A DNA stretch of 64,000 nucleotides from Pocillopora verrucosa (Eukaryota > Cnidaria > Anthozoa > Scleractinia > Pocilloporidae): assembly GCF_036669915.1 (NCBI RefSeq), contig NC_089316.1:8031972-8095971 (forward strand). The letters run 5' to 3'. The notes below the pieces were generated by a model, which worked only from the letters and a program-made list of their open reading frames with translations, had not been told where the DNA came from and ran no database searches. Position numbers and translations under genes: made by a program. Below, one piece after another: positions 1-64,000 of the stretch; position 1 is the first letter of the stretch; every line of letters begins with the position of its first letter.

Positions 1-405
1 TAAGCAGAGAGTTATTACACTCTCCTAGAAAATAATTGGGTACTAGCAAATACTTCTGGGCTGGCATCGTTGTGTGGGAGCTGAGGATCAAAACTGAGGA
101 TGAAAAATGTCTTAAACGCATTTGGCAGCATCCAGTTGAGGTACAAACAACTCGGGCTTTGATGGACGATTAAAGCAAAAGGAAACGTAATTCCTTATGA
201 TGCTATCATTTCATTTTAGTTCCTTTGTGCATCATCATTGGCTAACCCAAATTCTTCTAACCCGAATTCTTCAAAACCTGAGTGACGCTAAGAGAAAGAG
301 CAGTTAAGCTACACTAAAATTTGGTCCATCGTTTTGTGGCAACTTACTCCCCGCGGAATTTTTTTTTTGAGAGGGGGGGGGGGGGGGTATCAGGAACAAG
401 CCAGT
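1..405 (+). pseudogene. Intron with two decayed D8C exon relics
   Basis: Two eroded pieces of D8C coding sequence precede the intact exon. At about 35-160 the bases still read like the GWYRFVGA core (ctgggctggcatcgttgtgt) but with indels and stops. At about 258-405 the stretch corresponding to NLSDAKRKSSY is followed by a broken core interrupted by a T-run and a run of about 16 G (370-387). Matching relics occur at 20650-20790 and 18545-18690, and inverted at 49553-49691 and 49960-50095. They were therefore present before the cluster duplicated. Confidence 0.5.
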
Positions 406-482
406 TGTTTCAGATCCTTCTGGTTTAGAAGGTTATCTTTGTTACTACAACCTTTTTTTGTAATGTTTATTTCATTTACTAG

Positions 483-853
483 CCGACCCATGTTATTATC
501 ATCAAAACCTGAATGATGCCAGTAGAAAGAGCAGTTACTTAACACCCCAGTACCAAGAGGTGTGTGACGACCACCTTGTTGAGGGATGGTATCGTTTTGT
601 GGGAGCTGCAGGAACAAAAATGCCAACAACGCGTGTGCCAGCATACAGATGTGGTACACAGTGGTCTGGCTGGTTGGATGCTGCTCATCCTACAGTGGAA
701 GAAGGTGAAGTTCGAAGGACGGTCTGCTTTAGTGATCGCACTACTGGTTGCAAATACGCAACATATATTTTTGTAAAAAACTGTGGATCCAACTTCATCT
801 ACAAACTTAAAAGCCCACCTGGTTGTCCCTCACGCTACTGTAGTACAGACTGA
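483..853 (+). CDS. D8C terminal exon of a PAN-EGF-D8C paralogue (gene E, 5' part off the left edge)
   Basis: This is an intact last exon. An acceptor (TTTACTAG) precedes it, the frame continues a phase-1 codon (xCC GAC CCA TGT), and it runs without interruption to TGA at 851-853. The product is about 123 residues of a uromodulin/GP2-type D8C domain: DPCYY near the start, then CDDHL, the hallmark GWYRFVGAAGTKMPTTRVP, RCGT, HPTVEEGEV, and C-terminal FVKNCG and SRYC. D8C domains are cysteine-rich extracellular modules found in uromodulin-like secreted or GPI-linked proteins. It matches the last exon of gene C (21032-21405) in length, phase and most residues, and the DNA before it (1-480) matches the intron that precedes gene C's last exon. 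The remaining exons therefore probably lie left of position 1. Whether that gene is complete cannot be seen. Confidence 0.75.
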
Positions 854-3135
854 ATGTGAAGCAAATATGCTTCGTGTAGTAAGAGGACTAATAAATCGCT
901 CCGTAGGTACATGTGTACAAGGTTTTTACATGCGACGTATTCAACTTTTCTTCTCTATCGTCAACATTATCAGTAGATTTTACCTTTGGCGGCAAACAAG
1001 TATTTATTTCATTAGAATGATAATTCTCATCGGATAGCCTTTGTCATTGAAGAGAGAATTGCCCAAAGGATCTTTAAAGTAATCTTCAAGTAAAATCTGC
1101 AAGACACAAACTCTCAAGCTTATGGTTTTTTAGCCTTTTATGTTTTTGTTCTTTTTCGTTTTTTTCATCCTTCAATTGCTGTAATTATAAATCATGATTA
1201 TTTTAGCGTAGGTCAGTGGAATACAAACAGGTGCTATCTTTCGTTATAGGCGTAGAAAAAAAAGTGATGATTCTCAAAATCCGATGTCCTTTGAAATTAC
1301 AAAAAGTTAACGTAATAATAGTGACTCAGTATTTTGAAACGTTGAACCAATTTCCAGACACACAGTCAGCAAATTCAATGGTTTAGCCTGCGTAACTGTG
1401 TGTTAAATGTGTCGGAATCGACCAGAATTCATTTGAAATTAATGGATCGCTTACATCTCACGCTTATTTTGAATCCAAGTTAAAGATCTTTACGCAATGG
1501 CTTCAAAGTGTCCCTATGCAGCTTATTTAACTAAGCGCACGGGCGCTTCATTCATTCCTGACGAAATTTGTTAAAATAATTTTATACAGGTAATCACGCG
1601 TTTCCAGTGTAATTGGGGATAAAACAGAACGAGAAAATTTTCAACGACTGACCAAACTGTATGAACCCGTAGGGCGAGTGCAACTTGCATGTGTAATATT
1701 AAGTTTAAAAGCTGCATGTAGCTTTTAAAAGTTGACCTGTTTTTACTATGGTTAATGTTTGCCTACAACATAAACACGCTAAAAGTAAGGTATTCAGAAC
1801 TGCAATGTGATAAAAAAAAAGTATTTAGAGTAGCTTAGGTAAACACAAGTTGTAAACAACTTTTTACACCGTTTAAGTACATCACCAAAAATATTTTACA
1901 GGAATGTTAGATTTGAAATCAAAATCACAGTTTCTCTCGGCGAAGTTTTCCTTTTATATAATGCAAACATATTCAAAGAATCCTATGAAAAATAGTAAGC
2001 GCAGAAAAGAAACCCACTCTTACCGTAACCCCCAAAGGCTACTGCCTGATATTTCAATATTCTAACTAAGACTAGTCTTCCAATCATTTGATGTTCATTT
2101 GTCTCTCATTTACAATAAGAGACCTGAACACAAAGCAAATGAGGCAAAGCAAGGCGAGTTTCTTGACAACGTATCAAAATATAGAAAAATCGTCGGTAGA
2201 CTCTTCAAAGCAAAGTGATATGAGCTGGGTCAATTGTGGCTCAGCTTCTTGAGTGGTGTAAATAAATTATCTCATTATTTAACAAAAACTGTGTATCTCT
2301 TTGTAAATAAATTTAACTTACACGGACTAGTTTCATAACACGAACACGAGTAAGCGTTAAGGGCAGTGTAGTCCATGGGTCGGAGTAGGTTCTCGATACC
2401 ACTCATCTGATAGCGATCGCGAAAGAGTAGCTTTCACCGTTCTTTACTGAAGTTAATGTCAATAACCAGGTAAAAATAACAACAAAAACAAGGAAATGTT
2501 ACAGTGAAGTAAAAACAGAGCCATAAATAAAAACTGGGTTTAACTTTACATCGCAACGATTCAGTAACAAATGGAGAAAGTTATTGAAAAATATTTTAAC
2601 GTAAGGAACAGAAAAAGGAAAATAAGGTAATTTTTAACTTAATATTGAACATTTTTCTTGATTAATTGCAAGTAGTTTTCACAAGTAATGTTTGAATTAT
2701 GAAGTTAATAGTAATAAAAAAAAAAATTGCAAAAAGGCATCTCTTGTAGTTCATGCCTTTGTTAGTGCTAAGTGGATGTACATAAATTTGATACCCGTAT
2801 GGGAAAAGGGACAAAAGGGAGGGGGAAGGTTCTTTATAAAAGAACAATAGGAGAAATCATTGTTACCCTTAAGACCTGATAGTAATAATGGATACCTTTT
2901 GCATTGATGTAAAAAAAATTGCTCTGAAAAAATTCATATTCACATTCCGCTGGTAAATGAAGTTATCGATAAAATGTGTAAACGCACTGGGCGGTTAACT
3001 TCGCTCGGTTAATATATTTTTTCCATAAATGAATCAGTCGGAACTGTTGCGGAATAAAGTCTGGTAATAAAACCAGGTGCTGTAGTATTGCCCATTGTCT
3101 CCCGTTGCCGGATCCCATCATTTATCCTGTCGATG
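854..3135. other. Duplicated 3' flank between D8C exon and carrier pseudogene tail
   Basis: No gene is seen here. The sequence is closely similar to 21406-23514, the convergent intergenic stretch between gene C and SLC25A32, and more distantly to 9170-11260. It is also similar in reverse orientation to about 46400-48430. It presumably holds the 3' UTR and polyadenylation region of the D8C gene. Confidence 0.6.
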
Positions 3136-5111
3136 TCATCTGTCCGGCAGAAGGAAGTGAATAACGTTTTCGTACACCTCAAATGTAAGTGCACATGCTG
3201 GCGTTACTCTAAAAAGAAACAACAATCAACAACAATCAAACGCACAATACACAGTAAAATCGACAATGAACGTTTTACATATATTACAGTTTCAGAGTTT
3301 CTTCTAAAGCGCTCCTTTGCTGGATTTTCAAAAACAAAAAAAAACCGCTAAAACTTACACTAACATATCAGGTGGGGCACAAACATTTGTGACAACGATA
3401 AGTATCTTAATAATTTCACAGTATTCGAACATGTAACTGACGAAAACAATGACATGACACCTACTCCAAATTTTATAGCCTCTTAATGTATCTATCGCCT
3501 GTCTCTTCTTCCCAGTTTCTCACAGATAGAGGGTGCAAATAAGTTCAAACACCTTATGGGGGTACCCCATCTCTTAAGACCCTTTCCTTTACAAAGCGCC
3601 ACCTAAAATTAAAGATGAGAGCCCACTAAGCCCTCTTGGCCAATTCTAGATTATACATTGCGGTTTAACACATAAAACTAACAAGCAAATCTACTTGTAT
3701 CATCAAATTTATTTTTAACATTTAGCCTTACCTGAGGACACTGGGAGTTAATCCTTTATAAAATCCTGTTACTCCTTCGTGCCTAAGATTTTGAAAAGAA
3801 CCTGTCGTGAGTAGAGGCCAGAAAAAGAAGAATACCTTCTTTCATAAAAATGTGGACTTTACCACTAAGCCGTAAGTCAATCCGAAATTGGATCCAGTTC
3901 TCAAACGAGCTGGTTTCAGTTCTCCGCCAATTTTGGTCCAGTTCTTTGTCAAATTGTTTCAAACGGGCAAAACATGTACCTCTCTTTAATGTAGAGGGTT
4001 TGAAACTAGAGATGGAAAGCTAGTCTATAACGTATCGAAAACTTTAAGTCTTCATGTCAAGTTCCAACTTACCTGAAAGTCTTACTAATCACATCCAACG
4101 CGCCTTTGTATTCCACCATCGTGTACTGATTCTTTAGAAAAGTAAAATCCATGAACAATAAATGACAGCAGGAAAGAGTAAATACTGAACGATTTAACAA
4201 ATCAGACTTGCTTAGAGACAGCTCCAGATATATTTAATTGGTTTTCGCTAATTTTATGGGCACAGGATCAAAACTTTCGCGCCGTGCGTTCTCATAACCA
4301 TCTTGGATCCGTGTTTCTTAAGAGGAATAGAGAGAGTGAAAGAGGGTGAAAGCTATTCTCCCTCGTGAGATTTGGTATTTATCCTCATTTTAGGGTTTCC
4401 CTGGCCTTTTGTTGGTGCCCATTTGAACCACTGGGAAGGGGGATGTGTGGGGCTAACGAATCTTTTCCCAAGGAACCGACACAATGATCTAGCTGAGGCT
4501 CGAGGCCCGAGCACAGGCCACATCAAACTGGAGTCCAGTAAACCAACCGATGAGATCACCGGCCTGAAAACTAAAAACAGCCTTAAACTACAAGTTTATT
4601 TCAAGGTAATAGCATACAACAGTAAAACGAAATCTAAATCTATGTCAAAAGGTTAATAATTTGCTAATGAATCTCCCATTCTAACCTGAAGTCTTGCTCT
4701 AACCACTTGATAAGGATATGTCGCTGTTGCGGCGAAAATTTTCGACAATGAAGCCATTACAAGGTACTCAGTTGAACTCTATGAAGAAAATGAAAGTTAG
4801 CAAAACATAAATTAGAGAGCAAAACACTTTATATAAAAAAAAGAAGTACTATATTTTCAGCACTTCAGAGTGATTCCCACGATAACCCACGATTACATAA
4901 TAATAAACGTCATCCTATTAGTACCTTCCTACCAGCCACATGTACAACAAAGGTAATAGAGGTTGTCTTTTGGACGTCAGTTGTAGCTTCAAAGTGCTGA
5001 AGCTCGTCATGGAGGACTACTACTCAAGATGAGAAGCCAAAAACTTCCCCCACCCTTCCCTCTCTCGCGTTCTCCCTTTACGTTCGCCACTGGCCACCAC
5101 ATGTGTTCGTG

Positions 5112-5327
5112 TTGACCCTTTACACCCTAACATCAATATTCATATTCTCCATACTGTTCTCTGTACATTTCCAAAGATACTAACAGGGAGAATTTCTTAA
5201 ACAGTCAATAACTTTTTCGGTGGCTGAATATTTCCTCTATTCTCGTGACCTCCATGTGTGATTCAGAGGTGATATTGTAAGGAGAAGTTAGATGTCGGTC
5301 ATTCTTGGGGGGGGGACAAAGGGTTGA
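5112..5327. repeat. TTAACCCTTTA-type short interspersed element, copy 1
   Basis: The segment begins TTGACCCTTTACACCCTAAC and ends with ACAAAGGGTTGA, so its ends are near-inverted copies of each other. The interior (ATATTCTCCATACTG, CTCTATTCTCGTGACC, GATATTGTAAGGAGAAG) recurs at 25495-25711, 38755-38966 (opposite orientation), 27390-27583 and 57999-58209. This suggests a small non-autonomous DNA transposon family. It was carried along in the segmental duplication. Confidence 0.55.
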
Positions 5328-6206
5328 TTCTTATCAATCCTTCTGGGTGGAGAGGGGAGTTGAGAGTAAAGTTTCGTTCCAGTAAATGACAACAATTCAA
5401 TCATCCACCCTTAGCTATGAACATGATCAGAGTAAAAACACTTCACATGTTCTGTTAGTCAAGGTTTAAGACCAAGAGTTTCTTGTTTGCTGACTCTGTT
5501 GAATTTGTGAGCTTTAACACGTATACAATCAACTATACAAACACATGCAGACAGTATTCACCAGCTTCTTGTTGATTGGTGTTCCAAAATATTGACTGTA
5601 GCCTTTCTTCAGCTCTCATAGGCCATGAATTGCAGTGCTCCGTGCGATACGCCAAAAACACCTGGAACGTAACCCTGGTCAAGTAAAATAAAATGATATG
5701 AGCAAACTTCATGTTCCATTCAAACACATAAACTCAGGTTAATCACTCACAATACCATTATCTAAGCTAGGTGAAGATAGCGGGGTCTTAAAAAAGGCTG
5801 AAATAGCTTTGTATGGTTCCTGACTCTGAGACTGATGTTTATGCTTCTCTTTTGTTTTTGCGCTTACCTTCCCTTTTTCTCTTTTTGATTGTTTCCCTCC
5901 TTTCTTAAAGGAGGTTTGAAAACCACTGTTGGCTTAGTGCATATGCAGCATCCAAAACATACTAACTACAATATCAAAATGTTCTACATTAAGTCTCAAA
6001 AGAGAATATCAAAGACATAATTGTGATTGCATCATGCAGACCTACATCTGTAAGATATCTAAAGTTCTCTGCAATCAGAGTACCAAACAATGAGTCACTT
6101 AAAAAAATAGGCCCGATGCATTGGTATAAAGTTTTCAAATTGTGCTCTATAAGAGTACGTTTACACTTCCACTATTGAATCTCCCATGTACATTTAGGAA
6201 CTAAAG

Positions 6207-6208
<2 letters not shown>

Positions 6209-6243
<35 letters not shown>
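6209..6243. repeat. (TA)n microsatellite, left of hairpin element
   Basis: An uninterrupted TA tract directly abuts the left arm of the hairpin at 6242-6408. A second (TA)n tract lies at about 6469-6511 beyond the right arm. Confidence 0.85.
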
Positions 6244-6252
<9 letters not shown>

Positions 6253-6408
6253 TTATGAGAGGAAAAAACGACGCAACTACATATCCCGACAAGCCTGTTT
6301 CGTGAATCGCTTCACTCTTCAGGGGTTTAATCGAGTGAAGCGATTCACGAAACAGGCTTGTCGGGATATGTAGTTGCGTCGTTTTTTCCTCTCATAATAT
6401 TTATTTAT
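6242..6408. mobile_element. Hairpin (foldback) element: two 75-bp inverted arms around a 17-bp loop
   Basis: The left arm 6242-6316 and right arm 6334-6408 read as exact reverse complements (key core CGACGCAACTACATATCCCG and its complement). The loop is cttcaggggtttaatcg. The element sits between TA tracts, and the corresponding place in the paralogous carrier gene (about 26455-26480) has no such insert. It is therefore a young foldback or MITE-type insertion into TA-rich DNA. No coding capacity. Confidence 0.75.
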
Positions 6409-6465
6409 TCTGCTCTGCTTCAACGTATTGAGCACTGTTCCACGCGAAAATCGACTTACAGACTT

Positions 6466-6513
<48 letters not shown>

Positions 6514-7262
6514 ATAATTCCTCTATTGTGCAACATTTTATGCCATTATTTTTTATGTTCTTAAGCCTAAGATATTAAGGTACACATGGAGCGGTACACA
6601 CCACTTGTGACTTCTTGGATTTGATTGACTGACTTTATTAGAGACCAATGCCCTGCATATTTCACCACAAGACCAGCACACACAGTCAAAATAATCTCAA
6701 TTTTTAACTTGATCAATCAATCAAAAAGCTGTCAACCGATACATATCAAGGTTACCTTGTATAAACCTCTCAACTCCTCATGTCTCCACAACTTTAACAG
6801 AGCATCTGTAGAGAACAAGGAGTACAAAATAAGTCATGCATCTGGATTTCATGTTAGTGAGGAATTGGTGAGCACAATTATATGTGCCACCAACTTGATT
6901 CCAGTTCACAGTAAATTGTGATTGAGAAAAGTACCAAACAATTTATTATTCACTGCTGAATCAACGTTAGGCTTATAAAAAACTAAAGAAATGATAACAA
7001 ACTTGAAAGAGCTCTTGATTTTTAAACTATATTCTCCATGTAAGTTGCATGTCTGAAATGTATCAAGAACAGTACGGGGGAAATACATACTGATGGAAGT
7101 GTGTAAATGGTTCACTTTTCTTTTCTCTCTTTTAGGTAAAAAGGTGTCATTCATGTTTGCAGACAAATATCTTACCAAAAATTCATTCGTACTGAGGTGT
7201 TTGTGTTTAAATACTAGAGACATAAGCGAGTTTTGACCACCCATATTGAATTTGTTAGGTAA

Positions 7263-8787
7263 CCTGGCACAAACCACCAAAAAGTTAATTCATCATTCTA
7301 ATTAGCAAATATATGGACCTTAATCGTTGGAAAGTAAGTCAACGTAATATAACTTAAAACTTTTCCTAAAATGATCTCAATAATAACGCAACACAATCGG
7401 TTACTCGGCAAACATACAATTATCTATTTGTTCAAAATTGATCAGCGCACTTGAATGAATGTGTAAAGAGCATCGCATGAATTAATGTCTGATAACATCT
7501 CGAACCGTGAACACGACCCTGAGAGTGACGCTAAATGAGCACGCTTCAAACTTCAAGTCTCTCAACGGAGACAAACAGATGCTTTTTTCGAAACATATTC
7601 ACAATTCTTTCATTAAATTTTTTTCGAATATCTGTAGTTCTTAACAGTAGAAACAAAACAAGATTATAAAGACTGCCTCGATAAGCTCGTCCGTGGAAAA
7701 GCGCCAGAGTTTGCCCGAGAGGTTTCAGAATTCAGACCACCTGTACATGCTCTAAATTTAAATTCAAATAAAAGATTATTTGGGACTAGTAGTTATTAGG
7801 ATCGCACAAGTTATTAGTAAACTTACACAGCCACAGAATTTATAAAAGGAACCAAAACTGCATAGTTTCTTTGAGATCAGCTTAGATTTATAAGGCCTAT
7901 TTGGTGCACCGTTTTATTTTGTCCCTTGTTAGAAGTACTGTTTCACAGTAATTTTTTTTTGTTTGTTTTCAGTCATTTGCGGCGGTGAAATATCGCTTTC
8001 AAAAATCTCACACTTTCAAAATATGGCCAACATTTATCAAATAGAACATAAAAAACCACGATATTTCCATAGGGACATTTTTTAATACACTAGCTTTCCT
8101 TCGACGGCTTTGAGGTTTTGCGGTGCCTTGAAGGAGATCAAATGAAAAAGAGCACAAAAAAATTAGCCAAATCTCGTGCAGCAATTTCTTTATTCTCCAT
8201 GTGTAGAGGGCTGGATTAGTCTTTAAGACGAATATCAACATTTAGACAAAGTAATTGATAGCATGAATCATGAGGTTCATTTTGGATAAATGATTCTAAA
8301 CAACTTTTCTCTCAAATATTGATAACTGAGTTCAGTCAAAAAATATTTTTTGGGAATAAATATTAAGAGAATATAGTTCAAATTGCTTGACCGATCGTAC
8401 TTCTTTTCTGCTTTGAAAAGTGGAATATTCAGGACTTAATTGTCTTCAAGCGGCACCGGTCCGGCGGTTGTAATTTACGTCCACGGGGGCGTCTTTCCTA
8501 CAGTAGAAACCTATACCTAAAAATAAATGTCCTTAATGCATCAATTTTTGGTCACGGAAACATAGTTAAAACAATTTTTAAGGACTTAACTCGGACTCAA
8601 GTTTCAATGCACAAAGGTTGTGCATTAAGAAACGAAACTACTTGGCGACGATTTGACGCGAAATCTCTGGAGGGCTTTTCTTAAGTCAACACATAATTCT
8701 GAAATATTTGAGAGCACTCACATAGATATCTTTTAGGCTTGATTTTAATAATATCAGTCCTTTTGCAATTCTCATTTCACTTTGCAG
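7263..8787. other. Non-coding spacer unit, copy 1
   Basis: No gene is seen. Landmarks recur elsewhere: ATCTATTTGTTCAAAATTGATCAGCGCA and GATAACATCT...GACCCTGAGAG (also about 11650-11780, inverted about 45720-45830), and TCAATGCACAAAGGTTGTGCATT...GGAGGGCTTTTCTTAAGT (8600-8685; also 13805-13900). It is part of the duplicated cassette that precedes a D8C exon. Confidence 0.6.
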
Positions 8788-9169
8788 CTGATCCTTGCTA
8801 TCATTATGAAAACCTGAGTGAAGCCAATAGAAAGATAGATTACCTTACACCTCCCGGTTCAGAATTGTGTGACTACAAACTCCCTGAGGGGATGGTATCG
8901 TTTTGTGGGAGCTGCGGGAACAAAAATGCCAACAACACGTGTGCCAGCATACAGATGTGGTACAGACTGGTCAGGCTGGTTGGATGGTGCTCATCCTACA
9001 GTGCAAGATGGTGAAGTTCAAATGAAGGTCTGCTTTAGTAATCGTCTATCTGAGCTCCCAGTTTGCAAATACTCAACAACGATTTTTGTGAAAAAACTGT
9101 GGATCCTACTTCATCTACAAACTTCACCACCCACCTGGTTGTGATTCACGCTACTGTGGTACAGACTGA
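8788..9169 (+). pseudogene. D8C exon with two +1 frameshifts
   Basis: The acceptor TTTGCAG precedes xCT GAT CCT TGC, giving DPCYHYENLSEANRKIDYL and CDYKLPEG in one frame. An extra G in GAGGGGATGG (near 8889; other copies have GAGGGATGG) shifts the rest, GWYRFVGAAGTKMPTTRVP through FVK, to the next frame. One extra A in the A-run at about 9091-9096 shifts the tail NCGSYFIYKLHHPPGC and SRYCGTD again, to TGA at 9167-9169. No upstream PAN or EGF exons are visible between 854 and 8787. This is an isolated, dead D8C exon duplicate. Confidence 0.85.
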
Positions 9170-12100
9170 ATGCGAAGCAAATATACATGGCGCAGTAAGA
9201 GGACTCATAAATCGCTCCGTAACTACACGTGTGTAAGGTTTTTAACATGTGACCTACTTAACCTTTCTTCTCTGTCGTGAACATTATCAGCAGATTTTAA
9301 CTTTGGTGGCAAACAGGTATTTATTTCATTATTATGATAATTCTCATCAGAGAGCCTCTGTTATCGAAGAGAGTTGAAGGATCTTCAGGGAAATCTTCAA
9401 ATAAAATCTGCATGACGCAAACTCTCAAGCTGATGGTTTTCGAGCCTTTTAATTGTGAATTTCTTTTTTTTAGTATATTTTTTAAAATCCTTCTTTAGCT
9501 GTAATTATTAACCATGGTTATTTTAGCGTAGGTTGACGGAATACAAGGAGGCGCTGTCTTACAATATCGGCGTAGAAAAAAAAAAAGTAAAGACAGTCAA
9601 AATCTGATGTCCTATGAAATTACACAAAGTTAACGTAATAATTGTGAATTTGTCATTGTGATTTTGGAACGTTAAACAAATTTCCAGGCACACAGTAAGC
9701 AAAATTCAATGGTTTAGCCTGGGTAACCGTTATTTAATTAAGCGCACAGGCACTCCATTTATTCAAGATGAAATTTGTCAAAACAATTTTTTTGCAGCAA
9801 TTTGTATAGGTAATCAGGCGTTTCGATTGCAATTTGGGAGAAATCAGCACGAGTAAATTTTCAAAGGCTAACCAAATTGCATAAGCTATTGGGGCTAGTG
9901 CAACATGCATGAGTACGATTACGTTTAAAAACTGCATGTAGTTTTTAAAAGTTGACCAGTTTTTCAAAGTTTAATGTTTTCCTACAACAGAAACGCAAAA
10001 AGAAAAATATTCGAAGCCGCGATGTGCTAAAAATAAGACTTAGAGTAATATAGGTGAGTTGTAAGGTGCTGTAAACAACTTTGTACACCGTTCAAGCACA
10101 TCACCAACAATTTTTCACAGAAATGTTAGATTTGAAATCAAAATCACAGTTTCTCATTGTGAAATTTTCCTTGTTTTAACCTGCAAAAATGTTTAAAGAA
10201 TCCTATGAAAAATAATGAGCGCTGGAAAAAAACCCGCAAGAGCCACTTCTTTTCTAAGGCTAGTCTTTGAATCATTTGATGTTTATTTGTTTCTAATTTA
10301 CAAGAAGAGACCCGAACACAAAGCAAATGAGGCAAAACAAGGCGAGTTTATTAACAACGTATCAAACTATCCAAAAATCGTTGGTGCTCTTTTCAAAGGA
10401 AAGTGATATGAGCTGAGTCACTTTGTGACTCAGCTGCTTGAGTGGTAGAAGGGCATCGCATATGTAATCTCATCATTTAACAAAAACTTTATCCCTTTGT
10501 AAATACATTTAACTTACACGGACTTTTTTATGTAGTCCATATGCCAGAGTAGGTTCTCGGTACCACTCATCTAATGAAATGTTATGTAAAAGACTCTTCA
10601 AACTCACTTGATAGCAATCGCGAAAGAGTAGTTTTTACCATAATATCAGTAACCAGGGAAAATGACAACAACAACAAATAAATGTTCGGGTAAATGCACG
10701 AAACCAGAACCCAGTAAGGCAAAAACAAAGTAATCAATCAAAACTGGTTTTAACTTTACATCACAACAATTCAGTAATAAATGAAGAAACTTATTGTAAA
10801 AGATCGTAACGTAAGGAACAGCAAAAGGAGAGTAAGATAGTTTTCTTTAGAACTGTCACAATTAATTTAATATTGAACATTTTCCTTGATTAAATTGCAG
10901 GTAATTCTCCCACAAGTAATGTTAGAATTCAATTGTCAATTATTATTAAATAAACAACAATAATAAAAAAAGGAAAACTTGCAAAAAAAGCATCTCCCAA
11001 CAAAGGGATAAATTATTGTTATCTGTAGGGGCTAAGAATGGTAATGGCTACCTCTTGCATTACTGTACATAAAATGCTCTGAGAAAAACTTATTTTCACA
11101 TGACGCCGGAGTTTGAAGCGTTGCTAATAAAATGTGTAGATGCACTGGGTTGTTAACTTTGCACCTTAACGAATTTTTTCTTTTTTTCCATAAATGGAAT
11201 CAGTCGGAGCTGTTGCTGAATAAAGCCTGGTAATAAAACCACCCGCTGAAATTTTGCCCCTCGTCAAAAGTTTACACTAACACATCAGATGGAGCACTGC
11301 CGAGTTCTGTCCAGTCGAACATGTGGATTTTCTTTCGCCTCTGCCAAACCAATGAGATGAAAATACCTTTTTCTACCGCACACCTTTTCTTTGACATGTT
11401 ACAGTATTGTTATTATAGAGGTGAATTACCAATCAGTTGGCATTCTAGGCCCAGAGGTTGTCTTAAGCTTTACTTTTAGCCTTACTGGTGAAATGAGAGT
11501 GACTTTGCTCTAGGCTGAGAGGTCATTACCTTATCTCAAAATCAAGACACCCGACATCTCCACAAATATTAATGAGTGAAAAAAGTGACTATAGCACTAA
11601 GGTAATCTGGCCCAGACCACCAAAACCACCAATAACGCAACAATCAGTTACACGCCAAACATAAGATTATCTATTTGTTTAGAATTAATCAGCGCATTAG
11701 GATGAATATGGAAAGGCTATCGGGCATCAAGTGAATTAACATCCGATAACATCTTAACTGTGAACAGGACCCTGAGAGGGACGCAAAATGAGTACGCTTC
11801 AAACTTCGAGTCTCTTGACTGAGGCAATCACCATGTCTAATACGCTTTTTTCGAAATAGTTTCACAATTCTTTTATTACATTTTTTTTCGAATTTCTTTA
11901 GTTCTTAGCAATACATACAAAACAAGAATGTAAATATTGCAAATGAAAAGCTCGTCCATGGAAAAGCGCCAACGTTTCACTTAGAGGTTTGAAATTTCAG
12001 TTCAAATTCAGTTGAAAGATTCCTTAGGACTAGAGGATATTAGGATCATACAGTTCTAACTCAATTTAGTCATCTCAAATAAAATTTTGTTCAAAAGTTC

Positions 12101-15100
12101 TCTTCTATTGTTTAGTCGCATGTCACATTTAAACAATGTTAAAATGAGTGAGCAACGCTGCGTAAAAAAAACAAACAAACAAAGAAACAAGCAACCCAGA
12201 GAGAGCAAGCCTCTACTAGTATAAAAGTTTTGTATTCAAATGATGGTCATTAATACTTTTAAGGACCTGTCAAGTCTCTCATTTTAAAAAAACCTATACG
12301 ATACAATATCATATTGTGGTGACGAAGGGGTTGGAATACACTCGAGAAATTCTTCAGTGCTGTAATTTGGGAGCAGCTTATATCATAAATTTAATTAACG
12401 TAAGGATAAAAAGAACTTGAACTGACACATGTTAGATGACAAAAAAACCTGTCACATTCGCAGCGTCATTAAATCAAATGAACTTCACAGTCGCCCAATT
12501 GTTAGTGTCAGGCTGAGTAATAAATCATTCAACTTTTTCTGGAATTACGTAAGTTTGTTTGCATTTCCGTAGAATATTTCTGCAATTTATTTAGCCTGAT
12601 CCTAAACTTAAATTCGATCGTAGCTTCATCTCTGCACTCAAGTTTTTATGTCGTTCTCGAGTAATGGAATCTTGTTTACTATGAACAAATTAACTGCATC
12701 CCACATCATCAATATTTGCTTTGCTTAGAATGGACAATTTGAAGTTCCTCAAGGTTAATTATGTTTTCCTTAGTTTTTGGATGGGTTTCTTTAATTAGGC
12801 AATGGATTATGAAAAAATGAGAGGGATATGTTATGAAAATACTCCTAAGAGCTGATTTGAAAGTAGCTTTCGTAGGTTTGTGGTTAAAATTAACCAAACC
12901 TTATTTCGTGCCTAAAAACTAATAGTTTATACCGATTAGTTTTCATCTAAAATTAATGAACCAAGTATCTCCGCCATTAGTTGGCAAACATCCCAAACAG
13001 AACGACTATAATACTTTAACTTCCGGCCCGAATCTTGTTGAATTCAATACTTGCGAGGAGCCAAAACAGAAACGATGGAGTTTTTTTTTTTTGATGTTAA
13101 TTATTATACATTGACTTAAAACAAACGGTTGGTATCGTAATCATAGTTATAATGCCCTGGTGAAAGACAGCATTTTTAACTCGGTAGCAATCAGGTTGTT
13201 GAGGACCGCATTTCTTATATTTATCAGCTCTAGAGTTACGTAGATTAAGTTTGACTTAAATCCCAAAATAGCGTTTGGTAAGTAGTTGACGGCAAACTAA
13301 TTACGGCTACCTTTTAGGATTTAGTTTCCAAATATGAATGCCATCCATAGAAGGCCTGTTTATTTGTTTTAACACGATGGTGGTCGAATTCTACTTTGTT
13401 TCTACTTTCCCTCGACTTTTTGGGGTTCTTTGCGGTGCCTTAGAAAAGATTAAACGGAAAAAAAATTGTAGCAACTGTCGTGCGGGAACTTACTTTATTC
13501 TCTATGTATAGAGGGCTGAAGTAGTCTCTAAGAATATCTAAACAATTAAAACAAACAACTGATAGCGTTCATATAAGTTTCGGCTAGAACGGAATTATGA
13601 GGTTCATTTTGGATAAATGATTCGAAACAACTTTTCTCTCAACTGTTGATAACTGAGTCAAAAAATGTTTTTTTTGGGAATAAATAGTAAGAGAATAAAT
13701 TTCAAATTCCTTGACTGATCGTACTTCTTTTCTGCTTTGAGAAGTGGAATCTTCAAGAATTAATTACTTTCAAGTCACCCAGGTGTTTTTATCTCGGACT
13801 CAAGTTTCAATGCACAAGGGCTGTGCATTGAGAAACGAAGCTACTTGGCAACAATTTGACGCGAAGTGCGTATGTAGATTCTGGAGGGCTTTTCTTAAGT
13901 ATGTCAACACATCATTCTGAAATATCTGAGGGCACTCGTTTTTGAACATGAGATGAAATATATATCTTTTAGGCTTAAAAGTTTCTGAGAGCTGATAATC
14001 AAGTCTCCCTGACGTTGAAGAGTGCGGGGGCTCGAAGAAATAATTTTGTGTTTATCATTCGTCATTCCTTTTCAGGGTGAGTGAAGTTCTCTCTTATTAT
14101 TAATATGAAAAAATATATATTTTACTCTATGCTAATACAAAGTTCAAATCGAACGTGTTTTCTCTGTGTACTGATACATTAAAAAAAAATTCCAAGCGTT
14201 TGAGCCTGAACATATCTAGATGCAAAATATTTATTAAGGACTTCAAAGGAGCGAGCACCCATCTTTTGCCACACATACACGTAGCTGGAAAATGACAAAT
14301 ATTGATAAAATAATCATTTCAAATGCTTTTCAGTCCTTTTTCGCAAAGCAACTCTAAACTGGTAAAGGAATGCGACTACATTTTTTAGGGAAAGAAAAAA
14401 TATTTGCGTTTATGAATAAGATTCTAACCTTATTATCTTTGCTTTCTCGTATGGAACTGAATAGCGAAACAGAAGCTAAAAAATTAGAACAAATTACATC
14501 TAAACAAATTACTGAATAGACAATTTTTTACCATCAAAGAACAACTTTGAGATTCGATTAAACGGTACAGAAATCATATAAAGAGTTCTGCCGTGTATAA
14601 CGTTATAAATATAATCGATACCAATGCTTTGCTCTAATTAAACTGAACTTTTTCAATTAAAAGGCCTCATTTCAATAGATGGATTCACAATGTAAATTCA
14701 ACCTCATATCCTCTCTCTTAAATTGATATGGAAGATGAATCAAATCATTTTGTTCAAAACGAATCTTCAGCGCAAAAGTTCTACGTTGTTGTTTTATACA
14801 GCTGACGGAAAATTGCGAGCGCGGTAATATTTAGGTAAGGAAAAAACAGAGTCTTGTTTTAACCTTTTTTCCTGTCAACTTGCTATTAGATGAATATTCT
14901 CTCCCATAAATCGAACGGTCACGATCGATATGTTTTGTATCGCCCAAAAATATTGCAACTCAAAACAACAATGGATCAAGACATATCAACAAATATTAGG
15001 CTCACTCGTTTCATTTTCATATTTAAATCGTGTGGCCGATCAACATCTTAACTGCGACTCCGTCTACGAAACAACATTTATCATTCCCAAATAACGGCAA

Positions 15101-15954
15101 GAGATGTAAAAGTTACCGATATCAATGAAACGGAAGAACAAAGGTGTAGCGACTCGGACAGTAATAACATAATTATAGTAGACATGTGGTTAAGAGTAAC
15201 GCTAAAGAAGTTCGCTTCAAACTTCGAGTTTCCAGACTGACACAAACACAATGTCTCAAAAGGTTTATTCGAAATAGTTTCACAATTCTTTTATTCATTT
15301 TCCCGAATTTCGGTAGTTCTTAGCAGTAGAAACAAAACAAGAATATAAAGATCATTAATAATATAATGGCACCAAAGTTTGTCAGAGAGGTTTGAAATTT
15401 CAGAATTTAGACCACCTGTACATGGTCTCAAATTCAAATTCAAATAAAAGGTTCCTTGGGACTAGAAAATATTAGGATCTAACAATTCTAACTCAATTAA
15501 GTCGTTTCAAATAGAATTTTGCTCGAAAGCTCTCTTTTATTGTTTAGTCGGATGTCACACTTAAAAGATGTTAAAAAGATTGAGCAGCCCCGCGTAAAAA
15601 AAGTAATAAATTTTAAAAAATCAAGCAACCCAGAAAAAAAAAAAGATGGCGAGTCTCTATTAGTATAAAAGTTTTGTATTCAAATGATGGTCATTAATAG
15701 CTGTTACGACCTGTCAAGTCCTCATTTTAAAACAAATTATACATGCACTTGTGGTGACGAAGGGGTTGGTAGAAACACGAGAAATTCTGCAATTTCGAAA
15801 TTCTCAAGTGATATAATTTGGGAGCAACCTACAGCATAAATTTATGTGACGTAAGGATAAAAAGAACTTGAACATGTTAGATGACAAAAAAGAAGCTGTC
15901 ACATTTGCAGCTTCATTAACTTAAATGAACTCCACAATTGCCTAATTGTTAGTG
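9170..15954. other. Long non-coding tract built of duplicated D8C 3' flank and spacer copies
   Basis: No gene is seen in nearly 7 kb. The part to about 11260 resembles 21406-23450 (including the CATAAATGGAATCAGTCGGAGC block that abuts the carrier's last exon), but the carrier exon itself is deleted. The part at 11600-13970 is a second copy of the 7.3-8.8 kb spacer, expanded by extra sequence. The part at 15190-15950 repeats 11770-12500 (GGTGACGAAGGGGTTGG, ATGACAAAAAA...CTGTCACATT). Inverted counterparts are at 43780-46230. Confidence 0.6.
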
Positions 15955-16748
15955 ACAAGCTGAGTAGTAGGTGATTGATTTTTTTTCTGGAATTTTGTAA
16001 GTTTGTTTGTATTTCTGGCTAAGTAAATTTGGCCAAATTTACTTGGCCTGATCCTGAACTTCTATTCGAATTATAGCTCTCTGCACTCAAGTATATATCT
16101 CTGCACTCGAGTTTTTATGTCGTTCTCAAATAATGGAATCTTATTTACTCCTGTCAAGCTGCTATGGAGTGTTCTCGCAAGATTTCGGGAGGGCCATTAA
16201 TCAGTCCATGACATGTATTATGATTTTTATTATTATTCGCCTGGTAGATAGATAGTTTTCAAAGTAAGCTGTAACTGGGCGGGAATTCAACATTTACCTG
16301 TGGCGTCTTATCCTAAATATTCTCAGATTAAGCACAAGGAAAGAAGTATGTACAAGCTGAGTAGTAGGTGATTGATTTTTTTTCTGGAATTTTGTAAGTT
16401 TGTTTGTATTTCTGGCTAAGTAAATTTGGCCAAATTTACTTGGCCTGATCCTGAACTTCTATTCGAATTATAGCTCTCTGCACTCAAGTATATATCTCTG
16501 CACTCGAGTTTTTATGTCGTTCTCAAATAATGGAATCTTATTTACTCCTGTCAAGCTGCTATGGAGTGTTCTCGCAAGATTTCGGGAGGGCCATTAATCA
16601 GTCCATGACATGTATTATGATTTTTATTATTATTCGCCTGGTAGATAGATAGTTTTCAAAGTAAGCTGTAACTGGGCGGGAATTCAACATTTACCTGTGG
16701 CGTCTTATCCTAAATATTCTCAGATTAAGCACAAGGAAAGAAGTATGT
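15955..16748. repeat. 397-bp direct tandem duplication spanning the gene C start codon
   Basis: Two head-to-tail copies, 15955-16351 and 16352-16748, look identical when read side by side (from ACAAGCTGAGTAGTAGG to AAAGAAGTATGT). The second copy runs into the first codon of gene C at 16745. The first copy also carries the ATG (16348), but there it opens into a very short frame. High identity implies a recent event, or a collapsed/expanded assembly artefact. Confidence 0.9.
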
Positions 16749-19700
16749 GGTGGCTGTTCCGCCATTTAAGATTCGTCCTTTTCACATTTACCATGGAGTT
16801 TGTCACAGCTAATGATCAATGTAGGACCGAAGTAAATGTACAAGGAATGGCTCTCAAGCGTTCTGTTTTCAAAAGATGGTCAGTGGCGGCTCCTCATCTT
16901 TGCGATGTCAAATGTGGACAGGAGATTACATGCCAAAGCTATAACTACAATAGAAATTACCAGATATGTGAACTAAATAACCGCACCAAGGAGGCGAGAC
17001 CAGAGAATTTCCTTTCAGCACCCGCATGGTTTTACATCCGGCGATTGAACGGCAGAGGTGAGAAATCAAAGGTATTTCCATCTATGTGATTTCTATTTCT
17101 CAAAATCTTCTCTGTCCTAGAAGAACTAAGAATTGGTGGTTAACGTAAAACTTGTCTTTGCTGCAGCTCCCTTAGGCTCTATCCCCGAATTACCGGCGTT
17201 GTCTTGTCACGAAATAAAGGCAAGTGAAGGTAAACACATCATAAGCGGCAAGTATTGGCTGAATCCAACTTGTAAAGGAAAGGCAAAACTGATTTACTGT
17301 GATATGGTTCACGAAGGTAGGTCTTATAAGTTTGCATGAGTTACTTTATTTTGTTACGAGTTATCAGTAACATGAGATTATTATAAAATTATACTATTAT
17401 TGATACCATTATCCTAATATTTGGTTTGGATCAGTTCTAGCGAGGATGCCTTTCTCAAGTTGCTCTAACTTAGTTACTGCTTCTCTATCCACATTCTAGA
17501 TATGGATGAATGTAAATATAACATCAGTAACTGCGATGTGAATGCAAACTGTACTAACACGTATGGTTCTTACAAATGCACATGTAAAGTGGGATACACC
17601 GGCGATGGACACTCATGCTCAGGTAATTTTGATGATGACCTTATCAATATTTCCCAATAAAACCCATTTTTGTAAATATTCTCACGATTTTAAGCAGCGT
17701 TACCCATGCATGTTTAGGCACAGAGTAACCATGGTTTACACCTGGCTTGTTTCAGAGCAGTCAGGTTGATAAATTAAACTATTTGAGCTGAAATATAATT
17801 TCGCAATATCTAATTTATGTAGCCCTAAAAGAGAAACATTTGTTTTAAAATTTATGATGATCAAAGGAATTGAACGACTATAAGTTACAAAAAACGATAA
17901 GGTGCAAAAATGTATCGATTGTTTTTCAGATATTGACGAGTGTAAAGGAAATCACTCTTGTCACGTGAATGCTATCTGCATGAACACCAAAGGATTGTAC
18001 GTTTGTACTTGTCACCCCGGATATACTGGAAATGGACGCAACTGCACAGGTATTTGATGCGTTTCTTTTGTAACCATTTCCATCAGAAAGAAAAGCACCA
18101 TTATCGTTGTAAGACTTGTTTTCGCCATTTTACCTTGTATTAAGAAGAGATGAATGTAGGCCCGAAGACAATATTGATGATGACACAATTGTTTTAAATA
18201 AACATTCAGGGGGAAAAATCTCAACTGGCAAAGGGAGACTTGATGAATGGGCTTACAGGACTGAACAATAGATTTAAACTTGCGGGAAACTAAGCACTAT
18301 CATCGTTGCAAGACTTGTTTTACCAGCATACCTTGTATAAAAAAAGAGATGAGTGTACTGAGGCCTGAAGACAATGTTGATAATGACACACTTGTATTAA
18401 ATAAACATTCAGTGGTAAAAAAATCTCAACTGGCAAAGGGAGACTTGATGAATGGGCTTACAGGACAGAACAATAGATTTGAACTCGCGGGGAACTAAGA
18501 AAAAATCTAGTAAGCGTTAAAGACTAAAGACACGGTCTTACCTGCTATAATTATCAAAACCTGGGTGATGCCAATATTAAGAGTAGTTACGCTACACCGA
18601 AATTTGGTCCAGTGTTTTGTGACGACCTATCCCCCAAGGGATGGTACGTTTTGTGGGAGCAGCAGGAACAAGCCAGTTGTTTCAGAGCCGATAGCTTGAT
18701 AAACTGAAATACTCGTGATAAAATATACGTTTCAAATATCTAATTCGTGGAACACAAAAAGAGAAAAATTTTTTTTAATTATGTTTGATTATCAAAGTAA
18801 TCACTCGACTGAGAGTCCGCTCATTTTTAAAGTGACAAACATGATGAGGTGCAAATATTTATGTGGTTTCCTCAGATATTGACGAATGTAAAGGAAATCA
18901 CTCTTGTCACGTGAATGCTATCTGCACGAACACCAACGGATCCTATCGTTGTGAATGCCACCCTGGATTTAATGGAAATGGTCAAAGCTGCACAGGTGAA
19001 TTTAATCTCTTTGCTATAATATTTAGAATATTCCTGCTCGAATATAACCTGAAGCTGCTGAGGTGGTTATATTATTAGTTTCTTATATGTAAACGATACC
19101 GGTTGTGCCCTAAGTCTGCCTACAGCTGTCCTTTAATGCATTGTCTGAAAGAGAAGGAGCTCAAATTCGGATCCTGATGAGTTTATCTAGATTTCCAATA
19201 TCACTGTTTTAGTCTCAAAGCCTTAAAGTAGTTTAAGACATGCGAGTTACAATGTTCAATTCTTTTTCGCCTAAAAACACTGTAGGTACATTTAAGCAAT
19301 TGCTATCTACAATCGAGTGAGTGAATAACAGACCAATAATAACTTGCATGCTATATCTGTGGATCCATAGCACTAAATAAAGCAATTTTAGCAGGAACTA
19401 TTGTCCTACCAGTACTAAACACGATCGTTAGCAAGCGATCTAAGATTTTAGGGCTTAGTTACCTTTTGTAATTGAGCGTGGCTTTAAGCAACGTTAGGGC
19501 TTTTCTTTGATACATTTCATAAACCATATATGAAAACTCTAAGAACGGGTGCTGTTAATTTTATCGTGAATTAATTCATCAATAAATTAAACTTGCTTCA
19601 TGTTGAAGTTTATCAAAATGAAACAAAAACGAAGGTTACCTGCTATATTATTCAGTGTTATTTGTTGTCATTGTCGTTTTAACCGTGATTAAAAATTGTT

Positions 19701-21405
19701 CTGCGAATTGAAGTCAGAGATAAAAAAATTTGAGAATAGCTCGGGCTGCACTTTTTTATGTCTTTAGTTTTGATCAGCGCCGGTGAAAACTTAGACAAGA
19801 AAGTCATCTACGAAAGAAAATAACAATCAACTTGATTTCGGCACGGTTTTCTAAATCTATTAATTTGATTCAGTCTTCAACGACTTTATTCGTCAAAAAA
19901 ATTAAACTAAAAATAAAAACAAAATAAAACAGGAACGAAGTCTGATTCCTCAGTCTAACCGTTTCCTTGGTGACTAGTTTGAGTGCATTTCATTGGTTCA
20001 TGGTTAAACGGGAACTCATTGTAAACAACTCCATCGTTGGGTCGCTTGATCTCTACATGTTTCGCCATGACACTTGCTTAAAAGAGGTGTACTGTCATGA
20101 TTGAGAAGAAAATTCAGTAAACAAGGGAAAAACGGCGACGATTTCAATTCCAAAATTGAGCTCTACCAATTGAGCTAACAAGCCAACTGGGAGCTGGTTA
20201 ATGAATTGGGTACAAATAAACATCCGAGTGAATGAAGATTTTAGATATATGAAAAATTCACATATTTGCACTGCGGTGGAAAGATGAAATTAGAAGATCC
20301 TCGCAGCTAAGAACACTACTGTAAACTACAACTACTAGTTTCAGCTCCCAGTTGGCTTGTTAGCTCAATTGGTAGAGCGCTGCACCGGTATCGCAGAGGT
20401 CATGGGTTCAAATCCCGTACGGGCCTGAAATTTTTTTCAGGTCCTACTTACAACTACTAGTTTCAGTAGTGTTCTTAGCTGCGAGGATCTTCTAATTTCA
20501 TCTTTCCACCGCAGTGCAAATATGTGAATTTTTCATATATTTAAAGTAATTGCTTAGGAAATCTTTGTGCAAACGCAAGGATCCGATTACTGGCAACTCA
20601 TTCATTCGCGTTATGATTATAAATAATTGGATGGTGTTAATAGACAGAGAGTCATTGCACACTCCTGGGACTTAATTGTGTTACTACCAAATACCTCTGG
20701 GCTGGTATCGTTGTTTGGGAACTGAAGATCAAAAATGTCCTAAACGCGTTTGGTAGCTTCCAGTTGAGGTCCAAACAACTAAAGGGCTTTGATGGGCGAT
20801 TAAAGCAAGAGTTCACATAACTCTGTATAATGCTATCATTTTATTATAGTTCCTATTTGCATCATCACTGTCCAATCCAAATTCTTCTTTAAATTTTACT
20901 TAACGCATAGTTGTTCTTGTAAAACATTAGTCCCATCTAGTTGATGTCGAACTGATTGACTTGAAAAATGTCAACAAAAAATGTTACCTTTGTTACTACA
21001 ACCTTTTTATAATGTTTATTTCATTTACTAGCCGACCCATGTCATAATTATCAAAACCTGAGTGATGCCAAGAGAAAGAGCAGTTACGTAACACCGATAA
21101 ACAACCCAACCTTATGTGACGACTTACTCTCCACGGGATGGTATCGTTTTGTGGGAGCTGCAGGAACAAAAATGCCCACAACACGTGTGCCAGCATACAG
21201 ATGTGGTACAGACTGGTCAGGCTGGTTGGATGATGTTCATCCTACAGTGGAAGATGGTGAAGTTTTCAGGAAGGTCTGCTTTAGTGATCGCTCTACTGGT
21301 TGCCGATACACAAGAATGTTTTTTGTAAAAAACTGTGGATCCTACTTTATCTACAAACTTAAAAACCCACCTAGTTGTAACTCACGCTATTGTGGTACAG
21401 ACTGA
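16745..21405 (+). CDS. Secreted PAN/apple - YCDM segment - EGF x3 - D8C protein (gene C)
   Basis: Six exons join in consistent phase 1: 16745-17057, 17167-17316, 17500-17622, 17930-18049, 18876-18995 and 21032-21405. The total is 1200 nt, giving 399 aa. Each junction has GT/AG. Exon 1 gives a signal peptide (MWWLFRHLRFVLFTFTMEFV) and a PAN/apple domain ending in CELNNRTKEARPENF. Exon 2 encodes a fibrinogen/collagen-C-like stub with SIPELPALSC, KYWLNP and YCDM. Exons 3-5 are EGF modules starting D(I/M)DEC with the Asn/aromatic pattern of calcium-binding EGF. Exon 6 is a complete D8C domain (GWYRFVGAAGTKMPTT, RCGT, FVKNCG, SRYCGTD). It is likely an extracellular or mucus protein; the ligand is unknown. 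Same layout as genes A and B, with one more EGF than A. An in-frame GTG upstream at 16697 was not used, because the ATG at 16745 begins the signal peptide and exon 1 then has the same 313 nt as in A and B. Confidence 0.88.
18095..18499. repeat. About 200-bp tandem duplication in gene C intron 4
   Basis: Units 18095-18293 and 18294-18499 share ATCGTTG(T/C)AAGACTTGTTTT, GAAGACAAT(A/G)TTGAT and TCTCAACTGGCAAAGGGAGACTTGATGAATGGGC. They have diverged by substitutions and small indels, so this duplication is older than the one at 15955. Confidence 0.8.
18545..18690 (+). pseudogene. D8C exon relic inside gene C intron 4
   Basis: The stretch CTGCTATAATTATCAAAACCTGGGTGATGCC matches the first D8C codons (CYNYQNLGDA), followed by CDDLSP and a core GWYV.. 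with a lost base (GGATGGTACGTTTT versus GGATGGTATCGTTTT). It then ends abruptly in AACAAGCCAGTTGTTTCAG, the same break seen at about 405 and, inverted, at about 49553. It lies between EGF2 and EGF3 and would not be spliced productively. Confidence 0.7.
20245..20540. mobile_element. Palindromic element with tRNA-like core
   Basis: Arms 20245-20320 and 20465-20540 (76 bp each) read as exact reverse complements (left arm starts ATATATGAAAAATTCACATA). Between them is a tRNA-like unit at 20354-20426. Left of it, at about 20158-20205, a reverse-complement fragment of the same tRNA head (GAGCTCTACCAATTGAGCTAACAAGCCAACTGGGAG) is present. It sits in gene C intron 5 and looks like a tRNA-derived SINE arranged as a foldback. 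Confidence 0.75.
20354..20426 (+). tRNA. tRNA-like SINE head or pseudo-tRNA (anticodon position reads GGT)
   Basis: A cloverleaf can be drawn. The acceptor GGCTTGT pairs with ACGGGCC using two G-U pairs. The D arm is GCTC...GAGC, and the T arm ATGGG/CCCGT carries the B box GGTTCAAATCC. The A box is TAGCTCAATTGG. The anticodon loop CCGGTAT has C where U33 is expected, and the stem has an A-C mismatch, so a functional tRNA-Thr is unlikely. The context inside a palindrome and the trailing T-run favour a SINE. Confidence 0.55.
20650..20790 (+). pseudogene. Second D8C relic, in gene C intron 5
   Basis: Closely similar to 35-160. GGGCTGGTATCGTTGTTTGGGAACTGAAGATCAAAAATG aligns with the GWYRFVGAAGTKM core of intact copies but is disrupted by indels. 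There is no splice-site or frame continuity. Confidence 0.45.
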
Positions 21406-23514
21406 ATGTAAAGCAAATATACTTCACGTAGAAAGAGAACTCACAAATCGCTCCGTAGATACATGTATATAAAGTTTTGACATGTAAGGTATTCAACCTT
21501 TCTTCTCTATCCTAAACATTATCATCAGATTTTAACTTTGGTGGCAAACAAGTATTTATTTCATTAGAATGATGATTCTCATCGGATAGCCTTTGTCATT
21601 GAAGAGAGAATTGCCCGAAGGATCTTTAAAGTAATCTTCAACTAAAATCTGCAAGACAAACTCTCAAGCTTATGGTTTTTGAGCCTTTTATGTTTTTTTT
21701 TTTCGTTTTTTTCATTCTTCTGTTGCTCTAATTATAAACCATGATTATTTTAGCGTTGGTCAGTGTAATACAAACAGGCGCTATCTTTCGTTATAGGCAT
21801 AGTAAAAAAATTGATGACTCTCGAAATCCGATGTCCTATGAAACTACGTAAAGTTAACGTAATAATAGTAACTCAGTATTTTGAAACGTTGAACCAATTT
21901 CCAGACACACAGTAAGCAAAATTCAATAGTTTAGCCTGAGTAACCGTGTGTTAAATGTGTCCGAATCGACCAGAATTCATTTGAAATTATTGGATCGCTT
22001 ACATCTCACGCTTATTTTGAATCCAAGTTAAAGATCTTTACGCAATGGCTTCAAAGTGTCCCTATGCAGCTTATTTAACTAAGCGCACGGGCACTTCATT
22101 TATTCGAGACAAAATTTGTTCAAATAATTTTATATAGGTAATCACGCGTTTCCAGTGCAATTTGGGATAAAACAGAACGAGAAAATTTTAAACGACTGAC
22201 CAAATTGCATAAAGCCGTAAGGCGAGTGCAACTTGCATGTGTATTATTAAGTTTAAAAGCTGCATGTAGCTTTTAAAAGTTGACCTGTTTTTACTATGGT
22301 TAATGTTTGCCTACAACATTAACACGCTAAAAGAAAGGTATTCAGAACTGCAATGTGTTAATAACAAGTATTTAGAGTAGCTTAGGTAAACACAAGTTGT
22401 AAACAACTTTTTACACCGTTTAAGTACATCACCAAAAATATTTTACAGGAATGTTAGATTTGAAATCAAAATCACAGTTTCTCTCGGCGAAGTTTTCCTT
22501 TTATATAATGCAAACATATTCAAAGAATCCTATGAAAAATAGTAAGCGCAGAAAAGAAACCCACTCTCACCGTAACCCCCAAAGGCTACTGCCTGATATT
22601 TCAATATTCTAACTAAGACTAGTCTTCCAATCATTTGATGTTCATTTGTCTCTAATTTACAATAAGAGACCTGAACACAAAGCAAATGAGGCAAAGCAAG
22701 GCGAGTTTCTTGACAACGTATAAAAATAGACTCTTCAAAGCAAAGTGATATGAGCTGGGTCAATTGTGGCTCAGCTTCTTGAGTGGTGTAAATAAATTAT
22801 CTCATTATTTAACAAAAACTGTGTATCTCTTTGTAAATAAATTTAACTTACACGGACTATTTTTAGCTGAGTTTCATAACACGAACACGAGTAAGCGTTA
22901 AGGGCAGTGTAGTCCATGGGTCGGAGTAGGTTCTCGATACCACTCATCTAATAGCGATCGCGAAAGAGTAGCTTTCACCGTTTTTTACTGAAGTTAATGT
23001 CAATAACCAGGGAAAAATAACAACAACAACAAGGAAATGTCGCTGTGAGGTAAAAACAGAGCCATAAATAAAAACTGGGTTTAACTTTACATCGCAACAA
23101 TTCAGTAACAAATGGAGAAAGTTATTGAAAAAGATTTTAACGTAAGGAACAGGGGATGTACATAATTTGATACCCGTATGGGACAAGGGAAAAAGGGGAG
23201 GGGGAAGGTTCTTTATAAAAGAACAATGGGAGAAATCATTGTTACCCTTAAGACCTGATAGTAAAAATGGATACCTTTTGCATTGATGTACAAAAGTTGC
23301 TCTGAAAAAATTCATATTCACATTCCGCTGGTAAATGAAGTTATCGATAAAATGTGTAAACGCACTGGGCGGTTAACTTCGCTCGGTTAATATATTTTTT
23401 TCCATAAATGAATCAGTCGGAACTGTTGCAGAATAAAGTCTGGTAATAAAACCAAGTGCTGTAGTATTGCCCATCGTCTCCCGTTGCCGGATTCCATCAT
23501 TTATCCTGTCGATG
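21406..23514. other. Convergent intergenic region between gene C and SLC25A32
   Basis: No gene is seen. It contains the 3' ends of two genes transcribed toward each other. It is the best-preserved reference copy of the flank also found at 854-3135, 9170-11260 and inverted at about 46400-48430. Confidence 0.6.
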
Positions 23515-26500
23515 TCATCTGTCCGGCAGAAGGAAGTGAATAACGTTTTCGTACACCACAAATGTAAGTGCACATGCTGGCGTTACTCTAAAAAGAAACA
23601 AAATCAACAACAATCAAACGCACAATACACAGTAAAATCGACAATGAACGTTTTACATATATTACAGTTTCAGGGTTTCTTCTAAAGCGCTCTTTTGCTG
23701 GATTTCCAAAAACAAAAAAACCGCTAAAACTTACACTAACATATCAGGTGGGGCACAAACATTTGTGATAACGATAAGTATCTTAATAATTTCACAGTAT
23801 TCGAACATGTAACTGACGAAAACAATGACATGACACCTACTCCAAATTTTATAGCCTCTTAATGTATCTATCGCCTGTCTCTTCTTCCCAGTTTCTCACA
23901 GACTGGAGGGTGCAAATAAGTTCAAACACCTTATGGGGGTACCCCATCTCTTAAGACCCTTTCCTTTACAAAGTGCCACCGAAAATTAAAGATGGGAGCC
24001 CACTAAGCCCTCTTGGCAAATTCTAGATTATACATTGCGGTTTAACACATAAAACTAACAAGTAAATCTACTTGTATCATCAAATTTATTTTTAACATTT
24101 AGCCTTACCTGAGGACACTGGGAATTAATCCTTTATAAAATCCTGTTACTCCTTCATGCCTAAGATTTTGAAAAGAACCTGCCGTGAGGAGAGGCCAGAA
24201 AAAGAAGAATACCTTCTTTCATAAAAATGTGGACTTTACCACTAAGCCGTAAGTCAATCCGAAAATTGGATCCAGTTCTCAAACAAGCTGGTTTCAGTTC
24301 TCCGCCAATTTCGGTCCAATTCTTTGTCAAATTGTTTCAAACGGGCAAAACATGTACCTCTCTTTAATGTAGAGGGTTTGAAACTAAAGATGGAAAGCTA
24401 GTCTATAACGTATCGAAAACTTTAAGTCCTCATGTCAAGTTCCAACTTACCTGAAAGTCTTACTAATCACATCCAACGCGCCTTTGTATTCCACCATCGT
24501 GTACTGATTCTTTAGAAAAGTAAAATTCATGAACAATAAATGACAGCAGGAAACAGTAAATACTGAACGATTTAACAAATCAGACTTGCTCAGGGACAGC
24601 TCCAGATATATTCAATTGGTTTTAGCTAATTTTATGGGCACAGGATCAAAACTTTCGCGCCGTGCGTTCTCATAACAATCTTGGATCCGTGTTTCTTAAG
24701 AGGAATAGAGAGAGTGAAAGAGGGTGAAAGCTACTCTCCCTCGTGAGATTTGGTATTTATCCTCATTGAAGGGTCTCCCTGGCCTTTTGTTGGTGCCAAT
24801 TTGAACCACTGGGAGGGGGATGTGTGGGGCTAACGAATCTTTTCCCAAGGAATCGATACAATGACCTAGTTGAGGCTCGAGGCTCGAGCACAGGCCACAT
24901 CAACCTGGAGTCCAGTAAACCAACCGATGAGATCACCGGCCTGAAAACTAAAAAAAAAACCCTTAAACTAAAAGTTTATTTCAAGATAATAGCATACAAA
25001 AGTAAAACAAAATCGATTTCGAAAGGTTAATAATTTGCTAATGAATCTCCCATTCTAACCTGAAGTCTTGCTCTAACCACTTGATAAGGATATGTCGCTG
25101 TTGCGGCGAAAATTTTCGACAGTGAAGCCATTACAAGGTACTCAGTTGAACTCTATGAAGAAAATGAAAGTTAGCAAAACATAAAGTAGAGAGCAAAACA
25201 CTTTATATAAAAAAAGAACTACTATATTTTCAGCACTTCAGAGTGATTCCCAAGATAACCCACGGTTACATAATAATAAACGTCATCCTATTAGTACCTT
25301 CCTACCAGCCACATGTACAACAAAGGTAATAGAGGTTGTCTTTTGGACGTCAGTTGTAGCTTCAAAATGCTGAAGCTCGTCATGGAGGACTACTACTCAA
25401 GATGAGAAGCCAAAAACTTCCCCCACCCTTCCCTCTCTCGTGTTCTCCCTTTACATTCGCTACTGGCCACTACATGTGTTCGTGTTAACCCTTTACACCC
25501 TAACATCAATATCCATCTTCTCCATACTGTTCTCTGTACATTTCCAAAGATACTAACAAGGAGAATTTCTTAAACAGTCAAGAACTTTTTCAGTGGCTGA
25601 ATATTTCCTCTATTCTCATGACCTCCATGTGTGATTCAGAGGTGATATTGTAAGGAGAAGTTAGATGTCAGTCAATCTTGTGGGGGGGGGGGGGGGGGGG
25701 CAAAGGGTTGATTCTTATCAATCCTTCTGGGTGGAGAGGGGAGTTGAAAGTAAAGTTTCGTTCCAGTAAATGACAACACTTCAATCATCCACCCTAAGCT
25801 ATGAACATGATCAGAGCACTTCACATGTTTTGTATATCAAGGATTAAATTCAAGAGTTTCTTGTTTGCTAACTCGGTTGAATTTGTGAGCTTTAACACGT
25901 ATACAATCAACTATACAAACACATGCAGACAGTATGCACCAGCTTCTTGTTGATTGGTGTTCCAAAATATTGACTGTAGCCTTTCTTCAGCTCCTCATAG
26001 GCCATGAATTGTAGTGCTCCGTGTGATACGCCAAAAATACCTGGAATGTAACCCTGGTCAAGTAAAATAAAATGATATGAGCAAACTTCATGTTCCATCC
26101 AAACACATAAACTCAGGTTAATCACTCACAATGCCATTATCTTAGCAACACCAAGTTGGTGAGGCCTTCAATAAGGCTCAAATAGCTTTGTATGGTTCCT
26201 GACTCTAAGACTGATGTTTATGCTTCTCTTTCCTTCCCTATTTCTCTTTTTGATTGTTCCCCTCCTTTTTCTAAGGAAGTTTAAAAACCACTGTTGGCTT
26301 AGTGCATATCCAGCGACCAAAATATACCAACTACAATATCAAAATGTTTTACATAAGGTGACAAAAGTGAATATCAAAGACATAATTGTGATTGCATCAT
26401 GCAGACCTACACCTGTAAGATAGGTGGATGGATTTCCTATGCACGTATAAAAACTAAAGATCGTATATATATTTTTTAATTCCTTTATTGTAGTACATTT

Positions 26501-29500
26501 TATTCCATTTTTTTCTTAAGCCCAAGGTATTAACGTACACATGGTGCAGTACACACTGCTGGTGACTTTTTGGACTTGACTGACTTTACTAGAGACCAGT
26601 ACCCTGCATACTTCACAACAAGTCCAGTACACACAGTCAAAATTACTGTATCTTAATTTTTAACTTGATCAGTCAATCAAAAAGCTGTCAACAGATACAT
26701 ATCAAGGTTACCTTGTATAAACCTCTCAACCCCTCATGTCTCCACAACTTTAACAGAGCATCTGTAGAGAACAAGGAGTACAAAATAAGTCATGCATCTG
26801 GATTTCATTTATATGGGGAGTTGGTGAGCACAATTACATATACCAGCACCTTGACTCAGGTTCAATTCCCTCACAGTGAAATTGTGATTGAGAAAAGGAT
26901 CAAACAATTTATTATTCAGTGCTGAATCAAACTTTAGGCTTATGAATAACTAGAAGACATAATCACAAAGTTGAAAGGGCTCTTGATTTTTAACTACGTT
27001 CTCCTCATAAGTGGCAAGTTCGAAATTTATCAAGAACAGTACGAGGAAAATACATACTGATGTAAGGGTGCAAAGGGTTCACTTTTCTTTCCTCCCTCTT
27101 GGGTAAAAAAGAGTCATTCATCTTTGCAAAAAAAATGTCTTACCAAACATTCCTTTGTACTGTGGTGTTTGTGTTTTTCCTGCAAGGGGATCAGAGTACT
27201 GGAGACATAGGCGAGTTTTCACCACCCATATTGGGTTTGTGACTGACAAAGTCCCTATTCCTAGTGATAAAAAGAACACATTCCATTAGGCACAAAAGCT
27301 GACTAAGTGCAAATACTATACAATGTACAATTTAAAAACAGGTTTACAGCTAACATTTACAAGGATATTTAGCATGTTGGTTTTTTTCATTGACCCTTTA
27401 ACCACCAAGATCTGATTGTGAATTCTTTCCTCTAACCCCTACACATTTCCTTGTAAATAAGGAATGAGAATTTGGTGTAAGATTAGGATGTGTTTGTGTA
27501 TTCTTATAACCTGTTTGCTGGATAATGTAAGGATATTATGGGGAGAAGTTATATGTTGATCACTTCTGAGATTAAGGGGTTAAGCTAAGGAGGACAAGTT
27601 TGAGTTATGGAGGAAGGAGTAGGGGGAAGGAGGAGGGCAAAGGGGAAGGGGGAAGGAGGAGGGGAAAGGAGGAGGGGAAAGGAGGAGGGGAAAGGGGGAG
27701 GGGGAAGGAGGAGGGGAAAGGAGGAGGGCAAAGGGGGAGGGGGAAGGAGGAGGGGGAAGGAGGAGGGGGAAGGAGGAGGGGGAAGGAGGAGGGCAAAGGA
27801 GGAGGGGGAAGGAGGAGGGGAAAGGAGGAGGGGAAAGGAGGAGGAAAAGGGGGAGGGGGAAGGAGGAGGGGAAAGGAGGAGAGGGAAGAGGGAGGGGGAA
27901 GGAGGAGGGGAAAGGAGCAAAATAACCAAAATAACCAAAACCAGGGGGAAAGCTGGGAAGAAAAGGAAAAGCCTGCCACTGTGACCAGAGATTTAACTGA
28001 CCAACATTCCTTCACAAACGATATTGTACATGGTATTGAACATAGTATTGACTGAGACATTGTCATTGGTCAGTTACAAGTAAATAAAACTGATTAATAA
28101 AAAAAACAGATTGATCAGAAGTAAATTCAGAGAACTTACACCTAACAGATCAAATAAAACAGGAGTGGCCCTCAAAAAAACTGAAATTTCCTCAAACGAA
28201 CTGATTTGGTCTTTTGATTTGCTTTATAATAATTTTCACAGAATAGCCACCTCAAAGCCCATGTCACCTCAAGGATTCTCTTTACAGCTGTATAATTATG
28301 TACGCTTAGCAATAATTTTAGTAAAAATTTCCAAGTGCCTTTCCAGACCAGGAGAACTGTTATTTCTTTTCTCTCTTTTTGCAGATCCTTCCTTTTAGTG
28401 GAGTTTGGGTGAACAATCTCTTGCACTATGTCAAAAGTTAGTACATAGAGACAACCCACACTGCAGGTTTCATTTTCAAACAGACTGCAAATGCTGATGC
28501 TTGCCTCAAAGGAACAGAAAATACTGTTTAAGCTTAAAACAAAAAGTGCCTCATTTATCAGAATATGTTGCTCTAACAGAATTGTGCTACCTCAACTCTA
28601 AAGACAAAATGGCAAACCACAGTGTTTGTTATGACTGGAGCTACCTGTGCCTCCAATTATAATACTAAAATCCCTCACCTGCCACAGCTCCTGCTATCAG
28701 ATGCCTCTCAAACCCTAAAGGCTTATCACTATCTTTCTGCATCCATGCTTTTAAAATGTTGTAACTGTGTTAAAGAAAAATAGCAATAATAATCAAATCT
28801 GAGCTGTGCATTTAAAAAGAAAACATTTCTTTGGTGAAATAATACTCTAAAGACTTTGAGAGTGAGGTAAGTTTATGGAATTTTGTTTGTGCTCAAGTAT
28901 TTACCTGAAAAAGTACAGACCCCACGCTGATCCATTTCCCCAAACATTAGGTGTCACACCCTGTTTGTGAAAAGACAAAAAAATATATTATCTTCCAGGC
29001 AAAAAAAAAAAACATTTGAGAGTCTCCTCACACCATAGTTAGGTTAGATAACACTTGGAAAACTGTGGATTTAGTATGATAAAATTAATAAACTTTGTCT
29101 ATTTTTCTCATCACATGCAGGGCAAAATTACTGAATGCTGATAGGCTGAGACAGAGGGCATTTTTTTCCCCAAATTGCCCTCATCACTCCACGACTCAGG
29201 CAATTTTGGAAAAACTTTAAAAATATGCATGAAATTAATTTTTAATTGCCTTCAGGCCCATGCGATTACATATCCACAGAGGACTCAGATGGAAGAAAAG
29301 AATGTTTGTGATGAATGCATGTTAGGTGGATTACTCAGTCAAAGATACATTAAATACAATTGAGTCTGGACACAAGGAAAACAGTTTTCCCATGGGTAAA
29401 GATTGCAACTACACACTCAAAACTGGAAGGACCTAACTTAGATATAAATTTGTGTATGAAAGTGACACCCACAATTTTTATAAGACACAAATTAAAGAGA

Positions 29501-31064
29501 ATAAACACAACACATCCCAGTGATTTCATGTCAAAATAATTTTTGTTTAGGATTAACTGCACTCGGGGCGCACTTCAAATCCTCATTTCCCATCCAAAAG
29601 AAACCTGCTGCTAATCACATTCAGGCAGCAAGGATCAAGAAAACATGCCTTCATGATCCATGAGCAAATTATCTCTTATCATTAAGTAGGAGTGCCTCTA
29701 TCTCAGCCAATTAGTATCTAGTAGTTGTTAACCTCATATATGATAAATTATAGAAATGCATGTTTGGACATAGAAAATATATAGAACGATGTATTGATGA
29801 TAATACTATCATTTAAAACTTAAAACCATTATCACCAAGTTAAATGAAACCATTGCAGATCTTAAACATTTCATTCCAGGAACAATTAAAAAGTATATTC
29901 TCCTTAGAATAAAAATACAATGTTGAGAAAAAAAGTGATAAGAAGAAAAACAATTTAAATGAAGAGGTATTACTTGCTTTCGAACCACATTCTCAAGATA
30001 AGAAAAAAAAACAGAATTTATGGTGAACAGTAACGACAATTTATAGTCAGATTTCAAAAGTGGTTTCAAGGGCTAAAAGAAAAACTGCTGCGAACCCTCA
30101 AAATTAATAATGCACAAACTGTGCAAGTATTGCAATACTTTTTACAAATCAAAGTACCTGATATAATCCTTTTAAGCCAGCTGTTCTCACAATTGACTTC
30201 ACTGCATCAGTAAGTCCTCTGTAAGCTGGTAACTTTCCACTTCCATCATTAACTGAGAAATAATAATATTGGTAATATCTTTCTGGCAAATGTTTCATGC
30301 ATGTATGCTCTCTGATACTATATCACAACGAAGGTATTTTTAAACTAGATGTCAAACAACACGTCACTAACACGTCAACACGTCACGTCCGTGTGAACTT
30401 TAACACGTCACTAAGTTTAAACAACGAGAGTTTTCAGTTAACGAAACTGAGAGTTTCAAAGAGTTGCAAAAAACATTCCAAATGTTCCTAACTGGATTAT
30501 TGTGGATCACTTCCTTTTTTGAATGGTTCTAAAGTAAGCGAAAGACAAATACAAGTAGTCTTGTATGTGATGGAAGTTTCGATTATTTCATCTCACAGTT
30601 TCGGGTCAAATTATACTACAAAAATGTATGAAATTTACTGTATTGAAAGAGGTGCAAACATTTATGAAATAGTTGTATTAGTGCCGGAATAAATTCACAC
30701 ATATATGTTTTGCATAACGATTAACGCTCAAGTTAATTTATTAAACTTAAACTATTAAAGTAACCTCGCCACTTACAATTCTAACGTCACGATGAGTCGA
30801 TGGTGATTTCCGAATTCGGCGGAAGGCAGCTTCGTTAGTGAATGGAGGGTATCTAAAACCTGGTGTGTCTATTGTAAGATGTTATATTTATTACCCAATC
30901 TTACCTTGGAATCTTATTTTAATCAGGTCCAACGGATGCAGCACAAGAGTTGACGTAACTCCTCCAGACACGCCAGCGATAAGATGCTCGTAGCGAATAA
31001 ACCGAGTGATTGAAGGCGTTTTTGAAGTTGCTGGACGGTCTGGAATTGCCTGTTGCTCGCTCAT
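23515..31064 (-). CDS. SLC25A32: Mitochondrial folate/FAD carrier, SLC25A32 family (complete)
   Basis: Eleven coding exons assemble with matching phases: 30905-31064, 30158-30252, 28905-28960, 28679-28764, 27144-27260, 26712-26761, 25940-26053, 25060-25152, 24451-24509, 24109-24159 and 23515-23587. The total is 954 nt, giving 317 aa, close to the usual length of about 315. The three carrier signatures are present: [21 protein letters not shown] (the Trp in the second repeat is characteristic of this subfamily) and [11 protein letters not shown]. Other family blocks are GLYQGVTPN(V)[21 protein letters not shown] and a C-terminus [20 protein letters not shown]. It is a six-helix inner mitochondrial membrane protein thought to import folate or FAD. 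The start is the first ATG, in exon 1, giving [11 protein letters not shown]. It converges with gene C. Its intron 4 holds a 0.3-kb purine minisatellite. Confidence 0.95.
25495..25711. repeat. TTAACCCTTTA-type element, copy 2 (in SLC25A32 intron 7)
   Basis: Orthologous by duplication to the element at 5112-5327. It starts TTAACCCTTTACACCC and ends CAAAGGGTTGA. A G-run of about 19 (25682-25700) lies near the end, where the first copy has only about 10, showing microsatellite growth. Confidence 0.55.
27390..27583. repeat. TTAACCCTTTA-type element, diverged copy
   Basis: It begins TTGACCCTTTAACCACCAAGATCTG and ends GAGATTAAGGGGTTAA, with ATATTATGGGGAGAAG near the end as in the family. It lies in intron 4 of SLC25A32. 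Confidence 0.45.
27606..27920. repeat. Purine-only GGAGGAGGGGAAA minisatellite
   Basis: More than 20 imperfect copies of a unit of about 13 bases, GGAGGAGGGGAAA or GGAGGAGGGGGAA, with almost no pyrimidines over 300 bases. It creates long open frames in several frames on both strands, which are artefacts. In the SLC25A32 transcript it is a C/T-rich tract in intron 4. Confidence 0.95.
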
Positions 31065-32854
31065 GTTGTTATAAGTTGAATGTGTACTTTCAACTCATTA
31101 TTACGTGCAAGAAAACCAATGTTTTGTCATACTATCACAGTCGTAATTATTTCATCAGCTTCGTCCGCCATGTTGAAGAAAGTGTTTACCAGGTTCCCAC
31201 TGCCTATATTGACCGATGAAAGTTAGTACTGGATAGTGCACAACTAGGTTCAATCATGCGTGCATTGCCTCTAATGACTAGGATGACAATTTCTGCGTAG
31301 CTTATCGAACGTCGCTCACAACAACCGACAACATATGTCCTTCTCAGGGCTACATTGGACTGGGACGATCAGATACGCATTTGTTGCATATCTTTTCTCT
31401 AAAGTCCTGTTCATTGAAATGATCTTATTTCAAATAAAGATTCATTGAGTTTCCTTCAATGGCGCCTGACTAAAGCAAGGATCTAGGGATTTATTTATTA
31501 CTTACGGAATAAATAACGATATTTTAAAACGAATGAGCCTCCTTCATGAGTAGTTTATGAAGACGTTTTAACATAAATAGAAAAATGCAAATACAATTTC
31601 TGTTGTTGTTGTTGTATTGACTCTTTACTTCCAAAAGTGATGAATGTATAATTCCCTCTTCTCCTATTTCAAGCTATAAAAGTATCACAAGAGGAGAGCC
31701 TCCCACCTTCCCGCCGGTGCTCGGGCCCGATAACAACTTGTGTAATCTCGATACACGTAAATAGCAGTCACAAGGGAAAACTGTGAATCATATCTTTGGT
31801 GATAAACAGACAAGCGCAAGTCGTAGGAGGATCTCAATGGGGTGATGGCTTTTATTACTACCGGTTAAAATTTAGCCCATTTTACAGCTAGCGGTAAAAT
31901 TTCGGATATTCCTTTGCATTCGTCGATTTTTACGCCTTAAACGGCTCTGTTTTTGCCGTTTTACTGCTAAAGGTTAATCCCGTTGAGACCCTTTTGTAGA
32001 GCCGAGGTGCACTGATTATTTTTTCCATTGATTCACAATCTACCCCTAGTGGACGACTGGCACAGTACTCAATGAACAGAATTACTCTCATTTAAAAACC
32101 ATTTATTGTATACTCGGAGTGAACACAAATCACTCAGGTGAAATAAAAAACATTAATTTTAGACGATGGGAAATATAGTTTTGGCATTGTGTATCATAAG
32201 CCTTTCAAATCCTAAGACAAAGTATGGATTGGCTGAGTTATATCCTACTTTTATATCTTTGCTATAGGAAAAAAATCGAATTTAACATGGTTAGTCGACT
32301 TGCTGATTTTTCAAAACTATTTAGACAATCTTTTGGATAAACGAAAATCCACATATTGTCTCCTCTTATTAAATCACGAGCGACTCAAATTTCAGAAAGG
32401 ACACTTCGAATTCGTCACATTTTACTACTTCCATCGGAGACGTATTATGTCTTGCGACTTCTTCACCAATAACTGCCTTCTTTTAAATCTTTTTTATTTC
32501 ATTTAAGCATATACTTATCTACTCCTATTTTTTTTGTTTGCTACTTTCCACGCGTCCTTGTCAAAGTTCAGAAATGAAACGATTTTAAGAGATACGGACC
32601 GTTGAGTGGCACTCAAATAATGATAGACGGTATTCTTCACTCGCTCTCATGTTTCTCCTAAAAATGAAAGTTCTGAACTGTTTCAAGTCCTATTTCAAGT
32701 TAAAGTCTTTTTACGGTGTAAATTCATGTGATGTCATCTCAGCAAGGCTCTTTGGCGACGCTATATTTTGTAGAACAGTCTATTCGCATCACTCAAAACA
32801 GCTCAAAGCTGATATCAATTAAAATGGAACTTAGAAGATATCGGATTACTGATT
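31065..32854. other. SLC25A32 promoter side and gene D 3' flank
   Basis: About 1.8 kb with no recognisable gene. The SLC25A32 start is at its left edge and gene D ends at its right edge, both on the minus strand. No clear core promoter motif was recognised. Confidence 0.5.
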
Positions 32855-35800
32855 CTAGTCGAATATAACTATAATTTGCACTAGGCCGTCTTCATTTACA
32901 TTGCCGCCAGTCACACCGTGGCAATTTTCACCAGCGCAATACGAACCACCTCCCCCTCCGGCTTGTTTACCATGGGTACCGCTGCCTCCTCCTGAGTACC
33001 CTCCCCCTCCACCTGATGCACCGTTATCCTCTGCTCCTCCTCCACCTCCACCAAACCCTCCCACTGCTCCTGGTGCCGGTCCACCGTTATTTCCACTGTT
33101 CATACCTCCTGCTTGACCTCCAATCCAGCCCTGAGCATGTGACCCACCTCCCTCTCCGTGCTCAGATCCTTTTCTTGAACAGCTTTGGCCATTCCAACCC
33201 GCACCCACTCCCCCATGGTAGTTAGCGTCATCATTGTTACATTCTCCTGGTTGCCCCGTGGTACCACCCTTCTTCACATGTGACGGATCGTTCCCCACAC
33301 TACTGGTTCCACTTGTTCCTGCCTGACCGTCCACACCATTATATCCACCAGATGCGCCTCCACCTCCTCCGGCAGCTAACAACAGCACATTGGTTGCGGT
33401 ATAAACAAAGCTCCCTCCTCCTCCCCCAGTGCCAGCATTGTCTTCAACAGACAGCCCAAGCTGAGCTGCTGTCATAGTAGTGCTTTGGCCACCTTTTACC
33501 TCCACTGAATCTCCTCCTCTCTGCCCTACAACAATACTTAGAATAGTGCCTTTGGTCAGTCTAAACGTCCCTTCTATCGCTGCCCCATAGCCGCCATAAT
33601 AGGTTCCTGGTCTGAATCCATAGTCGTAGGAATGCGCCCCTCCCCGAGCGCCCAAAGCTTTAATGAGATACTTGGCTGATCTTGGGACGGTGAATTTTTG
33701 AATGATACCAAGTCGTCCTTTACGGCCATCAGGTGTAAAAGAGAGGGGAGCTTTAAGAAAATGACGTAACATCCGATAAGTGATTGACCATCCCCGGCCA
33801 TTATTACTTTGGTTATAGTTGCACCACACTCGGACAAATAGCACTCCAACAAAAAAATTATATATCAAGAATTTCCTAAACATTTAAGATTGAAGAAAAA
33901 ATTGTTTGAATTTTCATATATTGCATACTAAGAAACGGCCTGGCGCAAAAAATAGGGCCTGTTCACAAGTAACTGCGCCAGCTCAATCAGTGGTATTAAT
34001 TCTGAGTTCATTTCAGACTAATGGAAATGCAGCCTGGCCTGCCACCATGGCGAGCTGAGATTTCGGTAATTAAAATGAGAGAGTTCAATTTCCTTTACAA
34101 TTACGTTAACCGGACTCGTGTGGAAAAAATTGTTCCAGTTACTGAGATCTTGGTCGTCATTCAGCTGACAGGGTTTCATTTAAAAAGCGGTTAGGAAAGA
34201 TTTAACGTGTTTAACTAAAATTCAGCGCACAGAAAACCGAAAAGAAAAGGATGAAATCGCGTGATACGGCCAAAGAGTGTGTGCCGAACATGTATGTTAA
34301 AAACAACAATATGGAACGCTGTTCAACTAACCTTTCACCTTCAGAAATGTTCTTGCCTCAATTGTAAATTGGGGACCTTTGGCTTCGCACACATAAATTC
34401 CTGAGTCTAATTCTCTCAGAACCGAAATAGTTAGGGTTCCTTTGTCTACCTTCATTCTCTTTTCGTCCCATGCCCCCGCTGCTCGTTTCCAAGAAATCAG
34501 AGGAATAGTCTCTCCTATGGCGGAACAGTTTAGAGACACTGACCCACCAACCCCATTAGTGGCCATGTCTGGTGGCTTCGTGACAAATTTTGGTGCCGAC
34601 CAAACAAACAAGGTCGTAACTGCGAAAGCTTCTCCGAGATGGTTCCTGGCTCTGCATTCATACGGTCCAGTGTCGTTTTTTTGCACATCAATCACTGTCA
34701 AATCTTGCTGATTATAAACTGCTCTCTTTTTAGCTAAGGCACCGGTCAATCTTTTCCACGACACGACTGGCTTCGGAAAGCCGGTCACGTGACATTTGGG
34801 TAAAGTGATGTTTTGTCCCACCCTTGCATGAATGGGTCCTGAAGAAAGTCGAACTTGTGGTTTGGCTAAATGGAAGTAAATTAAATAATTGATATTAAAA
34901 AAATAGTAGTAAGCAGATAACGAAATAAATTCACACCCAGTCTTTCCTGTGGCGATAGAGAAAAGAATTGGAAGGGAAAATATTGGACGTAGTAGAGTTT
35001 TTGTTCCACGTACTTTTCTCTTGTCGGTAACCATCGCGTATATCGCTTTCTGAGCGATTTATTACAGGACCAAAACATTTGATTGGCTAGCGAGACAAAA
35101 ATGTTGATCAAACTGAGTTGAAATAACTTGGACTGAACCACGGGCTTTGATTGAAGAACGAAAGTATTTTTCTCTCTAAACCGTGGAGTTCAAAATTATA
35201 TTAGGCTGAAGTCAGCAGTTGAATACTCGGAAAACTTCAACATGAAAACTTAATCGCATCGGCTAACTTTATGGTCATGTTTATTGTCACAAAACTAAAA
35301 TGTTCCCGAAACAAATGTTTCCATCCAATTGTTTGCATCCAAAACTTTGCATCCAAAACTTTGCATCCAAAACTTTGCATCCGTAATTCTTTCAATGGAT
35401 TTTCGTGCAAAATAATTCAATTGCTATGTCACCCTCGAGGAAAACAAAGCAAAAAGATTCGTTTATGCTTAACTCTCACATTCAATACCGTCAATACCTA
35501 TTCCTACCTTCAACAATTAGCTTCGCAGACTTGCTCTCGGAACCCAAGATATTCCTTCCAACGCAAGTGTATTTTCCCGCGTCGCTAAGAGTCACGTTAT
35601 GGACTTCTAATCTCCCACCCCGAGTGCCAAGGTGAGAATCACTTTGCAGATGAGTACCATTTCCTCGTACCCACATCATAGTCGGTTGAGGATTTCCACT
35701 GACAGAACATTGGAACGCTGCTCTTTGATTTTCTCTAACTGTTTGCTTAGCTGGAGAAACGACAACTGAGGGGAGAGAAATGGATTCCCCAGGTTCTCCT

Positions 35801-37401
35801 TTAGTACCGGGTGGCCCCCTGAGACCTGGGATACCTTTAGCACCCTGCGCACCCTTTTGACCCGGCGGTCCGATATTTCCCTGTTTTCCTGAAGGCCCTG
35901 GTTCTCCTCTAAAACCACGTAACCCTTTCCTTCCCGTAGATCCACGCGGACCCTTCCTTCCACGTGATCCTTTAGGTCCTTGCAATCCCGGTGGTCCCTG
36001 TACACATGTTTGTTCTTTGGGCGAACAAAATGATTGTGGTGACCATGAGCTTATGGTCTTGTTTATCTCACTTCTAACCACCTCTATAGTAACTCCGTCA
36101 GGGATAGGTCGTTTTTGAGATGAAGAGTGGTGACGGGTTCTTCTAGCGTGAACTGGAAAGAATTTGTTCGTTTTTTTCAAAAAGTATTTGAAAATTAAAG
36201 CTGGGAACACTTTCAAATCTCTTCACTTCATAAAAATCTAAAAAGCGGTTTATTCATTAAACCAAGTTTGGTTCCAAACCGGATTCTTCTAACTAACAGT
36301 TACCCGGTTTTTGCGAAGCCCTGTAAACCTTCGGTCGCTGAAAATTAGTGAAAGGAGACCACCTTTTCTCGGGCAATCACCGATATTCGTTTTCTCGCTC
36401 TTTCTATAGCCTCCTTTGAACGAGAACCTGAAAAAAGGCTCAACTTTTCCCTGAGTCACGCAAGAACACTTCACGTTTATTCAGTAGTTTTTAAAAAAAG
36501 GGGCTGAAAACACCACAATCAGAACTGCTCTCTTGAATGTAACACATTCAGCACAAGGGTGGCAGAGGTTTGACGTGGATGGTATCTTGGGAAATTTGAG
36601 TAAGGACATAGCATGGTCTTCGATGAACACCCCTACCCCAATCCCCTCGAGTTTCAAAACGCTCCGCCATCCCTGACCTTTTTGTGCTGCTATCACGATG
36701 AATAGCAGACGTCCCACTCTTGCCAATTATTCAATCAACGATGGACCCTTTATATCCTTGGAGGGCTTAGCTGTATAACAATTCAATCATGAAAAAATTA
36801 ATCGAAAAATTGATCCAAATTATAGATGTAGAGGGAAAAAAGAAGTACTTTGAACGATCGATTGAATGATTTTGATCATTTCAACTGCTCTTGGACTTTT
36901 GCAACCATGATCGCCAAAGAAAGCCCCCGGAAAAAAAATTGAGATAGTGGAAAATATTTCGCCAGGAAAAATTTATATCGTATCATTAAGATAGACAAAA
37001 TCACCGGTACTGGCATGAAATAAACAGAGAGCAAAAGGTAGTGCAATAGCTTTGGATAAGCTCGAGGATCCTTTAAATTGTAAGTTGATTAGAGGAAAAA
37101 AATTACCTTCGATCATATCTTTGCTCTCCTTAGAAATATTGCTATCAAAGTTCCCGACAGAACCAGTCCTTCCAGAGTCTTGGAAGCTTGCTCCTTCACT
37201 AGAATCCTTAATTATGGATTCATGTATTTGCCTCACTTCCGCTATGACATCTTCAACGTGATGAACTCGCTGGTTTATGATCTCAACACGAACCAAGGCA
37301 GCGGTGCAGATTAATAAACATACGAACGATACTGGACAAACAAACTTAGGTGAACAGCTGGGGACATCACCAACAGAAGAGCGATCTTGTTTTTTGGACA
37401 T
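32855..37401 (-). CDS. Type II membrane protein: collagen - Ig x3 - ALK-like glycine-rich domain (gene D)
   Basis: Exons 37107-37401, 35508-36152 and 34332-34865 join in phase 1. A fourth, about 32855-33843, also starts in phase 1 after a T-rich acceptor (TTTTTTTGTTGGAG). Together they give about 820 aa. Exon 1: short cytoplasmic head, membrane anchor around residues 20-37 ([18 protein letters not shown]), then a likely helical stalk ([18 protein letters not shown]). Exon 2: 24 uninterrupted Gly-X-Y triplets from GPPGLQG to GEPGES, then one Ig domain (FQCSVSG, DAGKYTC). Exon 3: two Ig domains ([18 protein letters not shown]). Exon 4: a glycine-rich ALK/LTK-type domain ([42 protein letters not shown]). 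The collagen and anchor arrangement recalls gliomedin/colmedin proteins, but with a glycine-rich end in place of olfactomedin. Alternatively the last exon is a separate 342-aa secreted gene starting at 33883 ([17 protein letters not shown]). Confidence 0.78.
35331..35384. repeat. 14-bp tandem repeat (AACTTTGCATCCAA), about four copies
   Basis: A perfect short tandem array of TTTGCATCCAAAAC in intron 2 of gene D, between the exons at 35508-36152 and 34332-34865. No function is apparent. Confidence 0.85.
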
Positions 37402-38544
37402 AACGAGACGTTGTTAGAATTGAACTTACATGTAATGCTTTTGTTTGTTTGGCAGAGCGATGCCAAGGAACCAGCCGAGACACGTACGAAATATGATACT
37501 GACATGCAAATCGCTTGTTGACAAAAGTACTGATTAACTTCCTTTCTGTCACGTTGACACCGAAAGTTAACGCACGGGAAACTCATGGTCGTTGAAAATT
37601 CACTATTTCAGAATTCTAAAATTCCTTTCCACAGCGTAGATGTGAGAAAATCGATAGAAGCATCTTACCTCATGGTGAGAGGATGTCTCCACAATCGGCC
37701 TGCCGGGTTCAATTTTGACCTTAAGATCAACATTCAAATTTTTTACTCTGTTTCCTAATCATGAGCTTTGCTACAGGTGAGGAGAAACTGTTTGAAAAGT
37801 GAGGCTTGATGAACATTATTTTATCTCGCTAGGCTTTTGACTGAGCCTCGATAGGAGTACTCTCTCTATCTCTGTCTCTCTCTCTCTTAAAATTCTATAA
37901 TGCATAACAAGTATGTGACAATTTGTTTTTCAATGGAAGAGCTTCTGGAGGCAAACAGAAGTTATCACGCCAAGTGGAATGTGTTGGTTTGGCTCCAAGA
38001 ACTTACTTGGGTGATTGGGTCATTCAACCATAATTGCTTAAGGTTAACAGAGTTTAAAATAGTCCAATTGCTAATTCCCAACCTTTAATTCAAGAAAGAC
38101 TGAACGCTATAAAATACAATACATGGCATATTCCTTCTTTTTTTATTAACGGGATGTGTTGGTCTCCGTTTCATAATAGCGACCTTAAGCAAACCACGAC
38201 GGCGACGGCAACGAGGACATGGAAAAACAAACGACATAATGAGCAGAACAATAGCTCAGCACGTGCGTTTGTACATTTCTGAGCCGTCCTATACAAAACA
38301 GCAACGTGAAATCACCAAAACCGCGACGGCAAACTATTTTAATTTCCATTTGGAACTCAACGCTTCTTTTATACGTTATGGTGAAGTTAAGGTGTGGCGC
38401 CGTATGAGACGGTAAACACATGCAGCCATTTTTGAAATTGTACCTAGAGGCAGAAATTTATTTTTAAATCGAAGTCTTCCTTGGCGTTGCCGTCCTGACT
38501 GCTTAAGGTCCCCAATAAAAAAAAACTATCATGTATAGAAATAA

Positions 38545-38690
38545 TCGTTATAAGTGAGCTACAATTGTGAAATTGCAGAAAAGGAGCCTTGAAAATTCAG
38601 ACTTCGACGGGATTTGAATCCGTGCCTTCCAGGTACCATTTCTTCTTCCTTTCTGCAATTTCTTCAATTGGGGCGGCTCATAGGCGAAGA
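38545..38690 (-). mobile_element. tRNA-derived SINE
   Basis: The reverse strand carries a B-box-like GGATTCAAATCCCGTCGAAGTC, followed by TGAATTTTCAAGGCTCCTTTTCTGCAATTTC, typical of a Pol III tRNA head with a short tail. The A-box side is less clear. No flanking target duplication was resolved. Confidence 0.55.
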
Positions 38691-38754
38691 TCATTCCTTT
38701 ACGGACCTTTCCTGGTATTTCATCCAAAGGTCACGATCACCAACATTTCTTACG

Positions 38755-38966
38755 TTAACCCTTTAAACCCTAAGAGTGACTAGCATCACATTTCTCCTTA
38801 CAATATCACCCCTGAATCACACATTAAGGTCATGAGAATAAAGGAAATGGTCACTAAGGAAGGAACCTTTTGATTGGCAAACAAATTCTCCTCGTCAGCA
38901 CCTTACGAAATGTATAAACAACAGTGTGGAGAATATGCATACTGATGTTAGGGTGTAAATAGTTAA
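38755..38966. mobile_element. TTAA-bounded MITE, full-length-looking copy
   Basis: It starts TTAACCCTTTAAACCCTAAGAGTG and ends GATGTTAGGGTGTAAATAGTTAA. The ends are inverted copies (ACCCTTTA/TAAAnGGG-like) and both carry TTAA, the target-site signature of piggyBac-type elements. It is the same family as 5112-5327 and 25495-25711, in the opposite orientation. Confidence 0.6.
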
Positions 38967-40160
38967 TGAAAGATGTAATTCGTTTGCAATACAAGCGTTG
39001 GGCAAACGACAAATCTGAATAGACCATAATTAATTTAATTTATGACGCGTATCCTAAGAAAGGTGGTAAATATTAACGCAGTGCTCAAACGTCTGCGTAT
39101 GCATGGCCATTTTAAGAACCAGGTGGCGTATGTTCAGGCTGTCAGAAGCAAAATGTTTCAGTAGAGTAAAAAACTGACAAACAAGTAATTCACGGTGTTT
39201 TAAAAGCGTATGAATTCTTTGGTAAAGGTCAAAAGTAAATGGTTAATCAACAGGATACACGCGCTTAAAAATTCTGGAGTTTTCCTTTCCTCCACTTTTT
39301 TTTCCTTTTACAGACTTCTGTTAACGATTCACTTTTTCTTTTGCTCATTTTGCTAGACTGTGGTTGTTTCTTATGTTATCCTTTGATATTTTGCACGGAA
39401 AATCTGCTCATGGCCAGCCAGAATTGACCCCTCGCCTATTCCCTAAGTATCATTAAAATCAATCTCGGTTGCGCGGGTCGACTCATCGTGGAGAGTTAGA
39501 TCTTTTCTTTGGCTCACGCCTAAGGAAAAAACGAAAAGCATATTTCTTTCCTTCACGACCAAGCTCAAATTTCACCATCTTCCTTGTTCTTTCTATTGTA
39601 TTCCAATTCCCCTGTAAACTATCAAACGAATAGATTCGATGACTATTGCATTACAAACTCTGGTTGTAAAGCTGGTTGAGCTGTTTAACTCTTTAACTTA
39701 AAGTGATTTGTCTGGTAATTCTCTATTTTTGTCTACATGAGGTTTTGCAGTGAAGTAGGTGTCTCAACAAAAATTGATAATAAATTAGTGACTATATTTT
39801 CGTAGTTTCATCAACTTTTGCTGGGTGATGTTTTTAAAATTGTTAGAAGATGTTTCATTTCAATCACTACTGGAAGCTTAAAGGTAAGTTAACCAAGAAA
39901 CAAACTTAAACATGGGAATACGGAACACCAAAACTTTAGAAATTTAAAGGCGCCAAAAGGGATCGATGATAAACAAAACAGATCCCTATAGTATTTACTG
40001 TAAAGTTGCATCGGCGCTTTGCTTCAGAACAAGAGAAAGATATTGTAGTAGTGTAGTGAAGCCACAAAGGTACACTACAAAGGCTTAAAAACATACGCTC
40101 TCGCACACACCTTTAAGTTCCCGGATATTTGCGAATTACCGCTGTCCTAATACACTACAG

Positions 40161-42024
40161 CTATTCCGTACTACAGTAACGGGTATTACATGTTGGTACT
40201 CCAGAGAAGTAATATACGTAATAAGAGCCACAGTTTCTTACTTGGATGTAGGTGGACCATCTACAACAGTTTGAAAACCAGTGAAAGCAGACCTGCCTGG
40301 TAACTTGACCCTCAGCCACTGTGGGATGAACTCCATTTAACCAGCTTGAGATATCAGCTGTACACCTATGAGTTGGTGGACAAGTGGTTGGCATTTTTGT
40401 TCCTGCAGCTCCTTGGAAACGATACCAGCCATGGGGGAGTGAGTTATCGCACAAAGCAGACCCGGCTTTGGGGATTGTGGATTTACGGTCGGCACTGGTC
40501 AGACTTGAGTAACTTTGGCACTCCTCGACTGAAGCAAACATTACTTCGTTGGATTAATCAGTAAGGAGTTCACGCGTATGAAAAGTCAATGAAAGTTCAA
40601 ATCAAATTAATTACAAATTATTCAATTGGGAAAATTCTTTTGATTATTTTGTATCATTTGTTGGATGCCCAAGCTACTATTTCATACCTTGGCATGATTT
40701 ACCATCGCCAATGTATCCTTCGTTACAGGTGCAGTTGTGAGAACCTTCAGTGTTGGTACAATTCGCATTTACGTCACACACAGTATTGCTGTCTTTGCAT
40801 TCATCTATATCTGATTGGAAAGTAATCAAAAGAAGTCAATGCTAGCAAAGATTCCTTGAATGATTTACGCATGAGAATCGAATTAACAAATAGATTCCAA
40901 GTTGCCGTCCGTCTGTTCAGTAATAGATCACAGAGGACGTCAAAATGTGATGACGTCATCTATACGTCTGTCCTCCAATAGATCATAAGTGACAACCAAT
41001 CAGAATGCGTGCATAACTGAGCTTATTATATAATATTGTACCATAGCGTCACGATAATTTTCTACCTGAGCATGAGTGTCCATCCCCAGTAAATCCTTCT
41101 TTACAGGTGCAATTATAAAACCCAACAGTATTGGAGCAGTTTGCATTCTTGTCACAGACATCGTTGCTGCTTTTACATTCATCGATATCTAATTGGAAAT
41201 TGATCGAAAGAAAACATTAAGACAAGGTCCAAACACTGTGTAAAGTAATTCTGTTCTTGGTATACTGACTTACCTCCCAAGTTCATGTCGCAATAAACCA
41301 ACTTTGAACTCCCGACATAAGTTGGATCCAACCAGTACTTTTTACTGATGCTGCTTTTTCCTTCACTTAGTTTTATCTCTTGGCACGATAACGCTGGTAA
41401 TTCAGGAATAGATCCTAAGGGGGCTACGATATAGACATGACTTCATTAATGGTTTGAGGGTAATAGAAGTTGCAATACAGATTAGAGATGAATATATATT
41501 TGTCTGGGCGAGATAAACATGGAATGATAATAATTAAGAGCTGTGAAGTTTAGCTGCTATTAATATAGAATGGAGGGTGAATTTTGCTTTAAGACAGTGC
41601 CCCTATTTAATAACAAAGCAATCAGACACTTGCTCTCGGAAAGTGATGGGTTTTTACTAAGAACTCACTGAAAAAGATTTGTATGTAAAATAAACTAGAC
41701 CGGATACGTACCTCTACCACTGAGGCGTCCCATGTAAAAGCGTAAACCATCTGGCTGGAAATTCTCGGGCCTTGCTTCCTTAGTTCGGATGTTCAATTCA
41801 CAGGACTTTTCCCCAATTACATAATTGTAGCTTTGACATATCGTTTCTCTCTCGCAGGTGATATCGCACACATGAGGAGCTGTTACTGGGACCTTTTTAA
41901 AGACGAATCCTTTGAGAGCCATACCAGGTACGTTAACTTCTGTCTTGCATGTATTTTTAGCAGTAGAGAAGTTCATGAGATACAAAGAGGCTAGGAAGAT
42001 TAAGAAGCTTGAATTCCTCGCCAT
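40161..42024 (-). CDS. Secreted PAN/apple - YCDM segment - EGF x2 - D8C protein (gene A)
   Basis: Five exons, all joined in phase 1: 41712-42024, 41274-41423, 41066-41188, 40688-40810 and 40161-40528. The total is 1077 nt, giving 358 aa. Exon 1 encodes a signal peptide (MARNSSFLIFLASLYLMNF) and a PAN/apple domain (GMALKGFVFKKVPVTAPHVC, CELNIRTKEARPENF). Exon 2 has SIPELPALSC, KYWLDP and YCDM. Exons 3 and 4 are calcium-binding-type EGF modules (DIDECKSSNDVC and DIDECKDSNTVC). Exon 5 is a complete D8C (GWYRFQGAAGTKMPTT, NCCRW, VRNCGSYYVY, TRYCSTE). Unlike the other copies, its D8C keeps the CC pair and the TCPPTHRC cysteine, so it may be closer to the ancestral form. An in-frame ATG upstream (42138) would add a second hydrophobic stretch; I prefer 42024. 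Intact and compact, so probably functional. Confidence 0.9.
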
Positions 42025-45000
42025 TCCCGCTGATGCAGAAATTGGAAAGTGTAGATTACTTAGCCAAACCAGTAGACAAAAAATTATGACAACAGATAGA
42101 CAGACAGACAAACAAACATGAAGCAAAGTAGAAATCAATTCTGAATCGACTGTATCTTAGCAATAAGAAAAGTACAACTTATAAGATTTAATTAAAATAA
42201 TTGAAGGCCTTTTTTTTATATTTTCCCCGCCCAACTGTTTCCGTGGCAAGAGTCCACTTTTTAATGATGCTACTCGTTATTTCGCCATTCTACCTAGAAA
42301 AGAAAATCAAGTCGATACAATTGCAAAGGCCATAGGTTTTAAACAAGTTATCCCCACGCTTTATACATATTAAAGCAAATTCCCGCACGAATGGCACAAT
42401 TTTTTGGTTATTTGATTAGCTTCGTAGCACAAAAAAACTTCAAAATCTTGGAGAAAAAATAGAGTTTTGTAAGCTCAACCATCATCATTCTTAAACTAAA
42501 TAAGCACACCTTCTATGGATGACGATCTATGGTGATGTTAAGAATCATCCGTGTACATACGGTATACAAAATGGAGCGCTCATGGAAACATCGAAGTTTT
42601 CTAAAATATGATATTTTGATTGAATAACATAGGTATACTCGAAGAAAAAGAACTCGATCAGAGTGCTCGCAATAGGAATCGAATTTATGGCTCTCTGATT
42701 AGTACTTCGGATATTCTGCCAACTCGTGGCAGGCTAGGCCGTTAGGCTATGTGCGTAGTGACAAACTTCATGCACATTGCTAGCACATGAATGTCGAATG
42801 TGATGCTTTCGCGCAATGATTTAACTAAATTAAAAAAAACTAAAAACTAAAAGCTGACACATTGAAGAATTCTCTCTTGCTCAACACTAAAGAAAAAAAT
42901 TGTTCTAAAACCTTGCGTCACACAGTAAATCACAAAAAGTCGTAGAAAGTCGATAAAAAGAAAGAAAATTAAACGTTTCTCATTCTCTGCCCAAGATTTC
43001 AACATTTAAAATTTTTCTGTGTCGAGCAGCAACACCCGACTTACGTCTATTATGCTGCATAAAGACAGCGTTCATCATCAATTAACATATTCTTTTTGAA
43101 CAAATTACTTGAAAAAAAATAGTAAATAGCTCACGTCGTAAATCCGTCGATTTGAAAGATCCTTTCTCTGTTAGTTAGAGAATTAGAGATATTACAGTCA
43201 TTCCAACATCTTATCCCATTACATAGCTGCAAGGAGAGGGAGATCATCTCATCCTAGTTTTTTCGGAAAATGTTTTTCTTTTCTATTCTTTTTTCTTAGA
43301 AAGGAATAATTATCATACTATATCGAAATAATCATTTAAAAATGAAATGTCTCATTCTCAGATTTTTAACTTGCTAGCGTCAAAGAAAACTGGCTCACGT
43401 TTTTTAGCATGTAACACGCTTCCTCCAGAGTTTTTAGCGAGGAATAAAAAACCCTCTAAAAACGGACAGTATGCTAATTGGAATGTCAAGAGACAATGTA
43501 AAGTACAACTTCAAAGTTGTATCAGAGTATCTGAGGTCTTTTGGCTTCTCTCAGCTTTTGTGGAATGATACCTTTGATGTTCCTATCTAGTGTTGTTAAC
43601 TCACGTAGATAGCCTTACCAAATTGGTTAAGTAGAATTTCAAGTAGCTGCGGTTCAAAAAAAATTAGAAATTAGAAATTAGATATAGAAATATTCATGAA
43701 AAGGCTCAGTTTGGAAACACATTGAATCAGGGAAACTAAATCCTAAAATTGATGGTCTGGTCTTACATAGCAGCCGTAATTAGTTTGCCGTCAAAAATTT
43801 ACCAAACTCTATTTTGGGATTGAAGCCAAACTTATTCTACGAAACTCTAGGGCTGATGAATATAAGAAATGCGATCCTTAAACATCTGCAGCTGATTGTC
43901 AACGAGTTAAACATGCTCTCTTTCAACTTCATCGTTTCTGTTTTGGTTCCTCGCGTGCAACAAAATTCAACAAAATTCGGGCGGGAATTTGAGTAATATA
44001 ATCGTTAATTCTGTCTACGATGTTTGTAAATCAACGGCGAAAAAACCTGTTTCATTAATTTCAAAGTAAAATTTAATCGGTACAAATTATTAGCTTTAGG
44101 CACGAAGTAGAGTTCGGTAAATTTTGATTACAGACCTACGAAAGCTATACTTTAAAATGAGCTCTTAGGAGTATTTTGGTAACAAATCCCTCTCGGTTTT
44201 CCATTATCCATTGCCTAACTAAAGAAACTCATCCATTACCTAATTAAGGAAAAAATAATTTAGCTTCAAGAAAAAAAACTGGTTTACCTTTTTTAGCATG
44301 TAGCACGCTTCCTCCAGAGTTTTTAGCGAGGAATAAAAAACCCTCCAAAAACAATGCTGTCATTGGCACTTATAACAGTAGTTGCTGTTACAATAGCCAA
44401 TATCTATCATGCTCTTAATAATTTATTTCTTGCTCCTGTTTGTCGTTGATCAACCCTTTAAAGGCGATGCTGTCATCGGTGCTTGTTTCTTGTAACTATA
44501 GTTACTGTAACAATATTCCATATTTATCATGCTATTAATAATTCATTTCTGGTTCCTGTTTGTCGTTGATTAACCTTCTAAAAGCGATGCCGTAAATGCG
44601 CTGTTTTTTTGTCCTAAAAAAATCAGAATCTATTAAAAAAATGTACGTTGCAACTTTTCGAAGTTGTATGAGTGTCTAAAGTGTAACTTAGGATAAAATA
44701 AAACAGATGATTTTCATAGAATATTCATCAGCCTTAAGATAAAAACAACCTTAAAGGAATCTTTATATGATGAAATCAATCGCACACACTTCGAATGGCA
44801 AAATGGAACCACACTGTTTTGCCCCCCACAACGCATGCTTTACCAGCGCCAAAAAGGCGTCCTGTATTCTTAAAATATTAATAAAAAGAACCCCTGAACG
44901 TCTTTAGTTAAATTCCTTTTGTTTCTCTTTTTTATTTTGGAAGGTAAATGCCTGTTTGCGATATCATCCAAATTAAGAACGGCTTTGAACATCATGACAA

Positions 45001-45336
45001 CTTTGGAAAACTATGATTTTAAAGCGATCATAGTTTTGATAAAAAAAAATGGCAAAAGTGCTGTAACTTCATTCATTTTCCTTTTCTCCTTCCTTTCTAT
45101 AGATTCTACAATCCGCCACGGCTGCCTGCGTTTAGAAGTTGCATTGCAAAGTGTTAGAAGGTGTTAGCAATATTTGACTTTCCAAATATGGAAAGATAAC
45201 CTGTCAATTCTGAGTAATTCTCTTAATTCATGGTACTCTTTCTTATCTTGGGAGCTTTGAATAAATTTGAAAATGTCATAACAAGTAGAAAGACGCTTCA
45301 GTTTAATCTTGGGTTTATGAGCCGCAATAACTCTTA
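42025..45336. other. Gene A 5' flank and inverted spacer copy
   Basis: No gene is seen. The stretch 42025-43080 matches the 5' flank of gene B (52838-54560), including a tRNA-like SINE. The stretch 43780-44265 matches 12765-13310 in reverse orientation. The stretch 44960-45300 matches 54570-54930. A block TTTTTTAGCATGTA(A/G)CACGCTTCCTCCAGAG occurs twice (43395 and 44290), and an imperfect unit of about 118 bp repeats at 44350-44590. Confidence 0.55.
42661..42726 (-). mobile_element. tRNA-like SINE relic in gene A upstream region
   Basis: The reverse strand resembles the copy at 54151-54216, whose B box GGTTCGACTCC is exact. Here the box is mutated. Present at the same relative place upstream of genes A and B, so it inserted before they duplicated. 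Confidence 0.5.
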
Positions 45337-48300
45337 AAAAAAAAAAAAAAAAAAAAACTCTAAATTTGCAACCCCTTCGTCACCACAATATGATATGGTA
45401 TCGTATAATTTGCTTAAAATGAGAGACAGGTCCTAAAAACTATTTATGACCATCATTTGAATGCAAAACTTTTGATACTAATAGAGACTCGTGATCCTAA
45501 TAACCACTAGTCCTAAAGAATTTTCTAATTTAATTTACAGGTGCCGCTTTGGTTTACAACTTTGGCGCTTATATTCCTGTTTTGTTTCTACCGCTGAGAA
45601 CTATAGAAATTTAAAAAAAAAGGAATAAAAGAATTGTGAAACTATTTCGAAAAAAGTGTCTGGGACATGGTGTTTGTTTCCGTTGAGAGACTCGAAGTTT
45701 GAGGCGTACTCATTTAGCGTCACTCTCAGGGTCCTGTTCGCGGTTCGAGATATTATCAGATTTTAATTCATTTGATGCCCGATAGCCTTTCCATATTCGT
45801 TCTAGTGCGCTGATTAATTTTAAACAAATAGATCATTTTTATGTTTCGCAAGAAATCGATTCCGTTGCGTTATTTTTGAGATTATGTTGGGAAAAGTTTC
45901 AAGTTATCACGTTGACTTATTTTCCAACGATTACGGTCCATCTATTTGCTAATTAGAATGATAAATCCAACTTTTAGTGGTTTGGGCCAGGTTACCTATG
46001 AGTAAGAGTCTCTTTATTTTTCTTCTCCTTAACATTTATGGAGATATCAGGTGTGTTAATTTGATAGACGGTAATGACTTCTTAGCGTACAACAAAGTTA
46101 CTCTCATTTCACCAATAGGCCTCGAAGGAAAGCTTAGGAAAATCTCTGGTCATAAAATGTCACCTGATTGGCAATTCACCTCTATAATAACAATAACCGT
46201 AACGTATCAAAGAAAAAGTGCGCGGTGTGCGGTGAAAACACATTTATTGTTGATTTTACTGTATATTGTTTGTGTCATTGTTGTTGTTGTTTTTTTTTCA
46301 GAGTAACGCCAGCATGTGCACCCACATTCGTGGTGTACGAAAACGTTATTCTCTTCCTTTGGCCAAACAAATGACATCGACAGGATAAATAATGCAATCC
46401 AGCCATGGGTAGCAAATGAATGTACATCCCTTAGCACTAACAAAGGCAAAAACTGTAAAAAATGCCTTTTTGCAAGGTTTTTTTTTATTACTATTTACTT
46501 AAAGATAATTAACAATTGAATTCTAACGATACTTGTGACAAATTACTTGCAATTTAATGAAGAAAGATGTTCAATATAAATTAATTATAAGAAAGTAAAT
46601 TAATTTAGTTAACTGTACAAAAGATTGACCTTATTTTCGTTTTTCTGTTACTTACGTTACAATCTTTTTCATCAACTCTCTCCATTTGTTACTGTATCGT
46701 TGTGATGTTAAGTTACAACCAGTTTTGATTGATTGCTCTGTTTTTACTTCACTAGGTTCTGGTTTCATGCATTTTCTGGACTAATTCCTTGTTGTTCTTG
46801 TTATTATTCCCTGGTTATCTATATTAATTCCATTACAAAAATTGTGAAAGCCTCTCTTCGCGATTGCTATTAAGTGAATTTGAAGAGTCTTTTACATAAC
46901 CTTTCATCAGATGAGTGGTGTCGAGAACCTACTCTGGCCCGTGGATTACACTGCCCTTAACATTTACTGTCGTGTTCGTGTTATGAAAGTCAGCTGAAAA
47001 AAATCCGTGTAAGGTAAATGTATTTACAAAGAGATACATAGTTTTTGTTAAATGATGAGATAATATACACGATGTCTGTCTATTTACACCACTCAAGGAG
47101 CTGAGCCACAAAGTGACCCAGCTCATATCACTTCCCTTTAAAAAGATCAACAACAGTTTTTCTATATTTTGATACGTTGTTAATAAACTCGCCCTACTTT
47201 GCCCCATTTGCTTTGTGTTCAGGTCTCTTCTTGTAAATTAGAGACAAATGAAATGAAAAACATTTATATAGCGCCATCTTCCATTAATTGTCCACGCCGC
47301 TTTACAATACTCTAAAAACCGTAAAAATTAAATTCCTAAGAATTAAATACACTATAACTACAAGTACAAATTAAATGCACATCTAATTTCCCGAAGACTA
47401 GTATTAGAATATTGAAATATCAGGCTTTGGGGGTGGGGGGGGGGGGGGGGTTTCTTTCCCGCGCTTATTATTTTTCATAGGATTCTTTGAATATTTTTGC
47501 ATCATAAAAAAAGGAAAATTTCACAGTGAGAAACTGTGATTTTGATTTTAAATCTAACATTCTTGTGAAAAGTTGTTGGTAATGTACTTAACCGGTGTAC
47601 AAAGTTGTTTACAACTTGTGTTTACCTATGCTACTCCAAGTACTTATTTTTAACGCATCGCAGCTCTAAATACTGTTCTTTTGCGTGTTTATGTTTGAAA
47701 AACAAGTCAACTTTTGAAAGCTACTTGCAGTTTTTAAACTGCACTCGCCCTACGGGTTCATAAAATCTGGTTAGCCTTTGAAAACTTACTCGTGCTGATT
47801 TCTTCCAAATTGCACTCGAAATGCCTGATTTCCTATACAAATTGTTGCGAAAATTATTTTAACAAATTTTATCTTGAATAAATGACCTGCCCGCGCGCTT
47901 AGTTAAGTAAGCTCTATAGGAACACTTTGAAGCCATTGTGTAAAGATCTTTAGCTTAGATTCAAATCAGTCTGAGATGTAAGCGATCCATTTCGAATGCA
48001 TCCTAGTCGATTCGGTCACATTTGATACACGGTTACGACAGGCTAAACCATCGAGGTTTGCTTACTGAGCGTCCGAAAATTCGTGATTATCATCACTTTT
48101 TTTTCTACGCCTATAAAGTAAGATGGCGCCTACTGGTCATTCCACTGACCTACGCTAAAATAACCATGGTTAATAGTTACAGCAATAGAAGGATGAAAAA
48201 AAAACGAAAAATTAATACATAAACAAAAGGCTCGAAAACCATAAGTTTGAGAGTTTGCGTTTCTCTGCGATGACAGAGGCTATCTAATGAGAATTATCAC

Positions 48301-48436
48301 TATGGTGAAATCAATAACTGTTTGCCACAGGTTAAAATCTGCTGATAATGTTTATGATAGAAAAGAAAGGTTAACTATGTCACATGGTAAAAGCGGTTAG
48401 AGTCCTCTTGCTACGCAAAGTATGTTTGCTTCATAT
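45337..48436. other. Inverted copy of the spacer and D8C 3' flank
   Basis: This begins with a run of about 21 A (45337-45357). Reverse-complement matches run to 11400-12330 (CAACCCCTTCGTCACCACAATATGAT; ATCTATTTGCTAATTAG) up to about 46230, then to 21406-23500 from about 46300 on. A local insert of about 140 bp at 47250-47395 (ATTTATATAGCGCC...) and a G-run (47423-47450) are not in the plus-strand copies. Apart from the carrier exon relic at 46302-46374, no gene is seen. Confidence 0.6.
46302..46374 (+). pseudogene. Isolated SLC25A32 terminal exon, inverted
   Basis: After the acceptor TTTTTTTTCAG, the 73 bases match exon 11 of the carrier in size, phase and product ([19 protein letters not shown]), ending in TGA. 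None of the other carrier exons is present nearby. It is a third copy of this exon in the window and is a duplication relic. Confidence 0.88.
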
Positions 48437-51400
48437 TCAGTCTGTACCACAGTAGCGATAGTTACAATAACTTGGCTGTTGAAGTTTGTAGATGAAGTAG
48501 GATCCACAGTTTTTCACAGAAGTAGTCTTCGTGGCTTTACAACCAGACTAACGATCGGTAAAGCAGACCTTCCTGAAAACTTCACCATCTTCCACTGCAG
48601 GATGAGCACCATCCAACCAGCCTGGCCATTGTGTTCCACATCTGTTTGTTGGCACACGTGTTGTTGGCATTTTGGTTCCTGCAGCTCCCACAAAACGATA
48701 CCATCCCTCAGGGAGTTGGTTGTCGCACAATTCTGAACCGTGACTTGTTAAGTAACTTATCTTTCTATTGGCATCACTCAGGTCTTTATAATCATAGCAA
48801 GGATCGGCTACAAAGTAAAATGAAAATGCAGAAGGACTTCGGGTATTAAAATCAATGGTTCAAGATTTTTTCTAATGTCTTATAATTCTGGCAGCTTGCC
48901 AATCAGAGGTGAAACTTGTATTTAACAAGAAAAATGACTATGCATTAATTAAGGGGTCAAGTAGTACATGGGATCATGTGTAGGATATCATCACTCGAAG
49001 AGGCTCAGTGATATTAAAAATCCAAATGAATTCAGCAGGATCCGAATCTGAGCTCCTTCTTTCTCAGACAGCGCCTTAAAAGACAGCTCTTGGTAGACTT
49101 AAGGTGCAACCAGTACCGTTTACATATGAAAAAATAATAATATGGCCGACAGTGGCCACCTCAGCAGCTTGAGGTTAGATTCGAGCAGGAATATTCTAAA
49201 TATTATAGCAAATAGATTAAATTCACCTTTGCAGTTTTGACCATTTCCATTAAATTCAGGCTGGCATTCACAAACAAAGGATCCTTTGGTGTTCGTGTAG
49301 ATAGCATTCACGTGACAAGAGTGAATTCCTTTACATTCGTCAATATCTGAGAAACCATATAAATATTTGCACTTTATCATTTCTGTCACTTTAAAAATAG
49401 GTGGACTCTCAGTCATGTCAGTATTACTTTGATAATTATAAATAAAAAAAAAAAATTTTCCTCTTTTTTGTGTTTCACAAATTAAATGTTTGAAACGTAT
49501 ATTTCACCACAAATTTTTGAATTTATCAAGCTATCGGCTCTGAAACAACTGGCTTGTTCGTGCAGCTCCCACAAAACGATATCATCCCTCGGGGGGTAAG
49601 TCGTCACAAAACACTGTTCCAGATGGCGGTATAGCGTAACTGCTCTTTCTATTGGCATCACTCAGGTTTTGATAATTACAACATGGGTCGGCTACTAAAT
49701 TAAATAACATTGAGAAAAGATTGTAGTATCAAAGATAAAATGTTTTTGTTGACATTTTAAAATCAGTGACTTGTGTTTTACAAGAACAACTATGCATTAA
49801 AAAAATTTTTTAAGAAGAATTTGTGTCGGACAATGATGATGCTCATAGGAACTAAAATCAAATGATAGCATTATAAAGAGTTATGTTTCCCCTTGCTATA
49901 ATCGCCCATCAACTAAAGCCTGAGTTGTTTGTATGTATCTCAACTCAGTGGATGCTACCAAATGCGTTTAGGACATTTTTGGTCCTCAGCTCCTACACAA
50001 TGAAACCAGTCCAAAGGTATTCGGTAGTAACACAATTATTTCCCAGGACTGCGTAATAACTGCGTAATAACGTAATAAATATTAGCATCATCCAATTATT
50101 TATAATCATGAAGCAAATTGCCTTGCATAAGTCAAATAAGTTTGAATGACCATAGCTGTTATTGTGATAAGGTAATTCTCGAAGGTTAGAGAATCTTAAA
50201 GGATTTTTACGGTTCCACGAAAAGGGTCAGATAAGGTCAGAGAAAAATGTGCAATCCCTTCAGAACTCAGCCTAACCATTTCTTTTTAGATCTTTTTGTT
50301 TTTGTTTTTGCTTTTTTTGTTATCATTTTCGCATTCGTCATGAATCTGGTTAGTGAGATAATTTGGTTTTATTAACTGAGTTGATAATGTAAATTGGCCA
50401 CTATAAAGAGTTATGAAGCTGACGTTTCGAGCGTAAGCTTTAAAACTCTATACGATGGCCAATTTACGTCATCAACTAGGTTAATAATACTTAGATACCC
50501 TGTTATACTATCCCACCGATGCAGCATCACAGTTTCTTTAGAACCTTACCCCCTTCGTCATCGCTCTTTCTATCAGTTCACTAGGGAGGTAGATCACGCG
50601 GCATGTTGTAAGAACAACAGAAAAGTTTGTACTTCCGAGCTGGAGGTGATTGATTTACTTTTTTTTCGAATGGTTTTCCAACATCTGGAGACGTTTACTA
50701 CGCTGGTAAACCGTTAGAAAATGCAGTCTGTTACTTTAATAAAAGCCCTGGGTATTAGCGCAAGATCCATTCGGATGACATTCGTTCATTTTAATGAAGT
50801 AAATCAAGGCATGAGCCTGGCTGCATTCGTCAACAACATAAACTTCAATTTTCCATAGGTTTACCGGTGCAAGCAACGATATTTTTTTGACCAATCAGAG
50901 CGCTCGAAGTATCTTGATAATTTTATAAGCAGTTTTCAACTTCTTACGCGTAAACGAAAACGGAACGCCTTGGAAAAGCACTTATATATCCAACCTGTAG
51001 ACAGGGTTCAGAGCCAAACGAGCGATATTATTTTCATACTTTTGTCGACCACTTTTACAGGATCTATTTAAAAGCAGAATAACAATGCATCAGTCACCAA
51101 AATTGTTCATTCAAAAGTCAGGAACGTTACCTAAGAGGTCCTTAACACGAGAAACGGCTACTTGAATTAAAACGAGTTATGAGTGAATGGTACTGCTGTA
51201 GTCGAACGTGTCTAAATGTTGAAGCGAATAGATTAAACTCACCTGTGCAGTTTTGCCCATTTCCAGTATATCCAGCGAGACATTCACATACATGTGATCC
51301 GAGGGTGTTTTTGCATTTAGCATTCTTGTAACAGGAGTGATTTCCTCTACACTCGTCAATATCTGAGAAACCGTAGATTTGCATTTTATCATTTTTGTTA

Positions 51401-52837
51401 ACTAACAATTTGTAATAACTTTAATCGTTTTAAATAATGAGAAACAAATTTCTTTCTTCTGTCTTTCACGAACTAGATTTTTGAAAAGTACATTTCACCA
51501 CCAATTGTATTCTCTTGTCACAAAGAATGTTTTTTTCTTTTTATCTCCTAACATGATGACTCTCGAACAAACCGGTTGTAGATCATGGCAACTCTGTGCA
51601 TAAACATGTATGGGTAATGCTGCTTAAAAAGCAAAACTTAACACTGATAGGACAACAGTTCCTTCTAAAATTGCTTTGTTTAATGCTAGGGCTTCACTGA
51701 TATATATAGCATGCAAGCTATTATTGGTCTATTATTCACTCACTCGACTGTAGATAGCTCAAATGTACCTCCAGTGTTTTTAGGCGAAAAAATATTAAAT
51801 ATTGTAACTCGGCATGTCTGTAACTATTTTACCTGAGCACGAGTGTCCATCCCCAGTAAATCCTTCTTTGCAAGTGCAATTATAGAATCCAACAGTATTG
51901 GAGCAGTTTGCATTTTTGTCACAAATGTTATTGATGCCTTTGCAATCATCGATGTCTGATTGAAAATTAATCGAAAGAAAAAATTGAGACAAGGTGAAAA
52001 AATTCTACAAAAGGGAAGTGTAAAGGTAGACCAACCACTGTGTAAAGTAATCCTGTTCTTGATATGCTGACTTACCTCCCAAGTTCATGTCGCAATAAAC
52101 CAACTTTGAACTCCCGGCATTAGCTGGATCCAACCAATACTTTTTACTGATGCTGTCTTCACCTTCACTTAATTTTATCTCTTGGCACGATGACGCTGGT
52201 AATTCAGGAATAGATCCTAAGGGGGCTACGATATAGACATGACTTCATTAATGGTTTGAGGGTAATAGAAGTTGCAATACAGATTAGAGATGAATATATA
52301 TTTGTCCGGGCAAGCCTTGTTTATGATAAACATGGAATAATAATGATTAAGAGCTGTGAAGTTTGGCTGATATTAATGTAGTATGAAGGGCGAATTTTGC
52401 TTTAAGACAGTGGCCCTATTTAATAACAAAGCAATCAGACACTTGCTTTCGGAAAGTGACAGGTTTTTACTAAGAACTCACGGAGAAAGATTTGTATTTA
52501 AAATAAACGAGACCGAATGCGTACTTCTACCGCCAACGCGTCCCATGTAAAAGCGTAAATCATCTGGCTGGAAATTATCGGGCCTTGCTTCCTTAGTTCG
52601 GGTGTTCAATTCACAGGACTTTTCCCCAATTATGTAATGGTAGCTTTGACATATCGTATCCTTCTCGCAAGTGATATCGCACATATGAGGAGCTGTTACT
52701 GGGACCTTTTTAAAGACGAATCCTTTGAGAGCCATACCAGGTACGCTTACTTCTGTCTTGCATGGAGTTTTAGCAGTAGAGAAGTCCATGAGATACAGAG
52801 AGACCAGGAGGATTAAGAAGCTTGAATTCCACGCCAT
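48437..52837 (-). CDS. PAN/apple - YCDM segment - EGF x3 - D8C protein with in-frame stop (gene B, probably damaged)
   Basis: Six exons keep the phase and sizes of gene C: 52525-52837, 52076-52225, 51833-51955, 51243-51362, 49227-49346 and 48437-48807. Exon 1: signal peptide (MAWNSSFLILLVSLYLMDF) and PAN domain (CELNTRTKEARPDNF). Exon 2: KYWLDP and YCDM. Then three EGF modules and D8C. Damage: a TAG at 48548-48550, right after VCFTDR, cuts the protein to 361 of 398 residues, removing the D8C tail NCGSYFIYKL...RYCGTD although that tail stays open. EGF3 has lost a cysteine (NAIYTNT where copies have NAICTNT) and a conserved Gly (QPEFNGNG). The last base of exon 1 is A rather than G, weakening that donor. 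It could be a young pseudogene, a truncated protein, or an allele or assembly error. Confidence 0.72.
49553..49691 (-). pseudogene. Partial D8C exon relic in gene B intron 5
   Basis: It keeps an acceptor (TTTAGTAG) and reads DPCCNYQNLSDANRKSSYA and CDDLPPEG. TGA then replaces the core Trp (GGA TGA TAT CGT), and the sequence breaks off after VGAA at the same AACAAGCCAGTTGTTTCAG junction as the relics at about 405 and 18690. It lies between the transcript positions of EGF2 and EGF3, as at 18545-18690 in gene C; strictly this is intron 4 of the six-exon model. Confidence 0.72.
49960..50095 (-). pseudogene. Further decayed D8C relic in gene B intron 4
   Basis: In reverse orientation it resembles 20650-20790 and 35-160 (CTGGTTTCATTGTGTAGGAGCTGAGGACCAAAAATG). 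Heavily mutated; recognised only through its relatives. Confidence 0.4.
50345..50490. repeat. Inverted repeat containing GAAGCTGACGTTTCGAGCG
   Basis: AGTTGATAATGTAAATTGGCCACTATAAAGAGTT and AACTCTATACGATGGCCAATTTACGTCATCAACT are near reverse complements, flanking a motif GCTGACGTTTCGAGCGTAAG. This looks like the end of a dispersed repeat family, possibly retroelement-derived. No coding sequence is attached. Confidence 0.5.
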
Positions 52838-53252
52838 TCCCGCTGATGCTGAAATTGGAAAGTGTAGATTACTTAGCCAAACCAGCAGACAAAAAGTTAT
52901 GACAACAGATAGACAGACAGACAAACAAACATGAAGCAACGTAGGAATCAATTCTGAATCGACTGCATGTTAGCAATAAGAAAAGTACATAGTTCCTCAT
53001 GGGAACTCTGAATTTTTCTTTGTCCCACACTCGTGACAAGACGAAAAACATCTTTCTTTATTAGATTTAATTAAAATAATTGAGGGCATCTTTTAATATT
53101 CTCTCCGCCCAATTGTTTCCTTGGCAAGAGTCCACTTTTTAATAATGCAACTTGTTATTTCGCCATTCTAACTAGAAAAGCAAATCAAGTCGATACAATT
53201 GCAAAGGCCATAGGTTTTAAACAAGCTCATCTCCACGCTTTACACGTATTAA

Positions 53253-53872
53253 GAGAGGATGTCAGTATCAATCGAACAAATTTAAAATATTTTGGCGAGT
53301 CGCCCAAAATTCGATTTAACTCCTACTTTCATATTTTGTAGCCCAGTATGTCCTAATAATTGTGGTGTAGTTTTTTTGTGAAAATATATTTTAGTTTTCG
53401 AGAAATAATTTTTTTCGTTCGATCGCTCAAGTATGCAAATTTTCACCGTTGATATTACCCAAGTTGTGGGACCTCATGTAACGAATGTACTTGACCTCTG
53501 GTATTTCTGTCAACATAATCCTTTGTTTTATCACCTAAACTTAATCTCCTGTCATTATTGAAGCTGGAAAAGTAATACTTATTTTTTGGCTAACATTTTT
53601 GTCCGACATACTTTTCCTATGTTGAAAAGTAACATCGAAACAAAGACAGTTTTAACAATGACCGATATGACAGAATCTGCTGAGCTTCAAGTTTTTAAGA
53701 GACAAAAGGATGGTTAAAAAGTTACTGTAAAAGTTTCCTTGTGTATTTGTGTTGTTCTATCTTGAGACGAACTCAAAGTCCGGCAAAATTTACTTGTTAG
53801 CGACTATGAAATATACATGGTGTGCCTGATACGACTTGCCGCTGTTAGTCCCATTCATGCTGACATAAGCTC
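53253..53872. mobile_element. 620-bp TTAA-flanked non-autonomous element (piggyBac-like MITE)
   Basis: Flanked by TTAA at 53249-53252 and 53873-53876. The ends are imperfect inverted repeats: the left reads GAGAGGATGTCAGTATCAAT and the right, on the reverse strand, reads GAGCTTATGTCAGCATGAAT. The paralogous position upstream of gene A has a single TTAA (42370-42373) in otherwise matching sequence, which is an empty site. No transposase frame, so it is non-autonomous. The TTAA duplication is the known signature of piggyBac transposition. Confidence 0.8.
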
Positions 53873-54150
53873 TTAAAGCAAATCCCCGCACAATTGGCAC
53901 AATTTTTTGATCATTTGATTGGCTTCATAGCACAAAAAGACTTCAAAATCTTGGAGATATAAAAAGAGTTTTATAAACTCAACTATCATTATCCTTAAAC
54001 TAAATACACACACCTTCTATGGATGACGATCTATGGTGATGTTTTGGAATCATCTGTGTACATACGGTATATAAAATGGAATCATCGAGGTTTTTTATAA
54101 TATGATATTTTTAGTGAAAGACACGGGTATACCCGAAGAAAAAGAACTCA

Positions 54151-54216
54151 GAGTGCTCGCAATAGGAGTCGAACCTACGGCCTTCTGATTAGTACTTCGG
54201 ATGTTCTATCAACTCG
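54151..54216 (-). mobile_element. tRNA-like SINE relic in gene B upstream region
   Basis: The reverse strand has a canonical B box GGTTCGACTCC and an upstream GAGTTGATAGAACATCCG that could be an eroded A box, spaced as in a tRNA. Paralogous to 42661-42726. Confidence 0.5.
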
Positions 54217-55952
54217 TGGCAGGCTAGGCCTGATGACAAACTTCGTGCACACTGCTAGGATATGAATGTCGGATGGGAAGCTTAATAATAAACCTAAATT
54301 AAAAACTGACACATTGAAGAATTTTTTCTTGCCTAACATTAAAGAAACAAAGTGTTCAGAAACCTTGCGTCACACAAGACTGAGCCCCAAAAAGTTGTAG
54401 AAAGTCGATAAAAAGAAAGAGTCTTTCAACGTCTCTTATTCCCTGCCCAAGTTTCGACATTTAAAGGTTTCCCGTTTCGAGCAGCAAGACCCGACTTACG
54501 TCTTCCACGCTGCATTGCACCTTAAAATTGGAGATTTGATAAGGACAGTTTTCATCGTTAATTAACATATTAAAGTCACGCACGGCTTTGCACATCATGA
54601 AAACTTTGGAAAACTTTGATTTTAAAAGTGATCATGGTTTTGATAAAATGGCAAAACTACTGTAACTTCATTCATTTCCTTTTCTCCTTCCTTTTTACAG
54701 AAGCTATAATCCGTCACGGCTGCATGCGTCAATAGAAGTTGCATTCTAAAGTGTTTGCAGGTGTTAGCGATATTTCACTTTCAAATATGGAAAGACAACT
54801 TCTCATTCCTGAGTAATTCTCGAGATTAATGCTACTCTCTCTCTTATCTTGGAAGCTTTGAATAAATTTTTGAATGTCATAAATAGAAAGACGCTTCAGT
54901 TTAACCTTGGTTTTATAAGCCGCAATAACTTTCAAAAAGGGAAAAGAAAAACTTCTTTTCATATATTATTGATAGCAGCTAAGTACAGCTGTGTACTTAG
55001 ATGCCAAGCCTTTGATTTGGAGTGAGGCTGAAGGTGACCTAGTTGTCATAGAGACCAGAATCAAGTTAGTATGATAACAAAGTAATTTGTATTTGAAAAG
55101 CAGCAAGGTTTGTATCGTGACAAGGTCAACATTACCCTCACTCCTGTTCAAAGGCTTGGCAACCAAGCACACAACTGTACAATGGACTATTCTGGCAAGG
55201 AACAATCCAACAGAGAAAATGCAAATATTTCCCATAACCCCCGCACTTAGCAACTTCACGAAAAATTGGTTATCATCTAAAACATGTCGAATCTTTGTTA
55301 AAAACAGGTGCTCTCAAACAGCAGAGCATGATTTGCTAGAGATAAGAACTACACCTTGCGTCAAATACCATAAACAACTCGCCATGATTTAGTGCGATCC
55401 AGTACTTCGCAGCCTCTTTACAAAATGAAAAGGCTAAGACCTACGCTATTGGTTGGAATATGGTGACGGGAAAACAAGAATAAATAAGTGGAATGAAAAG
55501 CGCTTGTTGATCGATACCATGGGGATTAAGAGTGCCAATTTGAAAGATAAGTTTTTGTTCTCGAGTTTTGGAAAGGAAAAGGCCGCAAATAAGCATATGC
55601 TGCTTAGAATAATCAGGGAGATTTGTAGTATACATCTATACACCCTTTCCTATAAAACTTTAGCCATTGACATTTTGCTCCGCCAAACTCGAGGCAACTG
55701 GTCCTTGCTGCAATAACGCAAATTGCATGCCAGTGCACCAGAGAAGTATTATCTTTAATGGCCATTTGAAAAACAATACGTTTGTTTGCCCTCGACACTC
55801 TTAAAAGTAGTAACCTCTATTGGTTAATGTAGTAACCTCTATTTTGATAGCTTTTCACCTGCCGTTGCTTTAAACAAACATGTATGGCTCAATCACGACT
55901 AACACTCATTGCATGCATAATTCCTTAAATTGCTATGAGGAAAATTATTTAC

Positions 55953-57230
55953 CTTTTACAACTACCTCGTTTCTAGCCTCGATAGTAGAGAAAAGCAAGT
56001 TTGCTTCACAAATGAACACTCCATAATCAGCCTCTTTGAGTTTAGATATCTTCTTAACTCGTCTTGTCGAATCTCGCCATACTCGCATCTCTGGCACCTT
56101 TAAATCTCCTCCAAGAAATACTTGAGGGTGGAGAGCAATCTAAGAGCCATGTCATCCCAAAGACTTTTGGAAAATTTTGCGGTAACCTTGCTTTAAATGT
56201 TGGTACAAACCAGACAAACAGCGAGTCAACGGTTAATGCTCCCCTAATGAATTCTTGGCGTGGCAGACGTACAGTCCAGTGTCTTGTTTTTGGGCGGCTC
56301 CCACAGTCAAAAGTGCCTTCAACCTGAGAAGTCCGGTCTTTCGACAGATAAACTGGTAGCTTACGCCGAGAGATAACTGGTACTGGAAAACCCGTTACGT
56401 GGCACTTTGGCAGCGCAGCGTTTTCACCTACTTTTGTTTGGGTCGGACTTCAAGCTAGTTGAACCCGAGGAGGTGCTACGAGGAGAAGAGTTATACATAA
56501 TTTTCAAAGTTCACCCATGGATAAACAACTTTAAAAAACTTTTAACGATGGCGGTAATAAAAACTATCATGATAATAGTGGTACTGCTAGCATTTAGATC
56601 TGGGGTAGATGAAATCGTGTTCCGAATTAATTCGGCCCTCGAGTCCAATTTTATCTTGTTCATAGGAAGTGCTTACCTTCAATAATCAGTCGGGCTGTAT
56701 GGTTTGCGGTGCTTGATAAGTTTCTTCTCGTGCAGGTGTATTTACCCGCGTCGTCAAGAGTCACGTGACGCACTTGTCATCTCCCACCTTGACCAAAATG
56801 AGAACGACTACTTAGGAGGATTTTTTTTTACCTCTAACCACGTAGTGTCGGTGTAGGATTACCACTCACAGAACATTGGAACACTACACTTTAATTTTTC
56901 TCTGACCGTTTGGGGTCTATCTTAGCACCAGGTGACCCTCTTGTACCCGGAACTGCTTTGATTCTCGGTTCCCTAATCGGGTCTCGTGGTCCAGCATTGC
57001 CCTGTTTTCCACACGGCCCCGGATCTACTCCGACAAAACGTGATCTTTTCTTTCCCACGTCTGCTCGCGTTCCTCTTCTCCCATGGGATACTTTGGGATT
57101 CTTGCATTCCCAGCAGTCCTTGCATACATATTAGTTCTTTTGTTGAACAGAATGATAGTGGGGACAGCTAGTTTAAAGTCTTGTTTATCTCGCTTCTGAT
57201 TGTCACCATGGGAATTTGATTGGGTTTGGA
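55953..57230 (-). pseudogene. Decayed copy of the collagen-Ig gene (gene D relic)
   Basis: Two exons of gene D can be recognised. About 55953-56470 matches gene D exon 3: it still has the donor (GTAAAAG|GTAAAT), KLKEADYGVFICEAN and STIEARNEVVVKG for the last Ig, and KQDTGLYVCHAKNSLGE for the one before, but these are in different frames with stops between. About 56677-57230 matches exon 2: the Ig end with its CACGTGACGC strand, then a collagen part so eroded that Gly-X-Y is lost, and the block after the acceptor (reverse of TTCTTTTGTTGAACAGAATGAT) corresponding to SFCSPKE. No membrane-anchor exon or glycine-rich exon was found. It is dead. Confidence 0.8.
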
Positions 57231-59100
57231 TCTAGATTCTCCTGAAAATCGGAGAACTTTTTCGAAATGCACTAGCGAGGAAAGAGGAACAGGAGCGTAG
57301 TGTCTTTTTTTTTACCGCCCCCCGCCCCTTTCCTTAGAATATTCCTTATTTTCAACCAGAGCATGTTTAGATCGCGCGACGTATTAAATCGATGGCGCGG
57401 GAGGAAAACTTCTCAGATCGGGACATTACTTTTCGAAATTCTATAAATATATTTGTTAAGGAGTAAAAACTTTGTGGGAAACAAGGCCTGCTCCATTCAT
57501 TATTGAATATAGCTCTCCTCTCCGTCACGCACAAGAAGAAAAAACTTGACCAACATTCTTAGCTTATGAGAATGGAATAAATGATTCTCCCAGCAGGAAA
57601 GCGCTTGGTTTAGTTGCAAGAAATCAAAATTTTAAGTCTGAGCAACATAAATCACTAAGGAGGGCGCATTCACTAGATGAATGCAAGGGTTTATAATATT
57701 TTGATTAATGATATCCTCTTCTTGTTAGAAATCACCAACAGTTGCTTGACGGAATATAGACCATTGACCCTCGACCGAACAAAATTGTTGAAGAAGTTTT
57801 GTTTTTCAGATTTTAAACCACATCCTAAGTTTAAACGTAGTTACTGGTAATTAGAAAATGTTTAGGATCTTTAAGAGCAACTTATTCAATTCTTGCAGTT
57901 CAATATTGTATTTCCAGGTTTAATATCGATCATCAGCCGTCATTTCCAAAATTGCGAATCTTAGTATCTCCTTAATCTTGTATTGATTTATCTTCTTCCT
58001 AAACCCTGTAACTCCCAGATCAAATTTCTAATTCTCCTTAGTGTCAACCATACAATTCTTTTTATGTTAGTTCAGAGAATTTAGTATTGGACCAACTGAT
58101 TATCCCAAACTGATATTTTTCTTTATTCTCATCACTTATCCGGTTGATATTGTAAAGATATTGTAAGGAGAAATTCTGTCTTGGTCACTCGTGGGAGTTA
58201 AACAGTTAATCTATTCATAGCAAATGAATTTTTTTGGAGTTTACACTTTTAAGGTCATGCATTAAATTAGATTTTTGTCTTTTGATATTACAATGCTATT
58301 AGCCTTTACGCAATGGTTTTTAATAGTTTTTAGTTGTTAAGGGGGGCTTGGGTAAAACAACTCAGTGACTTTAGAGTCTTCCTGCGAGATATCGAATCTC
58401 CAGTCCAACTTACAAGTGGGTCCTTCACTGATCTTCGTCATGTTTCGAAAAATAGCCACAGTTGTGAACAAAACAAAAAGAGGCGCAAAATTATTTCCGC
58501 CTACGTACACGATAGTCAGCTGAAATATTCTGTGTTTTATAAATTCATACGTTGTGAGATTAAAAATGCGAGTCTAATATATTCCCTCCTCACTTTAACT
58601 AAATTTCAAAGAGAGCCACTAATTTTCATCATAGTATCAATCAATAATTTCTGAATTTCTTTTTTTCTATACAGAGGTAAAATAACGAAATTCGATCAGA
58701 TGAAATTGATAATGTGTTTGCTATTAGAAGAAAATTCGTGAGTCTTTGTTTTGGCCTAAGGTAAACATTTTATTGCCAAGTGTGTTTTTGATAGGCTGGC
58801 GATGTAACCACGTGTCAGTCGCCCTAATACGGAAAGCACATCTGCAGTATATTATGAACCTTTGAAATGTAAATAAGATACTGAGAGCAGGTGCTTTGTT
58901 ACGCAAATTTTTGTATCTTAATTTTCATGCGCCAACAACTTTCAGAGAGAACTGAAGTGCAACGATACAGCAACATCATTGTGGCCTCGGAGACGATTGC
59001 GTTCAGCTCTAAATTTCAATCGTCGAAAGTTGTTCGCAGATCAAGTGACACCCGTGAAACGAAGAGATAGCATCGCTGGTAGAGCTAGAATTTATCCAAA
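57231..59100. other. Intergenic region left of the acidic protein gene
   Basis: No gene is recognised. A diverged TTAA-type element lies at about 57999-58209 (CTAAACCCTGTAACTCCCAG ... GGGAGTTAAACAGTTAA). The last few hundred bases should contain the promoter and 5' UTR of the acidic gene, but I see no definite TATA box. Confidence 0.5.
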
Positions 59101-62100
59101 ATGCTGAAAATCGTTCTCGTGATGATGTTCGCGGCCTTCGCACCGACCACCGCGTTGCCGTTGAGGAACACCTTTTACGAAGATGTCGACGATTACAGTC
59201 GGGATTTTATCCCAAAGGAAAACGCCGATTATGACGAGTCTGCTTACGACGGATATCTGTTCCGCCGCGATCCGATCGAAAGAAACTCAGGTTTGAACGA
59301 GTTTCACTAGATTAATCCTTCAGAGTGCGCATTTTGTATTCACATGCGAATGTTTACTTGGTGTTTACAGATCTCTTGGGGAAGTATCCTAGCATTCGAG
59401 AACGTCTGTATGATGAATTCTATAACCGCGATCTACCGGGTAAGTGTTTTAGAACTCTCTCTCAGTGTCCGTAAGTGAGTATGAATACGCTCAATTTCGT
59501 GACGGTATAATTCTCAATTCTCATCAATAAATTCGACTTTGTCAAAAATCTGCGAAGGATGAAAGCTGTTTTACACGCAACCTTCGATTCTTTTTTTCAC
59601 CGATGGCAAATCTTCGTATATTTTACATTTTCAGAACGGGATTTTTCAGATATGTCTTCCAATGGATTTTTTAATGATATTTATATTTATTTTAGAGATA
59701 ACAATTTAAAAGGATCGAAAGCTTGCATTTCAAAACACAAAATTGCATAGATAATGTTAGAGACTTCAGAATCCACGGGCGGAAATTTCGCCGCAGGGGG
59801 AGCAGAGCACAGAAATTTAAAATTTCATCGCTAGAAAGGTTTTAAATCGAGATATGAAAATATTGGTACGTGTAACATCATAATTCAAGCGAGTCAGACT
59901 ACGGCGAAATTTAAACAAGGAATAATTTGCGGTGAATTTTCCTGGTAGTTAAACTAATGAATTTAAAAAACAGTTTGGCCAATTCAAGATCGCGACATTA
60001 GTGCGACGAAAATTATGATTGTTGCAAAAAAAAAAGTGCAGTTTAGGAGCCAAACGATTTATCATTTCTACATCAGAAACAGGTTATTAATTTAAGCCTC
60101 CTTACTTCAAGGCATTGATCATTTAAGGGCACGAAATGCATTGAACACGTAAAGGGATCGAAAATGAAGACAAAGTTTCTGTTTCTGTCTTTTTTTTTTT
60201 TTTGTGAGTTGCGAAAGGCTTCAGTAAATGACTTAAATTCTTACCTAAATAAATATTAAGCGATAAACGTTGAATTTCATGTAAGTTACCGACGTGGTAA
60301 TTGTTTTTGTTACATCTATTACCGCAAAGAAAACTTGGATGTATGAAATTTAGTTTTTCAAAGCAGTTATTTAGAAAGTGAGGATTGCCTCACTTAGTTA
60401 CATAATGTTCCATAGCAGGTTGATTATCAGTGGACAGATAAAGTGTCAGCTAAAGTGAAAAGACTGGATAGAAACGAACGAAATGGAGTTTTGACAAGAA
60501 ATAGCGTTCAATTTCGAAGCGATTCTACCTGAGTAAACATGCAGATTACGAACCGGTTTTGTCGAAACGATCTGTTTCGACAGCAAAGCTCATTTAATGA
60601 GAAACTGAAATTTTCCTTTTTTTGTTCTTTTGATAAATATCCGTTATACGGTTGCTGAACCTTGCAACCAGTATTGAGAGACAGGAAAGCCGCAGGTAAA
60701 ATCTAAATGAATACGTTTTTCTCCCTCGCTCGCATAGCTACAGGCAAAGATCCGCCCTCATAACCCCACGCAAACTTTCAGTGCATCACATTAAACAGAA
60801 AACGTCTTGACAACAGGTCGAATGCAATTGGCTACGATCAAAGATCGTCATCGTTTCGAATACTGGTCGAGTTAGAACATTGTCTTTGAACTCCCTCAGG
60901 GAGAAACTGGCAAATTTTGTCATGATCGTAATCGCTAACCCTAAACAATATATCTGCCTAAAGATTAATGGTCTCTAACTTATGGCTCCAGGTTTGAATA
61001 CCATTTTCTAGTACAACTTGACGTTAAATAAGCGCACTGACGCAGTTTGGGCATCCTGGCCCAATATTACTTGCCATAAGGAGCGGAAAAGGAGGAAAAA
61101 GCAACATGTGACTTTATTTCTGTGATATATTTGGAAAAGTATTCAGCAAATCATCGAACCGCAACAAATTCCTTAGCGCTTAACTTTCTTCACAGCACGT
61201 AAAGTCAATTTTATCAACCAGCTTCGATCACCTTGTTTTCGATGAGTACTACGGATTAAATATAACAAAACTTCGCTGTCTCCATCTTAGTGAACTGGAA
61301 CTTCCGCTTAATCGAAACTAAACCGAGCCCTTTTTTTTTTTGAAGTATAACTAGCAGTCTTTAACCATCAGCTGACCAGACCTTTCCGGTATTGCCAACA
61401 GTTTCTTGTTACCTTCACAAGTCGCGCTCAACAGGGCTCTCATGAATATTTACCAAGCGTAGGAATCGGAAATTTTAAAATCTGCTTTCTATCTAGGAAA
61501 AGTTAGAGAACCTTGCCATTCGTTAAGCTTGAATAACCATAGGCATATTTTTCGACATGGAATAACCCAATATCACCATTTGATAGCCATTTTCGCTGTC
61601 TTCTCTTGCATTAAAGTTGATTAAACAATTTTTAACGCTAGACAAAAAATTTGGAGATTATTGCAAGCGATGCCATAAAGTGCTGTTTAAAATGTTTATG
61701 ATTAATGAACTTTAAAAGATTTTCAATGCAATTGCCTCTTATTGGACAAAATTTACATAACAGGCGGAAGACCGTTTTGACGAACAAGTAATTTAGATGC
61801 TGTTGAAGAAAGCCTTTTGTTTCCTTTCCAGGCGTGCAATATTCATAAAACCAAGGGGTGTAGACATAACCGCGACCGCACGGGAATCCACTTCTACTAA
61901 TTCGGATATTTTATAGAACTTGTTCAGTAAAGGATGTTTGATTTCCAATTTTGAAACTGATAACTGACTTTTGGATATAAGTCGCAAAATTTCTCGTCCA
62001 GACAAAAGCCAGAATATTGATCAAAATATTGCCAGAATAACAGCTGTATAGCAATTAACGTGAGTGTTTCAGAATATTTGCCAGCCTTGGTTAACTGGGG

Positions 62101-64000
62101 AAAGTTTTCCGCTTATTAATCACCATATGACAAGCAATATTAATAAACGCTTTTTCGTCATCCAAGCATAACCTTAAGAAAACATCAAAGAAAAGCGAGC
62201 TCGATTGTTTTTTTTCACGGAGAACGGAGAAGTACAACAGCTCCCCACGAGAGGCGAGCGAGCAAATATAGGAACATTACACCCTGAGGGGCGAGGCGCC
62301 ATTCTCATCACACAATTTCACTCAGGCTATCCTTTATTGCAAGTGGAAGGCAAAAATCCAATTTCTTTCTTACGGAGAAAGACAAGTACAATGGCTTTCT
62401 CCTTAGGAGGATCCTTTCGACATGAAAATATTCTACCCCACAGAGCAAGACACATCCATCACGCTGTAAATACAATGCATCCTTCTATTCTATTGCGTGT
62501 GAAATATTGAGTACTTTCAATTAATTTAATGAAAAATGAGTTCATCATTTCTCTCAGTTTGACAGCAATGGATCAAAATTAATTTTCGCTCTCTGACCCT
62601 TGATTTTAGCGTTTACAAAATTATATTCTAAGAGGTTTTAGAGGCGTAGCGCGCGAAATCCTCGATCATAAGACTTATTTCAGAGTTTAAGAACTCTTGG
62701 CCTTAGTTAGGTGAATATAGCTCTCTACAACCAAGAGATTTGATGTCAGGAAATAAAAAAGTCTCAAACATCTCCGCTAATACTTCAGACTGCTTATTAA
62801 CCCACGCCCTCTCTTTTAATGATTGAAACAAAACCGCGCAAATCTTCCTTTCAATTCGTTAACATCAAAGCTTGCCACTCCTATTTGTCGGTGAGTTCAA
62901 TCGTTCATCTGATAACTACTCGCTAGGACGGTTGCGTCAGTACCGCAATGATCACGGTTACCTTCGCAGTTGATCCGCGAAGTAAAAATTTAAATCCCCA
63001 GGGGGAAAGTATTCACAAGCACAACTTTATTGACGTGGAGCGCGTTTTGAATTTGGTTTTAAAAAACCAAATTAAAGTAATCACGAGAGCCAATCAGAGA
63101 AAAGAAAATTTCTCAACGAACCAATGAGAACTAAAAACAAAACAAAACAACTCAGAAGCGTTGGAAAGCCCGAGTGACCGAGTCGCGATTTGTTTTAGTT
63201 TACATCTGACTGGTTTAGAAGAGGACGCAAGCTGTATGGAGCAATCACAGGGCTTAGCAATGGAAACCCCAAGCAATCCCTAAACACACTCAATTCAAAA
63301 TTTTTCAAACACCCTCTGCCACAATTGATGAATTTACAGTTTGCTTTGCCTTTTTCTGTAGAAGACGACAAGAACAAGGCTGAGGAAGACGAGGGAGAGT
63401 ATGAGGAGGACGACAATGACTACGATCGTGAACTGAACGACGATAGGTCTTTTCCAAAATATTCTAGAGAAGAAGATGCCGAGGAGTCGCTTTATCGTGA
63501 AGAGGAGCCGTTGAGGAGTGATGACGAAGAGGAATCTTACAGTGCACCAGTAGAAAATGACGATAGTGAAGCGGAGTATTTCGAGGAGGATCCCAATGAC
63601 GTCGAGGCGGAAGAAACCGAAGATGCTGAGGATGAGGCCCTTCCGTCTGACGATGAACCCGAAGAAGTATCGAACGACTTTGCAGACGATGCTTTGGAAA
63701 CAGCCGAAGAGGAAGCTGAGGCCGCACAAGATGATGAGGCCCATAGTGCACCAGCAGAGGAGGATACAGCTCAGCAGGATGAAGCAAAGGAGGATTCTGT
63801 AAAAGACGAAGCAGAGATGCCCACCGATGAGGACGAAGCAGAGATGCTCACCGATGAGGACGAAGCAAAGGAGGAAGATGAGCCTGAAAAGGAGGAGGAT
63901 GCTGAAGACACATCAGAGGAGGAGGATGAGGCCGCGGAAGTTAGCCAGAACGAAGATGAATCAGACAAGGATAAATATGATGATGACACCTTTGCAGATG
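59101..64000 (+). CDS. Secreted, Asp/Glu-rich disordered protein (coral acid-rich-like), 3' end off the right edge
   Basis: Three exons join in phase 1: 59101-59290, 59371-59439, and 63362 to beyond 64000. Exon 1 begins with a clear signal peptide (MLKIVLVMMFAAFAPTTALP), followed by acidic, Tyr-rich sequence (YEDVDDYSRDF, ADYDESAYDGY). Exon 2 encodes DLLGKYPSIRERLYDEF. Exon 3 is open to the edge with no stop. Of its 213 visible residues more than half are Asp or Glu, with short repeats such as AEMPTDEDE/AEMLTDEDE and E/D runs, and only a few hydrophobic residues. No cysteine is seen in the mature part. It is a low-complexity, highly negatively charged secreted protein, the property shared by coral acid-rich and skeletal organic matrix proteins that bind calcium. 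That assignment is by composition only. The first donor (AG|GTTTGA) is weak but phase-consistent. Confidence 0.82.
59440..63361. other. Large intron 2 of the acidic protein gene
   Basis: A 3.9-kb stretch with no convincing exon. Short open frames such as 62205-62510 show no domain, no splice context and no composition like the flanking acidic exons. Confidence 0.55.

Follow-up and report, generated by a model that had tools for sequence, protein, structure and literature searches.

The closest described counterpart of the domain discussed here is the decoy module (D10C) of human uromodulin (UMOD) and GP2, whose cysteines are paired in GP2 as C1-C8, C2-C9, C3-C6, C4-C10 and C5-C7 (PMC8930769). 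In teleosts, the omcins represent a tandem expansion of UMOD/GP2-like genes with variable domain number; zebrafish omcin5 and 14 paralogues lie within approximately 400 kb, and omcin5 has five D10C domains, EGF IV, a ZP module and a mutant phenotype (PMC11415648). Birth-and-death of tandem genes is also described for corals, where Pocillopora cf. effusa exceeds Porites lobata in the abundance of EGF_CA orthogroups (PMC10236652); the main text of this study contains no match for uromodulin, apple or PAN domain, and no contrast between gene heads and tails was noticed in it. Already known are, accordingly, the domain itself, the PAN and EGF parts, tandem duplication in corals (PMC10236652) and UMOD-like tandem expansion in fish. 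In the openly licensed literature surveyed (titles, abstracts and parts of main texts), including term searches of PMC6208414, PMC5755313, PMC3141003, PMC6626399, PMC12549020 and PMC12830885, no account was found of a stony coral with a large array of D8C/uromodulin-like genes. Apparently new, as none of them was found in that literature, are the size of the array, a paired disulfide loss and a contrast between conserved heads and variable tails.

The locus was identified in 64,000 nucleotides of Pocillopora verrucosa DNA (C5:8031972-8095971, "the window"; contig C5 comprises 28,792,887 bases), the coral origin of which holds. An earlier note on this DNA had proposed two intact genes (A and C), a third gene with a stop (B), exons of 313, 150 and 123/120 nt and phase 1 throughout, and the spliced models agree with it exon by exon. 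Gene A on the plus strand and genes C and B on the minus strand share a plan of a 313-nt exon 1, a 150-nt exon, 123/120-nt EGF exons and a terminal D8C exon, and all internal junctions in these models follow GT-AG and lie in phase 1. Gene A (313+150+123+120+120+374 nt, three EGF exons) has an open frame of 399 amino acids, and gene C (313+150+123+123+368 nt, two EGF exons) one of 358. Gene B (313+150+123+120+120+371 nt, three EGF exons) has one in-frame TAG, located in its D8C exon, and its third EGF has Tyr in place of a Cys. The annotated Pocillopora verrucosa protein P0068 is gene B letter for letter across the exons covered; the annotation opens partway through the PAN exon, skips EGF2 and EGF3 and stops at the TAG. 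The gene said to be cut by the window edge is present as well: its D8C exon is open, preceded by AG and terminated by TGA, and upstream, beyond the window, there are five matches to EGF exons, all with six cysteines. The features are as follows.

483-853, plus: D8C exon of the edge gene, cut off on the left (tblastn, open frame)
16745-17057, plus: gene A exon 1, PAN/apple behind a signal peptide recognised by eye from its hydrophobic start (splice model; P0007, a close relative, has the PAN fold)
17167-17316, plus: gene A exon 2, 50-residue stub, fibrillar-collagen C-propeptide-like
17500-17622, plus: gene A EGF1 (splice model; PF12947/PF07645)
17930-18049, plus: gene A EGF2 (splice model)
18876-18995, plus: gene A EGF3 (splice model, homology)
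21032-21405, plus: gene A terminal D8C exon, 8-Cys form (splice model, profile)
41712-42024, minus: gene C exon 1, signal peptide and PAN (splice model)
41274-41423, minus: gene C exon 2, 150-nt stub (splice model)
41066-41188, minus: gene C EGF1 (splice model)
40688-40810, minus: gene C EGF2 (splice model)
40161-40528, minus: gene C terminal D10C exon, 10 Cys (splice model; GP2 E 3e-31)
52525-52837, minus: gene B exon 1 (PAN), within a stretch 88% identical to gene C (splice model)
52076-52225, minus: gene B exon 2, stub (splice model)
51833-51955, minus: gene B EGF1; C-like homology stops 6 bp past it (splice model)
51243-51362, minus: gene B EGF2, in the A-like part (splice model)
49227-49346, minus: gene B EGF3, one Cys lost (splice model)
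48437-48807, minus: gene B D8C exon with in-frame TAG (splice model; P0068 ends there)
8787-9166, plus: frameshifted D8C copy (tblastn)
272-385, plus: D8C relic, 5' part (E 8e-5)
18543-18670, plus: D8C relic, 5' part, within a gene A intron (E 1e-11)
49555-49692, minus: D8C relic, 5' part, within gene B (E 1e-15)
55701-55748, minus: weak D8C tail relic (E 0.004)
50739-50834, minus: degenerate EGF relic within gene B (E 3e-4)
429-6057, plus: segmental duplicate of 20980-26422, D8C exon and 5 kb downstream
20980-26422, plus: segmental duplicate of 429-6057

In tblastn searches with the gene A D8C, self left out, E ranged from 5e-39 (frameshifted copy) to 3e-64 (edge copy), while the lowest E across all seven queries on the reversed window, used as a control, was 0.17. 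The single frameshifted exon of the earlier note was thus recovered, and its count of approximately five older D8C relics reduces to three firm ones (272-385, 18543-18670 and 49692-49555) and a weak one (55748-55701); a candidate at 50110-49970 (E 0.28) was no better than the control and was discarded. Between the two segmental duplicates the D8C exons are 85% identical, with a dN/dS of 1.0, and the downstream sequence is mostly 95-99% identical. A faster exon than flank was nevertheless rejected for this pair, because the upstream sequence is also divergent (79% at 5-258), so that conversion of the 3' part accounts for the pattern as well as selection does.

The terminal D8C/D10C domain has the fold of the uromodulin/GP2 decoy module, and matches the D8C/D10C profile PF23283 with 43 bits in gene A and 59.6 bits in gene C (curated cut-off 27). 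The structural family of this domain had not been named in the earlier note. Gene C has all ten D10C cysteines; from gene A exactly C3 and C6 are missing, a bonded pair in GP2, so that A-type coral tails differ from the human modules in lacking this disulfide. Among 71 full-length domains (65 from 120 listed proteins, four from the window and two human), both C3 and C6 are present in 46, neither in 25, and one alone in none, and two of the 46 are without C5 and C7, likewise a bonded pair. In 92 Pocillopora D8C copies from the genome (90 fetched loci plus B and C; six with a stop), the two cysteines are present or absent together in 90; L092 has lost C3 alone, a half loss, and the exception L093 turned out on inspection to be a one-residue misalignment. 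The paired losses act as an internal check on the fold; as related copies inherit losses by descent, these are not independent events. The 25 domains without C3 are window copies or, among the best 120 of 591 matches, Pocillopora proteins or entries lacking an organism name, and the 8-Cys motif was seen by eye in two incomplete Stylophora domains as well (P0017 and P0040). The proposed lineage specificity holds in part, for the full-length 8-Cys domains of this sample; D10C proteins also occur in Acropora, Montipora, Porites, Oculina and Stylophora.

Other features set the coral proteins apart from uromodulin and GP2. An equivalent of the UMOD N275 sequon is present in 0/92 genome copies and the GP2 N65-type sequon (C1+2) in 13/92, neither being seen by eye in gene A or C, and a different sequon at C1+5 occurs in 61/92. 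No ZP module was matched in gene A or C at E <= 1 in a profile search, for which reason UMOD-like filaments are not expected, and the stop codon sits in the D8C exon, making the domain the last in the protein. With the N275 sequon absent and no ZP found, the coral family has the UMOD/GP2 domain but would not share its known binding chemistry; judging from the sequences, it is probably not a FimH decoy acting through the uromodulin mannose-FimH contact. The head, too, is different, consisting of a PAN domain, whose fold was recognised via the close relative P0007, and a stub with a collagen-propeptide fold. A sequence search gave no convincing solved structure for the head (best E 0.18). Unlike the PAN/apple proteins plasminogen (PAp) and HGF (N domain), genes A and C encode no kringle or protease detectable by profile search, and their PAN is fused to EGF and D8C. 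From the omcins the coral genes differ in having PAN heads, no ZP and far more copies.

The window is a small part of a much larger array. With the gene A D8C as query, the best 150 of 437 candidates were scored, so that the counts are lower bounds: there are at least 150 D8C matches in the genome, 135 of those 150 lying on C5. Full length was found for 131, of which 124 are stop-free and seven have a stop; overall, a stop occurs in 17/150. A C5 block at 7.03-8.83 Mb holds 61 scored matches, 45 on the plus and two on the minus strand to the left of 8.06 Mb and 14/14 on the minus strand to the right, and the window spans this strand switch. Further C5 blocks with at least four matches each are found at 10.2-10.4, 12.2-12.7, 13.9, 15.0-16.1, 16.6-16.9 and 17.8-18.3 Mb. 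A 2733-residue open frame at the D8C of C5:7327721 was set aside as an artefact of an N run. Tandem copies, divergence and pseudogenes are all present, and the birth-and-death process proposed for the window thus operates on a larger scale, similarly to that reported for other coral tandem families (PMC10236652). The number of EGFs in annotated Pocillopora D8C-ending proteins varies from none (P0043) to six (P0001), in line with the phase-1 modularity that the earlier note proposed. D8C tails stand behind at least three kinds of PAN head, one like that of A, one like that of C and one seen upstream of L066 and L075.

Heads and tails have been swapped between copies. Genes B and C are 88% identical across 1163 bp of head, stopping 6 bp past EGF1; from 51831 on, the gene B intron resembles A (84%), and the tail of B matches the D8C of A with 69% identity but that of C with 49%. 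Similarly, A and the P0007 gene (C5:7931579-7934870) share 96% across 1307 bp of head, stopping 30 bp past EGF1, and their D8C tails have a dS of 0.33. The edge gene and a gene 21 kb upstream have a common tail (96.5%) from approximately 11 bp before an EGF exon, and their nearest upstream PAN exons belong to different classes (83% vs 52% to the PAN of A). EGF exons, being repeated, are natural places for such joints, the position of which varies: in the ten nearest PAN pairs, EGF1 could be located in eight. In three of these the similarity of the heads ends or falls off no more than 150 bp past EGF1, in two it ends ahead of EGF1, and in three it continues or resumes at similar identity, and a fixed joint after EGF1 was rejected as a rule. 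Within the D8C exon, a permutation test of the PHI type, run on 71 distinct, intact exons of the 8-Cys form, gave no signal of recombination (observed 1.559, permuted mean 1.554; 1217/2000 permutations as low). This is at odds with the L012/L018 pair, chosen post hoc, which looks mosaic (31/183 vs 1/186 differences between exon halves, P 2e-9). Best matches also hinted at a reciprocal tail swap between gene C and the adjoining collagen-Ig gene; it was rejected, as three D10C proteins of Oculina (PAN-EGF or EGF type) join the C tail in the tree with support 93. One Ig-D10C fragment (P0184) is also included in that clade.

The two ends of the proteins evolve at different rates, the head being strongly constrained and the tail fast-changing with conserved cysteines. 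Using one counting method for all parts on nearest intact copies, we obtained dN/dS values of 0.16 (0.12-0.22) for PAN (seven of ten pairs, drawn from the 28 loci, out of 30, that have no stop), 0.22 (0.18-0.31) for the stub (nine pairs), 0.23 (0.13-0.34) for EGF1 (eight pairs) and 0.86 (0.72-1.07) for D8C (19 pairs from 71 distinct stop-free 8-Cys exons; D8C vs PAN, Fisher P 6e-9), counts that mosaic exons can distort. Some heads are less constrained (PAN dN/dS 0.55 for B/C and 0.45 for L103/L104). In the tail, the cysteines and much of the core are nearly invariant and change is concentrated in some segments. Values are highest for segment 108-117, beginning at the N275 position (1.49, 1.09-2.25), and loop 19-27 (1.48, 0.99-2.54), with 0.54 for 1-18, 0.75 for 28-59, 0.85 for 60-81, 0.83 for 82-91, 0.90 for 92-107 and 0.30 for 118-123; as the borders of the eight segments were set after the entropy profile had been seen, these uncorrected values are descriptive. 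The eight youngest D8C pairs pooled give 1.46 (0.98-2.05, one-sided P 0.08). With an overall ratio not above 1 and this P value, there is no proof of positive selection; a tail under relaxed constraint would yield similar values.

Drawing on the fold, exon phases, array, mosaic copies and constrained head beside a fast tail computed here, we lean slightly towards the view that the locus is part of a very large family of tandemly arranged genes for secreted modular proteins with a variable head-stalk-tail arrangement, in which the tail meets changing partners. The predicted architecture runs from a signal peptide through PAN/apple, the collagen-propeptide stub and a variable number of EGFs to the terminal D8C/D10C domain. 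Unequal recombination at phase-1 introns near the repeated EGF exons would create new combinations of head, stalk and tail. Head and stalk may have a constant job, such as assembling or attaching within mucus or matrix. The D8C tail may offer a variable surface to partners that change, most likely molecules on the surface of microbes or symbionts, its action being akin to that of a decoy or opsonin in mucus without the uromodulin mannose-FimH contact. By analogy with UMOD, GP2 and the teleost omcins, binding of microbe or symbiont surfaces in mucus appears the likeliest role of the tail. Considerably more tentative is the suggestion of germline-encoded combinatorial recognition, in which at least 124 full-length stop-free tails, phase-1 EGF exons and at least three kinds of PAN head would be combined, and tails diversifying around the face on which uromodulin carries its bacteria-binding glycan would each trap a different molecule from a microbial or symbiont surface.

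The alternative that survives best, possible although we would not bet on it, is that these are structural or wound-healing matrix proteins, with the PAN-stub-EGF part constrained in the matrix and the D8C tail relaxed in a redundant tandem family. The overall D8C ratio of 0.86, the P of 0.08 for the youngest pairs and the collagen-propeptide fold of the stub are in line with it, as are a uromodulin-annotated gene that is wound-induced in Nematostella (PMC4229989) and uromodulin transcripts that are higher in Acropora branch bases than tips (PMC4320547). However, 124/131 full-length exons scored are stop-free, change is concentrated in some segments around near-invariant cysteines and core, and the paired C3/C6 loss implies a folded, selected domain. 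Self/non-self and gamete functions also give rise to fast-changing families, and this one is large and secreted; variable tails acting between coral individuals, rather than on microbes, nevertheless seem improbable to us, given that bacteria are the target of the closest relatives in fold whose function has been tested. The links of uromodulin-annotated cnidarian genes with wounds (PMC4229989), symbiosis (PMC3141003) and branch position (PMC4320547) do not decide between microbe, matrix and self-recognition roles. Inflation of the copy number by assembly errors and retained haplotypes is very hard to credit, for although the L058 and L059 D8C exons are identical and nearby sequence is duplicated at approximately 94%, some 108 kb apart (L103/L104), the other fetched copies are 57 to 77% identical to A (90 fetched, A included), lie at distinct places on nearly always one contig, and another Pocillopora assembly is reported to have many tandemly duplicated genes, verified with long reads (PMC10236652).

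The contrast between conserved head and variable tail names the surface to be tested. Microbe binding by the tails would mean that a reef coral possesses a very large inherited set of uromodulin-type traps, in parallel to the teleost omcins, and would tie a vertebrate decoy module of urinary and gut defence to mucosal defence or symbiont choice in a cnidarian. Even if the tails are only relaxed, the locus is still a clear example from nature of exons being shuffled in phase 1 among extant paralogues, and several mosaic joints can be placed to within tens of bases.

The genes of the PAN-EGF family in the window share it with several other features, beginning with repeats in and before one of its members, gene A:

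15955-16351 and 16352-16748: perfect tandem duplication of 397 bp, lying 5' of gene A and reaching into its exon 1
20240-20328 / 20545-20458: inverted repeat of 89 bp within the final intron of gene A, its two arms 98% identical
27576-28052: Gly/Lys/Arg/Glu-rich open frames in several reading frames, with a simple purine repeat beneath
63199-63999, plus strand: very acidic, Asp/Glu-rich open frame running into the right window edge

The second 397-bp copy stops 4 bases inside the coding part of exon 1; to judge by the sequence, the presumed promoter region of gene A was duplicated very recently. The inverted repeat is possibly a small transposon, and a Pfam search with the acidic frame gave nothing over the cut-off. 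Elsewhere on the same contig (C5), the D8C exons (encoding the terminal domain) of two further loci, L058 (8.378 Mb) and L059 (8.486 Mb), 108 kb apart, are identical, and ~94% duplicated sequence (L103/L104) lies close to both. On contig C8, a second PAN gene family forms a tight array at 18.55-18.80 Mb, with every copy among the matches listed on one strand.

The window also holds a gene of another family and its remnant:

37401-32855, minus strand: collagen-Ig membrane gene, between genes A and C
55954-57281, minus strand: broken relic of a collagen-Ig gene, adjoining gene B

The former encodes 789 aa in the exon order transmembrane, collagen plus Ig, Ig-Ig and terminal ALK/LTK-type glycine-rich domain, with all three exon junctions in phase 1.

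By eye, the PAN, stub (a collagen-propeptide-like exon) and first EGFs of P0001 and P0002, proteins of P. meandrina and P. verrucosa, look nearly identical, and the upstream EGF exons of the gene cut by the left window edge fit P0002. The D8C of P0001, however, is unlike that of this edge gene, which may reflect a tail replaced between the sister species or, alternatively, an error in a gene model. Between families, Oculina relatives of the collagen-Ig gene (P0189, P0190 and P0201; head identity ~60%) terminate in D10C rather than in the glycine-rich domain, and the tail of the Oculina PAN-EGF protein P0139 is 77% identical to the glycine-rich tail of the window's collagen-Ig gene; the collagen-Ig and PAN-EGF families thus appear to have exchanged tails.
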